A stretch of 64,000 nucleotides of DNA from an uncultured Serinicoccus sp. Lineage in GTDB: Bacteria; Actinomycetota; Actinomycetes; Actinomycetales; Dermatophilaceae. This document shows positions 1 to 64,000 of this stretch, piece after piece. The notes beneath the pieces are model-generated. The model ran no database searches. It saw only the letters and a list, made by a program, of their open reading frames with translations, and was not told where the DNA came from. Location of the stretch: NCBI RefSeq assembly GCF_947500995.1, contig NZ_CANMUA010000001.1:1-64000 (forward strand). The letters are read 5' to 3'. Position 1 is the first letter of the stretch; each line of letters begins with the position of its first letter. A program made the position numbers and the translations under genes.

Positions 1-249
1 AGCTGTCTGCCCTCCGTAGCGTGAGGAAGGTGTCGCATCAGGGTCGACATCTGACGAAGCGCGTCAGCGGAGGGCAGGCAGCGAGGAACGAGCTGTCTGC
101 CCTCCGTAGCGTGAGGAAGGTGTCGCATCAGGGTCGACATCTGACGAAGCGCGTCAGCGGAGGGCAGCGAGGAACGAGCTGTCTGCCCTCCGTAGCGTGA
201 GGAAGGTGTCGCATCAGGGTCGACATCTGACGAAGCGCGTCAGCGGAGG
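1..249. repeat. Three tandem copies of an 86-90 bp self-complementary repeat
   Basis: Copies begin at about 1, 91 and 177. Copy 1 is 90 bp. Copy 2 is 86 bp, lacking a 4-nt GCAG duplication. Copy 3 breaks off near 249. In each full unit CTGCCCTCCG near the start pairs perfectly with CGGAGGGCAG about 60 nt later, and inside lie a smaller CTGACG/CGTCAG stem and a TGTCG/CGACA pair, so each unit can fold into a nested hairpin. The third copy contains the TGA stop of the adjacent prenyltransferase gene, so the array looks like a duplicated gene end plus its 3' hairpin. The array touches the window edge and may continue upstream. No protein is supported here. Confidence 0.9.
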
Positions 250-1142
250 AACCACCAGGCCGCCCCCTGCAGGAGGACGAAGGCGACCATGGCCGCCACG
301 GACGGCCCGGGCCGCCCGTGGCCGAGGCGGTGGACGCCGAGGGCGGACAGCGGGGCCGCGAGGAGGCCGGCGAGCGCGACCGGCCAGGGGTGGACGACCA
401 GGCTCAGACCGTATGCCGCCACACCAGCCACCGCCCCGAGTCGCCGCAGCACCGGGGCCCGCAGCCGGGTGGCCAGCGTGTGCTTTCCCGCCGCGCGGTC
501 GGCGTCGCGGTCGGCCCACTGCGTCTCGAGCAGGTTGACGAAGGTCAGCAGCGTGAAGGGGAGGAAGGTGAGGGCCGCGGGCCCGAGCGCGGCACCGGCG
601 ACCACGGCCCCGGTGGCCGGCAGCAGCAGGCCGCCCAGGAGCGCGTTGGCCACCTCGCCCCACCCGTGCCGTGAGAACGGCCAGGGCCCGACGGAGTAGC
701 CCCATCCGCCCACCAGACCGAGCACGAGCAGCGCGGCCACCAGCCCGCTCACGATCCCGGTCACCAGGCCGAGAGCTGTCAGCACCGCAGCGAGTGCCGC
801 CGCCAAGACGGCGACGCGCAGCGCGAACGCGGCGGGCAGCCCGTGCTCCCTCAGGGCCCCGCTGCCGCCGGAGAACCGGGTGCGGACGGTGCGGGCGTCG
901 GTCTCGACGTCGGCGAACTCGTTGACCACGTGCACGCTGGTCGCGACCGCGACGACCACCAGGGCGGTCAGGGCCGCACCGGCCGGGGGCAGCGCCACCC
1001 CACCGGTCCTCACCCCCGCCGTCCCCGCGACCCAGCCCACGGCGTAGACCGCGAGGACGAGCAGGACCTGGTCGGGGCGGCTCATCCGGACGGCCGCGCG
1101 CAGCCGCACCGGCGCCGGCGCGGCGGGTCCGCCGCGGCTCAC
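240..1142 (-). CDS. UbiA family prenyltransferase
   Basis: Predicted 300-residue polytopic membrane protein. UbiA enzymes transfer a polyprenyl chain onto an aromatic or other acceptor at the membrane. The two Asp-rich motifs of the family are visible: NEFADVETD near residues 73-81 and DRDADRAAG followed by KHTL near 209-220. Between and after them are several Ala/Leu/Val-rich transmembrane stretches. I chose the GTG at 1142 because it overlaps the TGA of the upstream methyltransferase in a GTGA junction; an internal ATG at 1085 is the alternative. The neighbouring methyltransferase could act on the same quinone-like product (inference). The substrate cannot be read from sequence. The stop codon lies inside the tandem repeat at the window edge. 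Confidence 0.8.
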   Translation of the reverse strand: MSRGGPAAPAPVRLRAAVRMSRPDQVLLVLAVYAVGWVAGTAGVRTGGVALPPAGAALTALVVVAVATSVHVVNEFADVETDARTVRTRFSGGSGALREHGLPAAFALRVAVLAAALAAVLTALGLVTGIVSGLVAALLVLGLVGGWGYSVGPWPFSRHGWGEVANALLGGLLLPATGAVVAGAALGPAALTFLPFTLLTFVNLLETQWADRDADRAAGKHTLATRLRAPVLRRLGAVAGVAAYGLSLVVHPWPVALAGLLAAPLSALGVHRLGHGRPGPSVAAMVAFVLLQGAAWWFLR

Positions 1143-1768
1143 CGCCACGTGCCGACGAGCACCTGGACGTGGCCGCCCCGTCGGACCCAGCGTCGGGGCC
1201 GGCTCAGCTCCGGCTCGACGACCACCCAGGGACGGGCCCCGATGTCGGCTCCGCCGAGCCAGCAGGCCAGCCGGGCCAGCGGCGCGGCCCAGGCGGCGGC
1301 GCCGGTGGGCGGCGCCATGTCGACGACGGCGACACCCGCGCCCGGCCGGAGCACACCGGTGACTGAGCGCCACACCCCTGCCGGGTCGGGGGTCAGTGAC
1401 AGCGCGTAGGTCGCGATGACGGCGTCGAAGGGCAGGCCCGCGGCCGCCTCCCGCAGCGCCTCCGGGTCGGCCATGTCCCCCTGGACCAGCCGCAGCCGCC
1501 CCGGACCCGTCGCCGAGGCTCGCTTGCGTCGGGCCACCTCCAGCATCGCGGGGCTGCGGTCCAGGCCCACGACCGTGCCCGTCGGGCCGACATCGTGCAG
1601 GAGCGCCGGAAGGTTGAGCCCGGTCCCGCAGCCGAGGTCCAGCACCCGTTGGCCGGGTCGCAGTCCCAGTGCCGGGACGGCGAGGCGTCGGCCCACCGCG
1701 TACACCGGCTCGCCGGAGAGCAGGTCGTAGGACCGGGCCGTGAGCGCGCCGTAGCGGTCCACCCTCAC
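1139..1768 (-). CDS. Class I SAM-dependent methyltransferase
   Basis: 209-residue Rossmann-fold methyltransferase. Motif I is LDLGCGTGLN near residues 43-52, followed by an acidic motif II (GLDRSPAML) and a GDMADPEAL segment typical of the Methyltransf_11/25 families. The GTG start overlaps the stop of the upstream nuclease/helicase gene by GTGA, and its own stop overlaps the start of the prenyltransferase, so the three genes should be translationally coupled. Pairing with a UbiA-type enzyme recalls quinone biosynthesis (UbiE/MenG), but the sequence outside the SAM-binding core does not let me assign that role. The acceptor is unknown. Confidence 0.8.
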   Translation of the reverse strand: MRVDRYGALTARSYDLLSGEPVYAVGRRLAVPALGLRPGQRVLDLGCGTGLNLPALLHDVGPTGTVVGLDRSPAMLEVARRKRASATGPGRLRLVQGDMADPEALREAAAGLPFDAVIATYALSLTPDPAGVWRSVTGVLRPGAGVAVVDMAPPTGAAAWAAPLARLACWLGGADIGARPWVVVEPELSRPRRWVRRGGHVQVLVGTWR

Positions 1769-4700
1769 CCCGCCGGCCCGCCGGGGAGCACGCCGGCCCT
1801 CGCCCCTGCGTCGCACAGCCTGATGAAGGCCCCCAGCTGGAGCACGGCCGCCGGGCTCGCCGGCAGGTGGGCGGTGAGCACCTCGGAGCGGATGAGCACC
1901 GCCCGCCACTGCGCCCGGGAGATCGCGACGTTGAGCCGGTTGCGGCTCAGGAGGAACCCCATACCGCGCGGGACGTCGGCGGCGGACGAGGCGGTCATCG
2001 ACAGGATCGCGACGACGGCCTCCTGCCCCTGGAACGCGTCGACCGTCCCGACCCGGACCTGCCCCAGCCCGGCCTCGGCGAGATGCTCCCGGACGAGCGC
2101 CACCTGGGCGTTGTAGGGGGCGACGACGAGGATGTCGCGCTGCCGGAGCGGTCGCGGCCCGGAGTGGTCCTCGGGGTCGGTCCAGGTGGCCCCGAGGTGC
2201 GCCCGCACCTGGCGGACCACCTCGGCCGCCTCCTCCGGCGACCCGGTCCGGTTGCCCCGGTGCTCGAGCCGCACGACCTCCAGGCCTGGCTCCAGGCCCT
2301 CGAGCAGCCGCCGGGCCGGCGGGTCCGCGGAGCCCAGCTGGCCGGCGTAGGCCAGGTCGGACACCGGAGCGGTGAGCGCCGGGTGCATGCGGAAGGTGTG
2401 CTCCAGGAAGTACCCCCGCTCCGGCGGCAGCGTCTCCTCCTCCCCCATGAGCCAGCCCAGCGCCGACTCGTCCACCGGCTCGGCGTGCGTGCCCTGGCTG
2501 ACCTGCGGCAGCTGCTGCGGGTCGCCCAGCAGCAGGAGACGGCGGGCGGACCGTGCGGCCCCGACGGTCGGGGCGAGCGCGAACTGCCCCGCCTCGTCGA
2601 TGACGAGCAGGTCCAGGCCGCCGGGCTCGACCAGGTCGGGGTGGGAGAAGGTCCAGGCGGTGCCGCCGAGGACGCACCCGGTCCCCCGGTGCTCCTCGAG
2701 GTATGCCGCCCGCGCCGCCGTCGTGTCCGTCAGGGTGGTCCAGGTCGGCTCGGCGCTCTTCGGTGCCGACTTCGCGACCAGTCCTGCGTCGAGCCCCGCC
2801 CGCACCATGGCACCGAGGACGTTCTCGACGACGAGGTGCGACTGCGCCACCACGCCGACCCGCCAGCCGTGCTCCTCCACCAGCCGACGGACGACCCGGG
2901 ACCCGGTCCACGTCTTGCCGGTCCCGGGCGGGCCCTGCACGGCGACGTAGGAGTCGTCCATCGCCAGCAGCGCCGCCACGACGTCACCGAGCGCCCCCTC
3001 CCCGCCGCCGTGCGGGAGCGCACCACCGTCGCGCAGCCTCGGTGGACGACGTGCCAGCAGGTCCAGGGCCGCCGCACCGGGCAGCTCATGCTGGGCCAGG
3101 GCCTCGGCGGCGACGGCCGCGATGGCGGTCGGGATGGGCTCGGCGGGAGGCGGACGGTCCGGAGCGAGGGCCACGGGCAGGTCGGCGAAGACGTCGTCGG
3201 GCGGGCGGGCCTCGACCAGCCGGACCACCCGCGGGTCGTCCGCGTCGAGCTCGATCCCGTCCGCCCGGGCCGCGGCGTAGGGCGCACCCTCCGGACCATC
3301 GGCCCGCGCGGGCCCGGGAGCGGCGTAGACCACCTGCGCGCGCCGGGCCGTGCTCCCCGGCCCCCAGTCGCCCACGAGCCGCAGGGTGCGCCGCCAGCTG
3401 CGGGCCTTGCCCTCCGGGGGCGTCCAGTCGGCCACCACCTCGGCGGACTCGACGGCGAAGACGTCGCGGGTGCGCGCCCAGCTCTCCAGGGGGTGCTGGA
3501 GCCGGTCGAAGTGGCCCCACCAGAACTGCTTGGCCTCCCGCCGGTGGTAGCCGATCGCCGTGGCCAGCATGGCCCAGGCCTGCTCCTGCTCCGTCCGGTC
3601 GTGCGCGGGCCCGGCCCCGGCGCGGGCCTGCAGCGCCTCCTCCAGCACGCCCTCCTGCTCGGCGCTCTCCCGGGCCTGCGGCACCAGCACCCGGGGCACG
3701 ACCTGGTCGCGCACCCCGGCCTCCTCGGCCCGCTCCAGCAACCAGTCGCGCAGCCGCAGCGTCGAGACGCAGTCGTAACGGTTGTAGTCGGCCAGGTCGT
3801 CCAGCCGCCGGGTGGCCTCCGCGGGAGCGGCCTCCTCCAGGAGGCGGAACTCGTGGTAGGCCAGGATCGAGGCGTCACCGGAGCTCACGCCGTCCTCCGG
3901 GCGCAGCTGGGAGCCCATGTAGAGGGGCTCCAGCTTCTTGATGCTGTAGGACGGGGCGGCGACGAGGACCGAGCCGCGCACCACCGCGTAGAGGTCGACG
4001 AAGACCTCGGCCCGCAGGAGGTCGTCGAGCTCCTCCTCGCGTACCCGGTAGCGCATCGCCATGGCCTTGAGCGCGCCGGTCTCGTAGGGGGCGTAGTGGT
4101 AGACGTGCAGGTCCGGCCACCGGCGGCGTCGCTCCTGCAGGTCGTCGACGAAGGCGACGAAGGCGTCGCGCTCGGCCGCGAAGGAGTGCGCCCACGTCGG
4201 GGTGTAGCACCCGGCCGTGTCGAGCACGCCCCAGAGGTACTGCAGACCCGCGTGGGCCCGGTCGCCCTCGTCGTGGTGCGGGTCGCCCTCGAAGTCGAAG
4301 AAGAGGTCGCCCTCGCTGGGAGCAGGGAGCAGGGCCAGGGTCTGTGCGGCGGAGTTGGTCAACCGGTGGGCCACGGCGGCGCCGTCCGTGCTGCCTGCCT
4401 GCAGCTCAGCCTGGTCGCGCAGCCGGTCGAAGGAGGCGGCCACGATCCCCTCCGGCGCCTCCTGCGCGCCGGCCAGGTCGGCGACGGTCGCGATCCCCGC
4501 CTCCCGGAGCCGGCCACGTCGTCGCGCGTCCACCCCGGCGACGAGGAGCACGTCGTCCGCGGCCTCCGCGGCGGCCAGGCAGTCCTCGCAGCGTCCGCAC
4601 ACGGCATACCGGTCCTGGCCCCAGCGCACCGGTTCACCCTCCTCCAGGTGCCCCCGCACGAACCGTTCGAACCGTCCGCGCACCTCGGAGAAGACCGCGA

Positions 4701-5292
4701 CGAGATCGTCCGTGGGCAGGTCGCGCCGCTCGCCGGAGCCGAGCAGCAGGCTCGCGGTGGCGGAGACCGGCACACCCGCGCGGCGGAGCTGGTCGGCGTA
4801 GGCGCCGAGCTGGACCAGCGCGAGCGCCGACTCCGAGCGGGCCAGCTTGGCGTCGCACACGCGCCAGCCGTCGTCCGCGCGCTCGAGCACGTCGGCGTAG
4901 CCGAGCATCCGCCCGTCGAAGAGGCACGCCTGGGACACCGCCAGGGCGTCCCCGGCGAGCGCGGCGCGGGTCGCCCCGGCGGCCTCGCGCAACGACTCCA
5001 CCGACAGCGGCGGGGCCGGTCGCGTCAGCTCGAGGAGCCCGCCGCGGTCCCGGTATGCCGTGAGCAGCTCGGCCTCGTGCCGGTCGCCCAGCCGGGCGAG
5101 CAGGTCGCGCACGGGGTCGCGTCGCGGCTCCGGGCGCGGCGTCCGCCCCAGCGCGGCGTCGAGGTGCCGCAGGAAGGCGTACTCGCACCCCAGTGCCGCA
5201 CGCAGGTCCGACGGGCTCCACACCACCCGCTGCGGTCCCAGCACGAGCATCCGCTCCACCTCCTCCGGCGCGCCCAGCCTCGCACACGGCAC
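1765..5292 (-). CDS. TM0106-type RecB-like nuclease fused to SF1 DNA2/NAM7-type helicase
   Basis: About 1175 residues in three parts. The N-terminal third has a RecB-like nuclease signature (CDAKLARS near 145-152, then LVQLGAYADQL) and a CxxCxxC cluster (CGRCEDC near 231-237) that could ligate an Fe-S cluster, as in some RecB-family nucleases. Next comes an RNase H-like segment (FFDFEGDP near 328). The C-terminal third is an SF1 helicase: Walker A GPPGTGKT near 786, DEAG near 896, LLLGDPQQLPQ, and TVDAFQGQE near the end. I placed the start at the GTG at 5292 because GGAGG sits 6 nt upstream. The family is widespread in actinobacteria but poorly characterised. A role in DNA repair or processing is inference. 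Confidence 0.85.
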   Translation of the reverse strand: MPCARLGAPEEVERMLVLGPQRVVWSPSDLRAALGCEYAFLRHLDAALGRTPRPEPRRDPVRDLLARLGDRHEAELLTAYRDRGGLLELTRPAPPLSVESLREAAGATRAALAGDALAVSQACLFDGRMLGYADVLERADDGWRVCDAKLARSESALALVQLGAYADQLRRAGVPVSATASLLLGSGERRDLPTDDLVAVFSEVRGRFERFVRGHLEEGEPVRWGQDRYAVCGRCEDCLAAAEAADDVLLVAGVDARRRGRLREAGIATVADLAGAQEAPEGIVAASFDRLRDQAELQAGSTDGAAVAHRLTNSAAQTLALLPAPSEGDLFFDFEGDPHHDEGDRAHAGLQYLWGVLDTAGCYTPTWAHSFAAERDAFVAFVDDLQERRRRWPDLHVYHYAPYETGALKAMAMRYRVREEELDDLLRAEVFVDLYAVVRGSVLVAAPSYSIKKLEPLYMGSQLRPEDGVSSGDASILAYHEFRLLEEAAPAEATRRLDDLADYNRYDCVSTLRLRDWLLERAEEAGVRDQVVPRVLVPQARESAEQEGVLEEALQARAGAGPAHDRTEQEQAWAMLATAIGYHRREAKQFWWGHFDRLQHPLESWARTRDVFAVESAEVVADWTPPEGKARSWRRTLRLVGDWGPGSTARRAQVVYAAPGPARADGPEGAPYAAARADGIELDADDPRVVRLVEARPPDDVFADLPVALAPDRPPPAEPIPTAIAAVAAEALAQHELPGAAALDLLARRPPRLRDGGALPHGGGEGALGDVVAALLAMDDSYVAVQGPPGTGKTWTGSRVVRRLVEEHGWRVGVVAQSHLVVENVLGAMVRAGLDAGLVAKSAPKSAEPTWTTLTDTTAARAAYLEEHRGTGCVLGGTAWTFSHPDLVEPGGLDLLVIDEAGQFALAPTVGAARSARRLLLLGDPQQLPQVSQGTHAEPVDESALGWLMGEEETLPPERGYFLEHTFRMHPALTAPVSDLAYAGQLGSADPPARRLLEGLEPGLEVVRLEHRGNRTGSPEEAAEVVRQVRAHLGATWTDPEDHSGPRPLRQRDILVVAPYNAQVALVREHLAEAGLGQVRVGTVDAFQGQEAVVAILSMTASSAADVPRGMGFLLSRNRLNVAISRAQWRAVLIRSEVLTAHLPASPAAVLQLGAFIRLCDAGARAGVLPGGPAG

Positions 5293-5339
5293 CGACAACC
5301 TCCCTCGGCGTCCCGTGCCCCGGCACCGGGCCTGGGATC

Positions 5340-6068
5340 ATGGCGGGCATGAACCGCCTGGAGCGTTGGGAGTCGCGCACCCAGACCCCGTTGATGATCG
5401 CCGCCATCGTCTTCCTCATCGCCTTCGCCATCCCCATCGTCAACCCGGCGCTGCCCTCGAGCGTCCTGCGCACCTGCACGGTGGTCCAGGACGCCATCTG
5501 GGGCGTCTTCCTCGTGGACTACGCCTACCGGCTCGTCGTGGCACCCCGTCGGTGGCAGTTCATCCGCAAGCACCCCGTGGACCTCGCGGCGGTGGCGCTG
5601 CCCGCGCTGCGGCCCCTGCGCCTCGTCGCCGCCCTCTCCTTCGTCCACCAGGTGGCCGGCGAGAAGCTGCGGGGCCACGTGGCGCTCTACGTCACCACCG
5701 CGACCCTGCTGGTCGTCACGATCTCCTCCCTGGCGGTCCTCAACGCCGAGCGGGGCCACCCGGACGCGACGATCCGGACGTGGCAGGAGTCGTTGTGGTG
5801 GTCCTTCGTGACCGTGACCACGGTGGGCTACGGCGACTACGCCCCCGTCACCGGCGAGGGGCGCCTCTTCGCGGTGGGTCTCATGCTGTGTGGCATCGCG
5901 CTGCTCGGCATCGTCACGGCGAGCCTCGCCTCGTGGCTCCTGGAGCGGATCGCCGAGCCCGACCCCACCCGGCAGCCGGCGACGGCGGCCGACGTCGCCG
6001 AGCTCACGCAGCAGGTCCGCGAGCTGCGGGCCGAGGTGGCCGGGCTGCGCGGGCCCGACCACACCTAG
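5340..6068 (+). CDS. Potassium channel family protein
   Basis: 242-residue membrane protein with the K+ selectivity filter TTVGYGDY near residues 160-168, between a pore helix (WWSFVTV) and a long C-terminal transmembrane helix. Two to three helices precede it, including a PRRWQF/RPLRLV region with basic residues that resembles a reduced voltage-sensor-like module. The C-terminus has a short leucine-heptad coiled coil (VAELTQQVRELRAEVAGL). Starts at 5340 and 5349 are both ATG; neither has a strong Shine-Dalgarno sequence. It is transcribed divergently from the nuclease/helicase gene, and its stop overlaps the stop of the convergent HIT gene by 3-4 bp. Probable role: passive K+ conductance. 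Confidence 0.85.
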   Translation: MAGMNRLERWESRTQTPLMIAAIVFLIAFAIPIVNPALPSSVLRTCTVVQDAIWGVFLVDYAYRLVVAPRRWQFIRKHPVDLAAVALPALRPLRLVAALSFVHQVAGEKLRGHVALYVTTATLLVVTISSLAVLNAERGHPDATIRTWQESLWWSFVTVTTVGYGDYAPVTGEGRLFAVGLMLCGIALLGIVTASLASWLLERIAEPDPTRQPATAADVAELTQQVRELRAEVAGLRGPDHT

Positions 6069-6481
6069 GCACCCGGGTCCAGCGCCTCGCGCAGGCGGGC
6101 GGCGTAGTCAGCCGCCTCGGGGCCGGCATACCTCGTCCGCGGCCAGAAGAACCCGCGCAGACCGTCGCCCTTCGTCCGCGGCACCACGTGGACGTGCAGG
6201 TGCGGCACCGACTGGCTGACCACGTTGTTCATCGCCACGAAGCTGCCCTGGGCCCCCAGCGCCGTCCGCACCGCCCCCGCGACGTCACGAGCGGCACCGA
6301 AGAGCGGCACGACGAGGTCGTCGGGCAGCTCGGTGAGCGTGTCGACGTGGCGCCGGGGCACGAGCAGCACGTGCCCCTTGAAGACCGGCCGGGTGTCGAG
6401 GAAGCCGACGACCTCCTCCCGCTCGAGCACGGTCTGCGCCGGCTCCTCGCCGGCGACGATGCGGCAGAAGAGGCAGGCCAT
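6065..6481 (-). CDS. HIT family protein (histidine triad hydrolase)
   Basis: 138-residue protein with the diagnostic triad HLHVHV near residues 93-98, an N-terminal CLFCRIVAGE motif and a GHVLLVPRRHV core. HIT proteins hydrolyse nucleoside phosphoramidates and related adenylated compounds. I chose the ATG at 6481, immediately before the Cys-rich N-terminus shared by the family; a GTG three codons upstream is possible. The first Cys of CxxC and a downstream His suggest a bound metal, as in Hint-like proteins (family knowledge). It lies just downstream of an aminotransferase gene on the same strand and is convergent with the channel gene. Confidence 0.9.
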   Translation of the reverse strand: MACLFCRIVAGEEPAQTVLEREEVVGFLDTRPVFKGHVLLVPRRHVDTLTELPDDLVVPLFGAARDVAGAVRTALGAQGSFVAMNNVVSQSVPHLHVHVVPRTKGDGLRGFFWPRTRYAGPEAADYAARLREALDPGA

Positions 6482-6491
6482 GGCGCCCACG

Positions 6492-7820
6492 CTAGCCGCC
6501 GGTGGCCCCGAGCACCTGGTGTATGCCGCGGGCCACCCCCGCGGCGATCTGGTCCACCTCGGCGTCGCTCACGACGAGCGGGGGGCCGAGCAGCAGCAGG
6601 TCGCCGTTCGTCCCGTCCGCGCAGCCGGTGCTCGGGTAGACGAGCACCCCCTGCTCCCGGCAGGCTTCGGTGACCCGCTCGGTCACCCGCTCGGCACGGG
6701 GGAAGGGCTCCCGGGTCGTCTCGTCCGCGACCAGCTCGACGGCCTGCAGCAGCCCGCGCCCGCGCACGTCACCGATGCCGGGGACCCGGGCGAGGTGGCG
6801 GTGGAGGGCGTCGTGCAGCCGGGCACCCTGCCGGGCCGAGGCCTCGACGAGGCCGTCCCGCTCCAGGATGCGCAGGACGGCCAGCCCGGTGGCGGCACCG
6901 ACGACGTGGTGGGAGTAGGTGAAGCCGTGGACGAACCCCGCGCGGGACAGCACCTCGTGCACCGGGCCGCTGACGACCGCGAGCCCCAGCGGCCAGTAGC
7001 CCGAGGCGGTGCCCTTCCCGGCCGTGAGCACGTCCGGACGCAGGCCGACGTGCTCGCTGGCGAACCACCGGCCGGTGCGCCCGAAGCCGGTCATGACCTC
7101 GTCGGCGACGACGAGGACGCCGTGGCGACGGCATACCTCGGTCACCGCCGGCCAGTAGTCGTCCGGCGGGACGCAGGCCCCCAGCCCGGCACCCGCGACG
7201 GGCTCGGCGATGAACGCCGCCACGCGCCCGGGGCCGATGCGCTCGATGGTCTCCTCCAGCACCTGGGCGTGGCGCGCGCCACAGCCGTGCGGATGGGTGT
7301 CCGGGAAGACGCAGCGGTACTCGTAGGGGGTGCTGGTGTGCTCGGCGCCGGTGAGCCAGGGCAGGTAGGGGGCCCGCAGCCCGGCGCGACCGGACACGCT
7401 CAAGGCACCCCTGCTGTTGCCGTGGTAGGAGCCGCGTCGGCCGATGACGACGTCCCGGTCCTCCCCGCGGGCCAGGTGGTAGGCCCGCGCCATCTTCAGG
7501 GCCGACTCCACCGCCTCGCTCCCCCCGGAGACGGGGTAGATGCGCGGGTCCTCCAGCGGGAGCAGCGGGGCGAGGGCGTCGGCATACTCCTCCAGCACCT
7601 CGCTGGAGAAGGTGGACCCGTGCACGTAGGCGACCCGCGACGCCTGGGCGGCGGCCGCCTGCACGACCTCCTCCACCCCATGGCCGACGCCGACGACGAC
7701 CGCGCCACCGGCCGCGTCGAGGTAGCGGCGCCCGTCGACGTCGACGAGGACCGCGCCCTCGCCGTGGTCGATGCGGACCCGGTCGCCGCCGCCGCGGGAG
7801 AAGACGTGCCGCGAGCCCAT
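6492..7820 (-). CDS. Class III PLP-dependent aminotransferase
   Basis: 442 residues, full length for the family. The PLP-binding lysine is in TAGKGTASG near residue 268; DEVMTGFGRTG marks the cofactor aspartate, and GGSEAVESALKMAR is the phosphate-binding region. The ATG at 7818-7820 lies 4 bp after the stop of the next aminotransferase gene, so the two are probably co-translated. Family members convert omega-amino acids or adenosylmethionine-type donors to aldehydes or ketoacids. The adjacent aminotransferase and aldehyde dehydrogenase imply degradation of an amine, diamine or omega-amino acid (inference). The exact amino donor cannot be read from sequence. Confidence 0.85.
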   Translation of the reverse strand: MGSRHVFSRGGGDRVRIDHGEGAVLVDVDGRRYLDAAGGAVVVGVGHGVEEVVQAAAAQASRVAYVHGSTFSSEVLEEYADALAPLLPLEDPRIYPVSGGSEAVESALKMARAYHLARGEDRDVVIGRRGSYHGNSRGALSVSGRAGLRAPYLPWLTGAEHTSTPYEYRCVFPDTHPHGCGARHAQVLEETIERIGPGRVAAFIAEPVAGAGLGACVPPDDYWPAVTEVCRRHGVLVVADEVMTGFGRTGRWFASEHVGLRPDVLTAGKGTASGYWPLGLAVVSGPVHEVLSRAGFVHGFTYSHHVVGAATGLAVLRILERDGLVEASARQGARLHDALHRHLARVPGIGDVRGRGLLQAVELVADETTREPFPRAERVTERVTEACREQGVLVYPSTGCADGTNGDLLLLGPPLVVSDAEVDQIAAGVARGIHQVLGATGG

Positions 7821-7824
7821 GGGG

Positions 7825-9195
7825 TCAGCCGCCGTGCGACGCCGCGCCTGCGGCGGCTGCGACGGCCTCCCCGAAGAGGCGCAGACCGGTGCGGGCCTCC
7901 TCCGGCGTGACCACCAGCGGGGGCGACATGCGCACGACGCTCTCGCCCGCCTCGAGCACGAGCAGGCCACGCTCGAAGGCGGCCTGCTGCACGGCGGCCG
8001 ACAGGGCGGAGTCGGCGAACTCGACGCCGATCATCAGACCGACGCCGCGGACGTCGACGACCGCCTCGGGGTGGGCGGCCTGGATCTCGCGCAGCCCGGC
8101 CAGGATCTCCTCGCCGACGGCGCGGGCGTGCTCCAGCAGGCCCTCGGACTCGATGACGCGCAACGTCGCAAGCCCGGCCGCGCACGGGACGGGGCTGCCG
8201 CCGTAGGTGGAGCCGTGGGTCCCGGTGCCCCAGCTCTCCATGAGCGAGGCCTTGGCGATGAAGGCCCCCAGGGGCAGGCCCGAGGCGATGCCCTTGGCGG
8301 AGAGCAGGACGTCGGGCTCGACACCGGTCTGCTCGATCGCCCACATGGTGCCGGTGCGGCCCATGCCGCACTGCACCTCGTCGGCGATCAGCAGGATGCC
8401 GTGCTCGTCGCACAGCTCGCGCAGCCGGCGCATCCAGCCCGCGCCGGGGACGATGTAGCCGCCCTCGCCCTGGATGGGCTCGACGAAGATGGCGGCGACC
8501 TCGCTGGGGGCCACGTCGTGGCGGAAGATCGTCTCCAGGGCGTCGAAGGTCGCGGTGTCGGAGGCGTCCTCGCCGGCGGCCACCTTGGCCGGGTCCGCGT
8601 AGGGGACGTGCAGCACGCCCGGCAGCAGCGGACCGAAGCCCTGGTGGTACTTCGGCTTGGAGCTGGTGAGCGAGACGGCCCCCATGGTGCGGCCGTGGAA
8701 GGCGCCGAAGAAGCTGATGACGTAGGGCCGCTTGGTGGCGTAGCGGGCGAGCTTGAGAGCACCCTCGACGGCCTCGGCGCCGGAGTTGGTGAGGAAGACC
8801 CGCACCGGCTCGCTCATCGGCGCGGTCCGGGCGAGCGCGTGGCACATCTGCGAGTAGACCGGCAGGAAGAAGTCGCTGGCCGAGTAGTGCAGCAGGTCGG
8901 CAGCCTGGTCCTGGACCGCCCGCACCACCTCGGGGTGGGCGTGGCCGGTGGAGTTCACCGCGATGCCGGCGTTGAAGTCCAGGAAGAGGTTGCCGTCGAC
9001 GTCCTCGATGCGGCAGCCGCGGGCGCGACGGGGGGCGAAGGGGTAGGCGCGCGGCAGCGACGGGCTGGTGATGGCCTGGTCGCCGGCGACGACCTCCCGG
9101 GTCAGCGGGCCGGGGAGCTCGGTGCGCAGGTCGGGCACCGGGCGGGAGGGGTCGGCCCAGTCGGTGGTCGGCTCGGCCAGGGTGGTGTCGGTCAT
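7825..9195 (-). CDS. Class III aminotransferase, GABA/ornithine aminotransferase-like
   Basis: 456-residue PLP enzyme. The Schiff-base lysine is in LLSAKGIASG near residue 300. The motif FVEPIQGEGGYIVP, then LIADEVQCGMGRTG, and the N-terminal GNLFLDFNAGIAVNSTGHAHP are typical of 4-aminobutyrate, ornithine and acetylornithine aminotransferases. The ATG at 9195 has GAGGAGAG upstream. The aldehyde dehydrogenase gene lies 141 bp upstream on the same strand, an arrangement like gabT-gabD or rocD-rocA, in which the aminotransferase makes a semialdehyde that the dehydrogenase oxidises. I do not assign gabT or rocD because the substrate residues cannot be judged reliably. Confidence 0.85.
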   Translation of the reverse strand: MTDTTLAEPTTDWADPSRPVPDLRTELPGPLTREVVAGDQAITSPSLPRAYPFAPRRARGCRIEDVDGNLFLDFNAGIAVNSTGHAHPEVVRAVQDQAADLLHYSASDFFLPVYSQMCHALARTAPMSEPVRVFLTNSGAEAVEGALKLARYATKRPYVISFFGAFHGRTMGAVSLTSSKPKYHQGFGPLLPGVLHVPYADPAKVAAGEDASDTATFDALETIFRHDVAPSEVAAIFVEPIQGEGGYIVPGAGWMRRLRELCDEHGILLIADEVQCGMGRTGTMWAIEQTGVEPDVLLSAKGIASGLPLGAFIAKASLMESWGTGTHGSTYGGSPVPCAAGLATLRVIESEGLLEHARAVGEEILAGLREIQAAHPEAVVDVRGVGLMIGVEFADSALSAAVQQAAFERGLLVLEAGESVVRMSPPLVVTPEEARTGLRLFGEAVAAAAGAASHGG

Positions 9196-9265
9196 GAGGA
9201 CTCTCCTCGGGTCGTGGGTGAGGTCGGGGTATGCCGCGCGGCCAGGTCCTGTCCGGCCCTCGCCC

Positions 9266-9329
9266 GGGAGGGGCGGGGGCGGGAGGACGGTCGGGGGCGG
9301 GCGGAGGGGCGGTGGGACGGGCCGGGCGG
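9266..9329 (+). other. G-run-rich intergenic tract (potential G-quadruplex)
   Basis: The gap between the aldehyde dehydrogenase and aminotransferase genes carries at least eight runs of three to five G on the plus strand, separated by one to four bases. This satisfies the usual pattern for intramolecular G-quadruplexes. Both flanking genes are on the minus strand, so the G-rich strand is the transcription template and the RNA would be C-rich. It may only reflect high GC content, or it may affect read-through from the dehydrogenase to the aminotransferase genes. Confidence 0.4.
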
Positions 9330-9336
9330 ACCCGGC

Positions 9337-10896
9337 TCAGCCGGTGACGACGGTCTGGGACTGCTCGCGCATGAAGAGCTGGACGTAGTGCAGGCCGCCG
9401 CCCGCCTTGCCCGAGCTGCCCGAGCCCTTCCAGCCGCCGAACGGCTGCACGCCCGGCCACGCACCGGTCGTGGCACCGGCGGGCCGGTTGACGTAGACCA
9501 CGCCCGCCTCGATGCCCGCCAGGAAGCGGTCGATCTCGTCCTGCTCGCCGGCGAACAGCCCGGCGGTCAGCCCGAAGACCGTGTCGTTGGCGCGTTCCAG
9601 CGCCTCGTCGAGCCCGTCGACGGGCGCGACGACGGCCAGCGGCACGAAGAGCTCGCTCGTGAACAGCTCGTCGTCGGCGGGCAGGCCGGAGATGAGCGTC
9701 GGCTGGACGAAGTAGCCGGGGAGGCCCTCGGTGCCCTGCAGGACCTCGCCGCCGGCGACGACGGTCCCGCCGGCCTCGCGCGCGTGCTCGACCGCACCGC
9801 GGAAGCGCTCGACGGCCTCGGCGTCGATGACCGGTCCGCAGAAGGTGTCGCGCTCCAGCGGGTCCCCGACGACGACCGCACCCAGCGCCTTGCCCAGGGT
9901 CTGGACCAGCTCGTCGTGGACGGCCGCGTCGACGTAGACGCGGGAGCAGGCCGAGCACTTCTGCCCCGAGGCGCCGGCGATGGACCGGGTGATGCCCTTC
10001 GCCGCGGCCTCGAGGTCGGCACTCGCGGTGACGATCGTGGGGTTCTTGCCACCCATCTCGGTGATGACCGGTCGCGGGTAGTCGCCGCGGAAGGCGTCCA
10101 TGACGGCCATCCCGCCGGCGTAGGAGCCGGTGAAGGTCAGCCCGTCGATGCCCGGGTGCGCGACGACCGCCTTCCCGACGTCGTCCCCGCCCGGAAGGAT
10201 CTGCATGAGTCCCTCGGGCAGACCGCCCTCGAGCATGGTCTCGTAGAGCTTCCACGCGACGTGGGTGCCCTGGACCGAGGGCTTGAGGACGACTGCGTTC
10301 CCGGCCACGAGCGCGGCGGCCGCGGGGCCGGCGGCGAGCGCCATGGGGAAGTTGAAGGGGCTGATGACGCCCCAGACGCCGTGCGGACGCAGGACCGAAC
10401 GGGTGGTCTCGGTGGCGGAGAGCTGCTCCATCGCCGCCTCGAACCCGCCGTTCTTCTCCACCTGGTCGCAGTAGTAGCGGAAGAAGACGGCCGACTCCTC
10501 GACGTCGCCCAGCGCCTCCAGGCGGTTCTTGCCGACCTCCATGGTCATGAGGGCGGCCAGCTCGTTGGCGCGCTCGCTGATGAGGTCGGCGACCGCGCGC
10601 AGCACCGGGAGCCGCTCCTGCCAGGGCGTGGCCGCCCAGGCGCGTCCGGCGACCGCGGCCGCCTCGACGGCGGCGTCGACGGCGCCCGGCGAGGAGGCCC
10701 GCACCCGCGCGACGAGCACGGAGGGGTCGGCGGGGCTGGTGACGTCGACGGGATCGCCGGGCGCCGGGTCGCCGGGGGCGGGGATCTCCGCCCCGAGCCA
10801 GCCGCGGGCCACCTCGACACCGGCCTCGTAGGCCGTGTGCAGGTCGTCGTTGTCAGCGGTCAGGGTCGCGTAGGTCACCTTGTAGGGCTCGGACAC
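9337..10896 (-). CDS. Aldehyde dehydrogenase, glutamate-semialdehyde/succinate-semialdehyde type
   Basis: 519-residue NAD(P)-dependent aldehyde dehydrogenase. The catalytic cysteine is in GQKCSACSR near residue 314 and the general-base glutamate in ITEMGGKN near 279. SPFNFPMALAAGP lines the cofactor site. The GQKCSACSR block and the C-terminal VQPFGGWKGSGS resemble RocA/PruA-type 1-pyrroline-5-carboxylate dehydrogenases more than classical GabD, but short-chain semialdehydes in general are possible. It is first in a minus-strand group with two class III aminotransferases and probably oxidises their product. The 107 bp upstream to the peptidase gene is relatively AT-rich and likely holds the promoter; I see a -10-like CAAGAT on the minus strand at 10939-10944 but no convincing -35. 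Confidence 0.8.
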   Translation of the reverse strand: MSEPYKVTYATLTADNDDLHTAYEAGVEVARGWLGAEIPAPGDPAPGDPVDVTSPADPSVLVARVRASSPGAVDAAVEAAAVAGRAWAATPWQERLPVLRAVADLISERANELAALMTMEVGKNRLEALGDVEESAVFFRYYCDQVEKNGGFEAAMEQLSATETTRSVLRPHGVWGVISPFNFPMALAAGPAAAALVAGNAVVLKPSVQGTHVAWKLYETMLEGGLPEGLMQILPGGDDVGKAVVAHPGIDGLTFTGSYAGGMAVMDAFRGDYPRPVITEMGGKNPTIVTASADLEAAAKGITRSIAGASGQKCSACSRVYVDAAVHDELVQTLGKALGAVVVGDPLERDTFCGPVIDAEAVERFRGAVEHAREAGGTVVAGGEVLQGTEGLPGYFVQPTLISGLPADDELFTSELFVPLAVVAPVDGLDEALERANDTVFGLTAGLFAGEQDEIDRFLAGIEAGVVYVNRPAGATTGAWPGVQPFGGWKGSGSSGKAGGGLHYVQLFMREQSQTVVTG

Positions 10897-11003
10897 CGTC
10901 GTCTCCTCTTGTCTCGCAGATTGCCGAGTTCATCCGCCATCTTGCCAGATCTACAGGACGATTGACGGTCATATGCGCGATCCGCCGGAAATCCTCCGAA
11001 GCG

Positions 11004-13130
11004 CTATCCGACCACGAGGTCCGTCGCACCGAGCTGGTCGAGGACGAAGGCGATCTCGAAGGCGGTCTCGCGCCAGGCGTCGTACCGGCCCGTCTTGCCG
11101 CCGTGCCCGGCGACCATCTCGGTCTTGAGCAGGATCGGACGCTGCATCGGGTCGCTGGTGACGGTCTCCCGGAGCTTGGCCACCCACTTGGCCGGCTCGA
11201 CGTAGAACACGCGGGTGTCGTTGAGGCCCGTCGTGGCCAGGATCGCCGGATAGTCCACCCGCCGGATGTTCTCGTAGGGGGTGTAGGAGCGCATGAGCTG
11301 GTAGATCTGCGCCGAGTCGACCGGGTTGCCCCACTCCTCCCACTCGCTCACGGTCAGCGGCAGCGAGGGGTCGAGGATGGTGGTGAGCGCGTCGACGAAG
11401 GCGACCCCGGCATGGACCACGCGGAAGCGCTCGGGCGCGAGGTTGAGGACGGCACCCATGAGCAGCCCCCCGGCCGAGCGGCCCTCCGCGGCCAGCCGGT
11501 CGGGAGCCACCCAGCCGGTCTCGACCAGATGGTCGGCGCAGGCGACGAAGTCGGTGAAGGTGTTGGTCTTGTGCTCCATGCGGCCGTCCTCGTACCACCC
11601 GCGCCCCATCTCCCCGCCGCCGCGGACGTGCGCGACGGCGTGCACGACACCGCGGTCGAGGTAGGACAGCCGGGAGATCGAGAAGTGCGGGTCCACCGAG
11701 ATCTCGTAGGAGCCGTAGCCGTAGAGCAGACCCGGGTGGCTCCCGTCCGGCTCGGCGTCGCGGCGGGCGACCAGCGAGATGGGGATCTGCGTGCCGTCCT
11801 GCGCGGTCGCCCAGAGCCGCTGCTGCTGGTAGTCGGCCGGGTCGTAGCCGCCCAGCACGGGCTGCTGCTTGACAAGGGTCAGCTCCCCGCTCCCGAGGTC
11901 CAGGTCGAGCACGCTGCGCGGGGTGACCAACGACTCGACGAGCACCTGCAGGGTGTCGGTCTCGTAGGTCGGGTTGGTGCCGGTCTCGATGGTGTAGACC
12001 GGCTCCTCGACCGGGACCTGGTAGCCCTCCCCCACCGGGCGCCCCTGCCCGGACAGGGGCAGGACCTGCAGCTGGGTCAGCCCGTCCCTGCGCAGGGACA
12101 GCACGAGGTGGCCGGCGAAGGCCTCCACCGCGGCCAGCCGCACCCCGTCCTCGCCGGGCACCACCGTCGACCAGTCCCGGGCCGAGGTGGTCGTCGCCGG
12201 CGCGACCGCGAGCTCGAAGTCGCGGTGGTCCCGGTTGTGCACGATCCACAGGCGCTCGCCCGCCGGCTCCACGTCGTACTCCACCCCCTCCTCGCGGGGG
12301 GCGACCACCCGGAGCTCGCCGGTGGGGTCCTCGGCGTCGACCAGCCGGACCTCGGAGGTGTTCTTGCTGCCGAGCCAGACGATGACGTGCCGGTCGTCGC
12401 GCGAGGTGCCGACGCCCATCCAGAACCGCTCGTCGTCCTCCTGGTGGACCAGCACGTCCTCCTCGGCCGGGGCACCGACCCGGTGGCGCCACACCTGGTG
12501 CGGGCGCCACGCGTCGTCGACCCGGACGTAGAACAGGTGCCCTCCGTCGGCGCTCCACGCCGTGCCGTAGCCGATGCCCCGCACGGCGTCGTCGACGACC
12601 TCGCCGCTGGTGAGGTCCTTGACCCTCAGGTCGAAGCGCTCGTCGCCGGTGGTGTCCACCGCGTAGGCGAGCCGGTCGCCGGCCGGGGTCACGTCGAAGG
12701 CGCCCAGGCTGAAGAACTCCTCGTCCTGCGCCTCGGCGTTGCCGTCCAGCAGCACCTCCTCCCCCTGGGGGGCCGCGCCGGGGTCGAGCTCGGGCCGCTC
12801 CGGCGACTCGCCGACGGCGACCCGCCCGTGGACGGCGTACTGCTCGCCCTCGATGGTGCGGGTGTAGTACCACCAGTCACGGTGCCGGACCGGGACCGAC
12901 AGGTCCGTCTGCTGCACGCGGCCCTTGATCTCCTCGAAGATGCTCTGCTGCAGCTCGCCCAGGTGCGCGGTGCGGGCCTCGGTGTAGGCGTTCTCCGCCT
13001 CGAGGTGGGCGATGACGTCCGGGTCGGTCTTGTCCCGCAGCCACTCGTAGGGATCGACGACGTCCTCGCCGTGGTGCGAACGGACGACGTCGAGACGGGC
13101 GGCGCGGGGCGGGGCGGGCTCATGGGTCAC
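11004..13130 (-). CDS. ptrB: S9 family peptidase, oligopeptidase B
   Basis: 708 residues, normal for oligopeptidase B, which cleaves short peptides after basic residues in the cytoplasm. The first ~400 residues form the beta-propeller lid. The catalytic domain shows EGRSAGGLLMGA with the nucleophile Ser near residue 549 and a C-terminal GHGGKTGR carrying the catalytic His. DPYEWLRD near the N-terminus is a family hallmark. The GTG at 13130 gives the expected N-terminus; a GTG three codons earlier is also possible. The gene is divergent from the asparagine-synthetase-like gene, with about 85 bp between. No signal peptide is seen. Confidence 0.88.
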   Translation of the reverse strand: MTHEPAPPRAARLDVVRSHHGEDVVDPYEWLRDKTDPDVIAHLEAENAYTEARTAHLGELQQSIFEEIKGRVQQTDLSVPVRHRDWWYYTRTIEGEQYAVHGRVAVGESPERPELDPGAAPQGEEVLLDGNAEAQDEEFFSLGAFDVTPAGDRLAYAVDTTGDERFDLRVKDLTSGEVVDDAVRGIGYGTAWSADGGHLFYVRVDDAWRPHQVWRHRVGAPAEEDVLVHQEDDERFWMGVGTSRDDRHVIVWLGSKNTSEVRLVDAEDPTGELRVVAPREEGVEYDVEPAGERLWIVHNRDHRDFELAVAPATTTSARDWSTVVPGEDGVRLAAVEAFAGHLVLSLRRDGLTQLQVLPLSGQGRPVGEGYQVPVEEPVYTIETGTNPTYETDTLQVLVESLVTPRSVLDLDLGSGELTLVKQQPVLGGYDPADYQQQRLWATAQDGTQIPISLVARRDAEPDGSHPGLLYGYGSYEISVDPHFSISRLSYLDRGVVHAVAHVRGGGEMGRGWYEDGRMEHKTNTFTDFVACADHLVETGWVAPDRLAAEGRSAGGLLMGAVLNLAPERFRVVHAGVAFVDALTTILDPSLPLTVSEWEEWGNPVDSAQIYQLMRSYTPYENIRRVDYPAILATTGLNDTRVFYVEPAKWVAKLRETVTSDPMQRPILLKTEMVAGHGGKTGRYDAWRETAFEIAFVLDQLGATDLVVG

Positions 13131-13215
13131 CCACCCCACGCTACCCCGGAGCCGGGGCCGCCGACGGTGCGCGTCCACCGCCGCCCGGGTGGGGTCGGCA
13201 TACCATCGGCACATC

Positions 13216-15471
13216 ATGATCTCCCGCCCCGTCCGCCACCGCCGGGCCTGCTGGGTCGTGCGCGGCGCGGGCCGCGGGGGCACCCCGTCCCTGCGTCCCT
13301 CCCGGTATGCCCAGGTGCGGCTGCGCGAGGCCGAGGGTCTCCTCCTGGGGCCGGCGGAGGTGAGCGAGGTCTACGGCCCCGCGCCGCGGGAGCACACCCT
13401 CGAGCACCTCGTGGAGGTCACCGGCGAGTGGGTGGGCCTGCTGAGCGACGACGCGGAGCGCACCTGGGTGGCGATGAGCGACTTCCATGGCTTCGGGCAC
13501 CTCTTCTGGTCCGTCCAGCCCGGCACCACCGGGCAGGACGTCTACCTCGGCACCACCCTGGACGCCGTCGTGGACCGGTTGCGGGGCGACGGCGTGGAGC
13601 TCGAGGTGGACTGGCCGGTCGCGCACACCACCCTGGCCTCGAACCACGTGCTCCTGCGCAACCAGTGGTCCCGTCGCACCCTGGTGCAGGGGGTCCGGTG
13701 CCTACGCCCGGACGAGCTGCTGGTCATCTCCGACCGGGGGGTCGGCACCGTCCCACGACCGATGACCACCGACCCGCGCGGCCGGGGGTACGACGAGCTG
13801 CTGGACGCCGGCATCGCCCGCGCGAGCGGGTTGCTGGCCCAGGTCGGCGACGCCGTGCCGGACCTGCGGGTCTTCGCCTCGGGCGGCAAGGACAGCCGCG
13901 TCGTCCTGTCGCTGCTGGACCACGCGGGCGTGCTGGACCGGACCAGCTTCGTGGCGGCGGACCCGAGCCGGTGGGCGGACGCGGCGGGTCGTGCAGGGCT
14001 GTGGCGCGACCTCGTCGTCTCCGACGAGCTGCGGCGGGCCGCGGGGCGGCCGTGGTACGTCGAGCCGGACTACGAGGACCGCATGCTGTCCTTCGCCGAG
14101 AGCATCGAGCACCACCAGAGCTTCCACGCCGGGAGCCAGTGGGCGGCCTCGGCGGAGCGGCAGCTGCGCTGGCCCACCGTCCCCTACGTCGCCGTCCGGG
14201 GCGGCGCCGGGGAGCTGCTGCGGACGGCATACCGGGCCATCCGCACCGGGGCGCCCTTCGCGGAGATGGGGCAGACCCTCGCGTCCCTGGAGGCCGACCT
14301 GCGGCGGCTGCACGACCTGGTGCTCCACCGGGGGGCTGCGCTGCCACCCGGTGCCCGGGAGGCGGGCGAGGACGCGGTCGTCGAGGCCTTCTCGCTGCTG
14401 CCGGACGCCCCCGTCGGCCAGCAGGTCGACGCGCACTACCGGCTGCACCGCAACCGCGCCCACTTCGGCCACGTGCTCCACTCGGCCCACCGACGCAGCC
14501 TGGCTCTGCACCCGCTGGCGACCCCGGAGTTCCTGCGGGCGGCGCACCTGCTGCCGTTCGCCGGGCGCGACCTCGGGCTGGCCGCCTTCGACGTCGTCGA
14601 GCGGCTGCGCCCGGACCTCAACCGGCACCGCTTCGCCTCCGGCACCTGGCCGGCCGAGCTGTGGCAGCAGCGCGGCGGGGCGCCCTCCCCGCTCCCGCGG
14701 GCCCCGCGGGGACCGTTCGGCCGCGAACGCGTCCCGGACTACTTCGCCGCCGAGGACCCCAACCACTTCCGGCGCGGCTGGACCAGCGGGCCGCTGCGCT
14801 TCGACATCCGCACGGCCGCGCAGACGAGGGCCGTCCACGACCTGTGGCGGCTGCACGACCTGGCGCCCGGGGAGGCCACGAGCGCCTTCGTGGCCTCCGT
14901 CGCCGACCTGGTCAGCACCTCGGCGCTCAACCCGGCGACCACGGTGGTGCGGGTGGCCTCGGTGCTCCGGGCGCTCGCCGCCCCCGCCGGCGACCCCCCG
15001 GCCTGCCTGGAGGTCACGGTCCGGCCCGACCGACGACGGCCGTGGCGCCGGCGGGACCGGACGGAGGTGGCGCCGGTGCGCTCGGGGGCGCAGGGGTCGG
15101 TGCGCAGCCTGCGCGAGTATGCCGCGAACGCCCCCACCGCGGGCCTGGAGCCCTTCGAGGCCGATCCTCGCACCGACCCCGGTGTCTTCTGCCACCTGGA
15201 GGTCGAGGACGGCACCCTCGTGGCCGCCCGGGTGGGGGCGGAGCGGGCCGGCTGGCCCCTGGAGCACACCTTCACGCTGACCCGCGGCGGTGAGCAGGTG
15301 ACCGAGGTCACGACGCGGGAGACCCGGGTGTCCCTCGGCGTGGCGGCCGCCCCGGGTCGGTGGCGGGCGCAGCTCGCCGCGCGCCGCCTGGACCGTCCGG
15401 AGGTCGTGCTCCGCGCCACCTCACCGCCGCTGGTCGTGCCCGCACCGGACCAGACCGAAGGGGCGCGCTAG
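13216..15471 (+). CDS. Asparagine-synthetase-like PP-loop ATPase, orphan
   Basis: 751 residues. The ATP-pyrophosphatase loop SGGKDSR lies near residues 221-227. Upstream, the segment with YLGTTLDAVVDRL and TLVQGVRCLRPDELLV resembles the end of the AsnB glutaminase domain and its linker, but no N-terminal catalytic Cys2 is present, so glutamine hydrolysis is doubtful. After the synthetase-like domain comes ~130 residues of charged sequence with no recognised fold. The start at 13216 is the first ATG near a -10-like TACCAT; no strong ribosome-binding site is visible. The function may be amidation or adenylation of a cell-surface or secondary metabolite, but no biosynthetic neighbours support this. 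Confidence 0.7.
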   Translation: MISRPVRHRRACWVVRGAGRGGTPSLRPSRYAQVRLREAEGLLLGPAEVSEVYGPAPREHTLEHLVEVTGEWVGLLSDDAERTWVAMSDFHGFGHLFWSVQPGTTGQDVYLGTTLDAVVDRLRGDGVELEVDWPVAHTTLASNHVLLRNQWSRRTLVQGVRCLRPDELLVISDRGVGTVPRPMTTDPRGRGYDELLDAGIARASGLLAQVGDAVPDLRVFASGGKDSRVVLSLLDHAGVLDRTSFVAADPSRWADAAGRAGLWRDLVVSDELRRAAGRPWYVEPDYEDRMLSFAESIEHHQSFHAGSQWAASAERQLRWPTVPYVAVRGGAGELLRTAYRAIRTGAPFAEMGQTLASLEADLRRLHDLVLHRGAALPPGAREAGEDAVVEAFSLLPDAPVGQQVDAHYRLHRNRAHFGHVLHSAHRRSLALHPLATPEFLRAAHLLPFAGRDLGLAAFDVVERLRPDLNRHRFASGTWPAELWQQRGGAPSPLPRAPRGPFGRERVPDYFAAEDPNHFRRGWTSGPLRFDIRTAAQTRAVHDLWRLHDLAPGEATSAFVASVADLVSTSALNPATTVVRVASVLRALAAPAGDPPACLEVTVRPDRRRPWRRRDRTEVAPVRSGAQGSVRSLREYAANAPTAGLEPFEADPRTDPGVFCHLEVEDGTLVAARVGAERAGWPLEHTFTLTRGGEQVTEVTTRETRVSLGVAAAPGRWRAQLAARRLDRPEVVLRATSPPLVVPAPDQTEGAR

Positions 15472-15600
15472 CGGTATCCCCCGCGACCGCGGCCAGGCTC
15501 TCGCGGGTGGCGCGGCCTCCTCGGCGCCGGCACCGCGCACCAGGGGCGACCACTCGAGCCACATCTGCACCAGGCGCCACAGGCTGCCGGGACGATCGCC

Positions 15601-15626
15601 TCTGACGGGGATATACCCCTGTCAGA
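15601..15626. terminator. Hairpin between convergent genes, probable bidirectional terminator
   Basis: TCTGACGGGG and CCCC-T-GTCAGA form a 10-bp stem with one bulged T and an ATATA loop. It lies in the 225-bp gap between the asparagine-synthetase-like gene (plus) and dnaE (minus), 71 bp beyond the dnaE stop. There is no U-tract, which is common for actinobacterial terminators. Because it is nearly palindromic, a protein-binding operator is an alternative. The rest of the gap shows nothing else convincing. Confidence 0.55.
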
Positions 15627-15696
15627 TGCACATGTCTCCGCACGCCGTGGCGCGTGGGGACAGCGGGAGGCCTGGGGCTGCGCCGCCGCTGCGTGC

Positions 15697-18600
15697 CTAG
15701 CTGCCGACGCAGGCGGGGCCGAGCAGGGCCTTGAGGTCGCCGAACAGCTCCGGGGTCGCGGTGACCCGCAGCCCCTCGTCGAGCTTGATGAGGACGGTGC
15801 GGCCGGGCTGGGTCAGCCGGACGTGCACCTCCGTGGCGCCAGGGTGGTTGGCCAGCACCCCCTTGAGCTGGTGGGCCAGCACGTCGTTGATGCGGGTCGG
15901 GGTCATGGTCAGCACGACCGGCCCCCGCGGCCCGGTCTTGATGTCCGGCAGCATCATCTCGTTGGCCATGAGCTCGGTGGAGTCGTCCTTCTTCAACCGG
16001 CCCTTGACCACGACGACGGTGTCCTCGGCCAGCATGGTCGAGATCGTCATGTAGGTCTTCGGCCAGAAGACGACGTCGAGCGAGCCGGCCATGTCCTCGA
16101 CGCTGGCCCGCGCGTAGGGGTCGCCGTTCTTGGTCCGCTTGAGCTGCAGGTTGGTGATGAGCCCGGCGACCGTGACGAAGTCCCCGTCCTTGGCGCCGTC
16201 CTCGCCGATGAGCTGCAGGATGGAGGCGCTGGCGTGCTGGGACAGGATGTGCTCGATGCCGTTGAGCGGGTGGTCGGAGACGTAGAGCCCCAGCATCTCG
16301 CGCTCGAAGGCCAGCCGGGCGGTCTTGTCCCACTCGATGCCGGGGATGGGCGGGAGGGTGACGATCTGCAGCGGCTCGCCCTCGCTGTCGTCGTCACCGC
16401 CGAAGGACAGCCCGGAGAAGAGGCTGTCCTGGCCGATGGCCTCCTGCTTCTTCTCGTCGGCGAGCGCCTCGACATACCGCTCGTGGACCGTGACCAGCCC
16501 CTGCCGGGTGTGGCCGAGCCCGTCGAAGGCCCCGGCCTTGCACAGCGACTCGATGGTGCGCTTGTTGCAGACCACGGCCGGGCACTTGCGCAGGAAGTCC
16601 TCGAAGGAGGTGAAGGCGCCCTTGTCCTCGCGGGTGGCGACGATGGCCTGGACCACGTTGGCCCCGACGTTGCGGATCGCCTGCAGGCCGAAGCGGACGT
16701 CGTCGCCGACGGCGGCGAAGGTGCCGATCGACTCGTTGACGTCCGGCGGCAGCACGGGGATGCGCAGCCGGCGGCACTCGGCGAGGTAGAGCGCCGTCTT
16801 GTCCTTGTCGTCACCCACACTGGTGAGCAGGGCGGCCATGTACTCGGCCGGGTAGTTGGCCTTGAGGTAGCCGGTCCAGTAGGAGATGACGCCGTAGGCG
16901 GCCGTGTGCGCCTTGTTGAAGGCGTAGTCGGAGAACGGCACGAGCACGCCCCACAGCGCGGCGACGGAGGCCTCGCTGTAGCCGTTGGCCTTCATCCCGT
17001 CCGAGAAGGGGATGTACTCGGCGTCGAGCACCTCCTTCTTCTTCTTGCCCATGGCCCGCCGGAGGAGGTCGGCGTTGCCCAGGGTGTAGCCCGCCAGCTT
17101 CTGGGCGATCTCCATGACCTGCTCCTGGTAGATGCAGTTGGAGAGCACCATGCCCTGCGAGACGAAGTTGTGGATGTCGTCGACGGTGATGTCGTAGACC
17201 GGCTCGGCCTCGCCCACGGACACGTCCACCACCCGGTTCCAGTCCATGGATGCGTAGAAGCGGTCCTCGTCCGTGCCCATGGCCTCGAGGTATGCCTCCG
17301 CCGTGGCATTGAGCGGGTAGAAGCCACCTTCACCCTCGGCCGGGTGGCTCGTCTTCGCCTCCGTCACCAGCCCATGCCTCCAGAGGTGGCGGTGCAGCCC
17401 GGCGAGAGAAGCAGGCCCCCACCCCATGGAGTTCTTCGTCCGCGCCGACACCTCAGGAGCCTCGCGCAGCACATCGCTCGCGTGCTCGAGCATGCGCTGA
17501 CGGTTCAGGCCGCGGCTGCGCGAGGCGATCTGCCGGTCCGCTCGCGCCGCTACCTTGCGCTGTTCGACCATCAAGGGGGTCACGAGCCGCCAGAAGCGCT
17601 CGTCGAACACGTGAACGGTCCAGACCCGCTGGCGACCACGACGCATCGAGGTGTACTCCCCGGCCTCGTGCAGTCGGGCAGGGATGCCCAGGCTGGACAA
17701 CACCTCCAGGACGTCGCGCGCCAGCTGCTCGCTGATGGTCTTGTAGTAGGCCAGCTTGGCGCCGACGTGACCGTCACCGTCCCAGAGGGCCGCCACGAGG
17801 CGCCTCCGGGCCAGCGGATCGCTGCGCTTCAGCACCTCGGGGATGAACTTGTCCGCCGAGGTCGTCTTGGTGGTGAAGCCGAGATCGCGCAACCACGCGT
17901 TGATGCCGATGCTCGCGAAGCGGCCACGTCGCGGGTTCCGGCCCGAACCCGTACCCGCCGGTGAGGCGGCGAACCGCACCCGGGCGGCGGTCCTGTCCAG
18001 GCATTCCTCGACGGGGAACGTGTCGTCGAACAGCGTGGTGCAGAGCTGTGACACCTCGGCACGCAACTCCACGCTGGAACTGATGAAGCTGTTCTCGTGC
18101 AGGGTGATGTAGCCGTCCGACAGGAGATAGCCCAGCAGGGCAGCCTCCTCAGGCCGAACAGGAGAAGGGGTGCGGTAGTCGAAGACATCCCGGGGTCGAG
18201 CGATCCGGTCGTGCCCAGCACGGAGCTCGCCGGCCTCGACCCACCCACGCGCCGTCAGCACCGGGTGGTCCGCTGACAGGCGCAGCTGCTGTCCCGAGTT
18301 CGTCGTGACGGTGAGAACCGGCTTGTCAGGCATCTGCCACCAGTGGGTGACCCGTCGCCGGACCACCTTTCCGCGCTCGTCGACACCGAGCGTGAAGAAC
18401 CCTTGCCTGACACGGTCCTCCAGCTCATCGACACGCACCCGCTCGCCGGTGTCGGCGTCGATGATGGGCGTCTCCCCCGCCACGCAGAGACCATAGGTGT
18501 TCTCCAGGATGGGCTGCAGGGCCGCCTCCATCTCCGGCTGCAGCTTGCCCTTGAGCTCGGGGTCCAGCGGGGTGTTCTCCTGCTTGCCGTTCTTGCGCAG

Positions 18601-20643
18601 GGCGAAGTTGGTGTGGGCGTTGACGCCCATGGGGCCTGGCCGGTAGAGCGCGAGCGCCGCCGAGATGTCCTCGAAGGTGTCCGGCTGCATGAGCCGGAGC
18701 AGCTGGCGCATCCCGTTGCCGTCGAGCTGGAAGACCCCGAGCGTGTCGCCCCGGCTCAGCAGGTCGTAGGTCGCCCGGTCGGTCATGTCCTTGGACAGAG
18801 CGTCCAGGTCGATGTCCTGGCCCCGGTTGTCCCTGATGTTGGTGATCGCGTCGTCGAGGACGGTGAGGTTGCGCAGCCCCAGGAAGTCCATCTTGACCAG
18901 CCCGAGCGACTCGCACGTCGGGTAGTCGAACTGGGTGATGATCTGGCCGTCCTGGTCGCGGCGCATGATGGGGATGACGTCGATGAGCGGCTCGCTGGAC
19001 ATGATGACGCCGGCCGCGTGCACGCCCCACTGGCGCTTCAGGCCCTCCAGCCCCGTGGCGGTGTCGAAGACCTCGGCGGCGTGCTCGTCCTCGGCGAGCA
19101 GCTCACGGAACTCGCCGGCCTCCGCATACCTCTTGTGCTGCGGGTCCTGGATGCCGGCCAGCGAGATGTCCTTGCCCATGACGCTGGGCGGCATGGCCTT
19201 GGTGAGCTTCTCCCCCATGGCGAAGGGGTAGCCCATGACCCGGGAGGAATCCTTGAGCGCCTGCTTGGCCTTGATGGTCCCGTAGGTGACGATCATCGCG
19301 ACCCGCTCGTCGCCGTACTTCTCGGTGACGTAGCGGATGACCTCCGAGCGGCGCCGGTCGTCGAAGTCGACGTCGAAGTCGGGCATCGACTGCCGCTCGG
19401 GGTTGAGGAAGCGCTCGAAGATCAGGCCGTGCGGGATGGGGTCGAGGTCGGTGATCCCCATGGCGTAGGCGCACATGGAGCCGGCGCCCGAGCCGCGGCC
19501 GGGGCCGACCTTGATGCCGTTCTTCTTGGCCCAGTTGATGAAGTCGGCGACGACGAGGAAGTAGCCCGGGTACTGCTTGCCGATGATGACCTCGGACTCG
19601 TACTCCGCCTGCTTGCGCGCGTAGTCCGGGACCCCCTCCGGGTAGCGCCGCTGCAGACCGGTCTCGACCTCCTTGATGAACCAGCTGGTCTCGTCCTCGC
19701 CCTCCGGGACCGGGAAGCGCGGCATGTAGCGCCCCTCGCCCTCGGTGAAGGAGATGTCGCAGCGGTCGGCCACCAGCAGGGTGTTGTCGCAGGCCTCCGG
19801 CAGCTCGCGCCAGACGTCGCGCATCTCGGCGGCCGACTTGAGGTAGTAGCCGTCGCCGTTGAACTGGAACCGGTTGGGGTCCTGCATCGTCGAGCCGGAC
19901 TGCACGCACAGCAGCGCGGAGTGCGCCTTGGCGTCCTCCTGGTGCGTGTAGTGCAGGTCGTTGGTCGCCAGCAGCGGCAGGGACAGCTCCCGGGCCAGCC
20001 GGAGCAGGTCCTGACGGACCACCCGCTCGATCTGGATGCCGTGGTCCATGAGCTCGAGGAAGTAGTTGTCCGCCCCGAAGATGTCCTTCATGTCCGAGGC
20101 GTACTGGACCGCCTGGTCCCACTGCCCGAGCCGCAGCCGCGTCTGGATCTCCCCGGACGGGCAGCCGGTGGTCGCGATGAGACCTTGGCCGTAGGTCTCC
20201 AGCAGCTCGCGGTCCATGCGGGGCTTGAAGTAGTAGCCCTCCATCGAGGCCAGGGAGGCCATCCGGAAGAGGTTGTGCATGCCGTTGTTGTTGCGCGCCA
20301 GCAGCGTCATGTGCGTGTAGGCGCCGCCTCCGGAGACGTCGTCGCGGCCCCCGTCGCCGTACTTGACCCGGGTCTTGTCGGTCCGGTGGGTGCCCGGCGT
20401 GACGTAGGCCTCGAGCCCGATGATCGGCTTGACGTCGTAGCGCTGGGCGGTCTTCCAGAACTCGTAGGCACCGAAGATGAACCCGTGGTCGGTCGTCGCG
20501 ATCGCCGGCATCCCCAGCTCGGCGGCCGTCTCGAACATGTCGGTGATCCGCGCCGCACCGTCGAGCATGGAGTACTCGGTGTGGTTGTGCAGGTGGACGA
20601 AGTTCTGCTCGCGCCGGACGCTGCTGCTGGTGGGTGCTGACAT
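15697..20643 (-). CDS. dnaE: DNA polymerase III alpha subunit, interrupted by an intein
   Basis: The replicative polymerase catalytic subunit. The open frame encodes 1648 residues, of which 450 are an in-frame intein, leaving a 1198-residue mature protein, the normal size for DnaE1. The PHP domain starts with HLHNHTEYSMLDG near residue 17. The catalytic aspartates are in PDFDVDFDD near residue 420. A C-terminal OB-fold region lies around 1490-1530. The intein sits at residues 720-1169, between the extein sequences TYGL and CIYQEQVM. The gene is followed downstream by a hairpin and preceded by rluA on the same strand. The start at 20643 has no strong Shine-Dalgarno sequence. Confidence 0.95.
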   Translation of the reverse strand: MSAPTSSSVRREQNFVHLHNHTEYSMLDGAARITDMFETAAELGMPAIATTDHGFIFGAYEFWKTAQRYDVKPIIGLEAYVTPGTHRTDKTRVKYGDGGRDDVSGGGAYTHMTLLARNNNGMHNLFRMASLASMEGYYFKPRMDRELLETYGQGLIATTGCPSGEIQTRLRLGQWDQAVQYASDMKDIFGADNYFLELMDHGIQIERVVRQDLLRLARELSLPLLATNDLHYTHQEDAKAHSALLCVQSGSTMQDPNRFQFNGDGYYLKSAAEMRDVWRELPEACDNTLLVADRCDISFTEGEGRYMPRFPVPEGEDETSWFIKEVETGLQRRYPEGVPDYARKQAEYESEVIIGKQYPGYFLVVADFINWAKKNGIKVGPGRGSGAGSMCAYAMGITDLDPIPHGLIFERFLNPERQSMPDFDVDFDDRRRSEVIRYVTEKYGDERVAMIVTYGTIKAKQALKDSSRVMGYPFAMGEKLTKAMPPSVMGKDISLAGIQDPQHKRYAEAGEFRELLAEDEHAAEVFDTATGLEGLKRQWGVHAAGVIMSSEPLIDVIPIMRRDQDGQIITQFDYPTCESLGLVKMDFLGLRNLTVLDDAITNIRDNRGQDIDLDALSKDMTDRATYDLLSRGDTLGVFQLDGNGMRQLLRLMQPDTFEDISAALALYRPGPMGVNAHTNFALRKNGKQENTPLDPELKGKLQPEMEAALQPILENTYGLCVAGETPIIDADTGERVRVDELEDRVRQGFFTLGVDERGKVVRRRVTHWWQMPDKPVLTVTTNSGQQLRLSADHPVLTARGWVEAGELRAGHDRIARPRDVFDYRTPSPVRPEEAALLGYLLSDGYITLHENSFISSSVELRAEVSQLCTTLFDDTFPVEECLDRTAARVRFAASPAGTGSGRNPRRGRFASIGINAWLRDLGFTTKTTSADKFIPEVLKRSDPLARRRLVAALWDGDGHVGAKLAYYKTISEQLARDVLEVLSSLGIPARLHEAGEYTSMRRGRQRVWTVHVFDERFWRLVTPLMVEQRKVAARADRQIASRSRGLNRQRMLEHASDVLREAPEVSARTKNSMGWGPASLAGLHRHLWRHGLVTEAKTSHPAEGEGGFYPLNATAEAYLEAMGTDEDRFYASMDWNRVVDVSVGEAEPVYDITVDDIHNFVSQGMVLSNCIYQEQVMEIAQKLAGYTLGNADLLRRAMGKKKKEVLDAEYIPFSDGMKANGYSEASVAALWGVLVPFSDYAFNKAHTAAYGVISYWTGYLKANYPAEYMAALLTSVGDDKDKTALYLAECRRLRIPVLPPDVNESIGTFAAVGDDVRFGLQAIRNVGANVVQAIVATREDKGAFTSFEDFLRKCPAVVCNKRTIESLCKAGAFDGLGHTRQGLVTVHERYVEALADEKKQEAIGQDSLFSGLSFGGDDDSEGEPLQIVTLPPIPGIEWDKTARLAFEREMLGLYVSDHPLNGIEHILSQHASASILQLIGEDGAKDGDFVTVAGLITNLQLKRTKNGDPYARASVEDMAGSLDVVFWPKTYMTISTMLAEDTVVVVKGRLKKDDSTELMANEMMLPDIKTGPRGPVVLTMTPTRINDVLAHQLKGVLANHPGATEVHVRLTQPGRTVLIKLDEGLRVTATPELFGDLKALLGPACVGS
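17137..18486 (-). mobile_element. Intein with LAGLIDADG homing endonuclease inside dnaE
   Basis: A 450-residue in-frame insertion. It starts with Cys1 (CVAGETPI) and ends with VLSN directly before Cys+1 of the extein. Splicing blocks are visible: block A at intein residues 1-13, block B SADHPVLT with its His at 74, and block F YDITVDDIHNF with a His at 439, ending in Ser-Asn rather than the usual His-Asn. Two LAGLIDADG-like motifs, LLGYLLSDGY (117-126) and LVAALWDGDG (230-239), indicate a potentially active homing endonuclease. Local base use is less GC-rich than flanking dnaE. The +1 context (CIYQEQ) differs from the cyanobacterial split DnaE site (CFN). Confidence 0.95.
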
Positions 20644-20695
20644 CAGGACGGAATCCTAGTTCGCCTCGCTGACACTCCTCCCGCCCCGTCCCGGG

Positions 20696-21625
20696 TCACC
20701 CGCGGATGCGCTCCAGCGCCTGCGCCAGCTCCTGCGGGTATGCCGAGGCGAAGCTCACGCGTTCGCCGCTGCCGGGGTGGTCGAAGGCGAGCTCGGTGGC
20801 GTGCAGCCACTGGCGGTCCAGGCCCAGGTCGCGCGCCAGCGTGGGGTCGGCGCCGTAGGTGAGGTCACCGCAGCAGGGGTGCCGGAGGGCGGAGAAGTGC
20901 ACCCGGATCTGGTGGGTCCGACCGGTCTCGAGGTGGATCTGCAGCAGGCTCGCCCGCCGGTGCGCCTCGAGCAGCTCGTAGTGGGTGATGCTGGGCCGGC
21001 CGCTGGTCATCACCGCGAACCGGTAGTCGTGCCCCGGGTGGCGTCCGATGGGGGCGTCGATGGTGCCCTCGTGCGGGTCGGGCAGACCCTGCACCAGGGC
21101 GTGGTAGGTCTTGTCGACCACCCGGTCACGGAAGGCCTGCTTGAGCACCGTGTAGGCGCGCTCGGACTTGGCCACGACCATGAGGCCGCTCGTGCCGACG
21201 TCGAGCCGCTGCACGATGCCCTGCCGCTCCGGGGCCCCCGACGTGGAGATCCGGTAGCCGGCGGCCGCCAGCCCACCCACCACGGTCGGGCCGGTCCAGC
21301 CGACGCTGGGGTGGGCCGCCACGAAGGCGGGCTTGTCGACCACGACGATCTCCGGGTCGTCGTGCACGATGCTCATGCCTTCGACCGGTTCCGCGACCAC
21401 GGCCAGCTCGGCCGGCTCGACGGCCGCGGGCATCCGCACCTCGAGCGAGGCGCCGGCGGTGAGCCGCTCGGACTTGCCGACCGTGCGACCGTCCACGACG
21501 ACGTGACCCTCACCCGCCAGGGCCGCCGCCCTCGACCGGGACAGCCCCAGGAGCCGCGGGAGGGCGGCGTCGACGCGCTCCCCCTCCAGCCCCTCGGGGA
21601 CGGTGAACAGCCGGAAGTCGCTCAC
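20696..21625 (-). CDS. RluA family 23S rRNA pseudouridine synthase
   Basis: 309 residues: an N-terminal S4 RNA-binding domain (residues ~1-65; [12 protein letters not shown]) and a RluA-type catalytic domain with the active aspartate in [13 protein letters not shown] near 138. [10 protein letters not shown] near the C-terminal third is also diagnostic. These enzymes isomerise specific uridines in rRNA (RluD-like in many bacteria). The GTG start overlaps the lspA stop in a GTGA junction, a linkage (lspA-rluD) common in bacteria. The dnaE gene follows 52 bp downstream. Confidence 0.9.
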
Positions 21626-22179
21626 CGGGCCTCCTCCAGATCGGCGCGATCCTCGCCCTCACGGGTGCCGTCAGGGTGGTAGCCGCGCAGCGACAGCAGG
21701 ACGATGAGGACGGCAGCGGTGGTCACGCCCATGTCGGCGATGTTGAAGACCGGGAAGTTGGGCAGCGCGATGAAGTCCACGACGTGGCCCAGCCCGACCG
21801 AGGGCGGGCGCAGGTAGCGGTCGACGAGGTTGCCGACGGCTCCGCCCAGCAGCAGGCCGAGGGTGATGCCCCACACCAGGCTGCGGGTGCGGAACGCCTG
21901 CCAGACGATGAGGACCGACACGACGGTCGCCACCGTCGTGACGACACCCGTCCAGCCGGTCCCAAGGGAGAAGGCCGCCCCGGAGTTGTAGGTGAGGTGC
22001 AGCTGCAGGACCTCGCCGAGCACCGGCACCGACTCCCCCCGGGTGAGGGTGGCCTCGGCCCACGCCTTCGTGGCCTGGTCCAGGCCGGCCCACAGCAGGG
22101 CGACGAGGAGCACCACGGCGGTGCGTCTCGGGGGACGAGTGGTCAGCGGCGTTCCTGCTTCTGCTTGCATGTCATGCAT
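21622..22179 (-). CDS. lspA: Lipoprotein signal peptidase (signal peptidase II)
   Basis: 185-residue inner-membrane aspartyl protease that removes signal peptides from prolipoproteins. Four hydrophobic helices are evident. The catalytic aspartates are in GNLVDRYLR and FNIADMGVT, and NSGAAFSLG is the third conserved box. The N-terminus is uncertain: ATGs at 22179 and 22170 both overlap the end of the upstream TraR/DksA-type gene, and neither has a clear ribosome-binding site, consistent with translational coupling. It precedes rluA with an overlapping junction. Confidence 0.92.
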
Positions 22180-22613
22180 AGCGTCGCACGAGGGAAGGCC
22201 TGCAGCCTCATCTTGCCGATCGGGGTCCCGCAGGACTCGCAGTCGCCGTAGGTGCCCGCCTCGACCCGGTCCAGCGCGTGCGCGTTCTGGTCGATGAGGT
22301 CCCGCGCGTTGTTGGTGACGGACAGCTCGTGCTCGCGTTCCCAGGTCGCGGCGCCCGCGTCCGCCTGGTCGTCGCCGGCCCCGTCCCCGAAGGAGCGACC
22401 GCGGTCCAGCAGGTCGTGCTCGGCCTCCTCGACCTCCCTGCGCAACCGGTCGATCTCGGCCACCAGCTCACCGCGCAGCTCGTCCAGCTCGGCGGCCGTC
22501 CACGGGCTCTCGTCATCCCGCACGCTCAGCGCCCGGTGCGCTCCCGACCCGTTGGTGCCACGGTCCGAACGGCTCGCACCGCTCGGACCCCCCTTCTTCA
22601 CACTCGTCGCCAC
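22143..22613 (-). CDS. TraR/DksA family zinc-finger protein
   Basis: 156 residues. The C-terminal C4 zinc finger is CESCG and, later, CMTC, separated by the basic MRLQAFPRA segment typical of the DksA/TraR fold. A coiled-coil region (ELRGELVAEIDRLRREVEEAEHDLL) precedes it. The family binds the RNA polymerase secondary channel or acts as a transcription modulator. The GTG at 22613 was chosen because AAGGA lies at good distance upstream. A well-spaced promoter (22670-22698) sits upstream, making this the probable first gene of a unit with lspA and rluA. Confidence 0.85.
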   Translation of the reverse strand: MATSVKKGGPSGASRSDRGTNGSGAHRALSVRDDESPWTAAELDELRGELVAEIDRLRREVEEAEHDLLDRGRSFGDGAGDDQADAGAATWEREHELSVTNNARDLIDQNAHALDRVEAGTYGDCESCGTPIGKMRLQAFPRATLCMTCKQKQERR

Positions 22614-22669
22614 GGCTGTCCTTCGATCGTGGGCTGCGCTCCCCCTGCCAGGCGAGCGATGGTGCTGGG

Positions 22670-22698
22670 AGAATAGATCAGCAACCTGGCGATGACAA
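22670..22698 (-). promoter_or_regulatory. SigA-type promoter of the dksA-like/lspA/rluA unit
   Basis: On the minus strand TTGTCA (22693-22698) and TATTCT (22670-22675) are separated by exactly 17 bp, a good match to the housekeeping consensus. The expected transcription start is about 50 nt upstream of the GTG start at 22613. The site is in a locally AT-richer patch between a strong terminator and the gene. Confidence 0.6.
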
Positions 22699-22727
22699 CG
22701 GGAAACGACATCATCCTGGGGTGGGAC

Positions 22728-22767
22728 GCGACGACGCCCCGACCGGTCGTGGTCGGGGCGTCGTCGC
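22728..22767 (-). terminator. Strong terminator after the DivIVA-family gene
   Basis: A perfect 17-bp stem (GCGACGACGCCCCGACC pairing with its complement at 22751-22767) closes a 6-nt loop. It starts about 19 nt after the stop of the DivIVA-family gene and lies before the next promoter, so it should insulate the division cluster from the dksA-like gene. No U-tract follows. Confidence 0.85.
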
Positions 22768-22785
22768 GCTCGGCGGTGCGCCGCC

Positions 22786-23748
22786 TCAGGAGCTGGGCCG
22801 GGACCCGTCCAACCGCTCCATCTGGTCGGCCAGGAAGGCCCGCAGCCGCTCGCGGAGGTCGCGTTCTTGCGACTGCAGCCCACCGATGGTGGCGGACAGC
22901 GCGCTCTCCTGGCCGTGCAGGTCCTCGAGCACCGTGCTGCGCTTCTGCTCGGCCTCGCTGACCATCTGGTCGTGGCTCTCCTGGCCCTCGGCGACCAGCC
23001 GGTCACGCGTCTGCTCGCCGGTGCTGACGAGCTCGTCGTGGCGGCTCTGCCCGGTCTGCACGAGCTCGTCGTGGCGGCTCTGCCCCGTCTGGACCAGCTC
23101 GTCGTGGGTGGCCTGACCCTCGGCCACCAGCCGGTCGTGGGTCTCCTGGCCGGTGCGCTGCAGCTCGGCGCTGTGCTCGTCGGCCTCGGCGACCACCCTG
23201 GTCCGGTAGGTGTCGCCCTCGTCGATGAGCCTCGCGCGGGTGCTCTCCCCCTCGGCGACGTGCTGGTCGTGCAGCCGCTGCGCCAGGGAGATGATGGAGC
23301 TCGGGTCCTCGCCGTCGCCGCCCGGGCCGGCCGCCGCGGCGCCGCCGGTGGCGGCTGCCTCCAGGGACGAGCGGGCGTCGTCACGGTCACGCTCGGCGGC
23401 GCCGGCCCGCTCCTCGGCCTCCTGGGCCCGTCGCTCGGCCGCCGCCCGCGCCTCCTGGCACTCGGCCAGCTGGCGACGCAGGGCGTCCAGCTCCTGCGCG
23501 TCGGCCCCGTCCTCGGGGCTGTCGCCCGTCCGGGCGGGGCGCGCCGTCCCACCGGCCCCGCCGGCGACGCCCCTGCTGGCGCGGCAGTCCTCCAGATCGG
23601 TGCGCAGTCCGTCGTTCTCCGACACGAGCCGACGCAGCTCGACGACGACCTCGTCGAGGAAGTCGTCGACCTGGGTCTCGTCGTAGCCGCGCCGCAGGTG
23701 CGTGGCGCTGAAGCTCTTCTTGATGACGTCCTCGGGGGACAGAGCCAT
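22786..23748 (-). CDS. DivIVA domain protein with ten 11-residue coiled-coil repeats
   Basis: 320 residues. The N-terminal lipid-binding DivIVA domain is clear (LSPEDVIKKSFSATHL, then GYDETQVDDFLDEVV). The middle is low-complexity with an acidic helix. Residues ~166-276 are ten consecutive 11-residue units such as SRHDELVQTGQ, ATHDELVQTGQ and ETHDRLVAEGQ. An 11-residue period indicates a hendecad coiled coil, as reported for Streptomyces polarity proteins. DivIVA/Wag31 proteins mark curved membranes and recruit cell-wall synthesis. The gene lies at the end of the division cluster, as wag31 usually does, but the long repeat region is unlike Wag31. An AGAGGTG ribosome-binding site supports the ATG. 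A possible promoter is GTGACC-N17-TACAGT at 23834-23862. Confidence 0.85.
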   Translation of the reverse strand: MALSPEDVIKKSFSATHLRRGYDETQVDDFLDEVVVELRRLVSENDGLRTDLEDCRASRGVAGGAGGTARPARTGDSPEDGADAQELDALRRQLAECQEARAAAERRAQEAEERAGAAERDRDDARSSLEAAATGGAAAAGPGGDGEDPSSIISLAQRLHDQHVAEGESTRARLIDEGDTYRTRVVAEADEHSAELQRTGQETHDRLVAEGQATHDELVQTGQSRHDELVQTGQSRHDELVSTGEQTRDRLVAEGQESHDQMVSEAEQKRSTVLEDLHGQESALSATIGGLQSQERDLRERLRAFLADQMERLDGSRPSS

Positions 23749-23910
23749 GGTTCACCTCTTGGTCCAAGGGGCCATCACCCTGGCACCGCGTCACGGCAGC
23801 GGCGATGGCGTGCGGGCATGCACTGCAGCGAGCACTGTAACGCACCGACCGGCCCCGGTCACCGGGTCGTCAGGCTGCTCCCCGGCCGCGCCGCAGAGGA
23901 ACGCCCCAGG

Positions 23911-24195
23911 TCAGAAGGGCAGCGAGAGGGCCAGGGAGCGGCCGACGCCGACCGCGATGATGAGCACGAGGAAGCCGAGGTCCAGGGCCACGCCGCCGAG
24001 GCGCAGGGGCGGGATGACCCGCCGCAGCGCCCGCAGGGGCGGGTCGGTCAGGCTGTAGACCCCGTTGGCCAGGACGAGGACGGGGCCCTTGGGCCTCCAC
24101 TCCCGGGCGAAGACCTGCACCCAGTCGAACACCAGGCGGGCGATGAGCACGAAGAAGTACAGGTTGAGCACGAGCGCGAGGATCTGGCCGATCAT
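23911..24195 (-). CDS. YggT family membrane protein
   Basis: 94-residue protein with two hydrophobic helices, at residues ~5-25 and ~70-90, and the conserved loop SLTDPPLRALRRVIPP between them, diagnostic of YggT. It sits between sepF and the DivIVA-family gene, as in most actinobacterial division clusters. Homologues in plastids and cyanobacteria affect nucleoid or thylakoid organisation; the bacterial role is not settled. Confidence 0.9.
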   Translation of the reverse strand: MIGQILALVLNLYFFVLIARLVFDWVQVFAREWRPKGPVLVLANGVYSLTDPPLRALRRVIPPLRLGGVALDLGFLVLIIAVGVGRSLALSLPF

Positions 24196-24260
24196 GGAGC
24201 CAGCCTACGCGGGCGACCTGGGCGTCGGCTGCTGCGGGCCGACACCGGCACGGTCGGACG

Positions 24261-24776
24261 TCAGCTCTGGTTGAAGGGCCCTGCCGCGCCGCGCGTCTGC
24301 TCGGCGGTCGCGCCCCCGTCGACCTCGACGAAGGACGGGCTGAGCAGGAACACCTTGCTCGTCACGCGCTCGATGGACCCGTGCAGGCCGAAGGCCAGGC
24401 CGGCGGCGAAGTCGACGAGCCGCTTGGCGTCCGAGTCGTCCATGTCGGACAGGTTCATGATGACCGGCACCCCGCCCCGGAAGGCCTCGCCGATCGTCTT
24501 GGCCTCGTTGTAGGTGCGCGGGTGGATCGTGGTGATGCGGTTCAACTCGCCGACCTCCGGCTCGCGGACGACCTGGGAGACAGGAGTGCTGGACGGCAGC
24601 GTCGCGACCGTGGCGTGCTGACCGGTCCCGTGGTCGTCCTCCCGCAGCTGTCGCACGCTGGCACCGGTGGAGCGCTGGTCGGGCGCCTCGTCGGCGTAGG
24701 TGTCGTAGTCGTCGAAGCGCTCGTCGGACTCGGCGAGTCCGAGGTACTCCATGGTCTTGCGCAGTGCCCCGGCCAT
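24261..24776 (-). CDS. sepF: Cell division protein SepF
   Basis: 171 residues. The N-terminal amphipathic membrane anchor ([14 protein letters not shown]) is followed by an acidic linker and the SepF core ([49 protein letters not shown]). SepF tethers FtsZ to the membrane and replaces the missing FtsA in actinobacteria. It lies downstream of ftsZ-pgeF-yggS, the classical order. Confidence 0.95.
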
Positions 24777-24840
24777 GTGTGCGAGCTCCTAGGTGCGTGT
24801 CGGGTCGTAGCTCCCGTGGGTGGATCGGTCGTGCACGACG

Positions 24841-25581
24841 CTACCGCTGGGGTGGTCGCGAACCGAGGATTGCGCTCCCGACACGCAGGTGTGTCGCACC
24901 GGCCGCGACGGCGAGCTCGAGGTCTCCGCTCATGCCCGCGGACACCCAGGTGGCGCCGGGGTGGGTGTGCCGCAGCTGCTCCCCCAGCCCGACGAGCCGG
25001 TCGAAGGCGCGCCGGGTGTCGTCCGGGGCGAGGCCGAGGGGCGCGATCGCCATGACCCCCCGCAGCTCCAGCCACCGCGCGTCTGCCACGTCCTCGGCCA
25101 GCGAGGACACCTCGTCCGGCGCCGCCCCGCCGCGGCCCGCCTGCTCGCCCTCCCCGAGGTCCACCTGGAGGAGCACCTGCAGCGGGTCCTCCTGGTCACC
25201 GTCGTCGACGGCCTCCGCCCGGCCCCGCTCGAGGGCACGGACCAGCCGCGCCCGGTCGACCGACTGGACGACGTCGGCATAGCGGGCCACACGCCGCGCC
25301 TTGTTGGTCTGGAGCTGGCCGACGAAGTGGACCCGCACGTCAGCGCGCAGCTGCCCGGGCAGCTCGGCGACCTTGTCCCCCGCCTCCGGGTCACGGCTCT
25401 CGCCGATGTCGGTGACGCCCATCCCGGCCAGCAGCTCCACGTCGCTGCCGGGGAAGAACTTGGTCACGACGACCAGGGTCGGACGCTGCGCCTCCCGGCC
25501 GGCGGCCGCGCAGGCGGCGTCGACGCGACCGCGGACAGCGTCGAGCCCGGAGGCGAGCTCGGCCGCTCGGAGGCTGCTCAT
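24841..25581 (-). CDS. YggS family PLP homeostasis protein
   Basis: 246 residues, single-domain alanine-racemase-like fold. The PLP lysine is in VVVTKFFPG, and HFVGQLQTNKARRV and GMSGDLELAVAAGATHLRVG are family motifs. YggS/PLPBP proteins control free pyridoxal phosphate rather than act as racemases. The ATG at 25581 begins 2 nt after the stop of pgeF, so the two are coupled. Confidence 0.92.
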   Translation of the reverse strand: MSSLRAAELASGLDAVRGRVDAACAAAGREAQRPTLVVVTKFFPGSDVELLAGMGVTDIGESRDPEAGDKVAELPGQLRADVRVHFVGQLQTNKARRVARYADVVQSVDRARLVRALERGRAEAVDDGDQEDPLQVLLQVDLGEGEQAGRGGAAPDEVSSLAEDVADARWLELRGVMAIAPLGLAPDDTRRAFDRLVGLGEQLRHTHPGATWVSAGMSGDLELAVAAGATHLRVGSAILGSRPPQR

Positions 25582-25583
25582 GC

Positions 25584-26387
25584 TCAAGCCACCCGCTCCG
25601 GCGGCAGCAGCCGCACGACCCCGGCGAAACGACCGGTGACGCCGTCCCGACGGTAGGAGTAGAGGTCGGACCGCTCCCGGGTGCAGCCGGGCAGCCACCG
25701 GAGGGTCACCTCGAGCTCGCTGTCGGCGAGCTGCTGCACCACCCCCGAGGCGACGTCGATCGCGGGGGTGCCGGTCCAGGAGACGGCGGCGGCGGCCGGG
25801 GTGAGCGCGGCCGCCTCGTCGCGCAGCCCCCGGGGCACCTCGTAGCAGCGCGGGCACACCGAGGGGCCCACCACCGCCTCGAGCCGGCGTGCGCCCAGGT
25901 CGCCCAGCACCTGCAGCGCCGCCGGGACGACCCCGGCGAGCAGCCCCGGACGGCCGGCGTGGACCGCGGCGGCGAGACCCTCGGTGCGGTCGACGAGCAG
26001 GAGGGGCACGCAGTCGGCCACGAGGACCACGAGCGCCTCGTCGGTGCTGTCCGTGACGAGGGCGTCCGCGGCGGGCGCCGGGTCGACCCGGTCCGTCCCG
26101 GGTGGCGGCGGTGCGCCACCCGGGGATCCCGCCCGGGTGGACGGGGTGAGGGCCACGCAGCGCCCGTGCTGCTGGTCCATGAGGCGCAGGTCGGCTCCGC
26201 GCAGGCCCAGCTCGTGGGCCAGCCGGTGGCGGTTCGTCTCCACCGCCTCCGGCAGGTCACCGACGTGACCGCCGAGGTTGAAGGAGGCGTAGGCGTCCTG
26301 GCTGGCACCGCCGTGCCGGTCGGTGACGGCCCACTCCACCCCGTATCCGTCGCCGGTCGGCTCGAGCCGCTCTCGCCAGGTGAACAC
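25584..26387 (-). CDS. pgeF: Peptidoglycan editing factor / multicopper polyphenol oxidase (YfiH family)
   Basis: 267 residues. Conserved metal-site segments are visible: MDQQHGRCV, VVLVADCVPLLL, AAVHAGRPGLLAG and GPSVCPRCYEVP. In Escherichia coli the family removes wrongly incorporated L-Ser from UDP-MurNAc peptides. The start is GTG. It follows ftsZ on the same strand with a 69-bp gap and is fused closely to yggS, a conserved ftsZ-pgeF-yggS-sepF order. Confidence 0.92.
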   Translation of the reverse strand: MFTWRERLEPTGDGYGVEWAVTDRHGGASQDAYASFNLGGHVGDLPEAVETNRHRLAHELGLRGADLRLMDQQHGRCVALTPSTRAGSPGGAPPPPGTDRVDPAPAADALVTDSTDEALVVLVADCVPLLLVDRTEGLAAAVHAGRPGLLAGVVPAALQVLGDLGARRLEAVVGPSVCPRCYEVPRGLRDEAAALTPAAAAVSWTGTPAIDVASGVVQQLADSELEVTLRWLPGCTRERSDLYSYRRDGVTGRFAGVVRLLPPERVA

Positions 26388-26456
26388 GCTCAGCAGGGTA
26401 TCGGGCGCCCCCGGGGCAGCAGGGGGCGTGCCCCCACCACGGGTGGTCCCGTCAGC

Positions 26457-27761
26457 TCACTTCAGGAAGTCCGGCACGTCGAGGTCGTCGGAGTCCTCGA
26501 AGGTCACCTGGCGCGGGGGCTGCTGCACGGGACGCTGGGCCGGCTGCGCGACGTCGTCGCCGTCACGCTCCGCCTCCACCTGCGGCACGCCCTGGCCGGA
26601 CTGACCGCCGCCCTGGGTCGCGGCGCCGGCCCCCCCGGGGGCACCCTGCCCGGCGGGGCGCTGCCCGCCCTGGTCCGGCGTCGGACGCTGCTGCTGCGGC
26701 TGCTGCTGGCCTCCGGAGGGGCGCTGCTGACCCTGGGGGGCCTGCTGGCGGTTCGCGCCGCCGGCGTGGACCTGGCCGAGGGCGCGGTCGTTGTTCTCGC
26801 CCCGCGCCTGCGGGGCGCCGCCGTCGAAGCCGGCCGCGATGACCGTGACCCGCACCTCGTCGCCCAGGGAGTCGTCGATGACCGCACCGAAGATGATGTT
26901 GGCCTCCGGGTGGGCGGCCTCCTGCACCAGGCGGGCCGCCTCGTTGATCTCGAACAGCCCCAGGTCCGAGCCGCCCTGGACCGACAGCAGGACACCGTGG
27001 GCGCCCTCGATGCTGGCCTCCAGCAACGGGGAGGAGATCGCCAGCTCCGCCGCCTGCACCGCGCGGTCCTCGCCCCGGGCCGAGCCGATGCCCATGAGGG
27101 CGGACCCCGCCCCCTGCATGACCGACTTCACGTCGGCGAAGTCCAGGTTGATGAGGCCCGGCGTGGTGATGAGGTCGGTGATGCCCTGGACACCCGAGAG
27201 CAGCACCTGGTCGGCGCTGCGGAACGCGTCGAGCATGGACACCGTGCGGTCCGAGATCGACAGCAGCCGGTCGTTGGGGATGACGATGAGGGTGTCGACC
27301 TCGTCGCGCAGCGTGGCGATGCCGGACTCGGCCTGGTTGGCCCGGCGCCGGCCCTCGAAGGTGAACGGCCGGGTCACCACACCGATGGTCAGGGCCCCCA
27401 GGCTCTTGGCGATCTTGGCGACCACGGGAGCACCCCCGGTGCCCGTGCCACCGCCCTCCCCGGCGGTGACGAAGACCATGTCGGCCCCGCGCAGGGCCTC
27501 CTCGATCTCCTCGGTGTGGTCCTCCGCCGCGCGGCGCCCCACCTCCGGGTCGGCGCCGGCGCCGAGCCCCCGGGTGAGCTCCCGGCCCACGTCGAGCTTG
27601 ACGTCCGCGTCGCTCATGAGCAGGGCCTGGGCGTCGGTGTTGATGGCGATGAACTCGACACCCTTGAGGCCGACCTCGATCATCCGGTTGATGGCGTTGA
27701 CGCCACCTCCGCCGATGCCGACGACCTTGATGACGGCCAGGTAGTTCTGCGCTGCGGACAC
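26457..27761 (-). CDS. ftsZ: Cell division GTPase FtsZ
   Basis: 434 residues. The tubulin-signature GTP loop GGGTGTG is near residues 103-109, and the T7 synergy-loop region ([11 protein letters not shown]) near 205. An 80-90 residue Gly/Gln-rich linker precedes the conserved tail [10 protein letters not shown], which binds SepF/FtsW. The start is the GTG at 27761, because translation from it gives the standard [20 protein letters not shown]-terminus, and AAAGG lies upstream; a frame-compatible ATG at 27797 is less likely. Confidence 0.97.
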
Positions 27762-27856
27762 GATGGACCTTTCGGAACGGGTGCGGGTGCGATGCATCGA
27801 TTGCGGTGCGTGCCGCGAGCATACGCGGGCGAGGAGGGCCGGTCCCCCAGCATGAA

Positions 27857-27882
27857 CCTCGACCTCAGGTCGAAGGTCGAGG
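27857..27882 (-). promoter_or_regulatory. Inverted repeat in the ftsQ-ftsZ gap
   Basis: CCTCGACC (27857-27864) pairs with GGTCGAGG (27875-27882), with a 10-nt loop that contains a second copy of the half-site, so the same half-site occurs three times in 26 bp. It begins just after the ftsQ stop. It could end the upstream mur-ftsQ transcript, or be an operator for the promoter of ftsZ. The 95 bp between this and ftsZ is the most likely place for an ftsZ promoter. Confidence 0.45.
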
Positions 27883-27887
27883 GTCGA

Positions 27888-28676
27888 TCAGCCCGTGGCC
27901 TCGGGAAGCCCGGTGACCACCGGCGTGCCGGGGACCCGCACGTCGATCGTCATGGCCAGCGCACCCTGCGGGTCGATGGTCTCCTGCCCCACCAGGGCGG
28001 TGACGACGTGCCACTTCTTCTCGTTGTCCGTCGGGGCGCCCCACAGCAGCGTGAGCTGACCCAGGTCCATCTCGACCGAGCCGTCCCGGGCCACCGAGGG
28101 CGCGCCCAGCTCGCCCTCGAGGGTGTCCGGGTCCGGTCGCGTGCGCCACAGCTCGGCCAGCCCGGTCACGGTCCGCCGGTCCAGCTCGGTCGGGTCGGTG
28201 CGCAGCGCGATGAGCGGGAGCTTCTTGCTCGGCGTGTCCACCTGCTCGTAGAGCACCCCAGAGGCGTCGGCGAGCCAGGTGGTCCCGGCCCCGCGCAGCG
28301 CCAGCGCAGGGTCGCGCTCGGTCACCACGAGGGTGATCGAGGAGGGCCAGTCGCGCTCGACCTCCACCGAGGCGATGCGGGGGTCGGCGAGCACCCGCTC
28401 GCTGACCCGCCCCTCCGACACCCGTGCCAGGGGCCGGCCCTGCGGGATCTGCGCCTTCTCCAGGGCGCTGGCCGCCACGTCCTCCCGGCCACCCTCCACC
28501 TGCACGTCCTCGACGACGAAGGCGACCGAGAAGTAGAAGAGGAAGACCATCGCGGCGGCGGCCGCCAGGACCCCACCGCCCCACAGCACCAGGGTCCGCC
28601 GACCGAGACCGACGCGGCGCGCCCGGGCGGCGCCCCGGCGGGCGGCCCGCCGCCGGCGTGGCCAGCGCGGGCTCAC
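27888..28676 (-). CDS. ftsQ: Cell division protein FtsQ
   Basis: 262 residues: an Arg-rich cytoplasmic N-terminus, one transmembrane helix (~residues 31-50), a POTRA domain starting FVVEDVQVEGG, and the beta domain with VERDWPSSITLVVTERDP. It bridges FtsL/FtsB to the divisome. The GTG start overlaps the murC stop by GTGA. Confidence 0.93.
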   Translation of the reverse strand: MSPRWPRRRRAARRGAARARRVGLGRRTLVLWGGGVLAAAAAMVFLFYFSVAFVVEDVQVEGGREDVAASALEKAQIPQGRPLARVSEGRVSERVLADPRIASVEVERDWPSSITLVVTERDPALALRGAGTTWLADASGVLYEQVDTPSKKLPLIALRTDPTELDRRTVTGLAELWRTRPDPDTLEGELGAPSVARDGSVEMDLGQLTLLWGAPTDNEKKWHVVTALVGQETIDPQGALAMTIDVRVPGTPVVTGLPEATG

Positions 28677-30184
28677 GGTGCTCCCTCCTCGACCGTCCGT
28701 GGCGCGGCGACGCCGCTCCGGCGCTCACGCTCCAGCAGGTCCAGCAGCTCGGCGCCGACACCGGTGACGTCGCCGGCCCCGACGGTCACGACCAACGACT
28801 CGACGCCGTCGGCGACCACCTCGGCGAGCGCGGGGGCGGCCCCCCGGACCGACCCCACCTCGAGGACGCGGGGTGCCGCGGCGTGCGCGCGCAGGCCGCT
28901 CGCGAGCAGGCCGGAGGTCACCCCGGGGTGGTCCTCCTGACGCTCGCGCGCGGCATACACCGGCAGCAGGACCACGACATCGGCCCCGGCGAGCCCCTCG
29001 ACGAAGCCCGGCGCGAAGTCGCGCGTCCGGGAGAACAGGTGCGGCTGGAAGGCGACGACCAGGCGACGCCCGGCCGCCGCGCTGCGGGCGGCCCGCACGA
29101 GCGCCGCGACCTTGGGGGCGTTGTGCGCGTAGTCGTCGACGACCTCGACCCCGTCCACCGCGCCGACCGGTTCGAAGCGCCGGTGGACCCCCGCAAAGCG
29201 CTCCAGCCCGTCCACGGCCGCGCCCAGCGGCAGGCCCAGGCCGGCGGTGGCCGCCAGGAGCGCCGCGACCGCGTTGTGCACGGTGTGCTCCCCGGGCGCC
29301 GGCAGGCGCAGCCGCACCGTCGTGCCCTCCTCGAGCCCGGGCACGTCGGGACCGACCACGACGGTGCCCGAGGCGGTCGTGCCCTCCGAGCGCAGGTCGT
29401 CCACGAGCACGTCCGCGCCATCGGTGCCCCACGTCACGACCCGGAGCCCGGACGCCCGGGCGTACGCGGCCAGCCGCGCGGCGCCCGGGTCGTCGAGCGT
29501 GGTGACGAGCAGGCCGTCGCGGGGGACGGTGTCGACGAAGTCCCGGTATGCCGCCTCGACGGCGGCCGCGTCGCCGTAGTGGTCGAGGTGGTCGGGCTGG
29601 ACGTTGGTCACCACCGCGACCTGGGGTCGGTAGGTGAGGAAGCTGCCGTCGCTCTCGTCCGCCTCGACGACGACCGGGGCGTCCGGCGCCCCGGGGGCGG
29701 CACTCACGCCGGTGCTGGCCAGCGGTGCGCCCAGGACGTATCCCGGGTCCGCCCCCGCCGCCTGGAGGGCCGCCGTGGTCAGCGCGCTCGTCGTGGTCTT
29801 GCCGTTGGCCCCGGCGACGGCCACCGCCGACCGCCCGTGCAGGAAGGCGGCGATGCCCTGGGCGCGATGCAGGACGGTCAGCCCGGCCGCGCGGGCGGCG
29901 GCCAGCTCGGGGTTGTCCTCGCGGACCGCCCCCGAGACGATCACCGTGCGGGCGTCACCCAGGTGCGCCGGGTCGTGGCCGACGTGGACCCGGGCCCCGG
30001 CCTGCTCCAGCGAGCGCAGCGTCGGGCTGTCGCGCTGGTCCGAGCCGGACACCGGCACCCCGCGGGAGAGGAAGAGCCGGGCCACCCCGGAGACGCCGGA
30101 CCCGCCGAGGGCGATGACGTGCACCGGCCCGAGCTCCTCGGCTCTCGGGACGGGTGCGGTGAAGTCGAAGCGCGCCCCGCTCAC
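28673..30184 (-). CDS. murC: UDP-N-acetylmuramate--L-alanine ligase
   Basis: 503 residues. It adds L-Ala to UDP-MurNAc. The ATP loop is GANGKTTT near residue 125; EADESDGSFL and NVQPDHLDHYG are Mur ligase motifs. The N-terminal UDP-binding loop is GGSGVSGVA, slightly different from the common GIGGAGMSG. GTGA overlaps join it to murG and ftsQ. Confidence 0.93.
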   Translation of the reverse strand: MSGARFDFTAPVPRAEELGPVHVIALGGSGVSGVARLFLSRGVPVSGSDQRDSPTLRSLEQAGARVHVGHDPAHLGDARTVIVSGAVREDNPELAAARAAGLTVLHRAQGIAAFLHGRSAVAVAGANGKTTTSALTTAALQAAGADPGYVLGAPLASTGVSAAPGAPDAPVVVEADESDGSFLTYRPQVAVVTNVQPDHLDHYGDAAAVEAAYRDFVDTVPRDGLLVTTLDDPGAARLAAYARASGLRVVTWGTDGADVLVDDLRSEGTTASGTVVVGPDVPGLEEGTTVRLRLPAPGEHTVHNAVAALLAATAGLGLPLGAAVDGLERFAGVHRRFEPVGAVDGVEVVDDYAHNAPKVAALVRAARSAAAGRRLVVAFQPHLFSRTRDFAPGFVEGLAGADVVVLLPVYAARERQEDHPGVTSGLLASGLRAHAAAPRVLEVGSVRGAAPALAEVVADGVESLVVTVGAGDVTGVGAELLDLLERERRSGVAAPRTVEEGAP

Positions 30185-31296
30185 CGCTGACCACCCGCCG
30201 CCTCGAGGACGAGGTCGACCAGCCGGTCGGCGGCGTCCCGGTCCCCGTGCTCGGCCGCCGCGGCGGCCATGACCTGCAGCCGTGGGCCGTCCTGCAGCAG
30301 CGGGAGCACCACGCCGCGCACCCAGCCCGCGTCGACCTGGGCGTCCTCGACGAGCAGCCCGCCACCGGCCTCGACGACCTCACGGGCGTTGAGGCGCTGC
30401 TCGCCGTTGCCGATGGGCAGCGGGACGTAGACGGCCGGGAGCCCGACCGCGGCCAGCTCGCAGACCGTCCCCGCACCGGCCCGGCAGAGGGCGAGGTCGG
30501 CGACGGCGTAGGCGAGGTCCATCCGGTCGGTGTAGGGCAGGGCGAGGTAGCGGGCGCCGGTCCGGGGGTCCGGACCGGGCACCGGCACCTCCTTGCCCGC
30601 GCCGGTGAGGTGCAGCACCTGGACCCCCGCGGCCAGCAGCTCGGCGCCGGCGCCGGCCACCGCCTCGTTGAGCCGCTGCGCCCCGAGGGAACCGCCGAAG
30701 ACCAGCAGCGTGGGACGGTCCGCGTCCAGACCGAACTCGGCACGCGCCGCGCCGGCCAGGGCCTCCCGGTCCAGGGTCCGGATCTCCTCGCGCAGCGGCA
30801 GCCCCACCCGGGTCGCGTGCGGGAGCTCGGTGGAGGCGAAGGTCGTGGCCACCCGCGCGGTGAAGCGGGCCCCGAGCCGGTTGGCCAGCCCGGGCCGGGC
30901 GTTCTGCTCGTGGATGACGATCGGGACCCCGGCCCGGCGGGCGGCGAGGTAGGCCGGGGTGGCGACGTAGCCGCCGAACCCCACCACGACCTGGGCGTCG
31001 CCGTCGCGGATCGCCCGAGCCGCCGTCGCGATCGCCCGGCGCAGGGCCCCGGGGAAGCGCAGCGCGCGGGTGTCGGGCCGCCGGGGGAAGGGGACCTTGG
31101 GCACGACGACGAGCGGGTAGCCGCGCTCGGGCACCAGGCGTGCCTCCAGCCCCTCGGCGGTGCCCAGCACCCGGATGTCCGCGCCCGGCACCCGACGACG
31201 CAGCGCCTCAGCGGTCGCGAGCAGCGGGATGACGTGCCCTGCGGTCCCCCCACCGGCCAGCACGACGCGCACCCTGCTGCGGTCCGGCGCGTTCAC
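30181..31296 (-). CDS. murG: Undecaprenyldiphospho-muramoylpentapeptide GlcNAc transferase
   Basis: 371 residues, GT28 family. It adds GlcNAc to lipid I to make lipid II at the inner membrane face. GGGTAGHVIP near residue 15 and HEQNARPGLANR are donor and acceptor signatures, and the C-terminal half has GGSLGAQRLNE. The GTG start overlaps the ftsW stop by GTGA. Confidence 0.95.
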   Translation of the reverse strand: MNAPDRSRVRVVLAGGGTAGHVIPLLATAEALRRRVPGADIRVLGTAEGLEARLVPERGYPLVVVPKVPFPRRPDTRALRFPGALRRAIATAARAIRDGDAQVVVGFGGYVATPAYLAARRAGVPIVIHEQNARPGLANRLGARFTARVATTFASTELPHATRVGLPLREEIRTLDREALAGAARAEFGLDADRPTLLVFGGSLGAQRLNEAVAGAGAELLAAGVQVLHLTGAGKEVPVPGPDPRTGARYLALPYTDRMDLAYAVADLALCRAGAGTVCELAAVGLPAVYVPLPIGNGEQRLNAREVVEAGGGLLVEDAQVDAGWVRGVVLPLLQDGPRLQVMAAAAAEHGDRDAADRLVDLVLEAAGGQR

Positions 31297-32624
31297 CGCT
31301 TCCCGCCCCGGCCCCGGCCCCGGGTGCTCCGGCGGGCGGGGGTGGCCGGCCGGCGCCGCGAGCCGGCCGCACCGGGGACGGCCGCCAGGGTGCGCCGCAG
31401 CGTCCCGGTGCGTCCGCGCAGCGCCTCGTCGGCCCCCGGGAGGGAGCGGGCGAGCGAGAGGAGCAGGCCGATGCCGATGAGCGCGGCGATGAGCGCGGAC
31501 CCACCGCTGGAGACCAGGGGCAGCGGCACCCCGATGATGGGCAGCATCCCGATGACCGAGCCGATGTTGATGAGCGCCTGGCTGAGGAACCACACCATGA
31601 TCCCGGCGGCCGCCAGGCGGGTGAAGCCGTCCTCGGCCTGGGTGACGACCCGGAAGCAGGAGTAGGCCAGCACGGCGAAGAGCGCCAGGACCGTGAGGCT
31701 CCCCGGCAGCCCGAGCTCCTCCCCGATGATGGCCAGGATGAAGTCGTTGTGCGGCTCGGGCAGGATGCCCCACTTCTCCCGGGACTCCCCCAGCCCCAGA
31801 CCCCACCAGCCGCCGTCGGCGAGGGCGTACTCCGCGTGGACCTTCTGGTAGCAGCCGTCGACGTGCGGGCTGTCGCAGATGCCCCCGATCCACGTCTGGA
31901 TGCGCTGCATCCGGTTGGCGCTGCCCGCGGCGAGGAACGCCACGCCGACCGAGGCCACGGCGCCGAGACCGACGAACCACCGCGCCGGCAGCCCGGCCGC
32001 CCAGAGCAGGCCCACGATGATGGCGAGCATGATCATGCCCGTGCCGAGGTCGTGACCCTGCAGCACCAGGCCGACCAGCAGCATGCCGAAGGGGAAGACG
32101 AGCGGGACCGCGGCGTGCACGGGCTTGTGGATGACCCGCCGCTTGGCGGCGAGCACGGCGGCACCGAAGACGACGAGGGCGACCTTGCCGAACTCCGAGG
32201 GCTGCAGCGAGAACCCGCCGAAGGAGATCCAGTTGCGGTTGCCCTGGAAGTCCATGCCCAGGGGGGTGAAGACCGCGACCTGCAGCGCCAGGGCGAGGAA
32301 GACCCCGGGCCAGGCCAGCCTCTTCCACAGGCCCACCGGGAGCCGCGAGCCGATGACGGCGAGCACGATGCCGACCGAGCCGAAGACCAGCTGGTTGAGG
32401 AAGACGGTGTAGGAGCTGCCGCTCTCGCGGTAGGACCCGACGCTGGAGGCCGAGAGCACCATGACCAGGCCCAGCCCGGTGAGCATGGAGGCGGACACCA
32501 GGGCGAGGTAGTAGGGCGCGACCGGCGAGCGCAGCCACTCACCCACCGACTGCAGGCTCCAGCCGGTCTCCTCGCTCCCCCCGCGGGAGGACGAGCCGCG
32601 GGGTCGGTCCAGGGTCGTCGTCAC
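31293..32624 (-). CDS. ftsW: Lipid II polymerase / division protein FtsW
   Basis: 443 residues, SEDS family peptidoglycan glycosyltransferase with about ten transmembrane helices. Conserved segments are GNRNWISFGGFSLQPSEFGK, the large loop with WGLGLGESREKWG and PEPHNDFILAIIGEELG, and VPLPLVSSGGSALI. A basic C-terminal tail of ~50 residues follows. The GTG start overlaps the murD stop by GTGA. Confidence 0.95.
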   Translation of the reverse strand: MTTTLDRPRGSSSRGGSEETGWSLQSVGEWLRSPVAPYYLALVSASMLTGLGLVMVLSASSVGSYRESGSSYTVFLNQLVFGSVGIVLAVIGSRLPVGLWKRLAWPGVFLALALQVAVFTPLGMDFQGNRNWISFGGFSLQPSEFGKVALVVFGAAVLAAKRRVIHKPVHAAVPLVFPFGMLLVGLVLQGHDLGTGMIMLAIIVGLLWAAGLPARWFVGLGAVASVGVAFLAAGSANRMQRIQTWIGGICDSPHVDGCYQKVHAEYALADGGWWGLGLGESREKWGILPEPHNDFILAIIGEELGLPGSLTVLALFAVLAYSCFRVVTQAEDGFTRLAAAGIMVWFLSQALINIGSVIGMLPIIGVPLPLVSSGGSALIAALIGIGLLLSLARSLPGADEALRGRTGTLRRTLAAVPGAAGSRRRPATPARRSTRGRGRGGKR

Positions 32625-34168
32625 GACGCCTGCCCTCCCAGGTGACGGCGGACGGCGGCGGCGAAGGTGTCGCCGCGGCTGCCGTAGCTGGGGAACATGT
32701 CGAGCGAGGCCGCGGCGGGCGAGAGCAGGACCACGTCGCCCGGGCGCGCGAGCGCGGCGCACCGGGCCACGACGTCGTCCATCACCCGGTCCAGCGCAGC
32801 CATGTCCCCATGGTCGGTGACACCGGCGTCGTGGACCGGGACCTCGGGCGCGTGTCGGGTCAGCGCCTGCGCGATCAGCCCCCGGTCGCTCCCGAGCAGC
32901 ACCACCGCCCGCAGCCGGGGGGCGACCTCGGCCACCAGCTCCTCGACCTCGGCACCCTTGAGCTGGCCGCCGGCCACCCAGACGAGGTGGGGGTAGGAGC
33001 GCAGCGCGGCGAGGGCGGCGTGCGGGTTGGTGGCCTTGGAGTCGTCGACCCAGGTCAGCCCCTCGTGCTCGGCGACGACGCTCATCCGGTGGGCGTCCGA
33101 GCGGAACCCGCGCATGCCGTCGCGGACCGCGGCCGGCGTGATGCCGGCCGCCCGCGCCAGGGCGGCGGCCGCGAGGGCGTTGGCGACGAGGTGCGGCGGG
33201 GGCGCGGCCGAGCCGTCGCCGCCGGAGGCCCGGGCCAGGTCGGCCAGGGTCCCGAGCTCGGCGGCCGAGGTGCGCCGCTCCTCGACGAAGGCACGGTCGG
33301 CGAGGACGTCGTCGACGAGCCCCAGCATCGACAGCCCCGGTGTGCCGAGGGTGAAGCCGATGGCCCGGCACCCGTCCACGACCTCGGCCTGCTCCACCAT
33401 CGCCTCGGTCTGCGGGTCCTGGACGTTGTAGACGCACGCCACCTGGGTGCGCTCGTAGATCCGCGCCTTGTCCGCGGCATACGCCTCCAGCGACCCGTGC
33501 CAGTCGACGTGGTCGGGCGCGAGGTTGAGCACGCAGGAGGCGAGCGGGCTCATGCTGTGGGTGAAGTGCAGCTGGAAGCTGGACAGCTCGACGGCCACGA
33601 TGTCGTAGGGGTCCGGGTGCTGGACCGCGTCGAGTACCGGGGTGCCGACGTTGCCGGTGGCGATGGCCCGCAGACCGGCCGCCTGCAGCATCGAGGTGAG
33701 CAGCTGGACGGTGGACGTCTTGCCGTTGGTGCCGGTCACCACGAGCCAGGGCGCGGCGCCCACCCGCGGGCGCAGGCGCCAGGCCAGCTCGATCTCGCTC
33801 CAGACGGGTATGCCGCGCTCCAGCGCCGCCGCCAGGACCGGGTGGTGGGGGGGCCACCCCGGGGAGGTGACCACCACGTCGACCTGCAGCGGCGCCCCAC
33901 CCCCCTCCTGGGCGTCCGGGCCGTCCTGCGGCCAGCCGGTCACGTGCTCCGGACCGCGGCGCACGTCGGCCCCGAGGATGCCGAGGATCCCCGCCTGCGT
34001 GTCCTGCTTCTCGGTGGCGTTGCCGGTGTCGAGCACCGTCACCCGGGCGCCGTGCTGCAGCAGCGCGTCCGCCGCGGCGAAGCCGGTGACGCCGAGGCCG
34101 GTCACGAGGGCGCGCAGCCCGCTCCAGTCCGCGTCCCGGTGGGTGAGCTCGCTGAGGTCGGCGCTCAC
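32621..34168 (-). CDS. murD: UDP-N-acetylmuramoylalanine--D-glutamate ligase
   Basis: 515 residues, longer than typical (~440-490) because of insertions near residues 85-95 and ~285-310. The ATP loop is GTNGKTST near 144; [11 protein letters not shown] and [12 protein letters not shown] are MurD signatures. It adds D-Glu to UDP-MurNAc-L-Ala. The GTG start overlaps the mraY stop. Confidence 0.94.
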
Positions 34169-35280
34169 AGGTTCGCCACCCACTCGCCGTAGAAGAGCCC
34201 CAGGCCCACCGCGACGCAGATGCCGGCGATGATCCAGAAGCGGATGACGATGGTCACCTCGGCCCAGCCGAGCAGCTCGAAGTGGTGCTGCAGCGGCGCC
34301 ATCCGGAAGACCCGCTTGCGGGTGAGCTTGAAGCTGGCCACCTGGATGATGACCGAGAGGGTGATCATGACGAACAGCCCGCCGAGCACCGCCAGCAGCA
34401 GCTCCGTGCGCGTGGTGATGGCCAGCCCGGCGAGCCCGCCGCCCAGGGCGAGCGAGCCGGTGTCGCCCATGAAGATCTTGGCGGGCGAGGCGTTCCACCA
34501 CAGGAAGCCGAAGCAGGCACCGGCGACCGAGCAGGCGACCACGGCGAGGTCGAGCGCGTCCCGGACGTCGTAGCAGTTGGGCCCCGGGGCCAGCTGGCAG
34601 TTCTGGTTGTACTGCCAGATGCCGATGACCGAGTAGGCGGCGAACACCATGACCGAGGCACCCGTCGCCAGCCCGTCCAGCCCGTCGGTGAGGTTGACTC
34701 CGTTGGACGCGCCCGCGATGAGGACGTTGGCCCACAGGATGAAGAGGATCACCCCGAGGACGGGGCCGGCGAAGGCCAGGTCGACCGAGGTGTCCCGGAC
34801 GAAGGAGACGGCGGTGGACGCCGGGGCCCGGGTGCTGTCGCCCTCGAGCAGCAGCGCGGCCAGCGCGAACACGATGGCGACCACGGTCTGGCCGGTGAGC
34901 TTCTCCGCCGAGGTGAGGCCGAGGCTGCGCTGCTTGGAGATCTTGGTGTAGTCGTCCAGGAAGCCGATGAAACCCAGGCCGGTGATGAGGAAGAGGACGA
35001 GGACGGCGCTGAGGCTGAACCGCGAGTGGGTGACCTCGAGGATGCCGGTGACGTCGAGCAGGATGAGGAGCAGGTGGGAGACGACGTAGCCGGCCAGGGT
35101 GGCGCCGATGATGACCGCACCGCCCATGGTGGGCGTCCCGCGCTTGGTGTGGTGGGAGGTGGGGCCGTCGTCGCGGATGAACTGGCCGTAGCCGCGGCGC
35201 ACGAGGAAGCGGATGAACAGCGGGGTGCCGAAGAGGGAGAAGACCATGGCGACCGCGCCGGCGAGCAGGACGTTGACCAT
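34165..35280 (-). CDS. mraY: Phospho-MurNAc-pentapeptide transferase
   Basis: 371 residues, ten-helix membrane enzyme forming lipid I. The catalytic aspartate pair is in GFLDDYTKI near residue 105, and [10 protein letters not shown] near 195 is also conserved. The ATG overlaps the murF stop by one base (TGATG). Confidence 0.95.
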
Positions 35281-36734
35281 CAGCCGCCCACCAGCTCGTC
35301 GCCGAGCAGGCGCAGCCCGGAGTCGCGGCTGCTCTTGAGCAGCACGACGTCACCGGGACGCAGCGTCCCGCGCAGGTGCGTCAGCGCCTCGTGCCGGTCC
35401 GCCAGGGTCCTCGCGCTGCTTCCCCCGGCGGCGAGGTATGCCGTCGCCGCCGGCCCGGCGACCGGTCCCACGACGACCAGCTCGTCGACCCCGAGGTCGG
35501 CCGCGAGCGCGCCGACTCGCTCGTGCTCGAGGTCGCTGTCGGCGCCGAGCTCCAGCATGCCGCCGACGGCGGCCACGGTGCGGCCCTCGCCGCGGCGCAT
35601 CGCCGCCAGGGCGCGCAGCGCGGCCCGCATCGACTCGGGGTTGGCGTTGTAGGCGTCGTTGACGACGGTGACGCCGTCGGGGCGCTCGGTGACCTCCATG
35701 CGCCACCGGGACCGCGCGGTGGCGGCGCCCAGCGCGGCCGCGACCTCGCGCCACGGCATACCCCACTCGGCGGCGACCGCGGCGACGGCGAGGGCGTTGC
35801 CCACCTGGTGCTCCCCCGTGAGCTGCAGCGTCACCGGCTCGGCCACCCCGCCGGGGGCGGTGAGCACGAACGAGGGGCGCCCGAGGGCGTCCAGGGTGAC
35901 CTGCTCGGCGCGGACCTCGGCGTGCGGGGCGAGCCCGACGAGCACGGTGCGCGCCCCGGCCCGCGCCGCGACGTCCGCCATAGCGCTGACGACGTCGTCG
36001 TCGGCGTTGAGCACCGCCAGGCCGTCCTCGGGCAGGGCGGCCACGATCTCGGACTTGGCCCGCCCGATGGCCTCGCGCGAGCCGAACTCGCCGAGGTGGG
36101 CGCTGCCGACGTTGAGGACCACCGAGACCAGCGGCGGGGCGGCCTGCGTCAGGTGGGCGATGTGCCCGGCGCCCGAGGCGCCCATCTCGGCCACGAGGTA
36201 GGCCGTGTCCTCGGTGAGCCGGCAGACGGTGAGCGGCAGCCCCACCTCGGAGTTGTAGGACGCCTCGGGGGCCAGCGTGGGCCCGAGCCGCGGCAGCACC
36301 TGGGCCATGAGGTCCTTGGTGGAGGTCTTGCCGGAGGAGCCGGTGATGGCCACCGTCCGCAGCCCGCCGTGCGCGGCGCAGCGGTCGTGCACCTCACGGG
36401 CGAGGGCGGCGAAGGCCCGGGTGACGGCGTCGTAGGGAGGCCGGTCCGGGCGGTCCGAGAGGCGCGCCGGGTCCTCCTCCACGACCACGCACGGCAGGCC
36501 CTCGACGGGGCGGTTGGTGAGGGCGGCGGCCGCTCCGCGCTCCGCGGCTGCGGCGACGAAGTCGTGCCCGTCGGCGCTCTCCCCGCGCCGGGCGACGTAG
36601 AGGCCGCCGGGGAGCGCCTCGCGGGAGTCGGTGACCACCGGGCCGGTGATGCGGACGGAGGCGTTCTCGGGGGAACCCGGGTGCACCCGGCCACCGGTCA
36701 GGCGAGCGACCTCACCGAGGCTCAGGGGGATCAC
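35280..36734 (-). CDS. murF: UDP-MurNAc-tripeptide--D-alanyl-D-alanine ligase
   Basis: 484 residues. The ATP loop is [10 protein letters not shown] near 130; [12 protein letters not shown] and [13 protein letters not shown] are MurF motifs (the latter separates it from MurE, which has a DNPR motif). The GTG start overlaps the ftsI stop by GTGA, leaving no room for murE, which normally sits here. Confidence 0.95.
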
Positions 36735-38653
36735 CCATCGGTCCTTTCGTCCTTGATGGCGAGGTCTCCCAGTGTGACACCCTTCTGGCCGGGCACCGGC
36801 TCCTCGGGGTCGAACTCGATCTCGAACTCCGCGGGCGGGGTGCTCGCCGGGGCGATGCCCTCCTGCTGCAGCGCGTAGCGCATGAGGTCGGCGAAGACCG
36901 GTCCCGCGACGACCCCGCCGAACTCGCTGATCCGGGTGGGCCGCTGGATGACCACGGCCACGACGTATTTCGGGTCGTCGGCCGGCGCGAACCCCATGAA
37001 GGAGGAGGTCACGCTGCCGTCGTAGCGACCGGTCTCCGGGTCGATCCGGGACGCCGTGCTGGTCTTGCCGGCGACGTGGTAGCCGGGGACCGCCGCGAGC
37101 GGGGCGGTGCCCCCGGTGGACGGGACCTGCTGCATGATCTCGGTGAGGCTCTGTGCCGTCTCTTCGCTGACGACGCGCTGGTCCTCCTCCGCAGCCACCG
37201 GCTCCTCCGCGGTGTAGCGCCCGTCCTCGTCCACCGTGCCGGCGATGATGCTCGGGTGCACCCTGAGGCCGTCGTTCGCGATGGTCTGGAAGACCCCCAT
37301 CTGCTGCAGCAGCGTGCCGGAGAGCCCCTGGCCGAACATGAAGGTGTAGCGCGTCGTCGCGCTCCACGTCGAGGGCTCGGGCACCAGGCCGGCAGACTCC
37401 CCGGGCAGGCCCAGGCCGGTCCGGTCACCGATGCCGAAGCGGCGCATCCAGTCGTAGATCTGCTGGTCGCTGAGCTTCTCGCCGTAGAGGATCGTGCCCA
37501 TGTTCGAGGACTTGGCCAGCACGCCCCCGAAGGTGAGGTACTCGATCGGGTGCGGCTCGGCGTCCTTGAAGCGGGTCCCGCCACGACTCATGGTCACCGG
37601 CACCTCGATCGGGGTGTCCGGCTCGACGATGCCCTCCTCGAGGGCGGCGGCGGCCGTGATGAGCTTGGAGGTCGACCCCGGCTCGTAGACGTCCTCCACG
37701 GCGGCGTTGCGCATGTCCGCGGCGTCCTGGGTGCTCTGCGAGGGGTCGAAGCCCGGGTAGCTCGTCAGGGCGCGCAGCTGGCCGGTCTCGACGTCCATGA
37801 CCGCGGCGTAGCCGGAGAGCGCCCCGGCCTCCTTCACCCGCGTGCGCACGGCGTCGTAGGCACGCCACTGCAGGTCGGCGTCGATGGTGAGGCGCAGGTC
37901 CTGGCCGGGCTGGGCCGGATCCTCCTCGTAGACACCGGTGCTGATCCGCTGGCCGTCCTGGCCGATCTCGTAGAGCGCCTCCCCCGGCTCGCCGGTCAGC
38001 TCCTCGTCCCTGACCAGCTCGATCCCGCCGGCGGCCATCTCCCCGGAGCCGATCCAGCCCAGGAGCGGCGCGGCGGCCTCTCCCAGGGGGTACTCGCGGC
38101 GCATGAGCTCCTCGCTGGTCACCCCGCGGACGTTGGCGGCCTTGATCTCCTGCCACTCCTGAGGGGACGCGTCGGGGACGAGGACGGCGTACTGCTCGCC
38201 CAGCGGGTCGACCAGCCGGCGGAGCACGTCGGCCTGGTCGGCGCCGGTGATCTCGGACACGACCTGGGCCGCCGCGGCATACCCGGTCCCGACGACCTGG
38301 CGGGAGCCGTCCGCCGCCTTCTCCGTGCGTTGGTAGTCCACGACGAGGGTCGGGTCGGCCACGATGCGCCGCCGCTCGACGCTGACGGCGAGGGCGTCGC
38401 CGTGGACGTCGGTGATGCTCCCGCGGGCGGCGGGGATCGTCCGGGACTGCAGCCGCTCCCCCAGGGCCGCCGCGGAGACGCTCGCCGCGTCCAGCCCCTG
38501 CAGCCGCACCAGCTGGGCGGCGAAGAGGCTGAGGACGATGAGGACCCCCAGCATGAGGGCGCGGGCGCGTCGGGCCGGGTGGGCGACGCCGGCCGCGACG
38601 GCCGGGGAGGACGGGGAGCGATGGCCGGTGCGCGGTCGTGCCACGGTGCTCAC
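36731..38653 (-). CDS. ftsI: Class B penicillin-binding protein FtsI (PBP3)
   Basis: 640 residues. One transmembrane helix (~33-50), a PBP dimerisation domain, and a transpeptidase domain with SxxK as STSK near 327-330 and SxN as SSN near 381-383. The third motif, normally KTG, reads KTS (GKTSTAS, codons AAG-ACC-AGC) near 529. FtsI cross-links septal peptidoglycan with FtsW. It lies 6 bp after ftsL. Tail extension of ~40 residues. Confidence 0.93.
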   Translation of the reverse strand: MSTVARPRTGHRSPSSPAVAAGVAHPARRARALMLGVLIVLSLFAAQLVRLQGLDAASVSAAALGERLQSRTIPAARGSITDVHGDALAVSVERRRIVADPTLVVDYQRTEKAADGSRQVVGTGYAAAAQVVSEITGADQADVLRRLVDPLGEQYAVLVPDASPQEWQEIKAANVRGVTSEELMRREYPLGEAAAPLLGWIGSGEMAAGGIELVRDEELTGEPGEALYEIGQDGQRISTGVYEEDPAQPGQDLRLTIDADLQWRAYDAVRTRVKEAGALSGYAAVMDVETGQLRALTSYPGFDPSQSTQDAADMRNAAVEDVYEPGSTSKLITAAAALEEGIVEPDTPIEVPVTMSRGGTRFKDAEPHPIEYLTFGGVLAKSSNMGTILYGEKLSDQQIYDWMRRFGIGDRTGLGLPGESAGLVPEPSTWSATTRYTFMFGQGLSGTLLQQMGVFQTIANDGLRVHPSIIAGTVDEDGRYTAEEPVAAEEDQRVVSEETAQSLTEIMQQVPSTGGTAPLAAVPGYHVAGKTSTASRIDPETGRYDGSVTSSFMGFAPADDPKYVVAVVIQRPTRISEFGGVVAGPVFADLMRYALQQEGIAPASTPPAEFEIEFDPEEPVPGQKGVTLGDLAIKDERTDG

Positions 38654-38659
38654 CCCTTG

Positions 38660-39112
38660 TCAGTCGTCCTTCGCCGGAGCCGTGCCCGTCGAGGGCAGAT
38701 CAACGGTAAGCGTGCGCGAACCATCCACCTTGGACGCCACGCCGGTGATGGAGCCGTCGGACAGGCGCAGGGTGGCGGTGGAGGTGGAAGGCACCATCTT
38801 GAGCTTGGTCGCGGCCTGCGCCAGGCTCTCCGAGGACCCCTTGCTCTCGAGCTCGTCGGCCAGGGTGACCTTCTGGTCGTGCAGCGCCGTGGCCTCGACC
38901 TCCAGGGTGCTGAGGACGTAGGACCCCTCGGCGCGGACCGTGTTGAGCAGCAGCACGGCGGTGAAGGTCAGCGCGACGAGCAGGACGCACAGCAGCGCGA
39001 ACCCGTTGGCGGTGGAGGCGGGCGCCGCGTCCACGGCCCGGGCACGGACGCCGCCCCCGACGCGGGTGGGCGCGACCCGACCGATACGGCTGGAGATGGT
39101 CATCTGGCTCAT
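38660..39112 (-). CDS. ftsL: FtsL-like septal protein
   Basis: 150 residues: short cytoplasmic part, one transmembrane helix (~residues 38-56) and a periplasmic coiled coil ([20 protein letters not shown]). Sequence is poorly conserved, so the name rests on topology, size and position between rsmH and ftsI. The ATG overlaps the rsmH stop by ATGA. Confidence 0.82.
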
Positions 39113-40125
39113 GGCGTGGTGGGCTCCTCGCGGGCGGTGCGGACGGGCTGGTCAGGGGTGGTGCGGAGGCGTTCGGCGGCGCGCAGACGGACCGAGGCGG
39201 ACCGGGGGTTGGACTCCTGCTCCTGGGCGTCGGCGCGCTCGGCCCCGCGGGTCAGCAGGCGCAGCCAGGGCTGGTGCTCGGGCAGCTCGAACGGGAGGTC
39301 GGGCGGAGCCGAGCTGGTCGCCCCCGCCGCGAGGCCCTGCTTGGTGATGCGGTCCTCGAGGGAGTGGTAGGACAGGACGGCGATGCGACCGCCGGTCACC
39401 AGCGCGCGCAGCGCCGCGGCCAGCCCCTCGCGCCAGGTCGAGAGCTCGGCGTTGACCTCGATCCGCAGAGCCTGGAAGGTGCGCTTGGCGGGGTGGCCCC
39501 CGCTGCGCTGCGACGCTGCCGGGACGACGTCGTGCAGCAGCTGCACCAGGGGCCCGGACGTCGTGAACGGCTCCTCCTCGCGACGGCGCACGATGGCGCG
39601 GGCGATCGGCCGGGCGAAGCGCTCCTCGCCGTAGTCGCGCAGGATCCGGGTGAGGTCGCGGACGTCGTAGGTGTTGAGCACGTCGGCGGCGGTGCCGGGG
39701 ACCGACTGGTCCATCCGCATGTCCAGCGGGGCGTCGGCCCGGTAGGCGAAGCCTCGCTCCAGCTCGTCCAGCTGCAGCGAGGAGACCCCCAGGTCGAAGA
39801 GGACGGCGTCGGCGCCCTCGACGCCGACCTCGGCCAGGAGCGACGGCAGGTCCTCGCTCACGGCGTGGACGGGGACGAAGCGGTCGCCGAAGCCCGCCAG
39901 CCGCTCGGTGGCCAGGGCCAGGGCCTGCGGGTCGCGGTCGATGCCGACGGCGCGGGCCGCGGGGCAGGCCCGGAGCAGCGCCTCGGTGTGCCCGCCCATC
40001 CCGAGGGTCCCGTCGACGTAGACCGCGCCCTCGTGCTGCAGGGCCGGGGCGAGCAGCTCGACGCACCGCTCCAGCAGGACCGGCACGTGCCGGTCCTGCG
40101 TCGCGCGCGGGGTCTGTGCTGCCAT
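39109..40125 (-). CDS. rsmH: 16S rRNA (cytosine1402-N4)-methyltransferase
   Basis: 338 residues. SAM-binding [11 protein letters not shown] is near residue 35; [20 protein letters not shown] and [11 protein letters not shown] are RsmH signatures. It methylates C1402 of 16S rRNA. The ATG at 40125 follows a 173-bp gap after mraZ that holds two direct GGTCCCTGGTC copies but no evident gene. Confidence 0.95.
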
Positions 40126-40298
40126 GACGGTCGGTCCCTGGTCGCGGGTGACGACGGTGGCCGGTCCCTGGTCCCCCACCGTCCGCCCCCTCCCGGCCCG
40201 GGGGAAGTCGGGTCGGGTCGAGGGTGCGGTCCCGGCTCCGGGGAAGAGGAGCCGGGGCGTCGACGGACGGGGGGAGGCCAGGGTGCGGTCGCCCGAGG

Positions 40299-40733
40299 TC
40301 ACATGAGTCCGGGGACCACCTCCTCGGACAGGTCGGCGAAGGAGTCCTCGTGCGCCTCGGTGTAGGCCGCCCAGGCCCCGGAGTCCCAGACCTCCAGCCG
40401 GTTGCCCGCCCCGATGACGGTGCACTCCCCGGTCAGGCCGGCGTAGGAGCGCAGCAGCGGCGGCACGGTGACCCGTCCCTGCTTGTCCGGGATCTCGTCC
40501 GAGGCGCCGGAGAGGAAGAAGCGCTGGTAGTCGCGGACCGTCTTGGAGGAGGTGGGGCTGTCCTGCCACTGCTGCACCAGGCGCTCGAAGTCGGCCTGGG
40601 TGAAGACGTAGAGGCAGTGCTCCTGCCCCCGCGTGATGACGAGGCCCCCGGCCAACCGCTCACGGAACTTCGCCGGCAGGATCATCCGGCCCTTGTCGTC
40701 CAGGCGGGGCGTGTAGGTGCCGAGGAAGAGCAC
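40299..40733 (-). CDS. mraZ: Transcriptional regulator MraZ
   Basis: 144 residues with two SpoVT/AbrB-like halves: [15 protein letters not shown] at the N-terminus and [19 protein letters not shown] in the second half. MraZ forms a ring and binds GTG-rich direct repeats upstream of the dcw operon, usually repressing it. First gene of the leftward cluster. Its own operator is visible at 40765-40800. Confidence 0.95.
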
Positions 40734-40764
40734 GTCACCACCCCTTCGGTCGATCGGCCGGCGT

Positions 40765-40800
40765 CTCCAAGTGCCCCCACTCTACTCCACTTCGCCCCAC
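40765..40800 (-). promoter_or_regulatory. MraZ operator: GTGGR-type repeats at 10-bp spacing
   Basis: On the minus strand the pattern is GTGGGGCGAA, GTGGAGTAGA, GTGGGGGCAC, TTGGAG: four consecutive units in phase every 10 bp, the arrangement known for MraZ boxes. It ends about 32 nt upstream of the mraZ start. A -10-like TAGAGT lies inside the second unit, so bound MraZ would cover the promoter. Confidence 0.8.
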
Positions 40801-41107
40801 CAAGGCCAGCAAACCAGCGTCATCGTGCCACATTTCTCATCAACGTCGCAGGTCAGACCGGGTGGTGCGGGGTGGGGAGATATTGGGCCGACCTCGACCT
40901 CCGCCGAGCGCAGCGCCAACAGCCACGCCCGAGAGCCACCAGCATCGCCGCAGGTCAGGGCACCGAGCCGGCGGTCCCGCCGGCGGCCGGGACCGCCCGG
41001 ACCATCCGGACGAGCCGTCGGTGGGGCGAAGTGGAGGGCGGGGGTCCGACGCCTCCTGGTGCGGGACGGCGGCGCGGCTCGGAGCGACGTTTGGCAAGAT
41101 CGGTGTC
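40801..41107. other. Divergent promoter region between mraZ and moxR
   Basis: Together with the operator this 374-bp gap has no gene. It is AT-richer near 40800-40890, where promoters in both directions are likely. A plus-strand -10-like GATATT lies near 40879, preceded by two GTGGT/GTGGG units 10 bp apart (40862, 40872). CGCAGGTCAG occurs twice (about 40846 and 40950). No RNA gene is recognisable. Confidence 0.4.
41021..41045 (+). promoter_or_regulatory. Second MraZ-box-like pair upstream of moxR
   Basis: GTGGGGCGAAGTGGAG at 41021-41036 is identical to 16 bp of the mraZ operator (40785-40800) but in inverted orientation, pointing at moxR, whose start is 72 bp further. A degenerate third unit (GGGGT at 41041) keeps the 10-bp phase. 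It could extend MraZ control to the divergent operon. Confidence 0.55.
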
Positions 41108-42085
41108 ATGTCTGCCATCTCGCCCGCGCCCGACACCGTCGACCTGGAGGCCGTGCGGTCCGTCGCCGGCGCGGTGCACCGGGCCATCGCGACCGTCATC
41201 GAGGGCAAGGACGAGGCGGTCGCCACCGCGGTGACGGCCCTGCTGGCCGAGGGCCACCTCCTCGTCGAGGACGTCCCGGGCGTGGGCAAGACCATGCTGG
41301 CCAAGGCCCTGGCGCGGGCCATCGACTGCCGGGTGAGCCGGGTGCAGTTCACCCCCGACCTGCTGCCCAGCGACATCACCGGGGTCAGCGTCTTCAACCA
41401 GGACAGCCGTGAGTTCGAGTTCCGCCGCGGCGCCATCTTCGCCAACGTCGTCGTCGGGGACGAGATCAACCGCGCCTCGCCCAAGACGCAGTCGGCGTTG
41501 CTGGAGTCCATGGAGGAGCGGCAGGTGACGGTGGACGGGCAGACCTACGCGCTGCCGCGGCCCTTCCTCGTCATGGCCACCCAGAACCCCATCGAGATGG
41601 AGGGCACCTACCCCCTGCCCGAGGCCCAGCGGGACCGCTTCATGGCCCGCATCTCCATGGGCTACCCGTCGGCGAGCTCGGAGATGACGATGCTCGAGAC
41701 GCACGGATCGGTCAGCCCCCTCGAGGGCCTGCACCCCGTCACGACCGCGGCCGACGTGGAGCAGCAGATCGACAACGTGCGCGGTCTGCACATCTCCACG
41801 GCGCTGCGCCAGTACGTCGTGGAGCTCATGTCGGCCTCCCGGGCGCACCGCATGCTGCGGCTGGGGGCCTCACCCCGGGCCGGGCTGCAGCTGCTGCGCG
41901 CAGCGCGCGCCCACGCCGCGCTGGCCGGCCGCGACCACGTCCTCCCCGAGGACGTGCAGGCGATGGCGGTGCCGGTGCTCGCCCACCGGGTGCTCCCGAC
42001 CGGCGAGGCCTCGCTGCCCCACCGCAGCACCGCCGACATCGTGCGCGACCTCGTCGAGCGCACCAGCGTCCCCTCCGGACGATGA
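41108..42085 (+). CDS. MoxR family AAA+ ATPase
   Basis: 325 residues. Walker A DVPGVGKT near 55-62, Walker B VVGDEINRA near 116, sensor and arginine-finger segments (ATQNPIEMEGTYPLPEAQRDRF). MoxR ATPases act as chaperones or metal/activation factors for proteins with VWA domains. The partner is probably the next gene, a DUF58 protein. The ATG lies about 10 nt after a -10-like CAAGAT, so a very short leader is possible. Confidence 0.93.
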   Translation: MSAISPAPDTVDLEAVRSVAGAVHRAIATVIEGKDEAVATAVTALLAEGHLLVEDVPGVGKTMLAKALARAIDCRVSRVQFTPDLLPSDITGVSVFNQDSREFEFRRGAIFANVVVGDEINRASPKTQSALLESMEERQVTVDGQTYALPRPFLVMATQNPIEMEGTYPLPEAQRDRFMARISMGYPSASSEMTMLETHGSVSPLEGLHPVTTAADVEQQIDNVRGLHISTALRQYVVELMSASRAHRMLRLGASPRAGLQLLRAARAHAALAGRDHVLPEDVQAMAVPVLAHRVLPTGEASLPHRSTADIVRDLVERTSVPSGR

Positions 42086-42101
42086 GGCTGGGCCGCCGCC
42101 G

Positions 42102-43346
42102 ATGACGCAGGCCACCGGCCCGTGGGGAGCGCTGACGACGAGGGGCAAGGCGTTCCTCGTGCTCGGCCTGCTCATGGCCGTCGCCGGCATCCTCCTGGGC
42201 TACGAGGACGTCACCCGCATCGGCCTGGCCCTCGTGGCCCTGCCCGTGCTCGTGCTGATCCTCATGCCCCGCCGCCCCCCACGCATGACCGTCACCCGTG
42301 AGGTCGACCCCCCACGGCTCGTCCCCGAGGAGCGCGGGGAGGTCGAGGTGCGCTTCCGCAACCTCGGTCCCCGCTCCGCGGTCTACCTCGCCGAGGAGCA
42401 CCTCGACTACCAGCTGGGCGACCGCCCGCGCTACATCCTGCCCCGCATGGTGACCGGGGAGGAGCGGAGGCTGCGCTACACCGTCCGCTCGCGGCACCGC
42501 GGCGCCTATGCGCTGGGGCCCATCGTGCTCCGGCAGCGCGACCCCTTCGGCCTGACCTTCCGCACCCTGCAGCTGGCCTCGCGCACCGAGCTGCTGGTCC
42601 TGCCCCGCGTCGTCGGCCTGGGCGATGACCGGATGCGCGGCAGCTCGCGAGGCAGCGAGGGCGAACAGCCCCAGATGATCGCGCTGCACGGCGAGGACGA
42701 CGTCAGCATCCGGACCTACCGCGACGGGGACGAGCTGCGCCGTGTCCACTGGCCGGCGACCGCGCACCGGGGCGAGCTCATGGTCCGCCAGGAGGACCGT
42801 CCGGCCCGTCGCCGTGCGGTCCTGCTGCTGGACTCCCGGGCCCAGGCCCACCCCGGCTCGGGGATGCGCCCGTCCTACGAGTGGTCGGTGAGCGCCCTGG
42901 CCTCGGTGGCGCGGCACCTCGTGGCCGACGGGTTCGTCGTCCACCTGCTCACCGACGCCGCCCTCCGGGACGGCACCGCCCAGCACCCCGTCGAGCTCGG
43001 TCCGGCGATGGACGCCCTCGCCCGGGTCCAGCCCGAGCCCGACGCGCGGCTCGACCGCCTCTCCGGAGCCGCCTCCTCGTTCAGCTCCGGCGGGGTGCTC
43101 CTCGTCGCCGCGGTCGTCGCGCACGACGACAGGGAGCTGCGGACCCTCGCCTCCATCCGCCAGCCCGGGTCCCCGGCCCTGGCCTTCGTCCTGGACCCGG
43201 CCCGCTTCGGCGGCCCGTCGACCGAGCACGCTCCCACCGGGGTCCTGGCCGAGGCCGGGTGGCGCACGGTGACCGTGGGCCCGCACACCGGCATACCCGA
43301 GGCGTGGACCTCGCTGCGGGCCGCCGCGGTCGGGAGGACGGCGTGA
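42102..43346 (+). CDS. DUF58 domain protein (VWA-like) with two N-terminal membrane helices
   Basis: 414 residues. Two hydrophobic segments (~residues 16-55) precede an immunoglobulin-like beta region and the DUF58 box SIRTYRDGDELRRVHWPATA near residues 201-220. The MoxR-DUF58-transglutaminase triad is conserved in bacteria and thought to act at the envelope; the mechanism is unsettled. Its TGA overlaps the next GTG start. Confidence 0.9.
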   Translation: MTQATGPWGALTTRGKAFLVLGLLMAVAGILLGYEDVTRIGLALVALPVLVLILMPRRPPRMTVTREVDPPRLVPEERGEVEVRFRNLGPRSAVYLAEEHLDYQLGDRPRYILPRMVTGEERRLRYTVRSRHRGAYALGPIVLRQRDPFGLTFRTLQLASRTELLVLPRVVGLGDDRMRGSSRGSEGEQPQMIALHGEDDVSIRTYRDGDELRRVHWPATAHRGELMVRQEDRPARRRAVLLLDSRAQAHPGSGMRPSYEWSVSALASVARHLVADGFVVHLLTDAALRDGTAQHPVELGPAMDALARVQPEPDARLDRLSGAASSFSSGGVLLVAAVVAHDDRELRTLASIRQPGSPALAFVLDPARFGGPSTEHAPTGVLAEAGWRTVTVGPHTGIPEAWTSLRAAAVGRTA

Positions 43347-45664
43347 ACGACGACCGCGACTGGGTGGCCCGGGGACTGTGGGCCGAGGGACTCGTGGCAG
43401 CCCTCGCCACGCTGACCGTCGCGTGGCCGCTGACCGACCTCCTGCGGGAGGGCAGCTGGCTCGCCCCCGGCGTGACGATGGTGCTCCTCGTCGCCCTCGG
43501 CGGCGCCGTCCTCCGCTCCATCGACACGCCGCCGACCCTGGTCGCGCTGGGCCAGCTCGCGCTCGGCCTCGGTGGGCTGGCGGTCATCTACCTGCAGGAG
43601 ACGCTGTGGCGCGGGGTGCTGCCCACCCGCGAGACGCTGGAGATGGTCGGCGCCCTCCTGGCCCAGGCCGGCACCGTGCTGCAGACGTATGCCGCGCCCG
43701 CCCCGACCACCCAGGGCGTCTCGTTCCTCGTCGTCGCGGTCCTCACCCTCACCGCGGTCTCGGTGGACTCGATGGGGGTGACCGGGCGCGCCCCGGCGAG
43801 CGCCGGCATACCCCTCGTCGCGGGGTTCCTGGTCTCGGTCTCCAACACCGGGCAGGCCATGGAGCCGTGGTACTTCGCCGCCGTGCTCGTCATGTGGCTC
43901 CTCATGCTCGCCCAGCAGGGACGGCGGCTGTCCCTGTCCTGGCCCTCCGCGGGCCGCCGCGAGTCCCACGGCGCCGGTGACGTCTCCGAGGGTCCCCGCA
44001 CCTACCGCGGCCTGGCCCAGCTGGTCGGCGCCCTGACCGTCGTGGCGGCCGTGCTCGGCGCCGCCTTCCTGCCCCACCTGCCGCCGACCTTCTTCGCGGA
44101 CGGTCTGGCGCGCAACCCGGACGCCCGCGACATCGACGCCGACGCCGGCGACGTCTCCTTCACCGAGACCATGGACCCGGGCCAGGACCTGCGCAACCAG
44201 TCGCAGGCGCCGGTCCTGACCTACCGCACCGACGCCATCAGCCTGCAGCCGCTGCGCGTCACCGCCACCGAGCGCTTCGAGGACGGGCGGTGGGTCGCTC
44301 CCGAGCGCCTCACCTCCGCCCTCCTCCCCCAGGGCGCACCGATCCCCGAGCCGCCGGGGCTCGGTGAGTCGGTGCCGGTCGGCCAGTCCGAGTTCCAGGT
44401 CCTCGACAACGTCCTCGAACCGCCCCACCTGGCCGTCCCTCCCCTGCTCACCGCCCTGGAGCTGCAGGGAGCCGGCTACCGGTACGACCCCCAGGACGCC
44501 ACCGTGGTGCTGCAGGGTCAGAGCTCGCGCTACGACGCGACCTACCTCACCATCGACGTCGGGGGTCAGCTCCCGGACGGCGTCGGCGACCAGCCGGCGG
44601 CGGCCGGCGACTTCGACGAGGACCTGCTGGCCGTGGACGAGGTCTCGCGGGAGGCGGTCTCCGCGCTCGCCGACGAGGTGGTCGGCGATGAGGACAACGC
44701 GCTGCAGGCAGCCGTCCTCATCCAGGGGCACCTGCGCAGCGACGGCGACTACCAGTACTCCCTGGAGCTGGAGCCCGCCGCCGAGGCCGGGGCCGACGAC
44801 CCGATCGGGGGGTTCCTCGAGACCCGGCAGGGCTACTGCGTGCAGTTCGCGACGGCCATGGTGATGATGGCCCGGCACGAGGGCATCCCCGCGCGCATGG
44901 CCGTCGGCTTCCTGCCCGGCACCCCGCAGCAGGACGGGTCCCGGCAGATCATCGCCGCCGACGCGCACACCTGGCCCGAGCTGTGGATCGACGGCCTCGG
45001 GTGGACCCGCTTCGAGCCGACTCCGGGGGTCCGTGCCGGCACCCCGCCGGCCTACGCCCGGTCCACCGACGAGGGTGACGCCGCCCCGAGCACCTCCGAG
45101 GTGCCCCAGGAGATCACCCCCACCCCCGAGCCCACGGCGGCACCCGCGCCGGGCGACCCCACCCTGCTCGACCGGCTCGGAGACCTCCTGCCGACCCTGC
45201 TGCGCACGCTGCTGGCGCTGCTGCTCCTCGCGGCCCTCGGGACGGTGCTGCCCTGGGCCGGCCGCCGGTACCGCGAGGCCGGCGTGCGCTCGGCCACCAC
45301 CGCGTCCGAGCGCATCGAGGGCGAGTGGCAACTGCTCACCCGGTCGCTGAGCGACCTCGGCGTCGCCACGCCGCCGGAGCGCAGCCCGCGGAGCATGCGC
45401 CGGCACTACCTCGGCGGCACCACGATGGAGGACACCGGCGATCGCGCGCTGGGGCGCGCGGTGGCGACCCTCGAACGCTCCCGGTATGCCGCTCCCGGCA
45501 CCCTCGACGAGGACGAGGCGCACCAGATGAGCGAGGACGTGCGCACCGTGGTGGACGAGGTACGGCATACCTCCCCCTGGAACCAGCGCGTCAACGCCGC
45601 CCTGCTCCCGGGCAGCGGGGTGGCCGGGGTGCACGAGGGCGTGCGGCGCCTCCTGCGCCGCTGA
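43343..45664 (+). CDS. Transglutaminase-like membrane protein (TgpA type)
   Basis: 773 residues: about six N-terminal transmembrane helices (to ~250), an extracytoplasmic transglutaminase core with the catalytic Cys in GYCVQFATAM near 498, His in ADAHTWPELW near 541 and Asp in WIDGLGW, then a Pro/Thr-rich linker, one more helix (~615-635) and a cytoplasmic DUF4129-like tail. Starts by GTGA overlap. Probable envelope enzyme or protease-like activity; substrate unknown. Confidence 0.9.
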   Translation: MNDDRDWVARGLWAEGLVAALATLTVAWPLTDLLREGSWLAPGVTMVLLVALGGAVLRSIDTPPTLVALGQLALGLGGLAVIYLQETLWRGVLPTRETLEMVGALLAQAGTVLQTYAAPAPTTQGVSFLVVAVLTLTAVSVDSMGVTGRAPASAGIPLVAGFLVSVSNTGQAMEPWYFAAVLVMWLLMLAQQGRRLSLSWPSAGRRESHGAGDVSEGPRTYRGLAQLVGALTVVAAVLGAAFLPHLPPTFFADGLARNPDARDIDADAGDVSFTETMDPGQDLRNQSQAPVLTYRTDAISLQPLRVTATERFEDGRWVAPERLTSALLPQGAPIPEPPGLGESVPVGQSEFQVLDNVLEPPHLAVPPLLTALELQGAGYRYDPQDATVVLQGQSSRYDATYLTIDVGGQLPDGVGDQPAAAGDFDEDLLAVDEVSREAVSALADEVVGDEDNALQAAVLIQGHLRSDGDYQYSLELEPAAEAGADDPIGGFLETRQGYCVQFATAMVMMARHEGIPARMAVGFLPGTPQQDGSRQIIAADAHTWPELWIDGLGWTRFEPTPGVRAGTPPAYARSTDEGDAAPSTSEVPQEITPTPEPTAAPAPGDPTLLDRLGDLLPTLLRTLLALLLLAALGTVLPWAGRRYREAGVRSATTASERIEGEWQLLTRSLSDLGVATPPERSPRSMRRHYLGGTTMEDTGDRALGRAVATLERSRYAAPGTLDEDEAHQMSEDVRTVVDEVRHTSPWNQRVNAALLPGSGVAGVHEGVRRLLRR

Positions 45665-45731
45665 CCCACCGGGGGCGCGTCCGGCCCCGCGGGGTGGCGT
45701 CCGGCAGGCGTAGACGACAGAGTGGTGACCC

Positions 45732-47171
45732 ATGACCGCACCGCTGACCGTCGTCCTGTTCGGAGCCACCGGCGACCTCGCCCGTCGCAAGCTCATCCCC
45801 GGGGTGCTGCACCTCTTCCTGTCCGGTCTCGTCGACGACCTGCGGGTGGTGGGGACCTCGCTCGACGACATGTCGGCCGACGACTTCCGGGACCTGGCGA
45901 TGGAGGCCGTCCAGGAGTTCAGCGTGCGGGAGTGCGAGGACTCGGCCCTGCGCGACTTCGCCCAGCACCTGGACTACGTGCCCGGCTCGGAGGGGCCCGA
46001 GGCGCTGCGCGCGGCGGTCGACCGCTCCGAGGAGCAGCTCGAGGGCGACGAGCCGCTGCGCCTGCACTACCTCTCGGTCCCGCCGAGGGCGGCGCTCAAG
46101 GCGGTGGGCACCATCGCCGCGGCCGGGCTCGTCGAGCGCAGCCGGATCATCATGGAGAAGCCCTTCGGCACCGACCACGCCTCCGCGGTCGAGCTCAACG
46201 CCCAGTTGCACGAGGTGTTCGACGAGGACCAGATCTTCCGCATCGACCACTTCCTCGGCAAGGAGCCGGCCCAGAACATCCTGGCCTTCCGCTTCGCCAA
46301 CGGCCTGTTCGAGCCCATCTGGCACCGCAACCACATCGACCACATCCAGATCGACGTGCCCGAGACGCTGGGGCTGGCCCAGCGCGGAGACTTCTACGAG
46401 CAGACCGGCGCCTTCCGCGACATGGTCGTCACCCACCTGTTCCAGATCCTGGCCTTCACCGCGATGGAGCCGCCCACCTCGCTGGAACCGCTCGCGATCA
46501 GCCGGGAGAAGAACAAGGTCTTCCGCTCCATGCTGCCGCTGGAACCCGGCGACGTCGTGCGGGGGCAGTACGTCGGCTACCGGGACGAGCCCGGGGTGGG
46601 CGAGGACAGCCAGACCGAGACCTTCGTGGCGCTCAAGTGCTACGTCGACAACTGGCGCTGGGCCGGGGTGCCGTTCTACCTGCGGACCGGCAAGCAGCTG
46701 GCCGAGGGCGCGCGCATCATCTCCATCGCGTTCCGGGAGCCGCCCCAGTCGATGTTCCCCCCGGGGTCGGGTGTCGGCGACCACGGACCCGACCACCTCA
46801 CCTTCGACCTCGCCGACCGGGCCCGGATGTCGCTGAGCTTCTACGGCAAGCGGCCCGGCCCGGGGATGAAGCTGGACAAGCTGTCGATGCAGTTCTCCAT
46901 GCAGGACACCGACTGGGCCGGCGGGGTGCTGGAGGCCTACGAACGGCTCATCTACGACGCCGCCCGGGGCGACCGCACGCTCTTCGTGTCCGCGTCGGGC
47001 ATCGAGCGGCTGTGGGAGATCAGCCAGCCGCTGCTGGACAACCCACCCGTGGTCCGGCCCTACCAGAAGGGCTCCTGGGGCCCGAACCAGATCCACCAGC
47101 TCATCACCCCGTTCACCTGGCGCCTGCCCTTCGAGCGGCAGTGGCGCGAGTCCTCCAACCAGCGGGGATGA
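45732..47171 (+). CDS. zwf: Glucose-6-phosphate 1-dehydrogenase
   Basis: 479 residues. NADP-binding GATGDLARRK at residues 11-20 and the active-site RIDHFLGKE near 170-178 are diagnostic. It makes 6-phosphogluconolactone, feeding the pentose phosphate pathway and NADPH supply. Here it is alone, not with tkt/tal/opcA, which are its usual actinobacterial neighbours, so this may be a second zwf copy (inference). Followed by a strong terminator hairpin. Confidence 0.93.
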   Translation: MTAPLTVVLFGATGDLARRKLIPGVLHLFLSGLVDDLRVVGTSLDDMSADDFRDLAMEAVQEFSVRECEDSALRDFAQHLDYVPGSEGPEALRAAVDRSEEQLEGDEPLRLHYLSVPPRAALKAVGTIAAAGLVERSRIIMEKPFGTDHASAVELNAQLHEVFDEDQIFRIDHFLGKEPAQNILAFRFANGLFEPIWHRNHIDHIQIDVPETLGLAQRGDFYEQTGAFRDMVVTHLFQILAFTAMEPPTSLEPLAISREKNKVFRSMLPLEPGDVVRGQYVGYRDEPGVGEDSQTETFVALKCYVDNWRWAGVPFYLRTGKQLAEGARIISIAFREPPQSMFPPGSGVGDHGPDHLTFDLADRARMSLSFYGKRPGPGMKLDKLSMQFSMQDTDWAGGVLEAYERLIYDAARGDRTLFVSASGIERLWEISQPLLDNPPVVRPYQKGSWGPNQIHQLITPFTWRLPFERQWRESSNQRG

Positions 47172-47173
47172 GA

Positions 47174-47214
47174 CGAGCCCGACCACCGGGCGGGGCGCCA
47201 GGTGGTCGGGCTCG
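47174..47214. terminator. Bidirectional terminator between zwf and sigA
   Basis: CGAGCCCGACCACC (47174-47187) pairs perfectly with 47201-47214 across a 13-nt GC loop. The right arm GGTGGTCGGGCTC recurs at 47231-47243, where it can form a second small hairpin (GCCCGA/TCGGGC). Genes on both sides converge here. Confidence 0.85.
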
Positions 47215-47249
47215 AGGTGGTGCTGCCCGAGGTGGTCGGGCTCTGGTGC

Positions 47250-48923
<1,674 letters not shown>

Positions 48924-49034
48924 GGGGTGGACCAACTCTCTGTGGGGCAGCAGGTGTAGCGCAGACGGGCATGAGGAACCCGACGCGGCTCAAGAAGTGG
49001 TGAGTGGTGCCGGGTGCGGCACGCGGCTCACACC

Positions 49035-49063
49035 ATTATAAAACCTGGAGGCCCCCGCGCACA
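49035..49063 (-). promoter_or_regulatory. sigA promoter with perfect -10 hexamer
   Basis: On the minus strand TATAAT (49035-49040) is a perfect -10, unusual in such GC-rich DNA. The -35 position (TGTGCG, 17-bp spacer) is weak. The predicted leader to the sigA start is about 100 nt. Confidence 0.6.
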
Positions 49064-49132
49064 TTCCCCGGGGTGCGCGCAGCGCCCCGGTGGCGCCCCG
49101 ATCGGAGGCGGCGCGCGGGTTCGCGGCCCGGC

Positions 49133-49540
49133 TCAGTCGTGCTCGCCGGCCTTCACCGCGAGCACCGGGCACTGCGCCTCCAGGAGGATGCGCTGCGCGT
49201 TGGAGCCCAGGATGAGCTTGCCGATGGGGGTGCGCCGCCGCAGTCCGATGACGATGAGGTCCGCGTCGCTGTCCCCCGCCACCTCGATGAGGTCCTCGGC
49301 CGGCTCGTTGCCCCGCGCGAGGGCGCGGACCTCGTGCTCGATCCCGGCACCGTCCAGCTCCTCGCCGACCGCCGCCAGCTCCTCCTCGAAGCGCCGCGCC
49401 TCCCCCGCGTCGAAGTCACGTCCGCCCCGGTGGGAGTTGACGACGACGAGCTTCACCTTCCGCAGCAGCGCCTCGGTGCGGGCAGCCACCAGCGCCGCCC
49501 TGCCCTCGCGGGTCGGGATGTAGCCAACGATGATCGACAT
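49133..49540 (-). CDS. Universal stress protein, UspA family
   Basis: 135 residues, single Usp domain. The C-terminal nucleotide-binding pattern GLRRRTPIGKLILGSNAQ is present, implying an ATP-binding Usp. It is upstream of sigA on the same strand but separated by the sigA promoter. Specific role unknown. Confidence 0.92.
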   Translation of the reverse strand: MSIIVGYIPTREGRAALVAARTEALLRKVKLVVVNSHRGGRDFDAGEARRFEEELAAVGEELDGAGIEHEVRALARGNEPAEDLIEVAGDSDADLIVIGLRRRTPIGKLILGSNAQRILLEAQCPVLAVKAGEHD

Positions 49541-49585
49541 GAACGGCGCCCTCCTACGTGACGAGATGTGCCGCGAGGCTACACC

Positions 49586-50827
49586 TCAGGCCGCCGGGCG
49601 CCCTCCTGAGCGTCCCCGGGCGCGTCGCCCGACGGGTCTCCCGGCGCCACGGCCGGACGGACGACCCGGTTCCTCACGGGGCGGGCGCAGCCCGACCTCC
49701 AGCGCCCGCCGGAGCAGGCCGGCCAGCTGCGAGCCCGGGTCGACCTCGAGCGCGAGGTCGCACATCTCGTTGGCCACGGTGCCCTCGCCACGGGTCCAGG
49801 CGACCATGGCGCCCAGGGTGAGCAGCGGTCCGCCGAGATCACGGGGCACCTGCGAGGCCAGGGTGAGCAGCCCCTCCAGGCCGTCCTGCCAGGTCGTCGT
49901 GGGCCACGGCCGCAGGGCCCGGCTCGCCTCGACCAGCTCGCCGGGGACCGACGCGCCCTCGGCCCAGGGCAGGTCGGGCAGCCAGCGGGCCAGCACGGCG
50001 TCACGCGCCCACCGGTCGTGCAGCACCACGGTCACCTGCGCCCGCTGCCGGGCGTCCAGCGTCCTGCCCTCGTGGACACAGGCGTCCAGGTCCCGCAGCG
50101 CACGACCTTCGTCCAGCCGTCCGGGAGCGAGGTGGAGCAGGCGCAACGCGACGTCGGTCGCCCGGGACGCCTCCTCGTCCCGGCGTCGCACGGACGCGGC
50201 GACGGCTGCCCGGGAGGGCAGCACGGCCCGCCCGCTCAGGACGAGGTCGGCCGCGGCGGGGACGTCCGGGGCGGAGGGCGCCGGACACCAGCACTGCTCC
50301 TGCCGGGTGACGTCCTCGCCGTCGGCGACCACGGCGCGCATCTGCCGCCCGGAGTCCGTGTCGCGGACGAGCACCAGGTCGTGCACGTGGCAGCCGGTGT
50401 CGTCGGCCAGTCGCCGCGACGCGGCGAGCAGTCCCTCCACTGCGGACCGGTCGACCTCGCCGTCGGGGCCGGTCGGCAGGTCGTGGCCGAACACGGCCAG
50501 CAGGGTCGGGCCGCTCGAGCCGTCCGCCGCCTGCTGCACCGCGAAGCGCAGCTGCTGGAGCCCCATGCGCAGGTCCGGTGTCGCCGGCAGGTCGAGGCGG
50601 CCGGTGAAGACCACCCGCCCCAGCGTGCCCCGCGGGTCGAGCGACAGCGCCACGACGACGATGCTGCGCTCGGGCCGGTAGCCGAGGAGGTGGGGAAGCA
50701 CCGCCAGCAGCTGACCGGCACCGCTGAGCCGCACCGCGGGGTCCGGGGCGGGCGAGGAGGTGGAGGTGGTGTCGGGTGCGGGGAGGTCGGGCTCCGGCGA
50801 GCGCCCCCCGGGCTCGTGGTTCGTCAT
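49586..50827 (-). CDS. DUF4192 domain protein
   Basis: 413 residues, cytoplasmic. The N-terminal core (GQLLAVLPHLLGYRPERSIVVVAL) is the hallmark of DUF4192, an actinobacterial family of unknown function. A basic Arg/Gly-rich tail ends the protein. The start context is GGTATGACG, shared with several genes nearby. Confidence 0.88.
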   Translation of the reverse strand: MTNHEPGGRSPEPDLPAPDTTSTSSPAPDPAVRLSGAGQLLAVLPHLLGYRPERSIVVVALSLDPRGTLGRVVFTGRLDLPATPDLRMGLQQLRFAVQQAADGSSGPTLLAVFGHDLPTGPDGEVDRSAVEGLLAASRRLADDTGCHVHDLVLVRDTDSGRQMRAVVADGEDVTRQEQCWCPAPSAPDVPAAADLVLSGRAVLPSRAAVAASVRRRDEEASRATDVALRLLHLAPGRLDEGRALRDLDACVHEGRTLDARQRAQVTVVLHDRWARDAVLARWLPDLPWAEGASVPGELVEASRALRPWPTTTWQDGLEGLLTLASQVPRDLGGPLLTLGAMVAWTRGEGTVANEMCDLALEVDPGSQLAGLLRRALEVGLRPPREEPGRPSGRGAGRPVGRRARGRSGGRPAA

Positions 50828-50889
50828 ACCTCCAGCGTGCCGCGAGCGGGCCCGCCGTGGCGGACCCGCTCGCGATCTGTGGATAACCC

Positions 50890-51606
50890 TCAGCCGGCGG
50901 CGGCGCCCGCCTCCCGGTCGGCGAACTCCCGGCGCGCGTGGTCGGCGATGCGCTTCATGAGGTAGCCGTCCAGCCCGGCGCCGATGACGCCCCCGGCCAC
51001 CGGCACGAAGCGCACGAAACGGCCGAGGGCCCGCCCGCCGACGGCCGTCAGCAACCGGAACCCGACGGCCTTGTTGACCATCATGGCCGCCGCCTTGGGC
51101 AGCCGGGACGTCGCCAGGTTGGCCAGCCGGCCGGACCCGGTCATGCCCATGGCCGTCGTGACCCCCGCCTTGCGCATGAGCTCGTCGGCATCCGCGCCGA
51201 CGAGCGACAGCAGGACGGCGGCACGGGTGGACCTGCTGCTCACGTCGTAGCCGCGCTCCTCGGCGATGGCGGCGACCATGCGGGTGGCGAAGGTGTAGAA
51301 CTCGAGCACGTTGACCGGGATGGCCACCGGCATGGTGAAGATGCCTCCCACGCCGGTGACGAAACCGCCGACCGCCCCCTTGCGGATGTGCTCGGAGACG
51401 ATGGCGTCGACCACCCGGTCACGGTCCTCGCCGTGCTTGCGCCGCACCCGGGCCAGGACTTCGCTGGAGGACTGCAGCGGACCGATGCCGTCGACGCCGA
51501 AGTCGAGCAGCTTGCCGATGAACGCGTTCGCCAGGGCGTCCAGGCGCCCTCCCTCCTCCAGCTCGGGGTCGGGCTTTACGGCCACGTCGGACTCGGGTCC
51601 AGCCAC
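50890..51606 (-). CDS. EcsC family protein
   Basis: 238 residues. The GTG at 51606 has GAGGAGA upstream. Conserved EcsC segments include VTGVGGIFTMPVAIPVNVLEFY and FVRFVPVAGGVIGAGLDG, with Gly-rich hydrophobic helices that likely associate with membrane. EcsC is named from a Bacillus ABC transporter operon; its function is unclear. Confidence 0.85.
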   Translation of the reverse strand: MAGPESDVAVKPDPELEEGGRLDALANAFIGKLLDFGVDGIGPLQSSSEVLARVRRKHGEDRDRVVDAIVSEHIRKGAVGGFVTGVGGIFTMPVAIPVNVLEFYTFATRMVAAIAEERGYDVSSRSTRAAVLLSLVGADADELMRKAGVTTAMGMTGSGRLANLATSRLPKAAAMMVNKAVGFRLLTAVGGRALGRFVRFVPVAGGVIGAGLDGYLMKRIADHARREFADREAGAAAG

Positions 51607-51675
51607 GTCGTCTCTCCTCTTCTCGGGGCACAGGGTCGCGCTCATCCTGACACGGGGTGCGTTAGGTTGCGCGGT

Positions 51676-52317
51676 ATGACGTCAGGACGGCGGGCGAGGG
51701 GCGCCCGGCTGCTCTGGCCGCTGGCCGTGCTGCTGGGCCTGACCGGCCTGGTGCTGCTGGCCCTCGGGGCCAGCGGCTCGGCCGGACGGTCCACGACCGA
51801 CCTCGTGGGGGTGGTGCCGGGGCAGGAGGTGGTGGTGCCGCCGGAGGGGATGTCCGTCTGGTCGCGCTCTCCGCAGACCCGGGCGGCCACTGCCTGCACG
51901 CTCGACGACACGGTGATGCTGCGACCCGAGCAGGACTTCACCACCCGGGTCGAGGGCCAGGACTTCCACGAGGTCGCGCGCACCGGACCCGACCCGGGCG
52001 AGGGCCCGGCCACGCTGGTCTGCGACACCGGTGACGCCGTCTACGCCGGTCCCTACGGACCCGCGACCGCCCCCACCGGGCTGCGCGGCGGCACCGGGCT
52101 GACCCTCGGCCTGCTGCTGCTCCCCCTCGGCCTGGCGTGCGCCGCCCTGGCCGTGCTGGCCGGCCGGCGCGAGCAGGTCGCGGAGCCCGGCCCGGACCCC
52201 GCGGCGTACACCCTGGCCCGCCGGCCTCCCGGGCCGCCCACCGGGCAGAGGAGCCGGCAGGCGTCGCCGACCGACGCCCCGACCGGCCCGCGTTACGACC
52301 TGCCGCCGCCGTCCTGA
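51676..52317 (+). CDS. Small two-helix membrane protein, hypothetical
   Basis: 213 residues. A first hydrophobic helix (residues ~12-33), an extracytoplasmic region of ~100 residues with two cysteines (ATACTLDD and LVCDTGD) that could form a disulfide, a second helix (~140-162), then a Pro-rich cytoplasmic tail. The family is not recognised. TAGGTT ends 7 nt before the ATG, suggesting a leaderless transcript. Its 3' end overlaps the convergent PAC2 gene by 25 bp. Confidence 0.75.
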   Translation: MTSGRRARGARLLWPLAVLLGLTGLVLLALGASGSAGRSTTDLVGVVPGQEVVVPPEGMSVWSRSPQTRAATACTLDDTVMLRPEQDFTTRVEGQDFHEVARTGPDPGEGPATLVCDTGDAVYAGPYGPATAPTGLRGGTGLTLGLLLLPLGLACAALAVLAGRREQVAEPGPDPAAYTLARRPPGPPTGQRSRQASPTDAPTGPRYDLPPPS

Positions 52318-53273
52318 CCCTCGGCCGGCGGCGTGGGCCCCTCCCCCTCGTCGGCGCCCTCGTCGTCGACCGACTCCGGGTCGCGCAGGAAGGCCTCGAA
52401 CTGCGCCCCGATCTCCTCGGCGCTGGGCAGGTTGGCGACCTCGGCGGCCAGCAGGCTCTTGCGCCGCTGGCCCTCGATGAAGTGGTCGTAGCGCTTCTCC
52501 AGGCCCTCGACGACCTCGCGGGCCTCCTCGTTGCTGGCGAGCTCGTCCTCGATCCGCCCGCGGGTCAACCCCGCCATCGCGACCAGGTCGGTCGTCGGGA
52601 GCACGAGCCCGCTGAGGTCCATGAGGGCGTCCGCGGCCGCCACGACCGCGTCCCCGAACTGGGTCTCGGCGAGGTAGTGGGGCACGTGCACGGCCACGCC
52701 CATGGTGAGCAGCCCGGACTCGGCGAGCCGCAGGTGCAGCAGGGAGTCGGCGCTGGAGGGGATGCGCACCTGCCCGAAGAGGGGCGTGTAGTCCCCGAGC
52801 ACCGAGCTGTCGCTCGCGAACCGCGTGGTGCCCACCGGGCGGGTGTGCGGGACCGCCATGGGGATGCCGTGGGCGCTGACCATGCGGCGCACGCCGAAGG
52901 CCAGCCCCAGCTGGCGGACGGCGTCGACGAAGGCCTCCCAGCGGTAGTCCGGCTCGATGCCGTGCAGCAGCAGGAAGGGCTCCCCGGCGGCGTCGACGAG
53001 CCGGTAGAGGACCAGCGAGGGGTCGTCGTAGTCGGTGTAGTGGTCGGAGTCGAACGTCATGAGCGGACGGCGCGAGCGGTAGTCGACGAGCTCGTCGACG
53101 TCGAAGGTCGCGACCAGCTCGTGCTCGAGGGTGTCGAGCAGGTGCTCGGCCAGCGTGGACCGCACCTGCCCGGCGTCGAGGAAGCCCTCCAGCGACACCA
53201 GCAGCAGCGGGGCTGGCTGGGGCTGGCGGGCGGCGTCAGCCTCCAGCCGGAACAGTGGCGAGTGCGTCGTCAC
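52293..53273 (-). CDS. PAC2 family protein (proteasome assembly chaperone-like)
   Basis: 326 residues. The PAC2 fold motifs are LLLVSLEGFLDAGQV at the N-terminus, GIEPDYRWEAFVDAV and YLAETQFGDAVVAAADALM. Actinobacteria with or without a 20S proteasome carry such proteins; the partner is unknown. C-terminal acidic tail. Confidence 0.9.
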   Translation of the reverse strand: MTTHSPLFRLEADAARQPQPAPLLLVSLEGFLDAGQVRSTLAEHLLDTLEHELVATFDVDELVDYRSRRPLMTFDSDHYTDYDDPSLVLYRLVDAAGEPFLLLHGIEPDYRWEAFVDAVRQLGLAFGVRRMVSAHGIPMAVPHTRPVGTTRFASDSSVLGDYTPLFGQVRIPSSADSLLHLRLAESGLLTMGVAVHVPHYLAETQFGDAVVAAADALMDLSGLVLPTTDLVAMAGLTRGRIEDELASNEEAREVVEGLEKRYDHFIEGQRRKSLLAAEVANLPSAEEIGAQFEAFLRDPESVDDEGADEGEGPTPPAEGQDGGGRS

Positions 53274-53385
53274 GGTGTCTCCTCTCAGGTCTGCCCTCTC
53301 AACGCGCCGACCCGGCGCGGGATTCCGGGCCGCCCGTCGCCGGGGAGCGACGGCGCACGTCAGGAGGCAATGATAGGAACGGGGT

Positions 53386-55506
53386 ATGACGTCACCGGCG
53401 ACCCCCTTCCACGACCTGTCCCACTACGTGGCCCTCCCCCGGGTGTCCGGGCTGGCGCTCAGCGCGGACGGGACGCGTCTGGTGACCACGGTGTCGACGC
53501 CCACCTCCTCGGGCACCGGCTTCGTCTCCGCGCTCTGGGAGCTGGACCCTGCGGGTGAGCGGGCGGCATACCGCCTGACGCGCAGCGCCAAGGGGGAGAC
53601 CGGGGCCGCGTTCAGCGCCGGCGGCGACCTCTACTTCACCTCCGCCCGTCCCGACCCCGACGACGAGGACGGCGAGCCCTCCGCAGCGCTGTGGCAGGTC
53701 CCGGCGACCGGCGGTGAGGCGCGCGTCGTCCTGCGACGCCCCGGCGGGGTGTCGGGCGTCGTGTGCGCGCGCGACGCCGAGCGCACCCTCGTCGTCGCCG
53801 GCCTGCTGCCCGGCGCCTCGGACGAGGCCGGGCACCGGACCCTGCACGAGGGGCGGAGCGAGGCCAAGGTGGACGCGATCCTGCACTCCTCCTACCCCGT
53901 CCGCTACTGGGACCACGACCTCGGCCCGCAGGTGCCGCAGGTGTTCGCCCTCGAGGACGGCCCGGACCCCTCCCTGGAGAAGAGTGAGGAGGAGGCCGGG
54001 CTGCCCGGGACGACCGACCGGGCCCGGCAGCGCCACCTGCGGCTGCTCACCGGGGGCCAGCACCCCCCGCTGCACGAGCCCGGCCCGAGGATGGCGCCGG
54101 ACGGCAGCTTCGCGCTCGTCGACCTCACCGTGCCCCTCGGGCGGGCCGACCTGCGATCCACGATCGCCCGGGTCGACGTCGCGGACGGCGGCCTCCGGAC
54201 GATCCTGGACCTGGAGGGCTCGGAGGCGCACGCCGGGCCGGTGAGCCCGGACGGCACCCGGGCCGTCGTCGTGGTGGGCGAGATGACCGCCCCGGACCGG
54301 CCGCCGCACCCGCGCCTGCACGTCATGGACACCGGGACCGGCGCGCTGACCCCCCTGGCCCACGACTGGGACCGCTGGGCGCAGCCGGTCGCCTGGACCC
54401 CGGACGGATCGTCGGTCCTGGTGCTGGCCGACAGCGACGGACGTCGCCCGGTGTTCCGGATCGACGTCGCCGACGGGACGGTCGAGCAGGTCACCCACGA
54501 CGAGGCCGCGTGGAGCGATCTCGTCGTCTCCCCGGACGGCGCCACCGCCTACGGCGTGCGGTCCTCCTACCTCTTCCCGCCCGAGGTCGTCCGGCTCGAC
54601 CTCGCCACCGGCGAGGTGACCCCGCTCCCCGGTCCGACGGAGCGTCCGCAGGTCCCCGGCCGGCTCGAGGAGGTCGAGACCACCGCGGCGGACGGCAGCC
54701 GGGTCCGCGCCTGGCTCGCGCTGCCCGAGGGCGAGCCGACGTCCGCGGCCGGCCACCCGCTGCTGCTGTGGATCCACGGCGGGCCGCTCGGGTCGTGGAA
54801 CGCCTGGACGTGGCGGTGGAACCCGTGGCTCATGACGGCCCAGGGGTATGCCGTGCTCCTCCCCGACCCGGCGCTGTCCACCGGCTACGGCCAGGAGTTG
54901 GTGCGGCGCGGCTGGGGTGCCTGGGGCGACGCTCCCTACACCGACCTCATGGCGGTCACCGACGCGACGGTGGCGCGCAGCGACATCGACGCCGACCGCA
55001 CCGCGGCGATGGGCGGCTCGTTCGGCGGCTACATGGCCAACTGGGTCGCCGGGCACACCGACCGCTTCCGGGCGATCGTCACGCACGCCTCGTTGTGGGC
55101 GCTGGACGGCTTCGGCCCGACGACCGACGCCGCGTTCTACTGGCAGCGCGAGATGACGCCGCAGATGAGCGCGGACCACAGCCCGCACCGGTTCGTGGAG
55201 CAGATCGTCACCCCGATGCTCGTCATCCACGGCGACAAGGACTACCGCGTGCCGATCGGCGAGGGCCTGCGGCTGTGGTACGAGCTGCTCTCGCGCTCGG
55301 GGCTGCCCCAGGCGGAGGACGGCACGACCCCGCACCGGTTCCTGTACTTCCCGCAGGAGAACCACTGGATCATGAGCCCGCAGCACGCGAAGGTCTGGTA
55401 TTCCGTCGTCAGCGCCTTCCTGGCCGAGCACGTGCTCGGTGAGGAGCCGCCGGCCGCCGCCGAGCACCTCGGGCTCACGCCCCCTCCCGCACCGGACGCG
55501 CAGTAG
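53386..55506 (+). CDS. S9 family peptidase (acylaminoacyl-peptidase-like)
   Basis: 706 residues. WD40-like propeller (residues 1-~420), then an alpha/beta hydrolase domain with the nucleophile Ser in GGSFGGYM near 545, Asp in HGDKDYRVP near 616 and His in QENHWI near 660. It trims oligopeptides or N-acylated residues. The ribosome-binding AGGA lies 7 nt upstream of the ATG. Its last codons and stop lie inside the first unit of a 22-bp tandem repeat. Confidence 0.9.
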   Translation: MTSPATPFHDLSHYVALPRVSGLALSADGTRLVTTVSTPTSSGTGFVSALWELDPAGERAAYRLTRSAKGETGAAFSAGGDLYFTSARPDPDDEDGEPSAALWQVPATGGEARVVLRRPGGVSGVVCARDAERTLVVAGLLPGASDEAGHRTLHEGRSEAKVDAILHSSYPVRYWDHDLGPQVPQVFALEDGPDPSLEKSEEEAGLPGTTDRARQRHLRLLTGGQHPPLHEPGPRMAPDGSFALVDLTVPLGRADLRSTIARVDVADGGLRTILDLEGSEAHAGPVSPDGTRAVVVVGEMTAPDRPPHPRLHVMDTGTGALTPLAHDWDRWAQPVAWTPDGSSVLVLADSDGRRPVFRIDVADGTVEQVTHDEAAWSDLVVSPDGATAYGVRSSYLFPPEVVRLDLATGEVTPLPGPTERPQVPGRLEEVETTAADGSRVRAWLALPEGEPTSAAGHPLLLWIHGGPLGSWNAWTWRWNPWLMTAQGYAVLLPDPALSTGYGQELVRRGWGAWGDAPYTDLMAVTDATVARSDIDADRTAAMGGSFGGYMANWVAGHTDRFRAIVTHASLWALDGFGPTTDAAFYWQREMTPQMSADHSPHRFVEQIVTPMLVIHGDKDYRVPIGEGLRLWYELLSRSGLPQAEDGTTPHRFLYFPQENHWIMSPQHAKVWYSVVSAFLAEHVLGEEPPAAAEHLGLTPPPAPDAQ

Positions 55507-55635
55507 GGCCGCACCGGACGCGTGATCAGGACACACCGGACGCGCGGTCAGGACACACCAGACGCGCGGCCAGGACACACCAGACGCGCGGTCAGAACAA
55601 GCCGGACGCGCGGCCAGGACACACCAGACGCGTGG
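55492..55635. repeat. 22-bp tandem repeat, about 6.5 copies, overlapping a stop codon
   Basis: Units start at 55492, 55514, 55536, 55558, 55580, 55602 and a partial at 55624; the consensus begins CCGGACGCGCGGTCAGGACA. The first unit contains the last codons and TAG stop of the S9 peptidase gene. The array ends 15 bp before the coaE stop. There are no spacers, so it is not CRISPR. Confidence 0.9.
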
Positions 55636-55649
55636 CGGTGGCAGGACCG

Positions 55650-56543
55650 TCAGTCCATGCCGAGGCGCAGCCGCGCCGCCGACGCCGGGTCCGCCGAGGC
55701 GATGACGACCTCGTCGGACGCGCCTGAGGCTCTCCCGTCGGCGGCGGCCTGCCCGTCACCGGTCAGCATGAGCAGGCCGCGGCGGCGCAGACCGTGGCGC
55801 ACCGCTGGTTCGTCGAGCGCGCCCAGGTCGACGCCCTCGCCGAGCGGCCGTCCGAGCGCGGCCTCGACCCGGGCGCGGAGGCGTTCGTCCTCACCGGAGC
55901 TGCCCGCCCCGGGCGCCGATCCCGGTATGCCGTCCGCCAGGTGCTCGCGGAACGGCACGATCCGGGCGGACCACAGGTCGTCGACGCGTCGGCGCAGGTC
56001 GTCGAGGGTGCCGGAGTTGTCGAGGAGCACGTCGGCCGCGGCCCGCCGCTGCCCGTCGTCCGCCTGCGCCCGGATCCGTGAGCGGGCCGCCTGTTCGTCC
56101 ATGCCGCGCAGCTCGACCAGCCGGCGCAGCCGCTCCTCTTCGGGCACGTCGGCGATCACGGTGAGGGCGTAGTCGGCGCCCATCCCCAGCTCGACCAGGA
56201 GCGGGACGTCGTGCACGACGACCGCGTCATCGGGCGCGGCCTCGAACAGCTGCTGCGACCGGCGACGGATCAGGGGGTGGGTGATCGCCTCCAGGTCACG
56301 GCGGGCCTGCGCGTCGCCGAACACGACCTGTCCCAGCGCGGGCCGGTCGAGGCTGCCGTCCGCGGCGATGACGTCCGGGCCGAAGCGTCCGGCGATCTGC
56401 GCCAGCCCGGGCGTGCCAGGACCGACGACCTCGCGCGCGACCGCGTCGGCGTCCACGACGACCGCACCGAGCGACGCCAGCTGCGCGGACACCGTCGACT
56501 TCCCCGAGCCGATGCCGCCGGAGAGTCCGACGCGCAACGTCAT
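55650..56543 (-). CDS. coaE: Dephospho-CoA kinase with C-terminal extension
   Basis: 297 residues. P-loop GGIGSGKST at 9-17; THPLIRRR and VHDVPLLVELGM are CoaE motifs. It makes CoA from dephospho-CoA and ATP. The kinase ends near residue 200; the remaining ~95 residues are a divergent extension (mycobacterial CoaE also carries an extra domain). The ATG overlaps the stop of the upstream fusion gene by ATGA. Confidence 0.9.
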   Translation of the reverse strand: MTLRVGLSGGIGSGKSTVSAQLASLGAVVVDADAVAREVVGPGTPGLAQIAGRFGPDVIAADGSLDRPALGQVVFGDAQARRDLEAITHPLIRRRSQQLFEAAPDDAVVVHDVPLLVELGMGADYALTVIADVPEEERLRRLVELRGMDEQAARSRIRAQADDGQRRAAADVLLDNSGTLDDLRRRVDDLWSARIVPFREHLADGIPGSAPGAGSSGEDERLRARVEAALGRPLGEGVDLGALDEPAVRHGLRRRGLLMLTGDGQAAADGRASGASDEVVIASADPASAARLRLGMD

Positions 56544-57214
56544 ACCTGCTGCTCTCCGCTGCCCTCGCGGCCCTGCCACGTGCACACGCAGACCTCGTTG
56601 CCCTCGGCGTCGGCGAGCACCCACCAGGACGGGGCGAACTCGTCGGTGACGAGACGTCCCCCGGCGGCCACCGCGGCCTCCACCCGCTGCCGGGCCACGT
56701 CGTGCGGCACGGTGATGTCGAGGTGGAAGCGGCCCCGACCGGGGCGCGCCTCGCCCATCTGCTGGAACCACATCGGCGACAGCCGCCCGGCCGCGTCCCG
56801 GAGCTGGTGCTCGCCGTCGGTCTCGTAGCCGAGGACGGCCGCCCAGAACGGCTCGACGGCGGGCGCGTCGAGGACGTCGAGCGCGATCTCGAGCGCACTG
56901 ACCTGGTGCGGCGCAGCCGTGACCCGCTCCTCACGCGCGAGCCGGCTGATCGCCGCCGCCAGCCTGCGGTCCCGGGCGGTCAGCCGGCCGACGTCGTGGC
57001 TGATGGTCGTCACCGTGACGTGCCCGTAGCGCAGGTCGACGTCCGGGTGGTGGTCCAGCTCGTCCGCGACCTCGGCGATCCGGGCGACCAGGCGCGCCCC
57101 GGTCGTGAAGTCACCGGTGAGCAGCCGGGTGTGCAACCGGTCGAGGATGACCCGCCAGTCGCCGAGCTCGGGGTCGGTTGACAGGTCGTGGTCGGTCGGG
57201 TCGGGAGGAGCCAT
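56540..57214 (-). CDS. Pterin-4a-carbinolamine dehydratase-like / VOC (glyoxalase) fusion
   Basis: 224 residues in two domains. Residues ~15-85 match the PCD fold with DHHPDVDLRYGHVTV and a catalytic-type His pair. Residues ~105-220 are a VOC/glyoxalase-like domain (FHLDITVPHDVARQRVEAAVAAGG, WWVLADAEGNEVCVC). PCD acts on pterin intermediates; the VOC part might be a metal-binding or ligand domain. The linked biology is unknown. Confidence 0.82.
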   Translation of the reverse strand: MAPPDPTDHDLSTDPELGDWRVILDRLHTRLLTGDFTTGARLVARIAEVADELDHHPDVDLRYGHVTVTTISHDVGRLTARDRRLAAAISRLAREERVTAAPHQVSALEIALDVLDAPAVEPFWAAVLGYETDGEHQLRDAAGRLSPMWFQQMGEARPGRGRFHLDITVPHDVARQRVEAAVAAGGRLVTDEFAPSWWVLADAEGNEVCVCTWQGREGSGEQQV

Positions 57215-57256
57215 ACCCCGACTGTGCCAGAGGGTCGGACCGGTGCGCGCCCGCCA

Positions 57257-57373
57257 CCATGCGCGGCACCCGGTGCAGGACAGGGCAACCATTCGCGACG
57301 CCCGGTGCAGGACAGGGCAACCATTCGCGACGCCCGGTGCAGGACAGGGCAACCATGCGCGACGCCCGGTGGG
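57257..57373. repeat. 32-bp tandem repeat, three full copies plus partial flanks
   Basis: Full units at 57269-57300, 57301-57332 and 57333-57364, with partial copies on both sides. The first two are identical; the third differs by one base. The unit begins CCCGGTGCAGGACAGGGCAA. It lies between the hrpA stop and the start of the PCD/VOC gene, in 168 bp with no gene. Frames through it are open only because the unit lacks stops. Confidence 0.9.
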
Positions 57374-57382
57374 AGAGTCAGG

Positions 57383-60300
57383 TCAACTCGCCGCCTCGGC
57401 ACGGTCCATCGCGGCGTAGATCCGCTTGGCCGACACCGGGGCGGGCGTGCCGAGCCGCTGGGCGAAGAGGGAGACCCGCAGCTCCTGGACGGACCAGACG
57501 ACCTCCAGGACGTCGGGGTCCTGCCGGCGGTGCGGCGGCAGCGCCTCGAGGAAGTCCGCGAGGTCGCGCTCGACGACGTGCACCTCCTCCATGCGGCGGC
57601 GATCGCGGGGCAGGTCCTGGACCCCCTTGTCCAGCCGCTCGGCCATCGCCCGCAGCCACACGACCATCCGCGGCAGCCGGGCATGCCCCACCTCCGTCAC
57701 GAAGCCGGGCCGCACCAGGGCGTCGAGCTGGCGGCGCAGGTCGGTCGCGAGGTCGGCGGCGGCCGGGGCGTCCAACCGCTGCAGCCGCAGCGACACCTCG
57801 CGCGCGGTGTCGAGGATCGGCACGAGCGACTCCACGATCTCCAGCACCCGCGGCACGCTCTGCTGACGCACCCCGGCGAGCGCGGCCTCGAACTGGGCGG
57901 GGTCGCGGACGGTCGCCCCCGGCTGCTGCGCCACCACCGAGTCCACGGCCGCGGCCAGGGCGTCCTCGAGCAGCGCCGGCACCGAGCCGTGCGGGTTGTG
58001 CCCCAGCGAGAGCTTCTGCTGGTTGGACAGCAGCGACAGCAGCCGTTTCCACGGCGGCGTCGTGCCGAGCAGCAGCAGGCGGCGCACCCCCCGCAGCGTC
58101 TCCCGGTCGGCCTCCGAGCGGGTCGCGAGCACCCGGACGTCCACGGCCTGCCCGGTGTCCACCAGCGCCGGGAAGCCCTGCACGGTCCGCGGACCCACCG
58201 AGCGGCTGAAGTCCTCCGGCAGCGGGTCGAGGTCGGCCGGCCAGGTCGTGAGGCCGGTGCGCTCGACGCCCGAGGCCGCGGCGGCCATCGTGCTGCGCAC
58301 CTGCCCGGCGAGCCGCTCCTGCAGGTCCGCGAGGTCCTTGCCCTCCCCCAGCACCTCGACCCGGCCACGGCCCCGTCTGCCCCTGCCGCCGCGCGCGCCC
58401 TTCCCCGCGCCACCCTGGGGACCCGCGCCGTCCCCCGGACGCACGGCGCGCTCCACCCGGAAGGTCATCCGCAGGTGGTCGGGCACGCGGTCCCAGTCCA
58501 TGTCCTGGGGCGAGACCCGCACCAGCCCGCGCCGGGTCAGCTCCTCGGCCAGCGCCTCACGGACCGGGACGACCCCGACCGAGCCGGCCTCGCGCATACC
58601 CCGCAGCGCGGCCCGCGCGTGGTCCGGTGCGGGGACGAAGTTGCGGCGCACGTCCTTGGGCAGCGCCTTGACCAGCGCCGTCACCAGCTCCTCGTGCATG
58701 CCGGGGACCAGCCAGTCGAAACCCTCCTCGGTGACCTGGTTGAGCACCTCGACCGGCACGTGGGTGGTGACGCCGTCGGCGTTCGCGCCGGGCTCGAACT
58801 GGTAGGTCAGGCCCAGGGTGAGCTCGCCCTGGCGCCACCCGGTCGGGAAGTCCTGCGCGCTGACCTGCCCGCCGGCGTCCCCGACGAGCAGCTCCTCGGT
58901 GAAGGTGAGCAGACCGGGATCCTGCGTCCGGGCGGTCTTCCACCAGGTGTCAAAGTGGGCGCCGGACACGACCTCGGCCGGGATCCGCGCGTCGTAGAAC
59001 TCGACCAGCGTCTCGTCGTCGACGAGGATGTCGCGCCGCCGGGCCCGCGCCTCGAGCTGCCCCAGCTCCTTGACCAGCCGCCGGTTGGCGTGGAAGAACT
59101 CGTGCCGCGTCTCCCAGTCCTCCTCGACGAGGCCCTGGCGGATGAAGAGGTCGCGGGCGGTCTCGGGGTCGATCCGGCCGAGCGGCACGGTGCGCCCCGC
59201 CACGAGCGGTATGCCGTAGAGCGTCACCCGCTCGTCGGCGACCGCCGACCCCGCCGAGCGCGACCAGCGCGGCTCGCTGTAGGACCGCTTCACCAGGTGC
59301 GCCGCGGCCCGTTCGACCCAGGCCGGGTCGACGACCGCGTTGGTGCGGGCCCACAGCCGCGTCGTCTCCACCAGCTCGGCGCTCATCACCCAGTCCGGGT
59401 TGCGGCGGTGCAGGACCGAGCCGGGCTGGAGCACGAAGCGGGCGTTGCGGGCCCCCAGGTAGGCCCGGGCCTCCCGCTCCCACATGCCCACGTTGGACAG
59501 CAGCCCGGTGAGCAGCGAGGTGTGCACCTGGTCGGCGTTCGCCGGGTGCTGGTTGACCTCCAGCCCCAGCTGCTTGGCGGCCCGCTTGAGCTGGGTGTGC
59601 AGGTCCTGCCACTCGCGCACCCGCAGGTAGTGGAGGAACTCGGCCTTGCACAACCGCCGGAACGCGCTGCCGGAGAGGTCCTTCTGCTGCTGCTGCAGGT
59701 AGCGCCACAGGTGGAGGACGACGAGGAAGTCGCTGTCGACGACGTCCTTGGCCGACGCCTCCCCCTCCTGCCGCTGACCGCCGCGGCTGGCCGGGCCGGT
59801 GGCCCCACCGACCCGCCGGAACCGCGCGTGCGCCTGGTCGGCCTGCTGCTGGTGGTCGGCGGGCCGCTCGCGCACGTCCTGGATGGACAGCGCCGACACG
59901 ATGACGAGCACCTCCTTGAGGGAGCCCTGCCGCTCGGCCTCGATGAGCATGCGGGCCAGGCGCGGGTCGACCGGCAGCCGCACGATCGCCCGGCCGTAGG
60001 CCGTGAGCCGCTTCCGGGGCAGGTGCGCGGGGGCGGTCGGGTCGATGGCCTGGAGCTCGGTGAGCAGGCGCACGCCGTCGGCGACCTGGCGGGAGTCCGG
60101 CGGCTCGAGGAAGCCGAACCTCTCGATGTCGCCCAGCCCCAGGTTGGTCATCTGCAGGATGACGCTGGCGAGGTTGGTGCGCAGGATCTCCGGGTCGGTG
60201 AACTCCGGGCGGGCCGCGAAGTCGTCCTCGCCGTAGAGCCGGATGGCGATGCCGTCCGCGAGCCGGCCGCACCGGCCGGCCCGCTGGTTGGCCGAGGCCT

Positions 60301-61528
60301 GGCTGATCGGCTCGATGGGCAGCCGCTGGACCTTGAGCCGCTGGCTGTAGCGGCTGATGCGCGCGGTGCCGGTGTCCACGACATACCGGATGCCCGGGAC
60401 GGTCAGCGAGGTCTCGGCGACGTTGGTCGACACGACGATGCGCCGCCCGGCGTGCCGGGAGAACACCCGGTGCTGCTCGGCGGCGGAGAGGCGGCCGTAG
60501 AGCGGCAGCACCTCGGTGCCGGGCAGGTCCAGCCCCGTGAGCGCGTCGCAGACGTCGCGGATCTCGCGCTCCCCGGAGCAGAAGACGAGGACGTCCTCAC
60601 CCAGCCCGTCGCGCCCGGTGGCCTCGGTCCACAGCTCCTCGACGGCCTCGACCACGCCGGTGACCTGGTCGACCTCGACCTCGGTCGCCGACCCGTCCTT
60701 GCGGGGCGGACCCTCGCGGACCAGGGGTCGGTAGCGCACCTCCACCGGGTAGGTGCGTCCGGAGACCTCGATGACCGGGGCCGGCTCCCCCTGCGCGTCG
60801 GAGAAGAACGCGGCGAAGCGCTGCACGTCGATGGTCGCGGAGGTGATGACGACCTTGAGGTCGGGGCGGCGCGGCAGCAGCTGCTTGAGGTAGCCCAGGA
60901 TGAAGTCGATGTTGAGGCTGCGCTCGTGCGCCTCGTCGATGATGATCGTGTCGTACCGCCGCAGGTCACGGTCCCGCTGCAGCTCGGACAGCAGGATGCC
61001 GTCGGTCATGACCTTGACGAGCGTGTCGTCGCGGGAGACGTCGGTGAAGCGGACCTGGTAGCCGACCACGGTGCCGAGATCGACCCCGAGCTCCTCGCTC
61101 ACCCGCTCGGCGACCGAGCGGGCGGCGATCCGCCGGGGCTGGGTGTGCCCGATCATCCCTTCGACACCGCGCCCCAGCTCGAGGCAGATCTTGGGCAGCT
61201 GGGTGGTCTTGCCCGAGCCGGTCTCGCCGGCGACGATGACGACCTGGTGGTCGCGGACCGCCGCCAGCAGGTCCTCCCGGCGCTCGCTGACGGGCAGCTC
61301 GGGCGGGTAGTGCAGCGCCGTGGGGGCCGGCGCGGCGGCCCGACGTGCCTCGACGCCGGCGGGGGACCGGGTATGCCTGGCCTCACGTCCGTCGCGGGTG
61401 TCGCCCTGGCGACGGCGCCCCGAGGCGTTCCCGCCCCGCCCCCGACGCCGTCTGCCGGGGCCCCCGGACCGCCCGTCCTCGGCGGGACCGGACCGGTCGG
61501 GTCGCGGACGTCGGTCGGGCTCGGGCAC
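57383..61528 (-). CDS. hrpA: ATP-dependent RNA helicase HrpA
   Basis: About 1381 residues, DEAH-box helicase. Walker A GETGSGKT near 98-105, DEAHERS near 196, SATID and QRAGRCGR motifs, then the HA2/OB and the long DUF3418 C-terminal region. HrpA-type helicases remodel RNA and rescue stalled ribosomes. The N-terminal ~60 residues are Arg/Gly-rich and disordered. I favour the GTG at 61528, since a minus-strand TACAGT (61536-61541) is 7 nt upstream, allowing a leaderless start; the GTG at 61537 is the alternative. Confidence 0.9.
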   Translation of the reverse strand: MPEPDRRPRPDRSGPAEDGRSGGPGRRRRGRGGNASGRRRQGDTRDGREARHTRSPAGVEARRAAAPAPTALHYPPELPVSERREDLLAAVRDHQVVIVAGETGSGKTTQLPKICLELGRGVEGMIGHTQPRRIAARSVAERVSEELGVDLGTVVGYQVRFTDVSRDDTLVKVMTDGILLSELQRDRDLRRYDTIIIDEAHERSLNIDFILGYLKQLLPRRPDLKVVITSATIDVQRFAAFFSDAQGEPAPVIEVSGRTYPVEVRYRPLVREGPPRKDGSATEVEVDQVTGVVEAVEELWTEATGRDGLGEDVLVFCSGEREIRDVCDALTGLDLPGTEVLPLYGRLSAAEQHRVFSRHAGRRIVVSTNVAETSLTVPGIRYVVDTGTARISRYSQRLKVQRLPIEPISQASANQRAGRCGRLADGIAIRLYGEDDFAARPEFTDPEILRTNLASVILQMTNLGLGDIERFGFLEPPDSRQVADGVRLLTELQAIDPTAPAHLPRKRLTAYGRAIVRLPVDPRLARMLIEAERQGSLKEVLVIVSALSIQDVRERPADHQQQADQAHARFRRVGGATGPASRGGQRQEGEASAKDVVDSDFLVVLHLWRYLQQQQKDLSGSAFRRLCKAEFLHYLRVREWQDLHTQLKRAAKQLGLEVNQHPANADQVHTSLLTGLLSNVGMWEREARAYLGARNARFVLQPGSVLHRRNPDWVMSAELVETTRLWARTNAVVDPAWVERAAAHLVKRSYSEPRWSRSAGSAVADERVTLYGIPLVAGRTVPLGRIDPETARDLFIRQGLVEEDWETRHEFFHANRRLVKELGQLEARARRRDILVDDETLVEFYDARIPAEVVSGAHFDTWWKTARTQDPGLLTFTEELLVGDAGGQVSAQDFPTGWRQGELTLGLTYQFEPGANADGVTTHVPVEVLNQVTEEGFDWLVPGMHEELVTALVKALPKDVRRNFVPAPDHARAALRGMREAGSVGVVPVREALAEELTRRGLVRVSPQDMDWDRVPDHLRMTFRVERAVRPGDGAGPQGGAGKGARGGRGRRGRGRVEVLGEGKDLADLQERLAGQVRSTMAAAASGVERTGLTTWPADLDPLPEDFSRSVGPRTVQGFPALVDTGQAVDVRVLATRSEADRETLRGVRRLLLLGTTPPWKRLLSLLSNQQKLSLGHNPHGSVPALLEDALAAAVDSVVAQQPGATVRDPAQFEAALAGVRQQSVPRVLEIVESLVPILDTAREVSLRLQRLDAPAAADLATDLRRQLDALVRPGFVTEVGHARLPRMVVWLRAMAERLDKGVQDLPRDRRRMEEVHVVERDLADFLEALPPHRRQDPDVLEVVWSVQELRVSLFAQRLGTPAPVSAKRIYAAMDRAEAAS

Positions 61529-61602
61529 GTCTCCCACTGTAACCAGCGGGCACCAGGCGTTTCGTCGGTGCGTGCCGGTCCGGCGGCGGCCGGCCCGCGG
61601 GT

Positions 61603-62037
61603 TCAGGCGGCTCCGGTCCGAGGGCTCAGGCCCAGCGCCACGGGCAGCTGGGTCACCCCGGTGCGGGTGGCGAGATAGGTCCCCCACAGGGTGAGACCCG
61701 CCCTCGCGCAGGCGTCCAGCGCGTGCTGGTGCAGCCGTCGGTCGGCGTCACCGACCAGTCCCCGCGCACGGGCGATCGCGAGCACGAACCCCGGGGTGTC
61801 GGGCAGGTCGGTGATGATCTCGACCATCCGGTCCAGGACCCGCACGGGGTCCTCGCCGTGCAGGTCCCCCACCACCACGGGTTGGGCCAGGGTGCCGCCG
61901 GGGCGGCACAGCAGGAAGCCGATCGCACCGGCGCCGCGGTCGGCGTCGCTGACGACCAGGTCGACGACGTCGGCGGTCAGCACCGGGTCGTCCAGGACCC
62001 GGGCGGGCCAGTCGCGGGGAAGGTCCTCGAAGCTCAT
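61603..62037 (-). CDS. Hypothetical protein
   Basis: 144 residues, soluble. Strand-helix pattern with DDPVLTADVVDLVVSDADRGAGAIGFLLC and a C-terminal LVGDADRRLHQHALDACARAGL segment; a JAB or hydrolase fold is not evident. It lies between hrpA and the DUF445 gene on the same strand. I do not recognise the family. Codon use is like its neighbours, and the frame is conserved-looking for an actinobacterial gene. Confidence 0.65.
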   Translation of the reverse strand: MSFEDLPRDWPARVLDDPVLTADVVDLVVSDADRGAGAIGFLLCRPGGTLAQPVVVGDLHGEDPVRVLDRMVEIITDLPDTPGFVLAIARARGLVGDADRRLHQHALDACARAGLTLWGTYLATRTGVTQLPVALGLSPRTGAA

Positions 62038-62122
62038 GCCTCAGAGCCTGCCGCGGACCGGCGTCCCCGCGCAGAAGTTGTCCACAGGCCCTGCCCCGAG
62101 CCGCCCTCGGCCCGGCGTCGTC

Positions 62123-63370
62123 TCAGAGCAGCTGGGAGAGCGCGTGGATCGTCACGCCCACGAGCGCGCCGACGACCGTGCCGTTGAGCCGGATGAACTG
62201 CAGGTCCCGGCCGACGTGCAGCTCGATCTTGTCCGAGGCCTCCCGGGCGTCCCAGCGGCGGATCGTCCCCGAGATGACCGACGTGATCTCCGGGCCGTAG
62301 CGCTGGACGAGGTCCACGACGGTGTCGGCGGTCCAGGCGTCGAGCCGGGCCTGCAGCCGCTCGTCCTCGACCAGCTGCCGCCCGAGCGACTCCAGGGCGG
62401 AGGACATCCGCGAGCGCAGCGCGCTGGCGGGGTCCTCCAGCGCGACCAGGACCGAGCTGAGCAGCGTCTCGCCGAGCGCGACGCCGGTGGCGCTCACCTG
62501 CGGGTGCTCCAGCACGCGGTCCTTGAGCGACTCGAAGCGCTCCTGGGTGCGCGGGTCCTGCTGCAGGTCGCGGCCGAGGTCGGCCAGGTAGGCGTCCAGC
62601 GCGTGCCGCACGGTGTGCTGAGGGTCGTCCTTGACGTCCTTGGCCCAGCGCAGGACCTCGGTGTAGACGCGTCGGGTGACCTGGTCGTTGACCCAGGTCG
62701 GTGCCCAGGTGGGCGCACGCGAGCGCACGATCGACTCGACCTGGTCCTGGTGCAGGGCCAACCAGGCGTGCAGCTCACGGGCGAGCAGGTCGACCAGGCC
62801 CCGGTGCGAGCCGTCCTCCACGACCCGCTCCAGCAGGTGGCCGGCCACCGGGGACAGCGGCTCGCGTCGGACGCGCGGCAGGATGACGTCGTCGACGAGG
62901 ATCCGGATCTCCTCCTCGTCCACCCGCTCGACGGCACGGATGAGGAAGGGCACCGCCTCGGTGACGACCCGCTCCGCGTGCTCGGGCTCGCGCACCCACT
63001 CCCCCAGCCGCCGCACGACCTGCGCGTCGAGGATCTTCTCGCGCAGCACCGGCGCGGTGAGGAAGTTGTCGCTGACGAACTGCTCGAGGCTGTCGCCCAG
63101 GTCGTCCTTGCGGCGGCGCACCAGCGCGGTGTGCGGGATCGGCAGCCCCAGCGGGTGGCGGAAGAGCGCCACCACGGCGAACCAGTCGGCGATCGCCCCG
63201 ATCATGCCCGCCTCGGCGCCGGCGTTGACGTAGGCCCACACGCCGGTCCGGTCGTGGGTGAGGACGTAGATCACCGCCATGAGCACGAGCAGGCCGGTCG
63301 CCACCATCCGCATCTGCCGCAGCCCGGCGCGGCGCGTGGCGTCGTCGAGGCGTGTGCCGGTGCTCTCCAC
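62123..63370 (-). CDS. DUF445 family membrane protein
   Basis: 415 residues. N-terminal hydrophobic helix with MIGAIADWFAVVALFRHPLG (residues ~55-75), the family hallmark, a long helical cytoplasmic or periplasmic region, and a C-terminal hydrophobic segment (FIRLNGTVVGALVGVTIHAL). YjiN/DUF445 proteins are of unknown function. Confidence 0.9.
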   Translation of the reverse strand: MESTGTRLDDATRRAGLRQMRMVATGLLVLMAVIYVLTHDRTGVWAYVNAGAEAGMIGAIADWFAVVALFRHPLGLPIPHTALVRRRKDDLGDSLEQFVSDNFLTAPVLREKILDAQVVRRLGEWVREPEHAERVVTEAVPFLIRAVERVDEEEIRILVDDVILPRVRREPLSPVAGHLLERVVEDGSHRGLVDLLARELHAWLALHQDQVESIVRSRAPTWAPTWVNDQVTRRVYTEVLRWAKDVKDDPQHTVRHALDAYLADLGRDLQQDPRTQERFESLKDRVLEHPQVSATGVALGETLLSSVLVALEDPASALRSRMSSALESLGRQLVEDERLQARLDAWTADTVVDLVQRYGPEITSVISGTIRRWDAREASDKIELHVGRDLQFIRLNGTVVGALVGVTIHALSQLL

Positions 63371-63585
63371 GCGTCCTCCTGCTCCCTCACGCGGTGGTCG
63401 CCCGTCCGGCCGACCTGCTGACGGTCCAGCCTAAGCCGTCGGGCCACGACCGTTCCGGCAGCAACGGGGCAGACGGCCTCGGCGACGTCCTTCGGGGCCC
63501 TGACCTGCAGGCATACCGCGTCGTTATGCCTCGCTCGCCTCCAGGCGCGTTGTGCGGACCGGGGTGGTTCGGCACCCTGGGCGCC

Positions 63586-64000
63586 ATGACCACGCAGAGC
63601 CCGGCGCCACCGACCACGCCGGTGGGCCCCGGTGACCACCCGCTGCTGCGCCGGATCCGGGAGTCGGTCATCGGCGAGGACCACGTCATGAGCACGCCCT
63701 ACGGCCGGCGCCGCGTCACCTACGCCGACTACACCGCCTCGGGCCGTGCCCTCACCTTCATCGAGGACGCCATCCGCGACGTCGTCCTGCCCGGCTATGC
63801 CAACACGCACACCGAGTCCAGCGGCACCGGGCTGCAGACCACGAGGTTGCGCGAGGACGCCCGGGCCGCGATCCGCTCAGCGGTCGGCGGTGACGAGGAC
63901 ACCGTGGTGCTCTTCACCGGCTCGGGGTGCACCGGCGCCATCGCCAAGATCATCGGGGTCCTCGGGCTGCGCATCCCCTCCGTCCTCGAGGACGCCCACC
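63586..64000 (+). CDS. Class V aminotransferase, 5' part (runs off window)
   Basis: 138 codons visible before the window ends. After a Pro/Thr-rich N-terminus come YADYTASGRAL and NTHTESSGTGLQTTRLREDAR, then VLFTGSGCTGAIAKI, the N-terminal and phosphate-binding segments of cysteine desulfurase/class V aminotransferase-like PLP enzymes. The lysine lies beyond the window. The ATG at 63586 is the first in frame. Confidence 0.8.
   Translation, partial: MTTQSPAPPTTPVGPGDHPLLRRIRESVIGEDHVMSTPYGRRRVTYADYTASGRALTFIEDAIRDVVLPGYANTHTESSGTGLQTTRLREDARAAIRSAVGGDEDTVVLFTGSGCTGAIAKIIGVLGLRIPSVLEDAH

Follow-up and report, generated by a model that had tools for sequence, protein, structure and literature searches.

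A dispersed, directionally arranged DNA word with clade-specific dialects in Serinicoccus and its relatives, a candidate self-DNA tag

The 64-kb window (the whole stretch of DNA that was analysed, positions 1 to 64,000 of contig NZ_CANMUA010000001.1 from an uncultured Serinicoccus sp.) contains 33 exact copies of the heptamer GTATGCC, 18 as GTATGCC and 15 as GGCATAC, compared with 1.94 ± 1.20 (maximum 6) in 100 dinucleotide-preserving shuffles. All but two (31/33) are found within genes, among them those for a MurD-type ligase, CoaE and a helicase (DUF3418), as well as the dnaE1 intein; the intergenic ones are at 9229 and 63510. The first-pass annotation had counted about 35 copies by eye against roughly six expected. 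Its count was close, its expectation, actually about two, was too high, and the effect is larger than it first noted. All 21 coordinates that it listed are at most 3 bases from a real copy, and its five Gly-Ile-Pro cases (GGC-ATA-CCN) are correct. The sites, all exact matches, are as follows.

411..417, + strand, GTATGCC site
2701..2707, + strand, GTATGCC site
4603..4609, - strand, GTATGCC site
5053..5059, + strand, GTATGCC site
6125..6131, - strand, GTATGCC site
6521..6527, + strand, GTATGCC site
7130..7136, - strand, GTATGCC site
7581..7587, - strand, GTATGCC site
9229..9235, + strand, GTATGCC site, intergenic
13197..13203, - strand, GTATGCC site
13305..13311, + strand, GTATGCC site
14226..14232, - strand, GTATGCC site
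15117..15123, + strand, GTATGCC site
17290..17296, + strand, GTATGCC site in the dnaE1 intein, residue about 1117
20738..20744, + strand, GTATGCC site
28952..28958, - strand, GTATGCC site
29546..29552, + strand, GTATGCC site
33476..33482, - strand, GTATGCC site
33808..33814, + strand, GTATGCC site, Gly-Ile-Pro with ATA, MurD-type ligase gene
35436..35442, + strand, GTATGCC site
35755..35761, - strand, GTATGCC site, kept in 4/4 Serinicoccus relatives
38276..38282, - strand, GTATGCC site, kept in 3/4 Serinicoccus relatives
43290..43296, - strand, GTATGCC site, Gly-Ile-Pro with ATA, kept in 2/4 Serinicoccus relatives
43687..43693, + strand, GTATGCC site, kept in 4/4 Serinicoccus relatives
43805..43811, - strand, GTATGCC site, Gly-Ile-Pro with ATA, kept in 4/4 Serinicoccus relatives
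45484..45490, + strand, GTATGCC site, left arm of an inverted pair 80 bp apart, kept in 4/4 Serinicoccus relatives
45564..45570, - strand, GTATGCC site, right arm of the same pair, kept in 4/4 Serinicoccus relatives
53565..53571, - strand, GTATGCC site, kept in 4/4 Serinicoccus relatives
54846..54852, + strand, GTATGCC site, kept in 4/4 Serinicoccus relatives
55925..55931, + strand, GTATGCC site, Gly-Ile-Pro with ATA, CoaE gene, kept in 3/3 alignable relatives
59209..59215, + strand, GTATGCC site, Gly-Ile-Pro with ATA, helicase (DUF3418) gene
61371..61377, + strand, GTATGCC site
63510..63516, - strand, GTATGCC site, intergenic

The 3.8 Mb genome carries 1948 copies of GTATGCC, compared with 86 of the same word reversed, i.e. 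about one per 1.7–2 kb of chromosome. In a 544 kb stretch, coding DNA (438 CDS) contained 256 copies against 17.0 expected from six shuffles preserving proteins and codon usage, a 15-fold enrichment. A count matching the null, one of two outcomes that would have refuted the first-pass annotation, was thus not observed. Intergenic sites made up 45 of the 318 in this stretch, whereas intergenic DNA represents 8.6% of its bases. The motif extends to gGTATGCCGt and the flanks outside −1 to +8 are nearly information-free; since the copies are not conserved past the word, we rejected a dispersed repeat (REP/MITE). An RNA-level signal or terminator was also rejected as a general cause, given that in-gene copies are divided into 141 sense and 120 antisense. 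As a dispersed, non-palindromic word of 9–12 bp, found about once per 1–2 kb and far above composition, it shows the pattern of DNA uptake sequences (DUS) and uptake signal sequences (USS). HIP1 of cyanobacteria is likewise highly iterated over a large clade, but it is a palindromic and nearly invariant octamer, unlike the non-palindromic GGTATGCCGT and its dialects.

The word repeatedly imposes rare codons, as the first-pass annotation had proposed. In the called genes of the 544 kb stretch, 116 TAT codons overlap the motif and 65 are outside (TAC outside, 2812), while for ATA the figures are 31 and 16 (ATC outside, 4487); 64% of the TAT codons and 66% of the ATA codons thus lie in the motif, and neither is equally common outside it, so the second refuting outcome was not observed either. 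A mutational or repair conversion, in which context-specific deamination or Vsr-like patch repair makes GTATGCC from a single precursor, would fit the C-to-T change at CpG that turns TACGCC into TATGCC, as well as the roughly 2.4-fold depletion of the one-letter neighbours GGCATGCCG (11 vs 25.5 expected under a second-order model) and GGTCTGCCG (11 vs 26.9). However, of 12 positions at which a relative has a site and the window does not, the window reads GTACGCC at only one; the words at orthologous positions vary. The deamination precursor itself, GGTACGCCG, shows hardly any depletion (14 vs 17.2 expected). Deamination or Vsr-type conversion from GTACGCC was rejected on these grounds, in line with the earlier argument that the word is not a CpG-deamination product. 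Conversion from one precursor also leaves unexplained the orientation exclusion and unrelated words such as CGAAGGGGG described below, and we consider it very improbable.

Comparisons between species showed that the word is maintained. Motif 7-mers were kept in 10/10, 10/10, 9/10 and 7/9 cases, against fractions of 0.67, 0.69, 0.45 and 0.32 among the remaining 7-mers. The same held for rare codons ending in A or T, which were kept within the motif in 8/8, 8/8, 7/8 and 5/7 cases and outside it in 5/19, 5/19, 2/18 and 3/16.

GTATGCC is present in 30 of the 31 genomes of the genus, the one member without it being G023 (87 copies vs 35 for the control), and is carried by about half of the genera in the family. 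In sister genera it is replaced by other words, CGAAGGGGG and CGGATGCCG, and probably by CGATGCGG and GTACGNCG in further ones. CGAAGGGGG is high in all 18 genomes of genera g49 and g58 (797–1939 copies), with 11–80 copies in the other 145 of 163 genomes, while CGGATGCCG is high in g33, g39 and g68 (6/163 genomes, 968–2347 copies) and reaches at most 448 in the rest. These dialect words are largely mutually exclusive among genomes and follow clades as do those of DUS and USS; two words occur at once in G088 and G089, and words differ even within genera g39 and g55. A hand alignment revealed a loose G-A-G-G scaffold in common and no strict core. In samples of 40–160 kb, weak words were found in G137, G142, G058 and G031, and G185, G117, G032 and G023 showed no clear one. 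Beyond the family, several further actinobacterial families have an excess of GTAYGNCG, with a maximum of 12786 copies in one genome.

Two copies seldom lie within about 0.8 kb of one another if they share an orientation, and opposite-orientation copies show no such avoidance, so the word seems to be read directionally. Pooling 10 genomes and 5 word variants, 330 of the 929 pairs 10–800 bp apart had the same orientation, against 463 ± 15 with shuffled orientations (z −8.7). Within the pool, individual support over this range was marginal or not significant in G173 (p 0.05) and G102 (p 0.11), and G134 has 3 pairs only. The rule is not seen everywhere: among words that the pool did not include, GGATGCCG, a weak word in G031, gave 19 same vs 8 opposite pairs at 10–800 bp, the others giving 56 vs 69 (G132), 7 vs 9 (G137), 19 vs 22 (Knoellia), 36 vs 45 (Flexivirga) and 77 vs 111 (Nocardioides). 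This short-range orientation awareness, the genus- and family-wide spread and the dialects were all unforeseen by the first-pass annotation.

The word is also scarce in recently acquired mobile DNA, as are DUS and USS. This comes from two prophages in comEC: the 40.35 kb sampled from them contained 3 copies, and 24.15 kb of flanking DNA had 11 (p 0.0035). Insertions have hit comEC repeatedly, and the two that were read are phages; the prophage integrase had no relative among the viral contigs scanned. Such scarcity, along with the non-palindromic word and its differences between genera, would suit the specificity of a methyltransferase acting on one DNA strand, or of a restriction-like system, whose site would be over-represented as a side effect. 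Genomes usually avoid restriction sites, the opposite of a 15-fold enrichment against codon usage, and modification does not explain why same-orientation copies exclude each other; we judge this quite improbable.

Competence machinery, expected beside a DUS or USS, was widespread. In a profile search of 94 genomes comEC was matched in 93, whether the word was detected or not, with no match in the motif-rich G024. The gene is uninterrupted in G000, where we read its neighbour as comEA-like; matches were partial in G015 and G023 and split in G002, G018, G117 and G168. That of G023 covers residues 3–304 of the 713-residue query, ends near a contig end and is joined to other sequence, which could reflect lost competence or an assembly gap. 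TadE-family genes were found in 40/40 genomes and PilM in 2/52. With comEC and TadE so general, the presence of com and Tad genes does not track the motif, and the presence profiles of ComEC, TadE and PilM singled out no candidate reader or receptor gene. M. luteus, the model among actinobacteria, employs Flp pili; we know of no demonstration of natural transformation in the Dermatophilaceae. None of six terms for uptake sequences occurs in the text of PMC4322843.

Chromosome strand had no influence: the 544 kb stretch has 167 copies on one strand and 151 on the other (p 0.40), and use was even in all six stretches, five of them from other genomes (p 0.33–1.00), as for DUS and USS. Architecture-imparting sequences and KOPS are also short words scattered on the chromosome, but they are strand-polar from origin to terminus; as there is no skew, a segregation guide of this type was rejected. 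The earlier description of the word as not polar is therefore true of replication and, considering the short-range orientation rule, perhaps not of function. The same evenness bears on a Chi-like site, at which a strand-translocating helicase-nuclease (AdnAB, an actinobacterial enzyme, or another) would read one strand, switch from degradation to recombination and so mark self. Chi sites (RecBCD/AddAB) are directional, self-marking and species-specific, their words differing between bacteria, and this reading accounts for orientation-specific reading, prophage scarcity and between-genus differences. Yet known Chi sites show a replication-strand bias, absent here; their enrichment is usually modest and codon-aided, whereas GTATGCC opposes codon usage; and the same-orientation exclusion is unexpected for a site recognised part of the time. 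RecBCD as the reader was rejected, the RecC family being found in just 10 of the 19 GTATGCC-rich genomes (not found in 9) and in 11 of 21 others. Overall, we take a Chi-like site seriously while considering it unlikely.

In some genomes the sites are somewhat evenly spaced (CV 0.89 in G000, 0.77 in G153), as would be selected at a chromosome-architecture or nucleoid-protein binding site resembling HIP1. Such a site would also suit a conserved word spread genome-wide in genes and spacers, reaching the copy numbers of GTAYGNCG. Against this, spacing is uneven in G007 (CV 0.99) and G173 (CV 1.43), a dialect switch would need change at at least a thousand sites, yet words vary among the family's genera and within g39 and g55, and simple binding does not predict orientation-specific exclusion. 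We find this explanation improbable, a pure architecture role being less likely.

The reading that we favour, at somewhat under an even chance, is that gGTATGCCGt is a directional self-DNA tag, probably for transformation. What keeps it genome-wide would be a DNA-level force, either selection or a self-reinforcing conversion (molecular drive); biased conversion to the word may take the form of molecular drive fuelled by uptake. The word would be read with direction, each strand being served separately, and may act like the DUS of Neisseriaceae and the USS of Pasteurellaceae. Incoming DNA would be bound at the word by some component of the Tad-pilus/ComEA/ComEC route, on the surface or in the membrane, and the orientation of the word would select the flank or strand to be imported; kin DNA would be preferred and a single copy per orientation per fragment would be enough. 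Were the specificity of the reader to drift, recombination with imported kin DNA would rewrite the genome to the new dialect.

PMC3630211 describes eight DUS dialects with a common CTG core in Neisseriaceae, and copy numbers of 1543, 3770 and 3729 for one dialect in three genomes. Our word resembles these in its length (about 10 bp), thousands of copies, intergenic enrichment and dialects by species group along the phylogeny. It differs in occurring in Actinobacteria, in the short-range rarity of same-orientation copies, in the lack of a strictly shared three-base core, in having no known ComP-like receptor, and in being known from sequence alone. According to PMC1939737, DUS and USS show no strand bias around the chromosome, and the USS of Pasteurellaceae share with our word a high density and an excess in non-coding DNA, with most copies in genes (H. 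influenzae). Their sequence is unrelated and their function is reported to be orientation-independent; in H. influenzae, USS orientation is without effect on uptake (PMC1939737). This is unlike the orientation rule here and counts against an uptake tag.

A bolder reading, in our view less likely than not, is that much of the class Actinomycetia uses one ancient directional self-DNA code near GTAYGNCG, diversified into dialects such as GTATGCCG, GGATGCCG, CGATGCGG and CGAAGGGGG, as the uptake and self-recognition tag of a widespread, overlooked natural transformation in which orientation decides import. Two families of proteobacteria are known to have dialectal words that mark self-DNA, and outside these two this would be, to our knowledge, the first uptake signal. 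Among the matches listed from the open-licence literature (titles and abstract starts), none dealt with a dialectal self-DNA word in Actinobacteria, and no relevant paper among those listed had the words themselves. If the word is an uptake tag, natural transformation, which has seldom been investigated in this phylum, would be widespread there and gated by sequence; dialects would hinder gene flow, and DNA supplied with the right word might ease work with intractable environmental actinobacteria. Otherwise, the orientation rule and the switches of dialect would still point to a strong directional force on entire genomes; in both cases, the reading is directly testable by experiment.

Hairpin-forming inverted pairs are a further likeness to DUS (PMC3630211), although they are infrequent here. 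Only 12 pairs within 100 bp were found among the 318 sites, 3 of them intergenic, which also weakens the terminator reading, and one, at C1:283423, is a perfect hairpin-forming case.

The window contains 33 copies of GTATGCC, whose reverse complement is GGCATAC, where dinucleotide shuffles predict 1.94. The full genome from which it comes (G000; 3.8 Mb, 45 contigs) has 996 + 952 copies, and the backwards-read word used as background occurs there 48 + 38 times. In 544 kb of contig C1, the over-representation lists for k = 6 to 10 were topped by the word or its overlapping extensions; the extended form GGTATGCCGT had 96 copies compared with 0.7 by a third-order Markov model, and flanks outside positions -1 to +8 added little. 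The first-pass annotation had reported this excess, together with the rare codons that it imposes, and each of its 21 coordinates lies at most 3 bases from a real copy, its five Gly-Ile-Pro examples also being correct. The over-representation holds under a shuffle preserving proteins and codon usage (256 copies in coding sequences against 17.0, in the same 544 kb), a conservative null because the TAT and ATA codons within the motif stay in the pool. The rare codons are concentrated as had been claimed: in the C1 genes, 116 TAT codons lie inside the motif and 65 outside (where TAC numbers 2812), and 31 ATA codons inside and 16 outside. Genes were called with a simple GC-phase caller written for this analysis; genomes were read in part only, and several word tests rest on samples of 40–160 kb.

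The sites are retained among relatives. In four Serinicoccus relatives, whose loci span ~21 kb so that 9–10 of the window's 33 sites could be aligned, the motif 7-mer was kept at 10/10, 10/10, 9/10 and 7/9 alignable sites, and other 7-mers at 67, 69, 45 and 32%, respectively. Rare A/T-ending codons were kept inside the motif and mostly lost outside it. At twelve sites found only in relatives, the window counterparts were varied words, with GTACGCC in one of the twelve. The sites therefore arise from many words and are then held, which speaks for selection or drive on DNA and against a single mutational step.

Of the 31 genomes searched in the genus group, 30 show enrichment of the word, the exception being G023 (87 copies versus 35). 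By a hand count over 163 genomes of the family, 24 of 48 genera include one or more genomes that exceed 1000 copies and reach no less than three times the reversed control; the remaining genera were at background or nearer to it. As for the window itself, its zwf product is 97% identical to the Serinicoccus chungangensis counterpart, and its closest named loci are from Serinicoccus, a genus of the family Dermatophilaceae.

Genomes with little GTATGCC often carry a different word, in effect another dialect. CGAAGGGGG has 797–1939 copies in all 15 genomes of genus g49 and all three of g58, against 11–80 in the other 145 of the 163, and CGGATGCCG has 968–2347 copies in the six genomes of genera g33, g39 and g68, the other 157 having at most 448 and genus g2 a weaker excess. 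Two g39 genomes (G088 and G089) carry both CGGATGCCG (1011 and 968 copies) and GTATGCC (1282 and 1255), as if in transition between dialects or served by a relaxed reader, i.e. a hypothetical protein binding the word. In samples of 60–120 kb, the preferred words were CGATGCGG in genome G131 (53 versus 11.5 under the codon null), GTACGGCG in G132 (63 versus 16.8) and GTACGCCG in G137 (32 versus 6.9), and GTATGNCG is the word of G033, G034 and Flexivirga. Six dialect labels on a comEC tree require five changes, the minimum, where label shuffling gives 15.0, in a tree of 46 rows (35 labelled) that lacks g49 and g58 and whose clustering is helped by near-copies.

Related words extend beyond the family. 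In 14 named loci from a different order (268 kb; 13 from Nocardioides and one from Pimelobacter), the top four enriched 8-mers under both nulls were precisely the four versions of GTACGNCG, one for each base, at 2.2- to 3.3-fold above the codon null; GTACGNCG was not among the nine top words of 15 proteobacterial loci. In 217 genomes covering the class, GTAYGNCG was at least 4-fold above the reversed control in several families, among them f21, f28, f31 and part of f39, with a peak of 12786 copies against 826 in genome G305. Its ratio stayed close to 1 across most of f22 and f44 and lay at 0.4–1.2 in f38; this control is not codon-aware, and ratios below ~3 are not taken as enrichment.

Along the chromosome the words showed no strand bias in six stretches tested, in agreement with the earlier statement that the motif is not polar. 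Neighbouring copies in G000 nevertheless alternate (203 opposite, 114 same orientation): same-orientation pairs are scarce up to ~0.8 kb (24 of 111 pairs) and opposite-orientation pairs occur about as expected at random. When ten genomes and five word variants were pooled, 330 of 929 pairs at 10–800 bp had the same orientation, compared with 463 ± 15 when orientations were shuffled (z -8.7), a deficit that weakened at 1–2 kb (z -2.0) and was absent at 2–4 kb (z 0.7). Six genomes showed the exclusion strongly (G000, G007, G153, G034, G033 and G184) and two marginally (G173 and G131). In G102 it was not significant at 10–800 bp, though there same-orientation pairs were 3 of 22 below 500 bp; G134 was uninformative. 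Outside the pool, same:opposite counts at 10–800 bp were 56:69 in G132, 7:9 in G137, 77:111 in Nocardioides, 36:45 in Flexivirga and 19:22 in Knoellia, and G031, with a weak word, ran contrary to the rule (19:8). Since copies within genes favour one strand and phase, a preference that would oppose the rule, the rule does not stem from coding constraints. Read most simply, the pattern would mean that a single copy on each strand is enough over 0.5–1 kb and that the two orientations serve different jobs.

The word is ~10 bp long and non-palindromic, has DUS-like copy numbers and clade dialects, is conserved, is scarce in prophages and is without replication bias. In this combination it is closer to the uptake sequences of Neisseriaceae (DUS) and Pasteurellaceae (USS), as described in passages of PMC3630211 and PMC1939737, than to Chi, HIP1, KOPS or restriction sites. 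A perfect intergenic hairpin with both arms ending in the motif (G000 C1:283423-283466) resembles DUS-containing terminators. The main difference is the same-orientation exclusion, which is absent from those passages and suggests that word orientation determines which strand or flank is used. A role in uptake is itself inferred, and its chief rival, in our view, is a Chi-like site read by a non-RecBCD helicase-nuclease.

Interruptions and split matches of the competence gene comEC were located as follows.
G002 C1:1161-1201 kb (loci L156, L157): comEC-interrupting prophage, read in part
G018 C46:68.5-109 kb (loci L159, L160): comEC-interrupting prophage, read in part
G117 C1:2176-2204 kb: split comEC match, ~28 kb between the parts
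G168 C1:850.6-894.6 kb: split comEC match, ~44 kb between the parts

In G002 and G018, both of this genus, comEC is split at the identical point by ~40 kb prophages that are unlike each other in the genes read, which include recognisable serine integrase, tape measure, tail and endolysin genes. The motif is scarce in them, with 3 copies in 40.35 kb of sampled prophage versus 11 in 24.15 kb of flanks (p 0.0035). In G117 and G168, from two further genera, the comEC matches break at approximately the same position in the profile. comEC is a recurrent insertion site, by phages in the two cases read, and this repetition hints that competence is under conflict in these bacteria; transformation and prophage conflict is the subject of a 2025 paper, judging from an excerpt (PMC12637031). 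Presence of comEC, matched in 93 of 94 genomes, does not separate motif-rich from motif-poor genomes, TadE is likewise uninformative (40/40), and PilM is nearly missing (2/52). In G023, the sole genus member without the word among the 31 searched, the comEC match (C11:7186-8504, L155) ends near a contig end with other sequence joined, and the C-terminal half had no match in the assembly.

Other features seen in the window and along C1 are the following.
Window 15697-20643, minus strand: dnaE1 with a LAGLIDADG-domain intein, residues about 720-1170
Window 28673-40733: putative division/cell-wall (mra/mur) cluster, from gene order
Window 57287 and 57319: intergenic repeat around CAACCATTCrCGrCGCyCGGT
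C1:339914-340010, 418867-418963, 419959-420119 and 537006: the same repeat

The intein coincides with a local GC dip and contains the GTATGCC copy at 17290. In the putative mra/mur cluster, the MurD-type ligase (window 32621-34168) is the sole such gene checked against Pfam. The intergenic repeat is often tandem with a 32 bp period, and AACCATT has 17 copies in 544 kb, all 17 intergenic, where 0.3 were expected.
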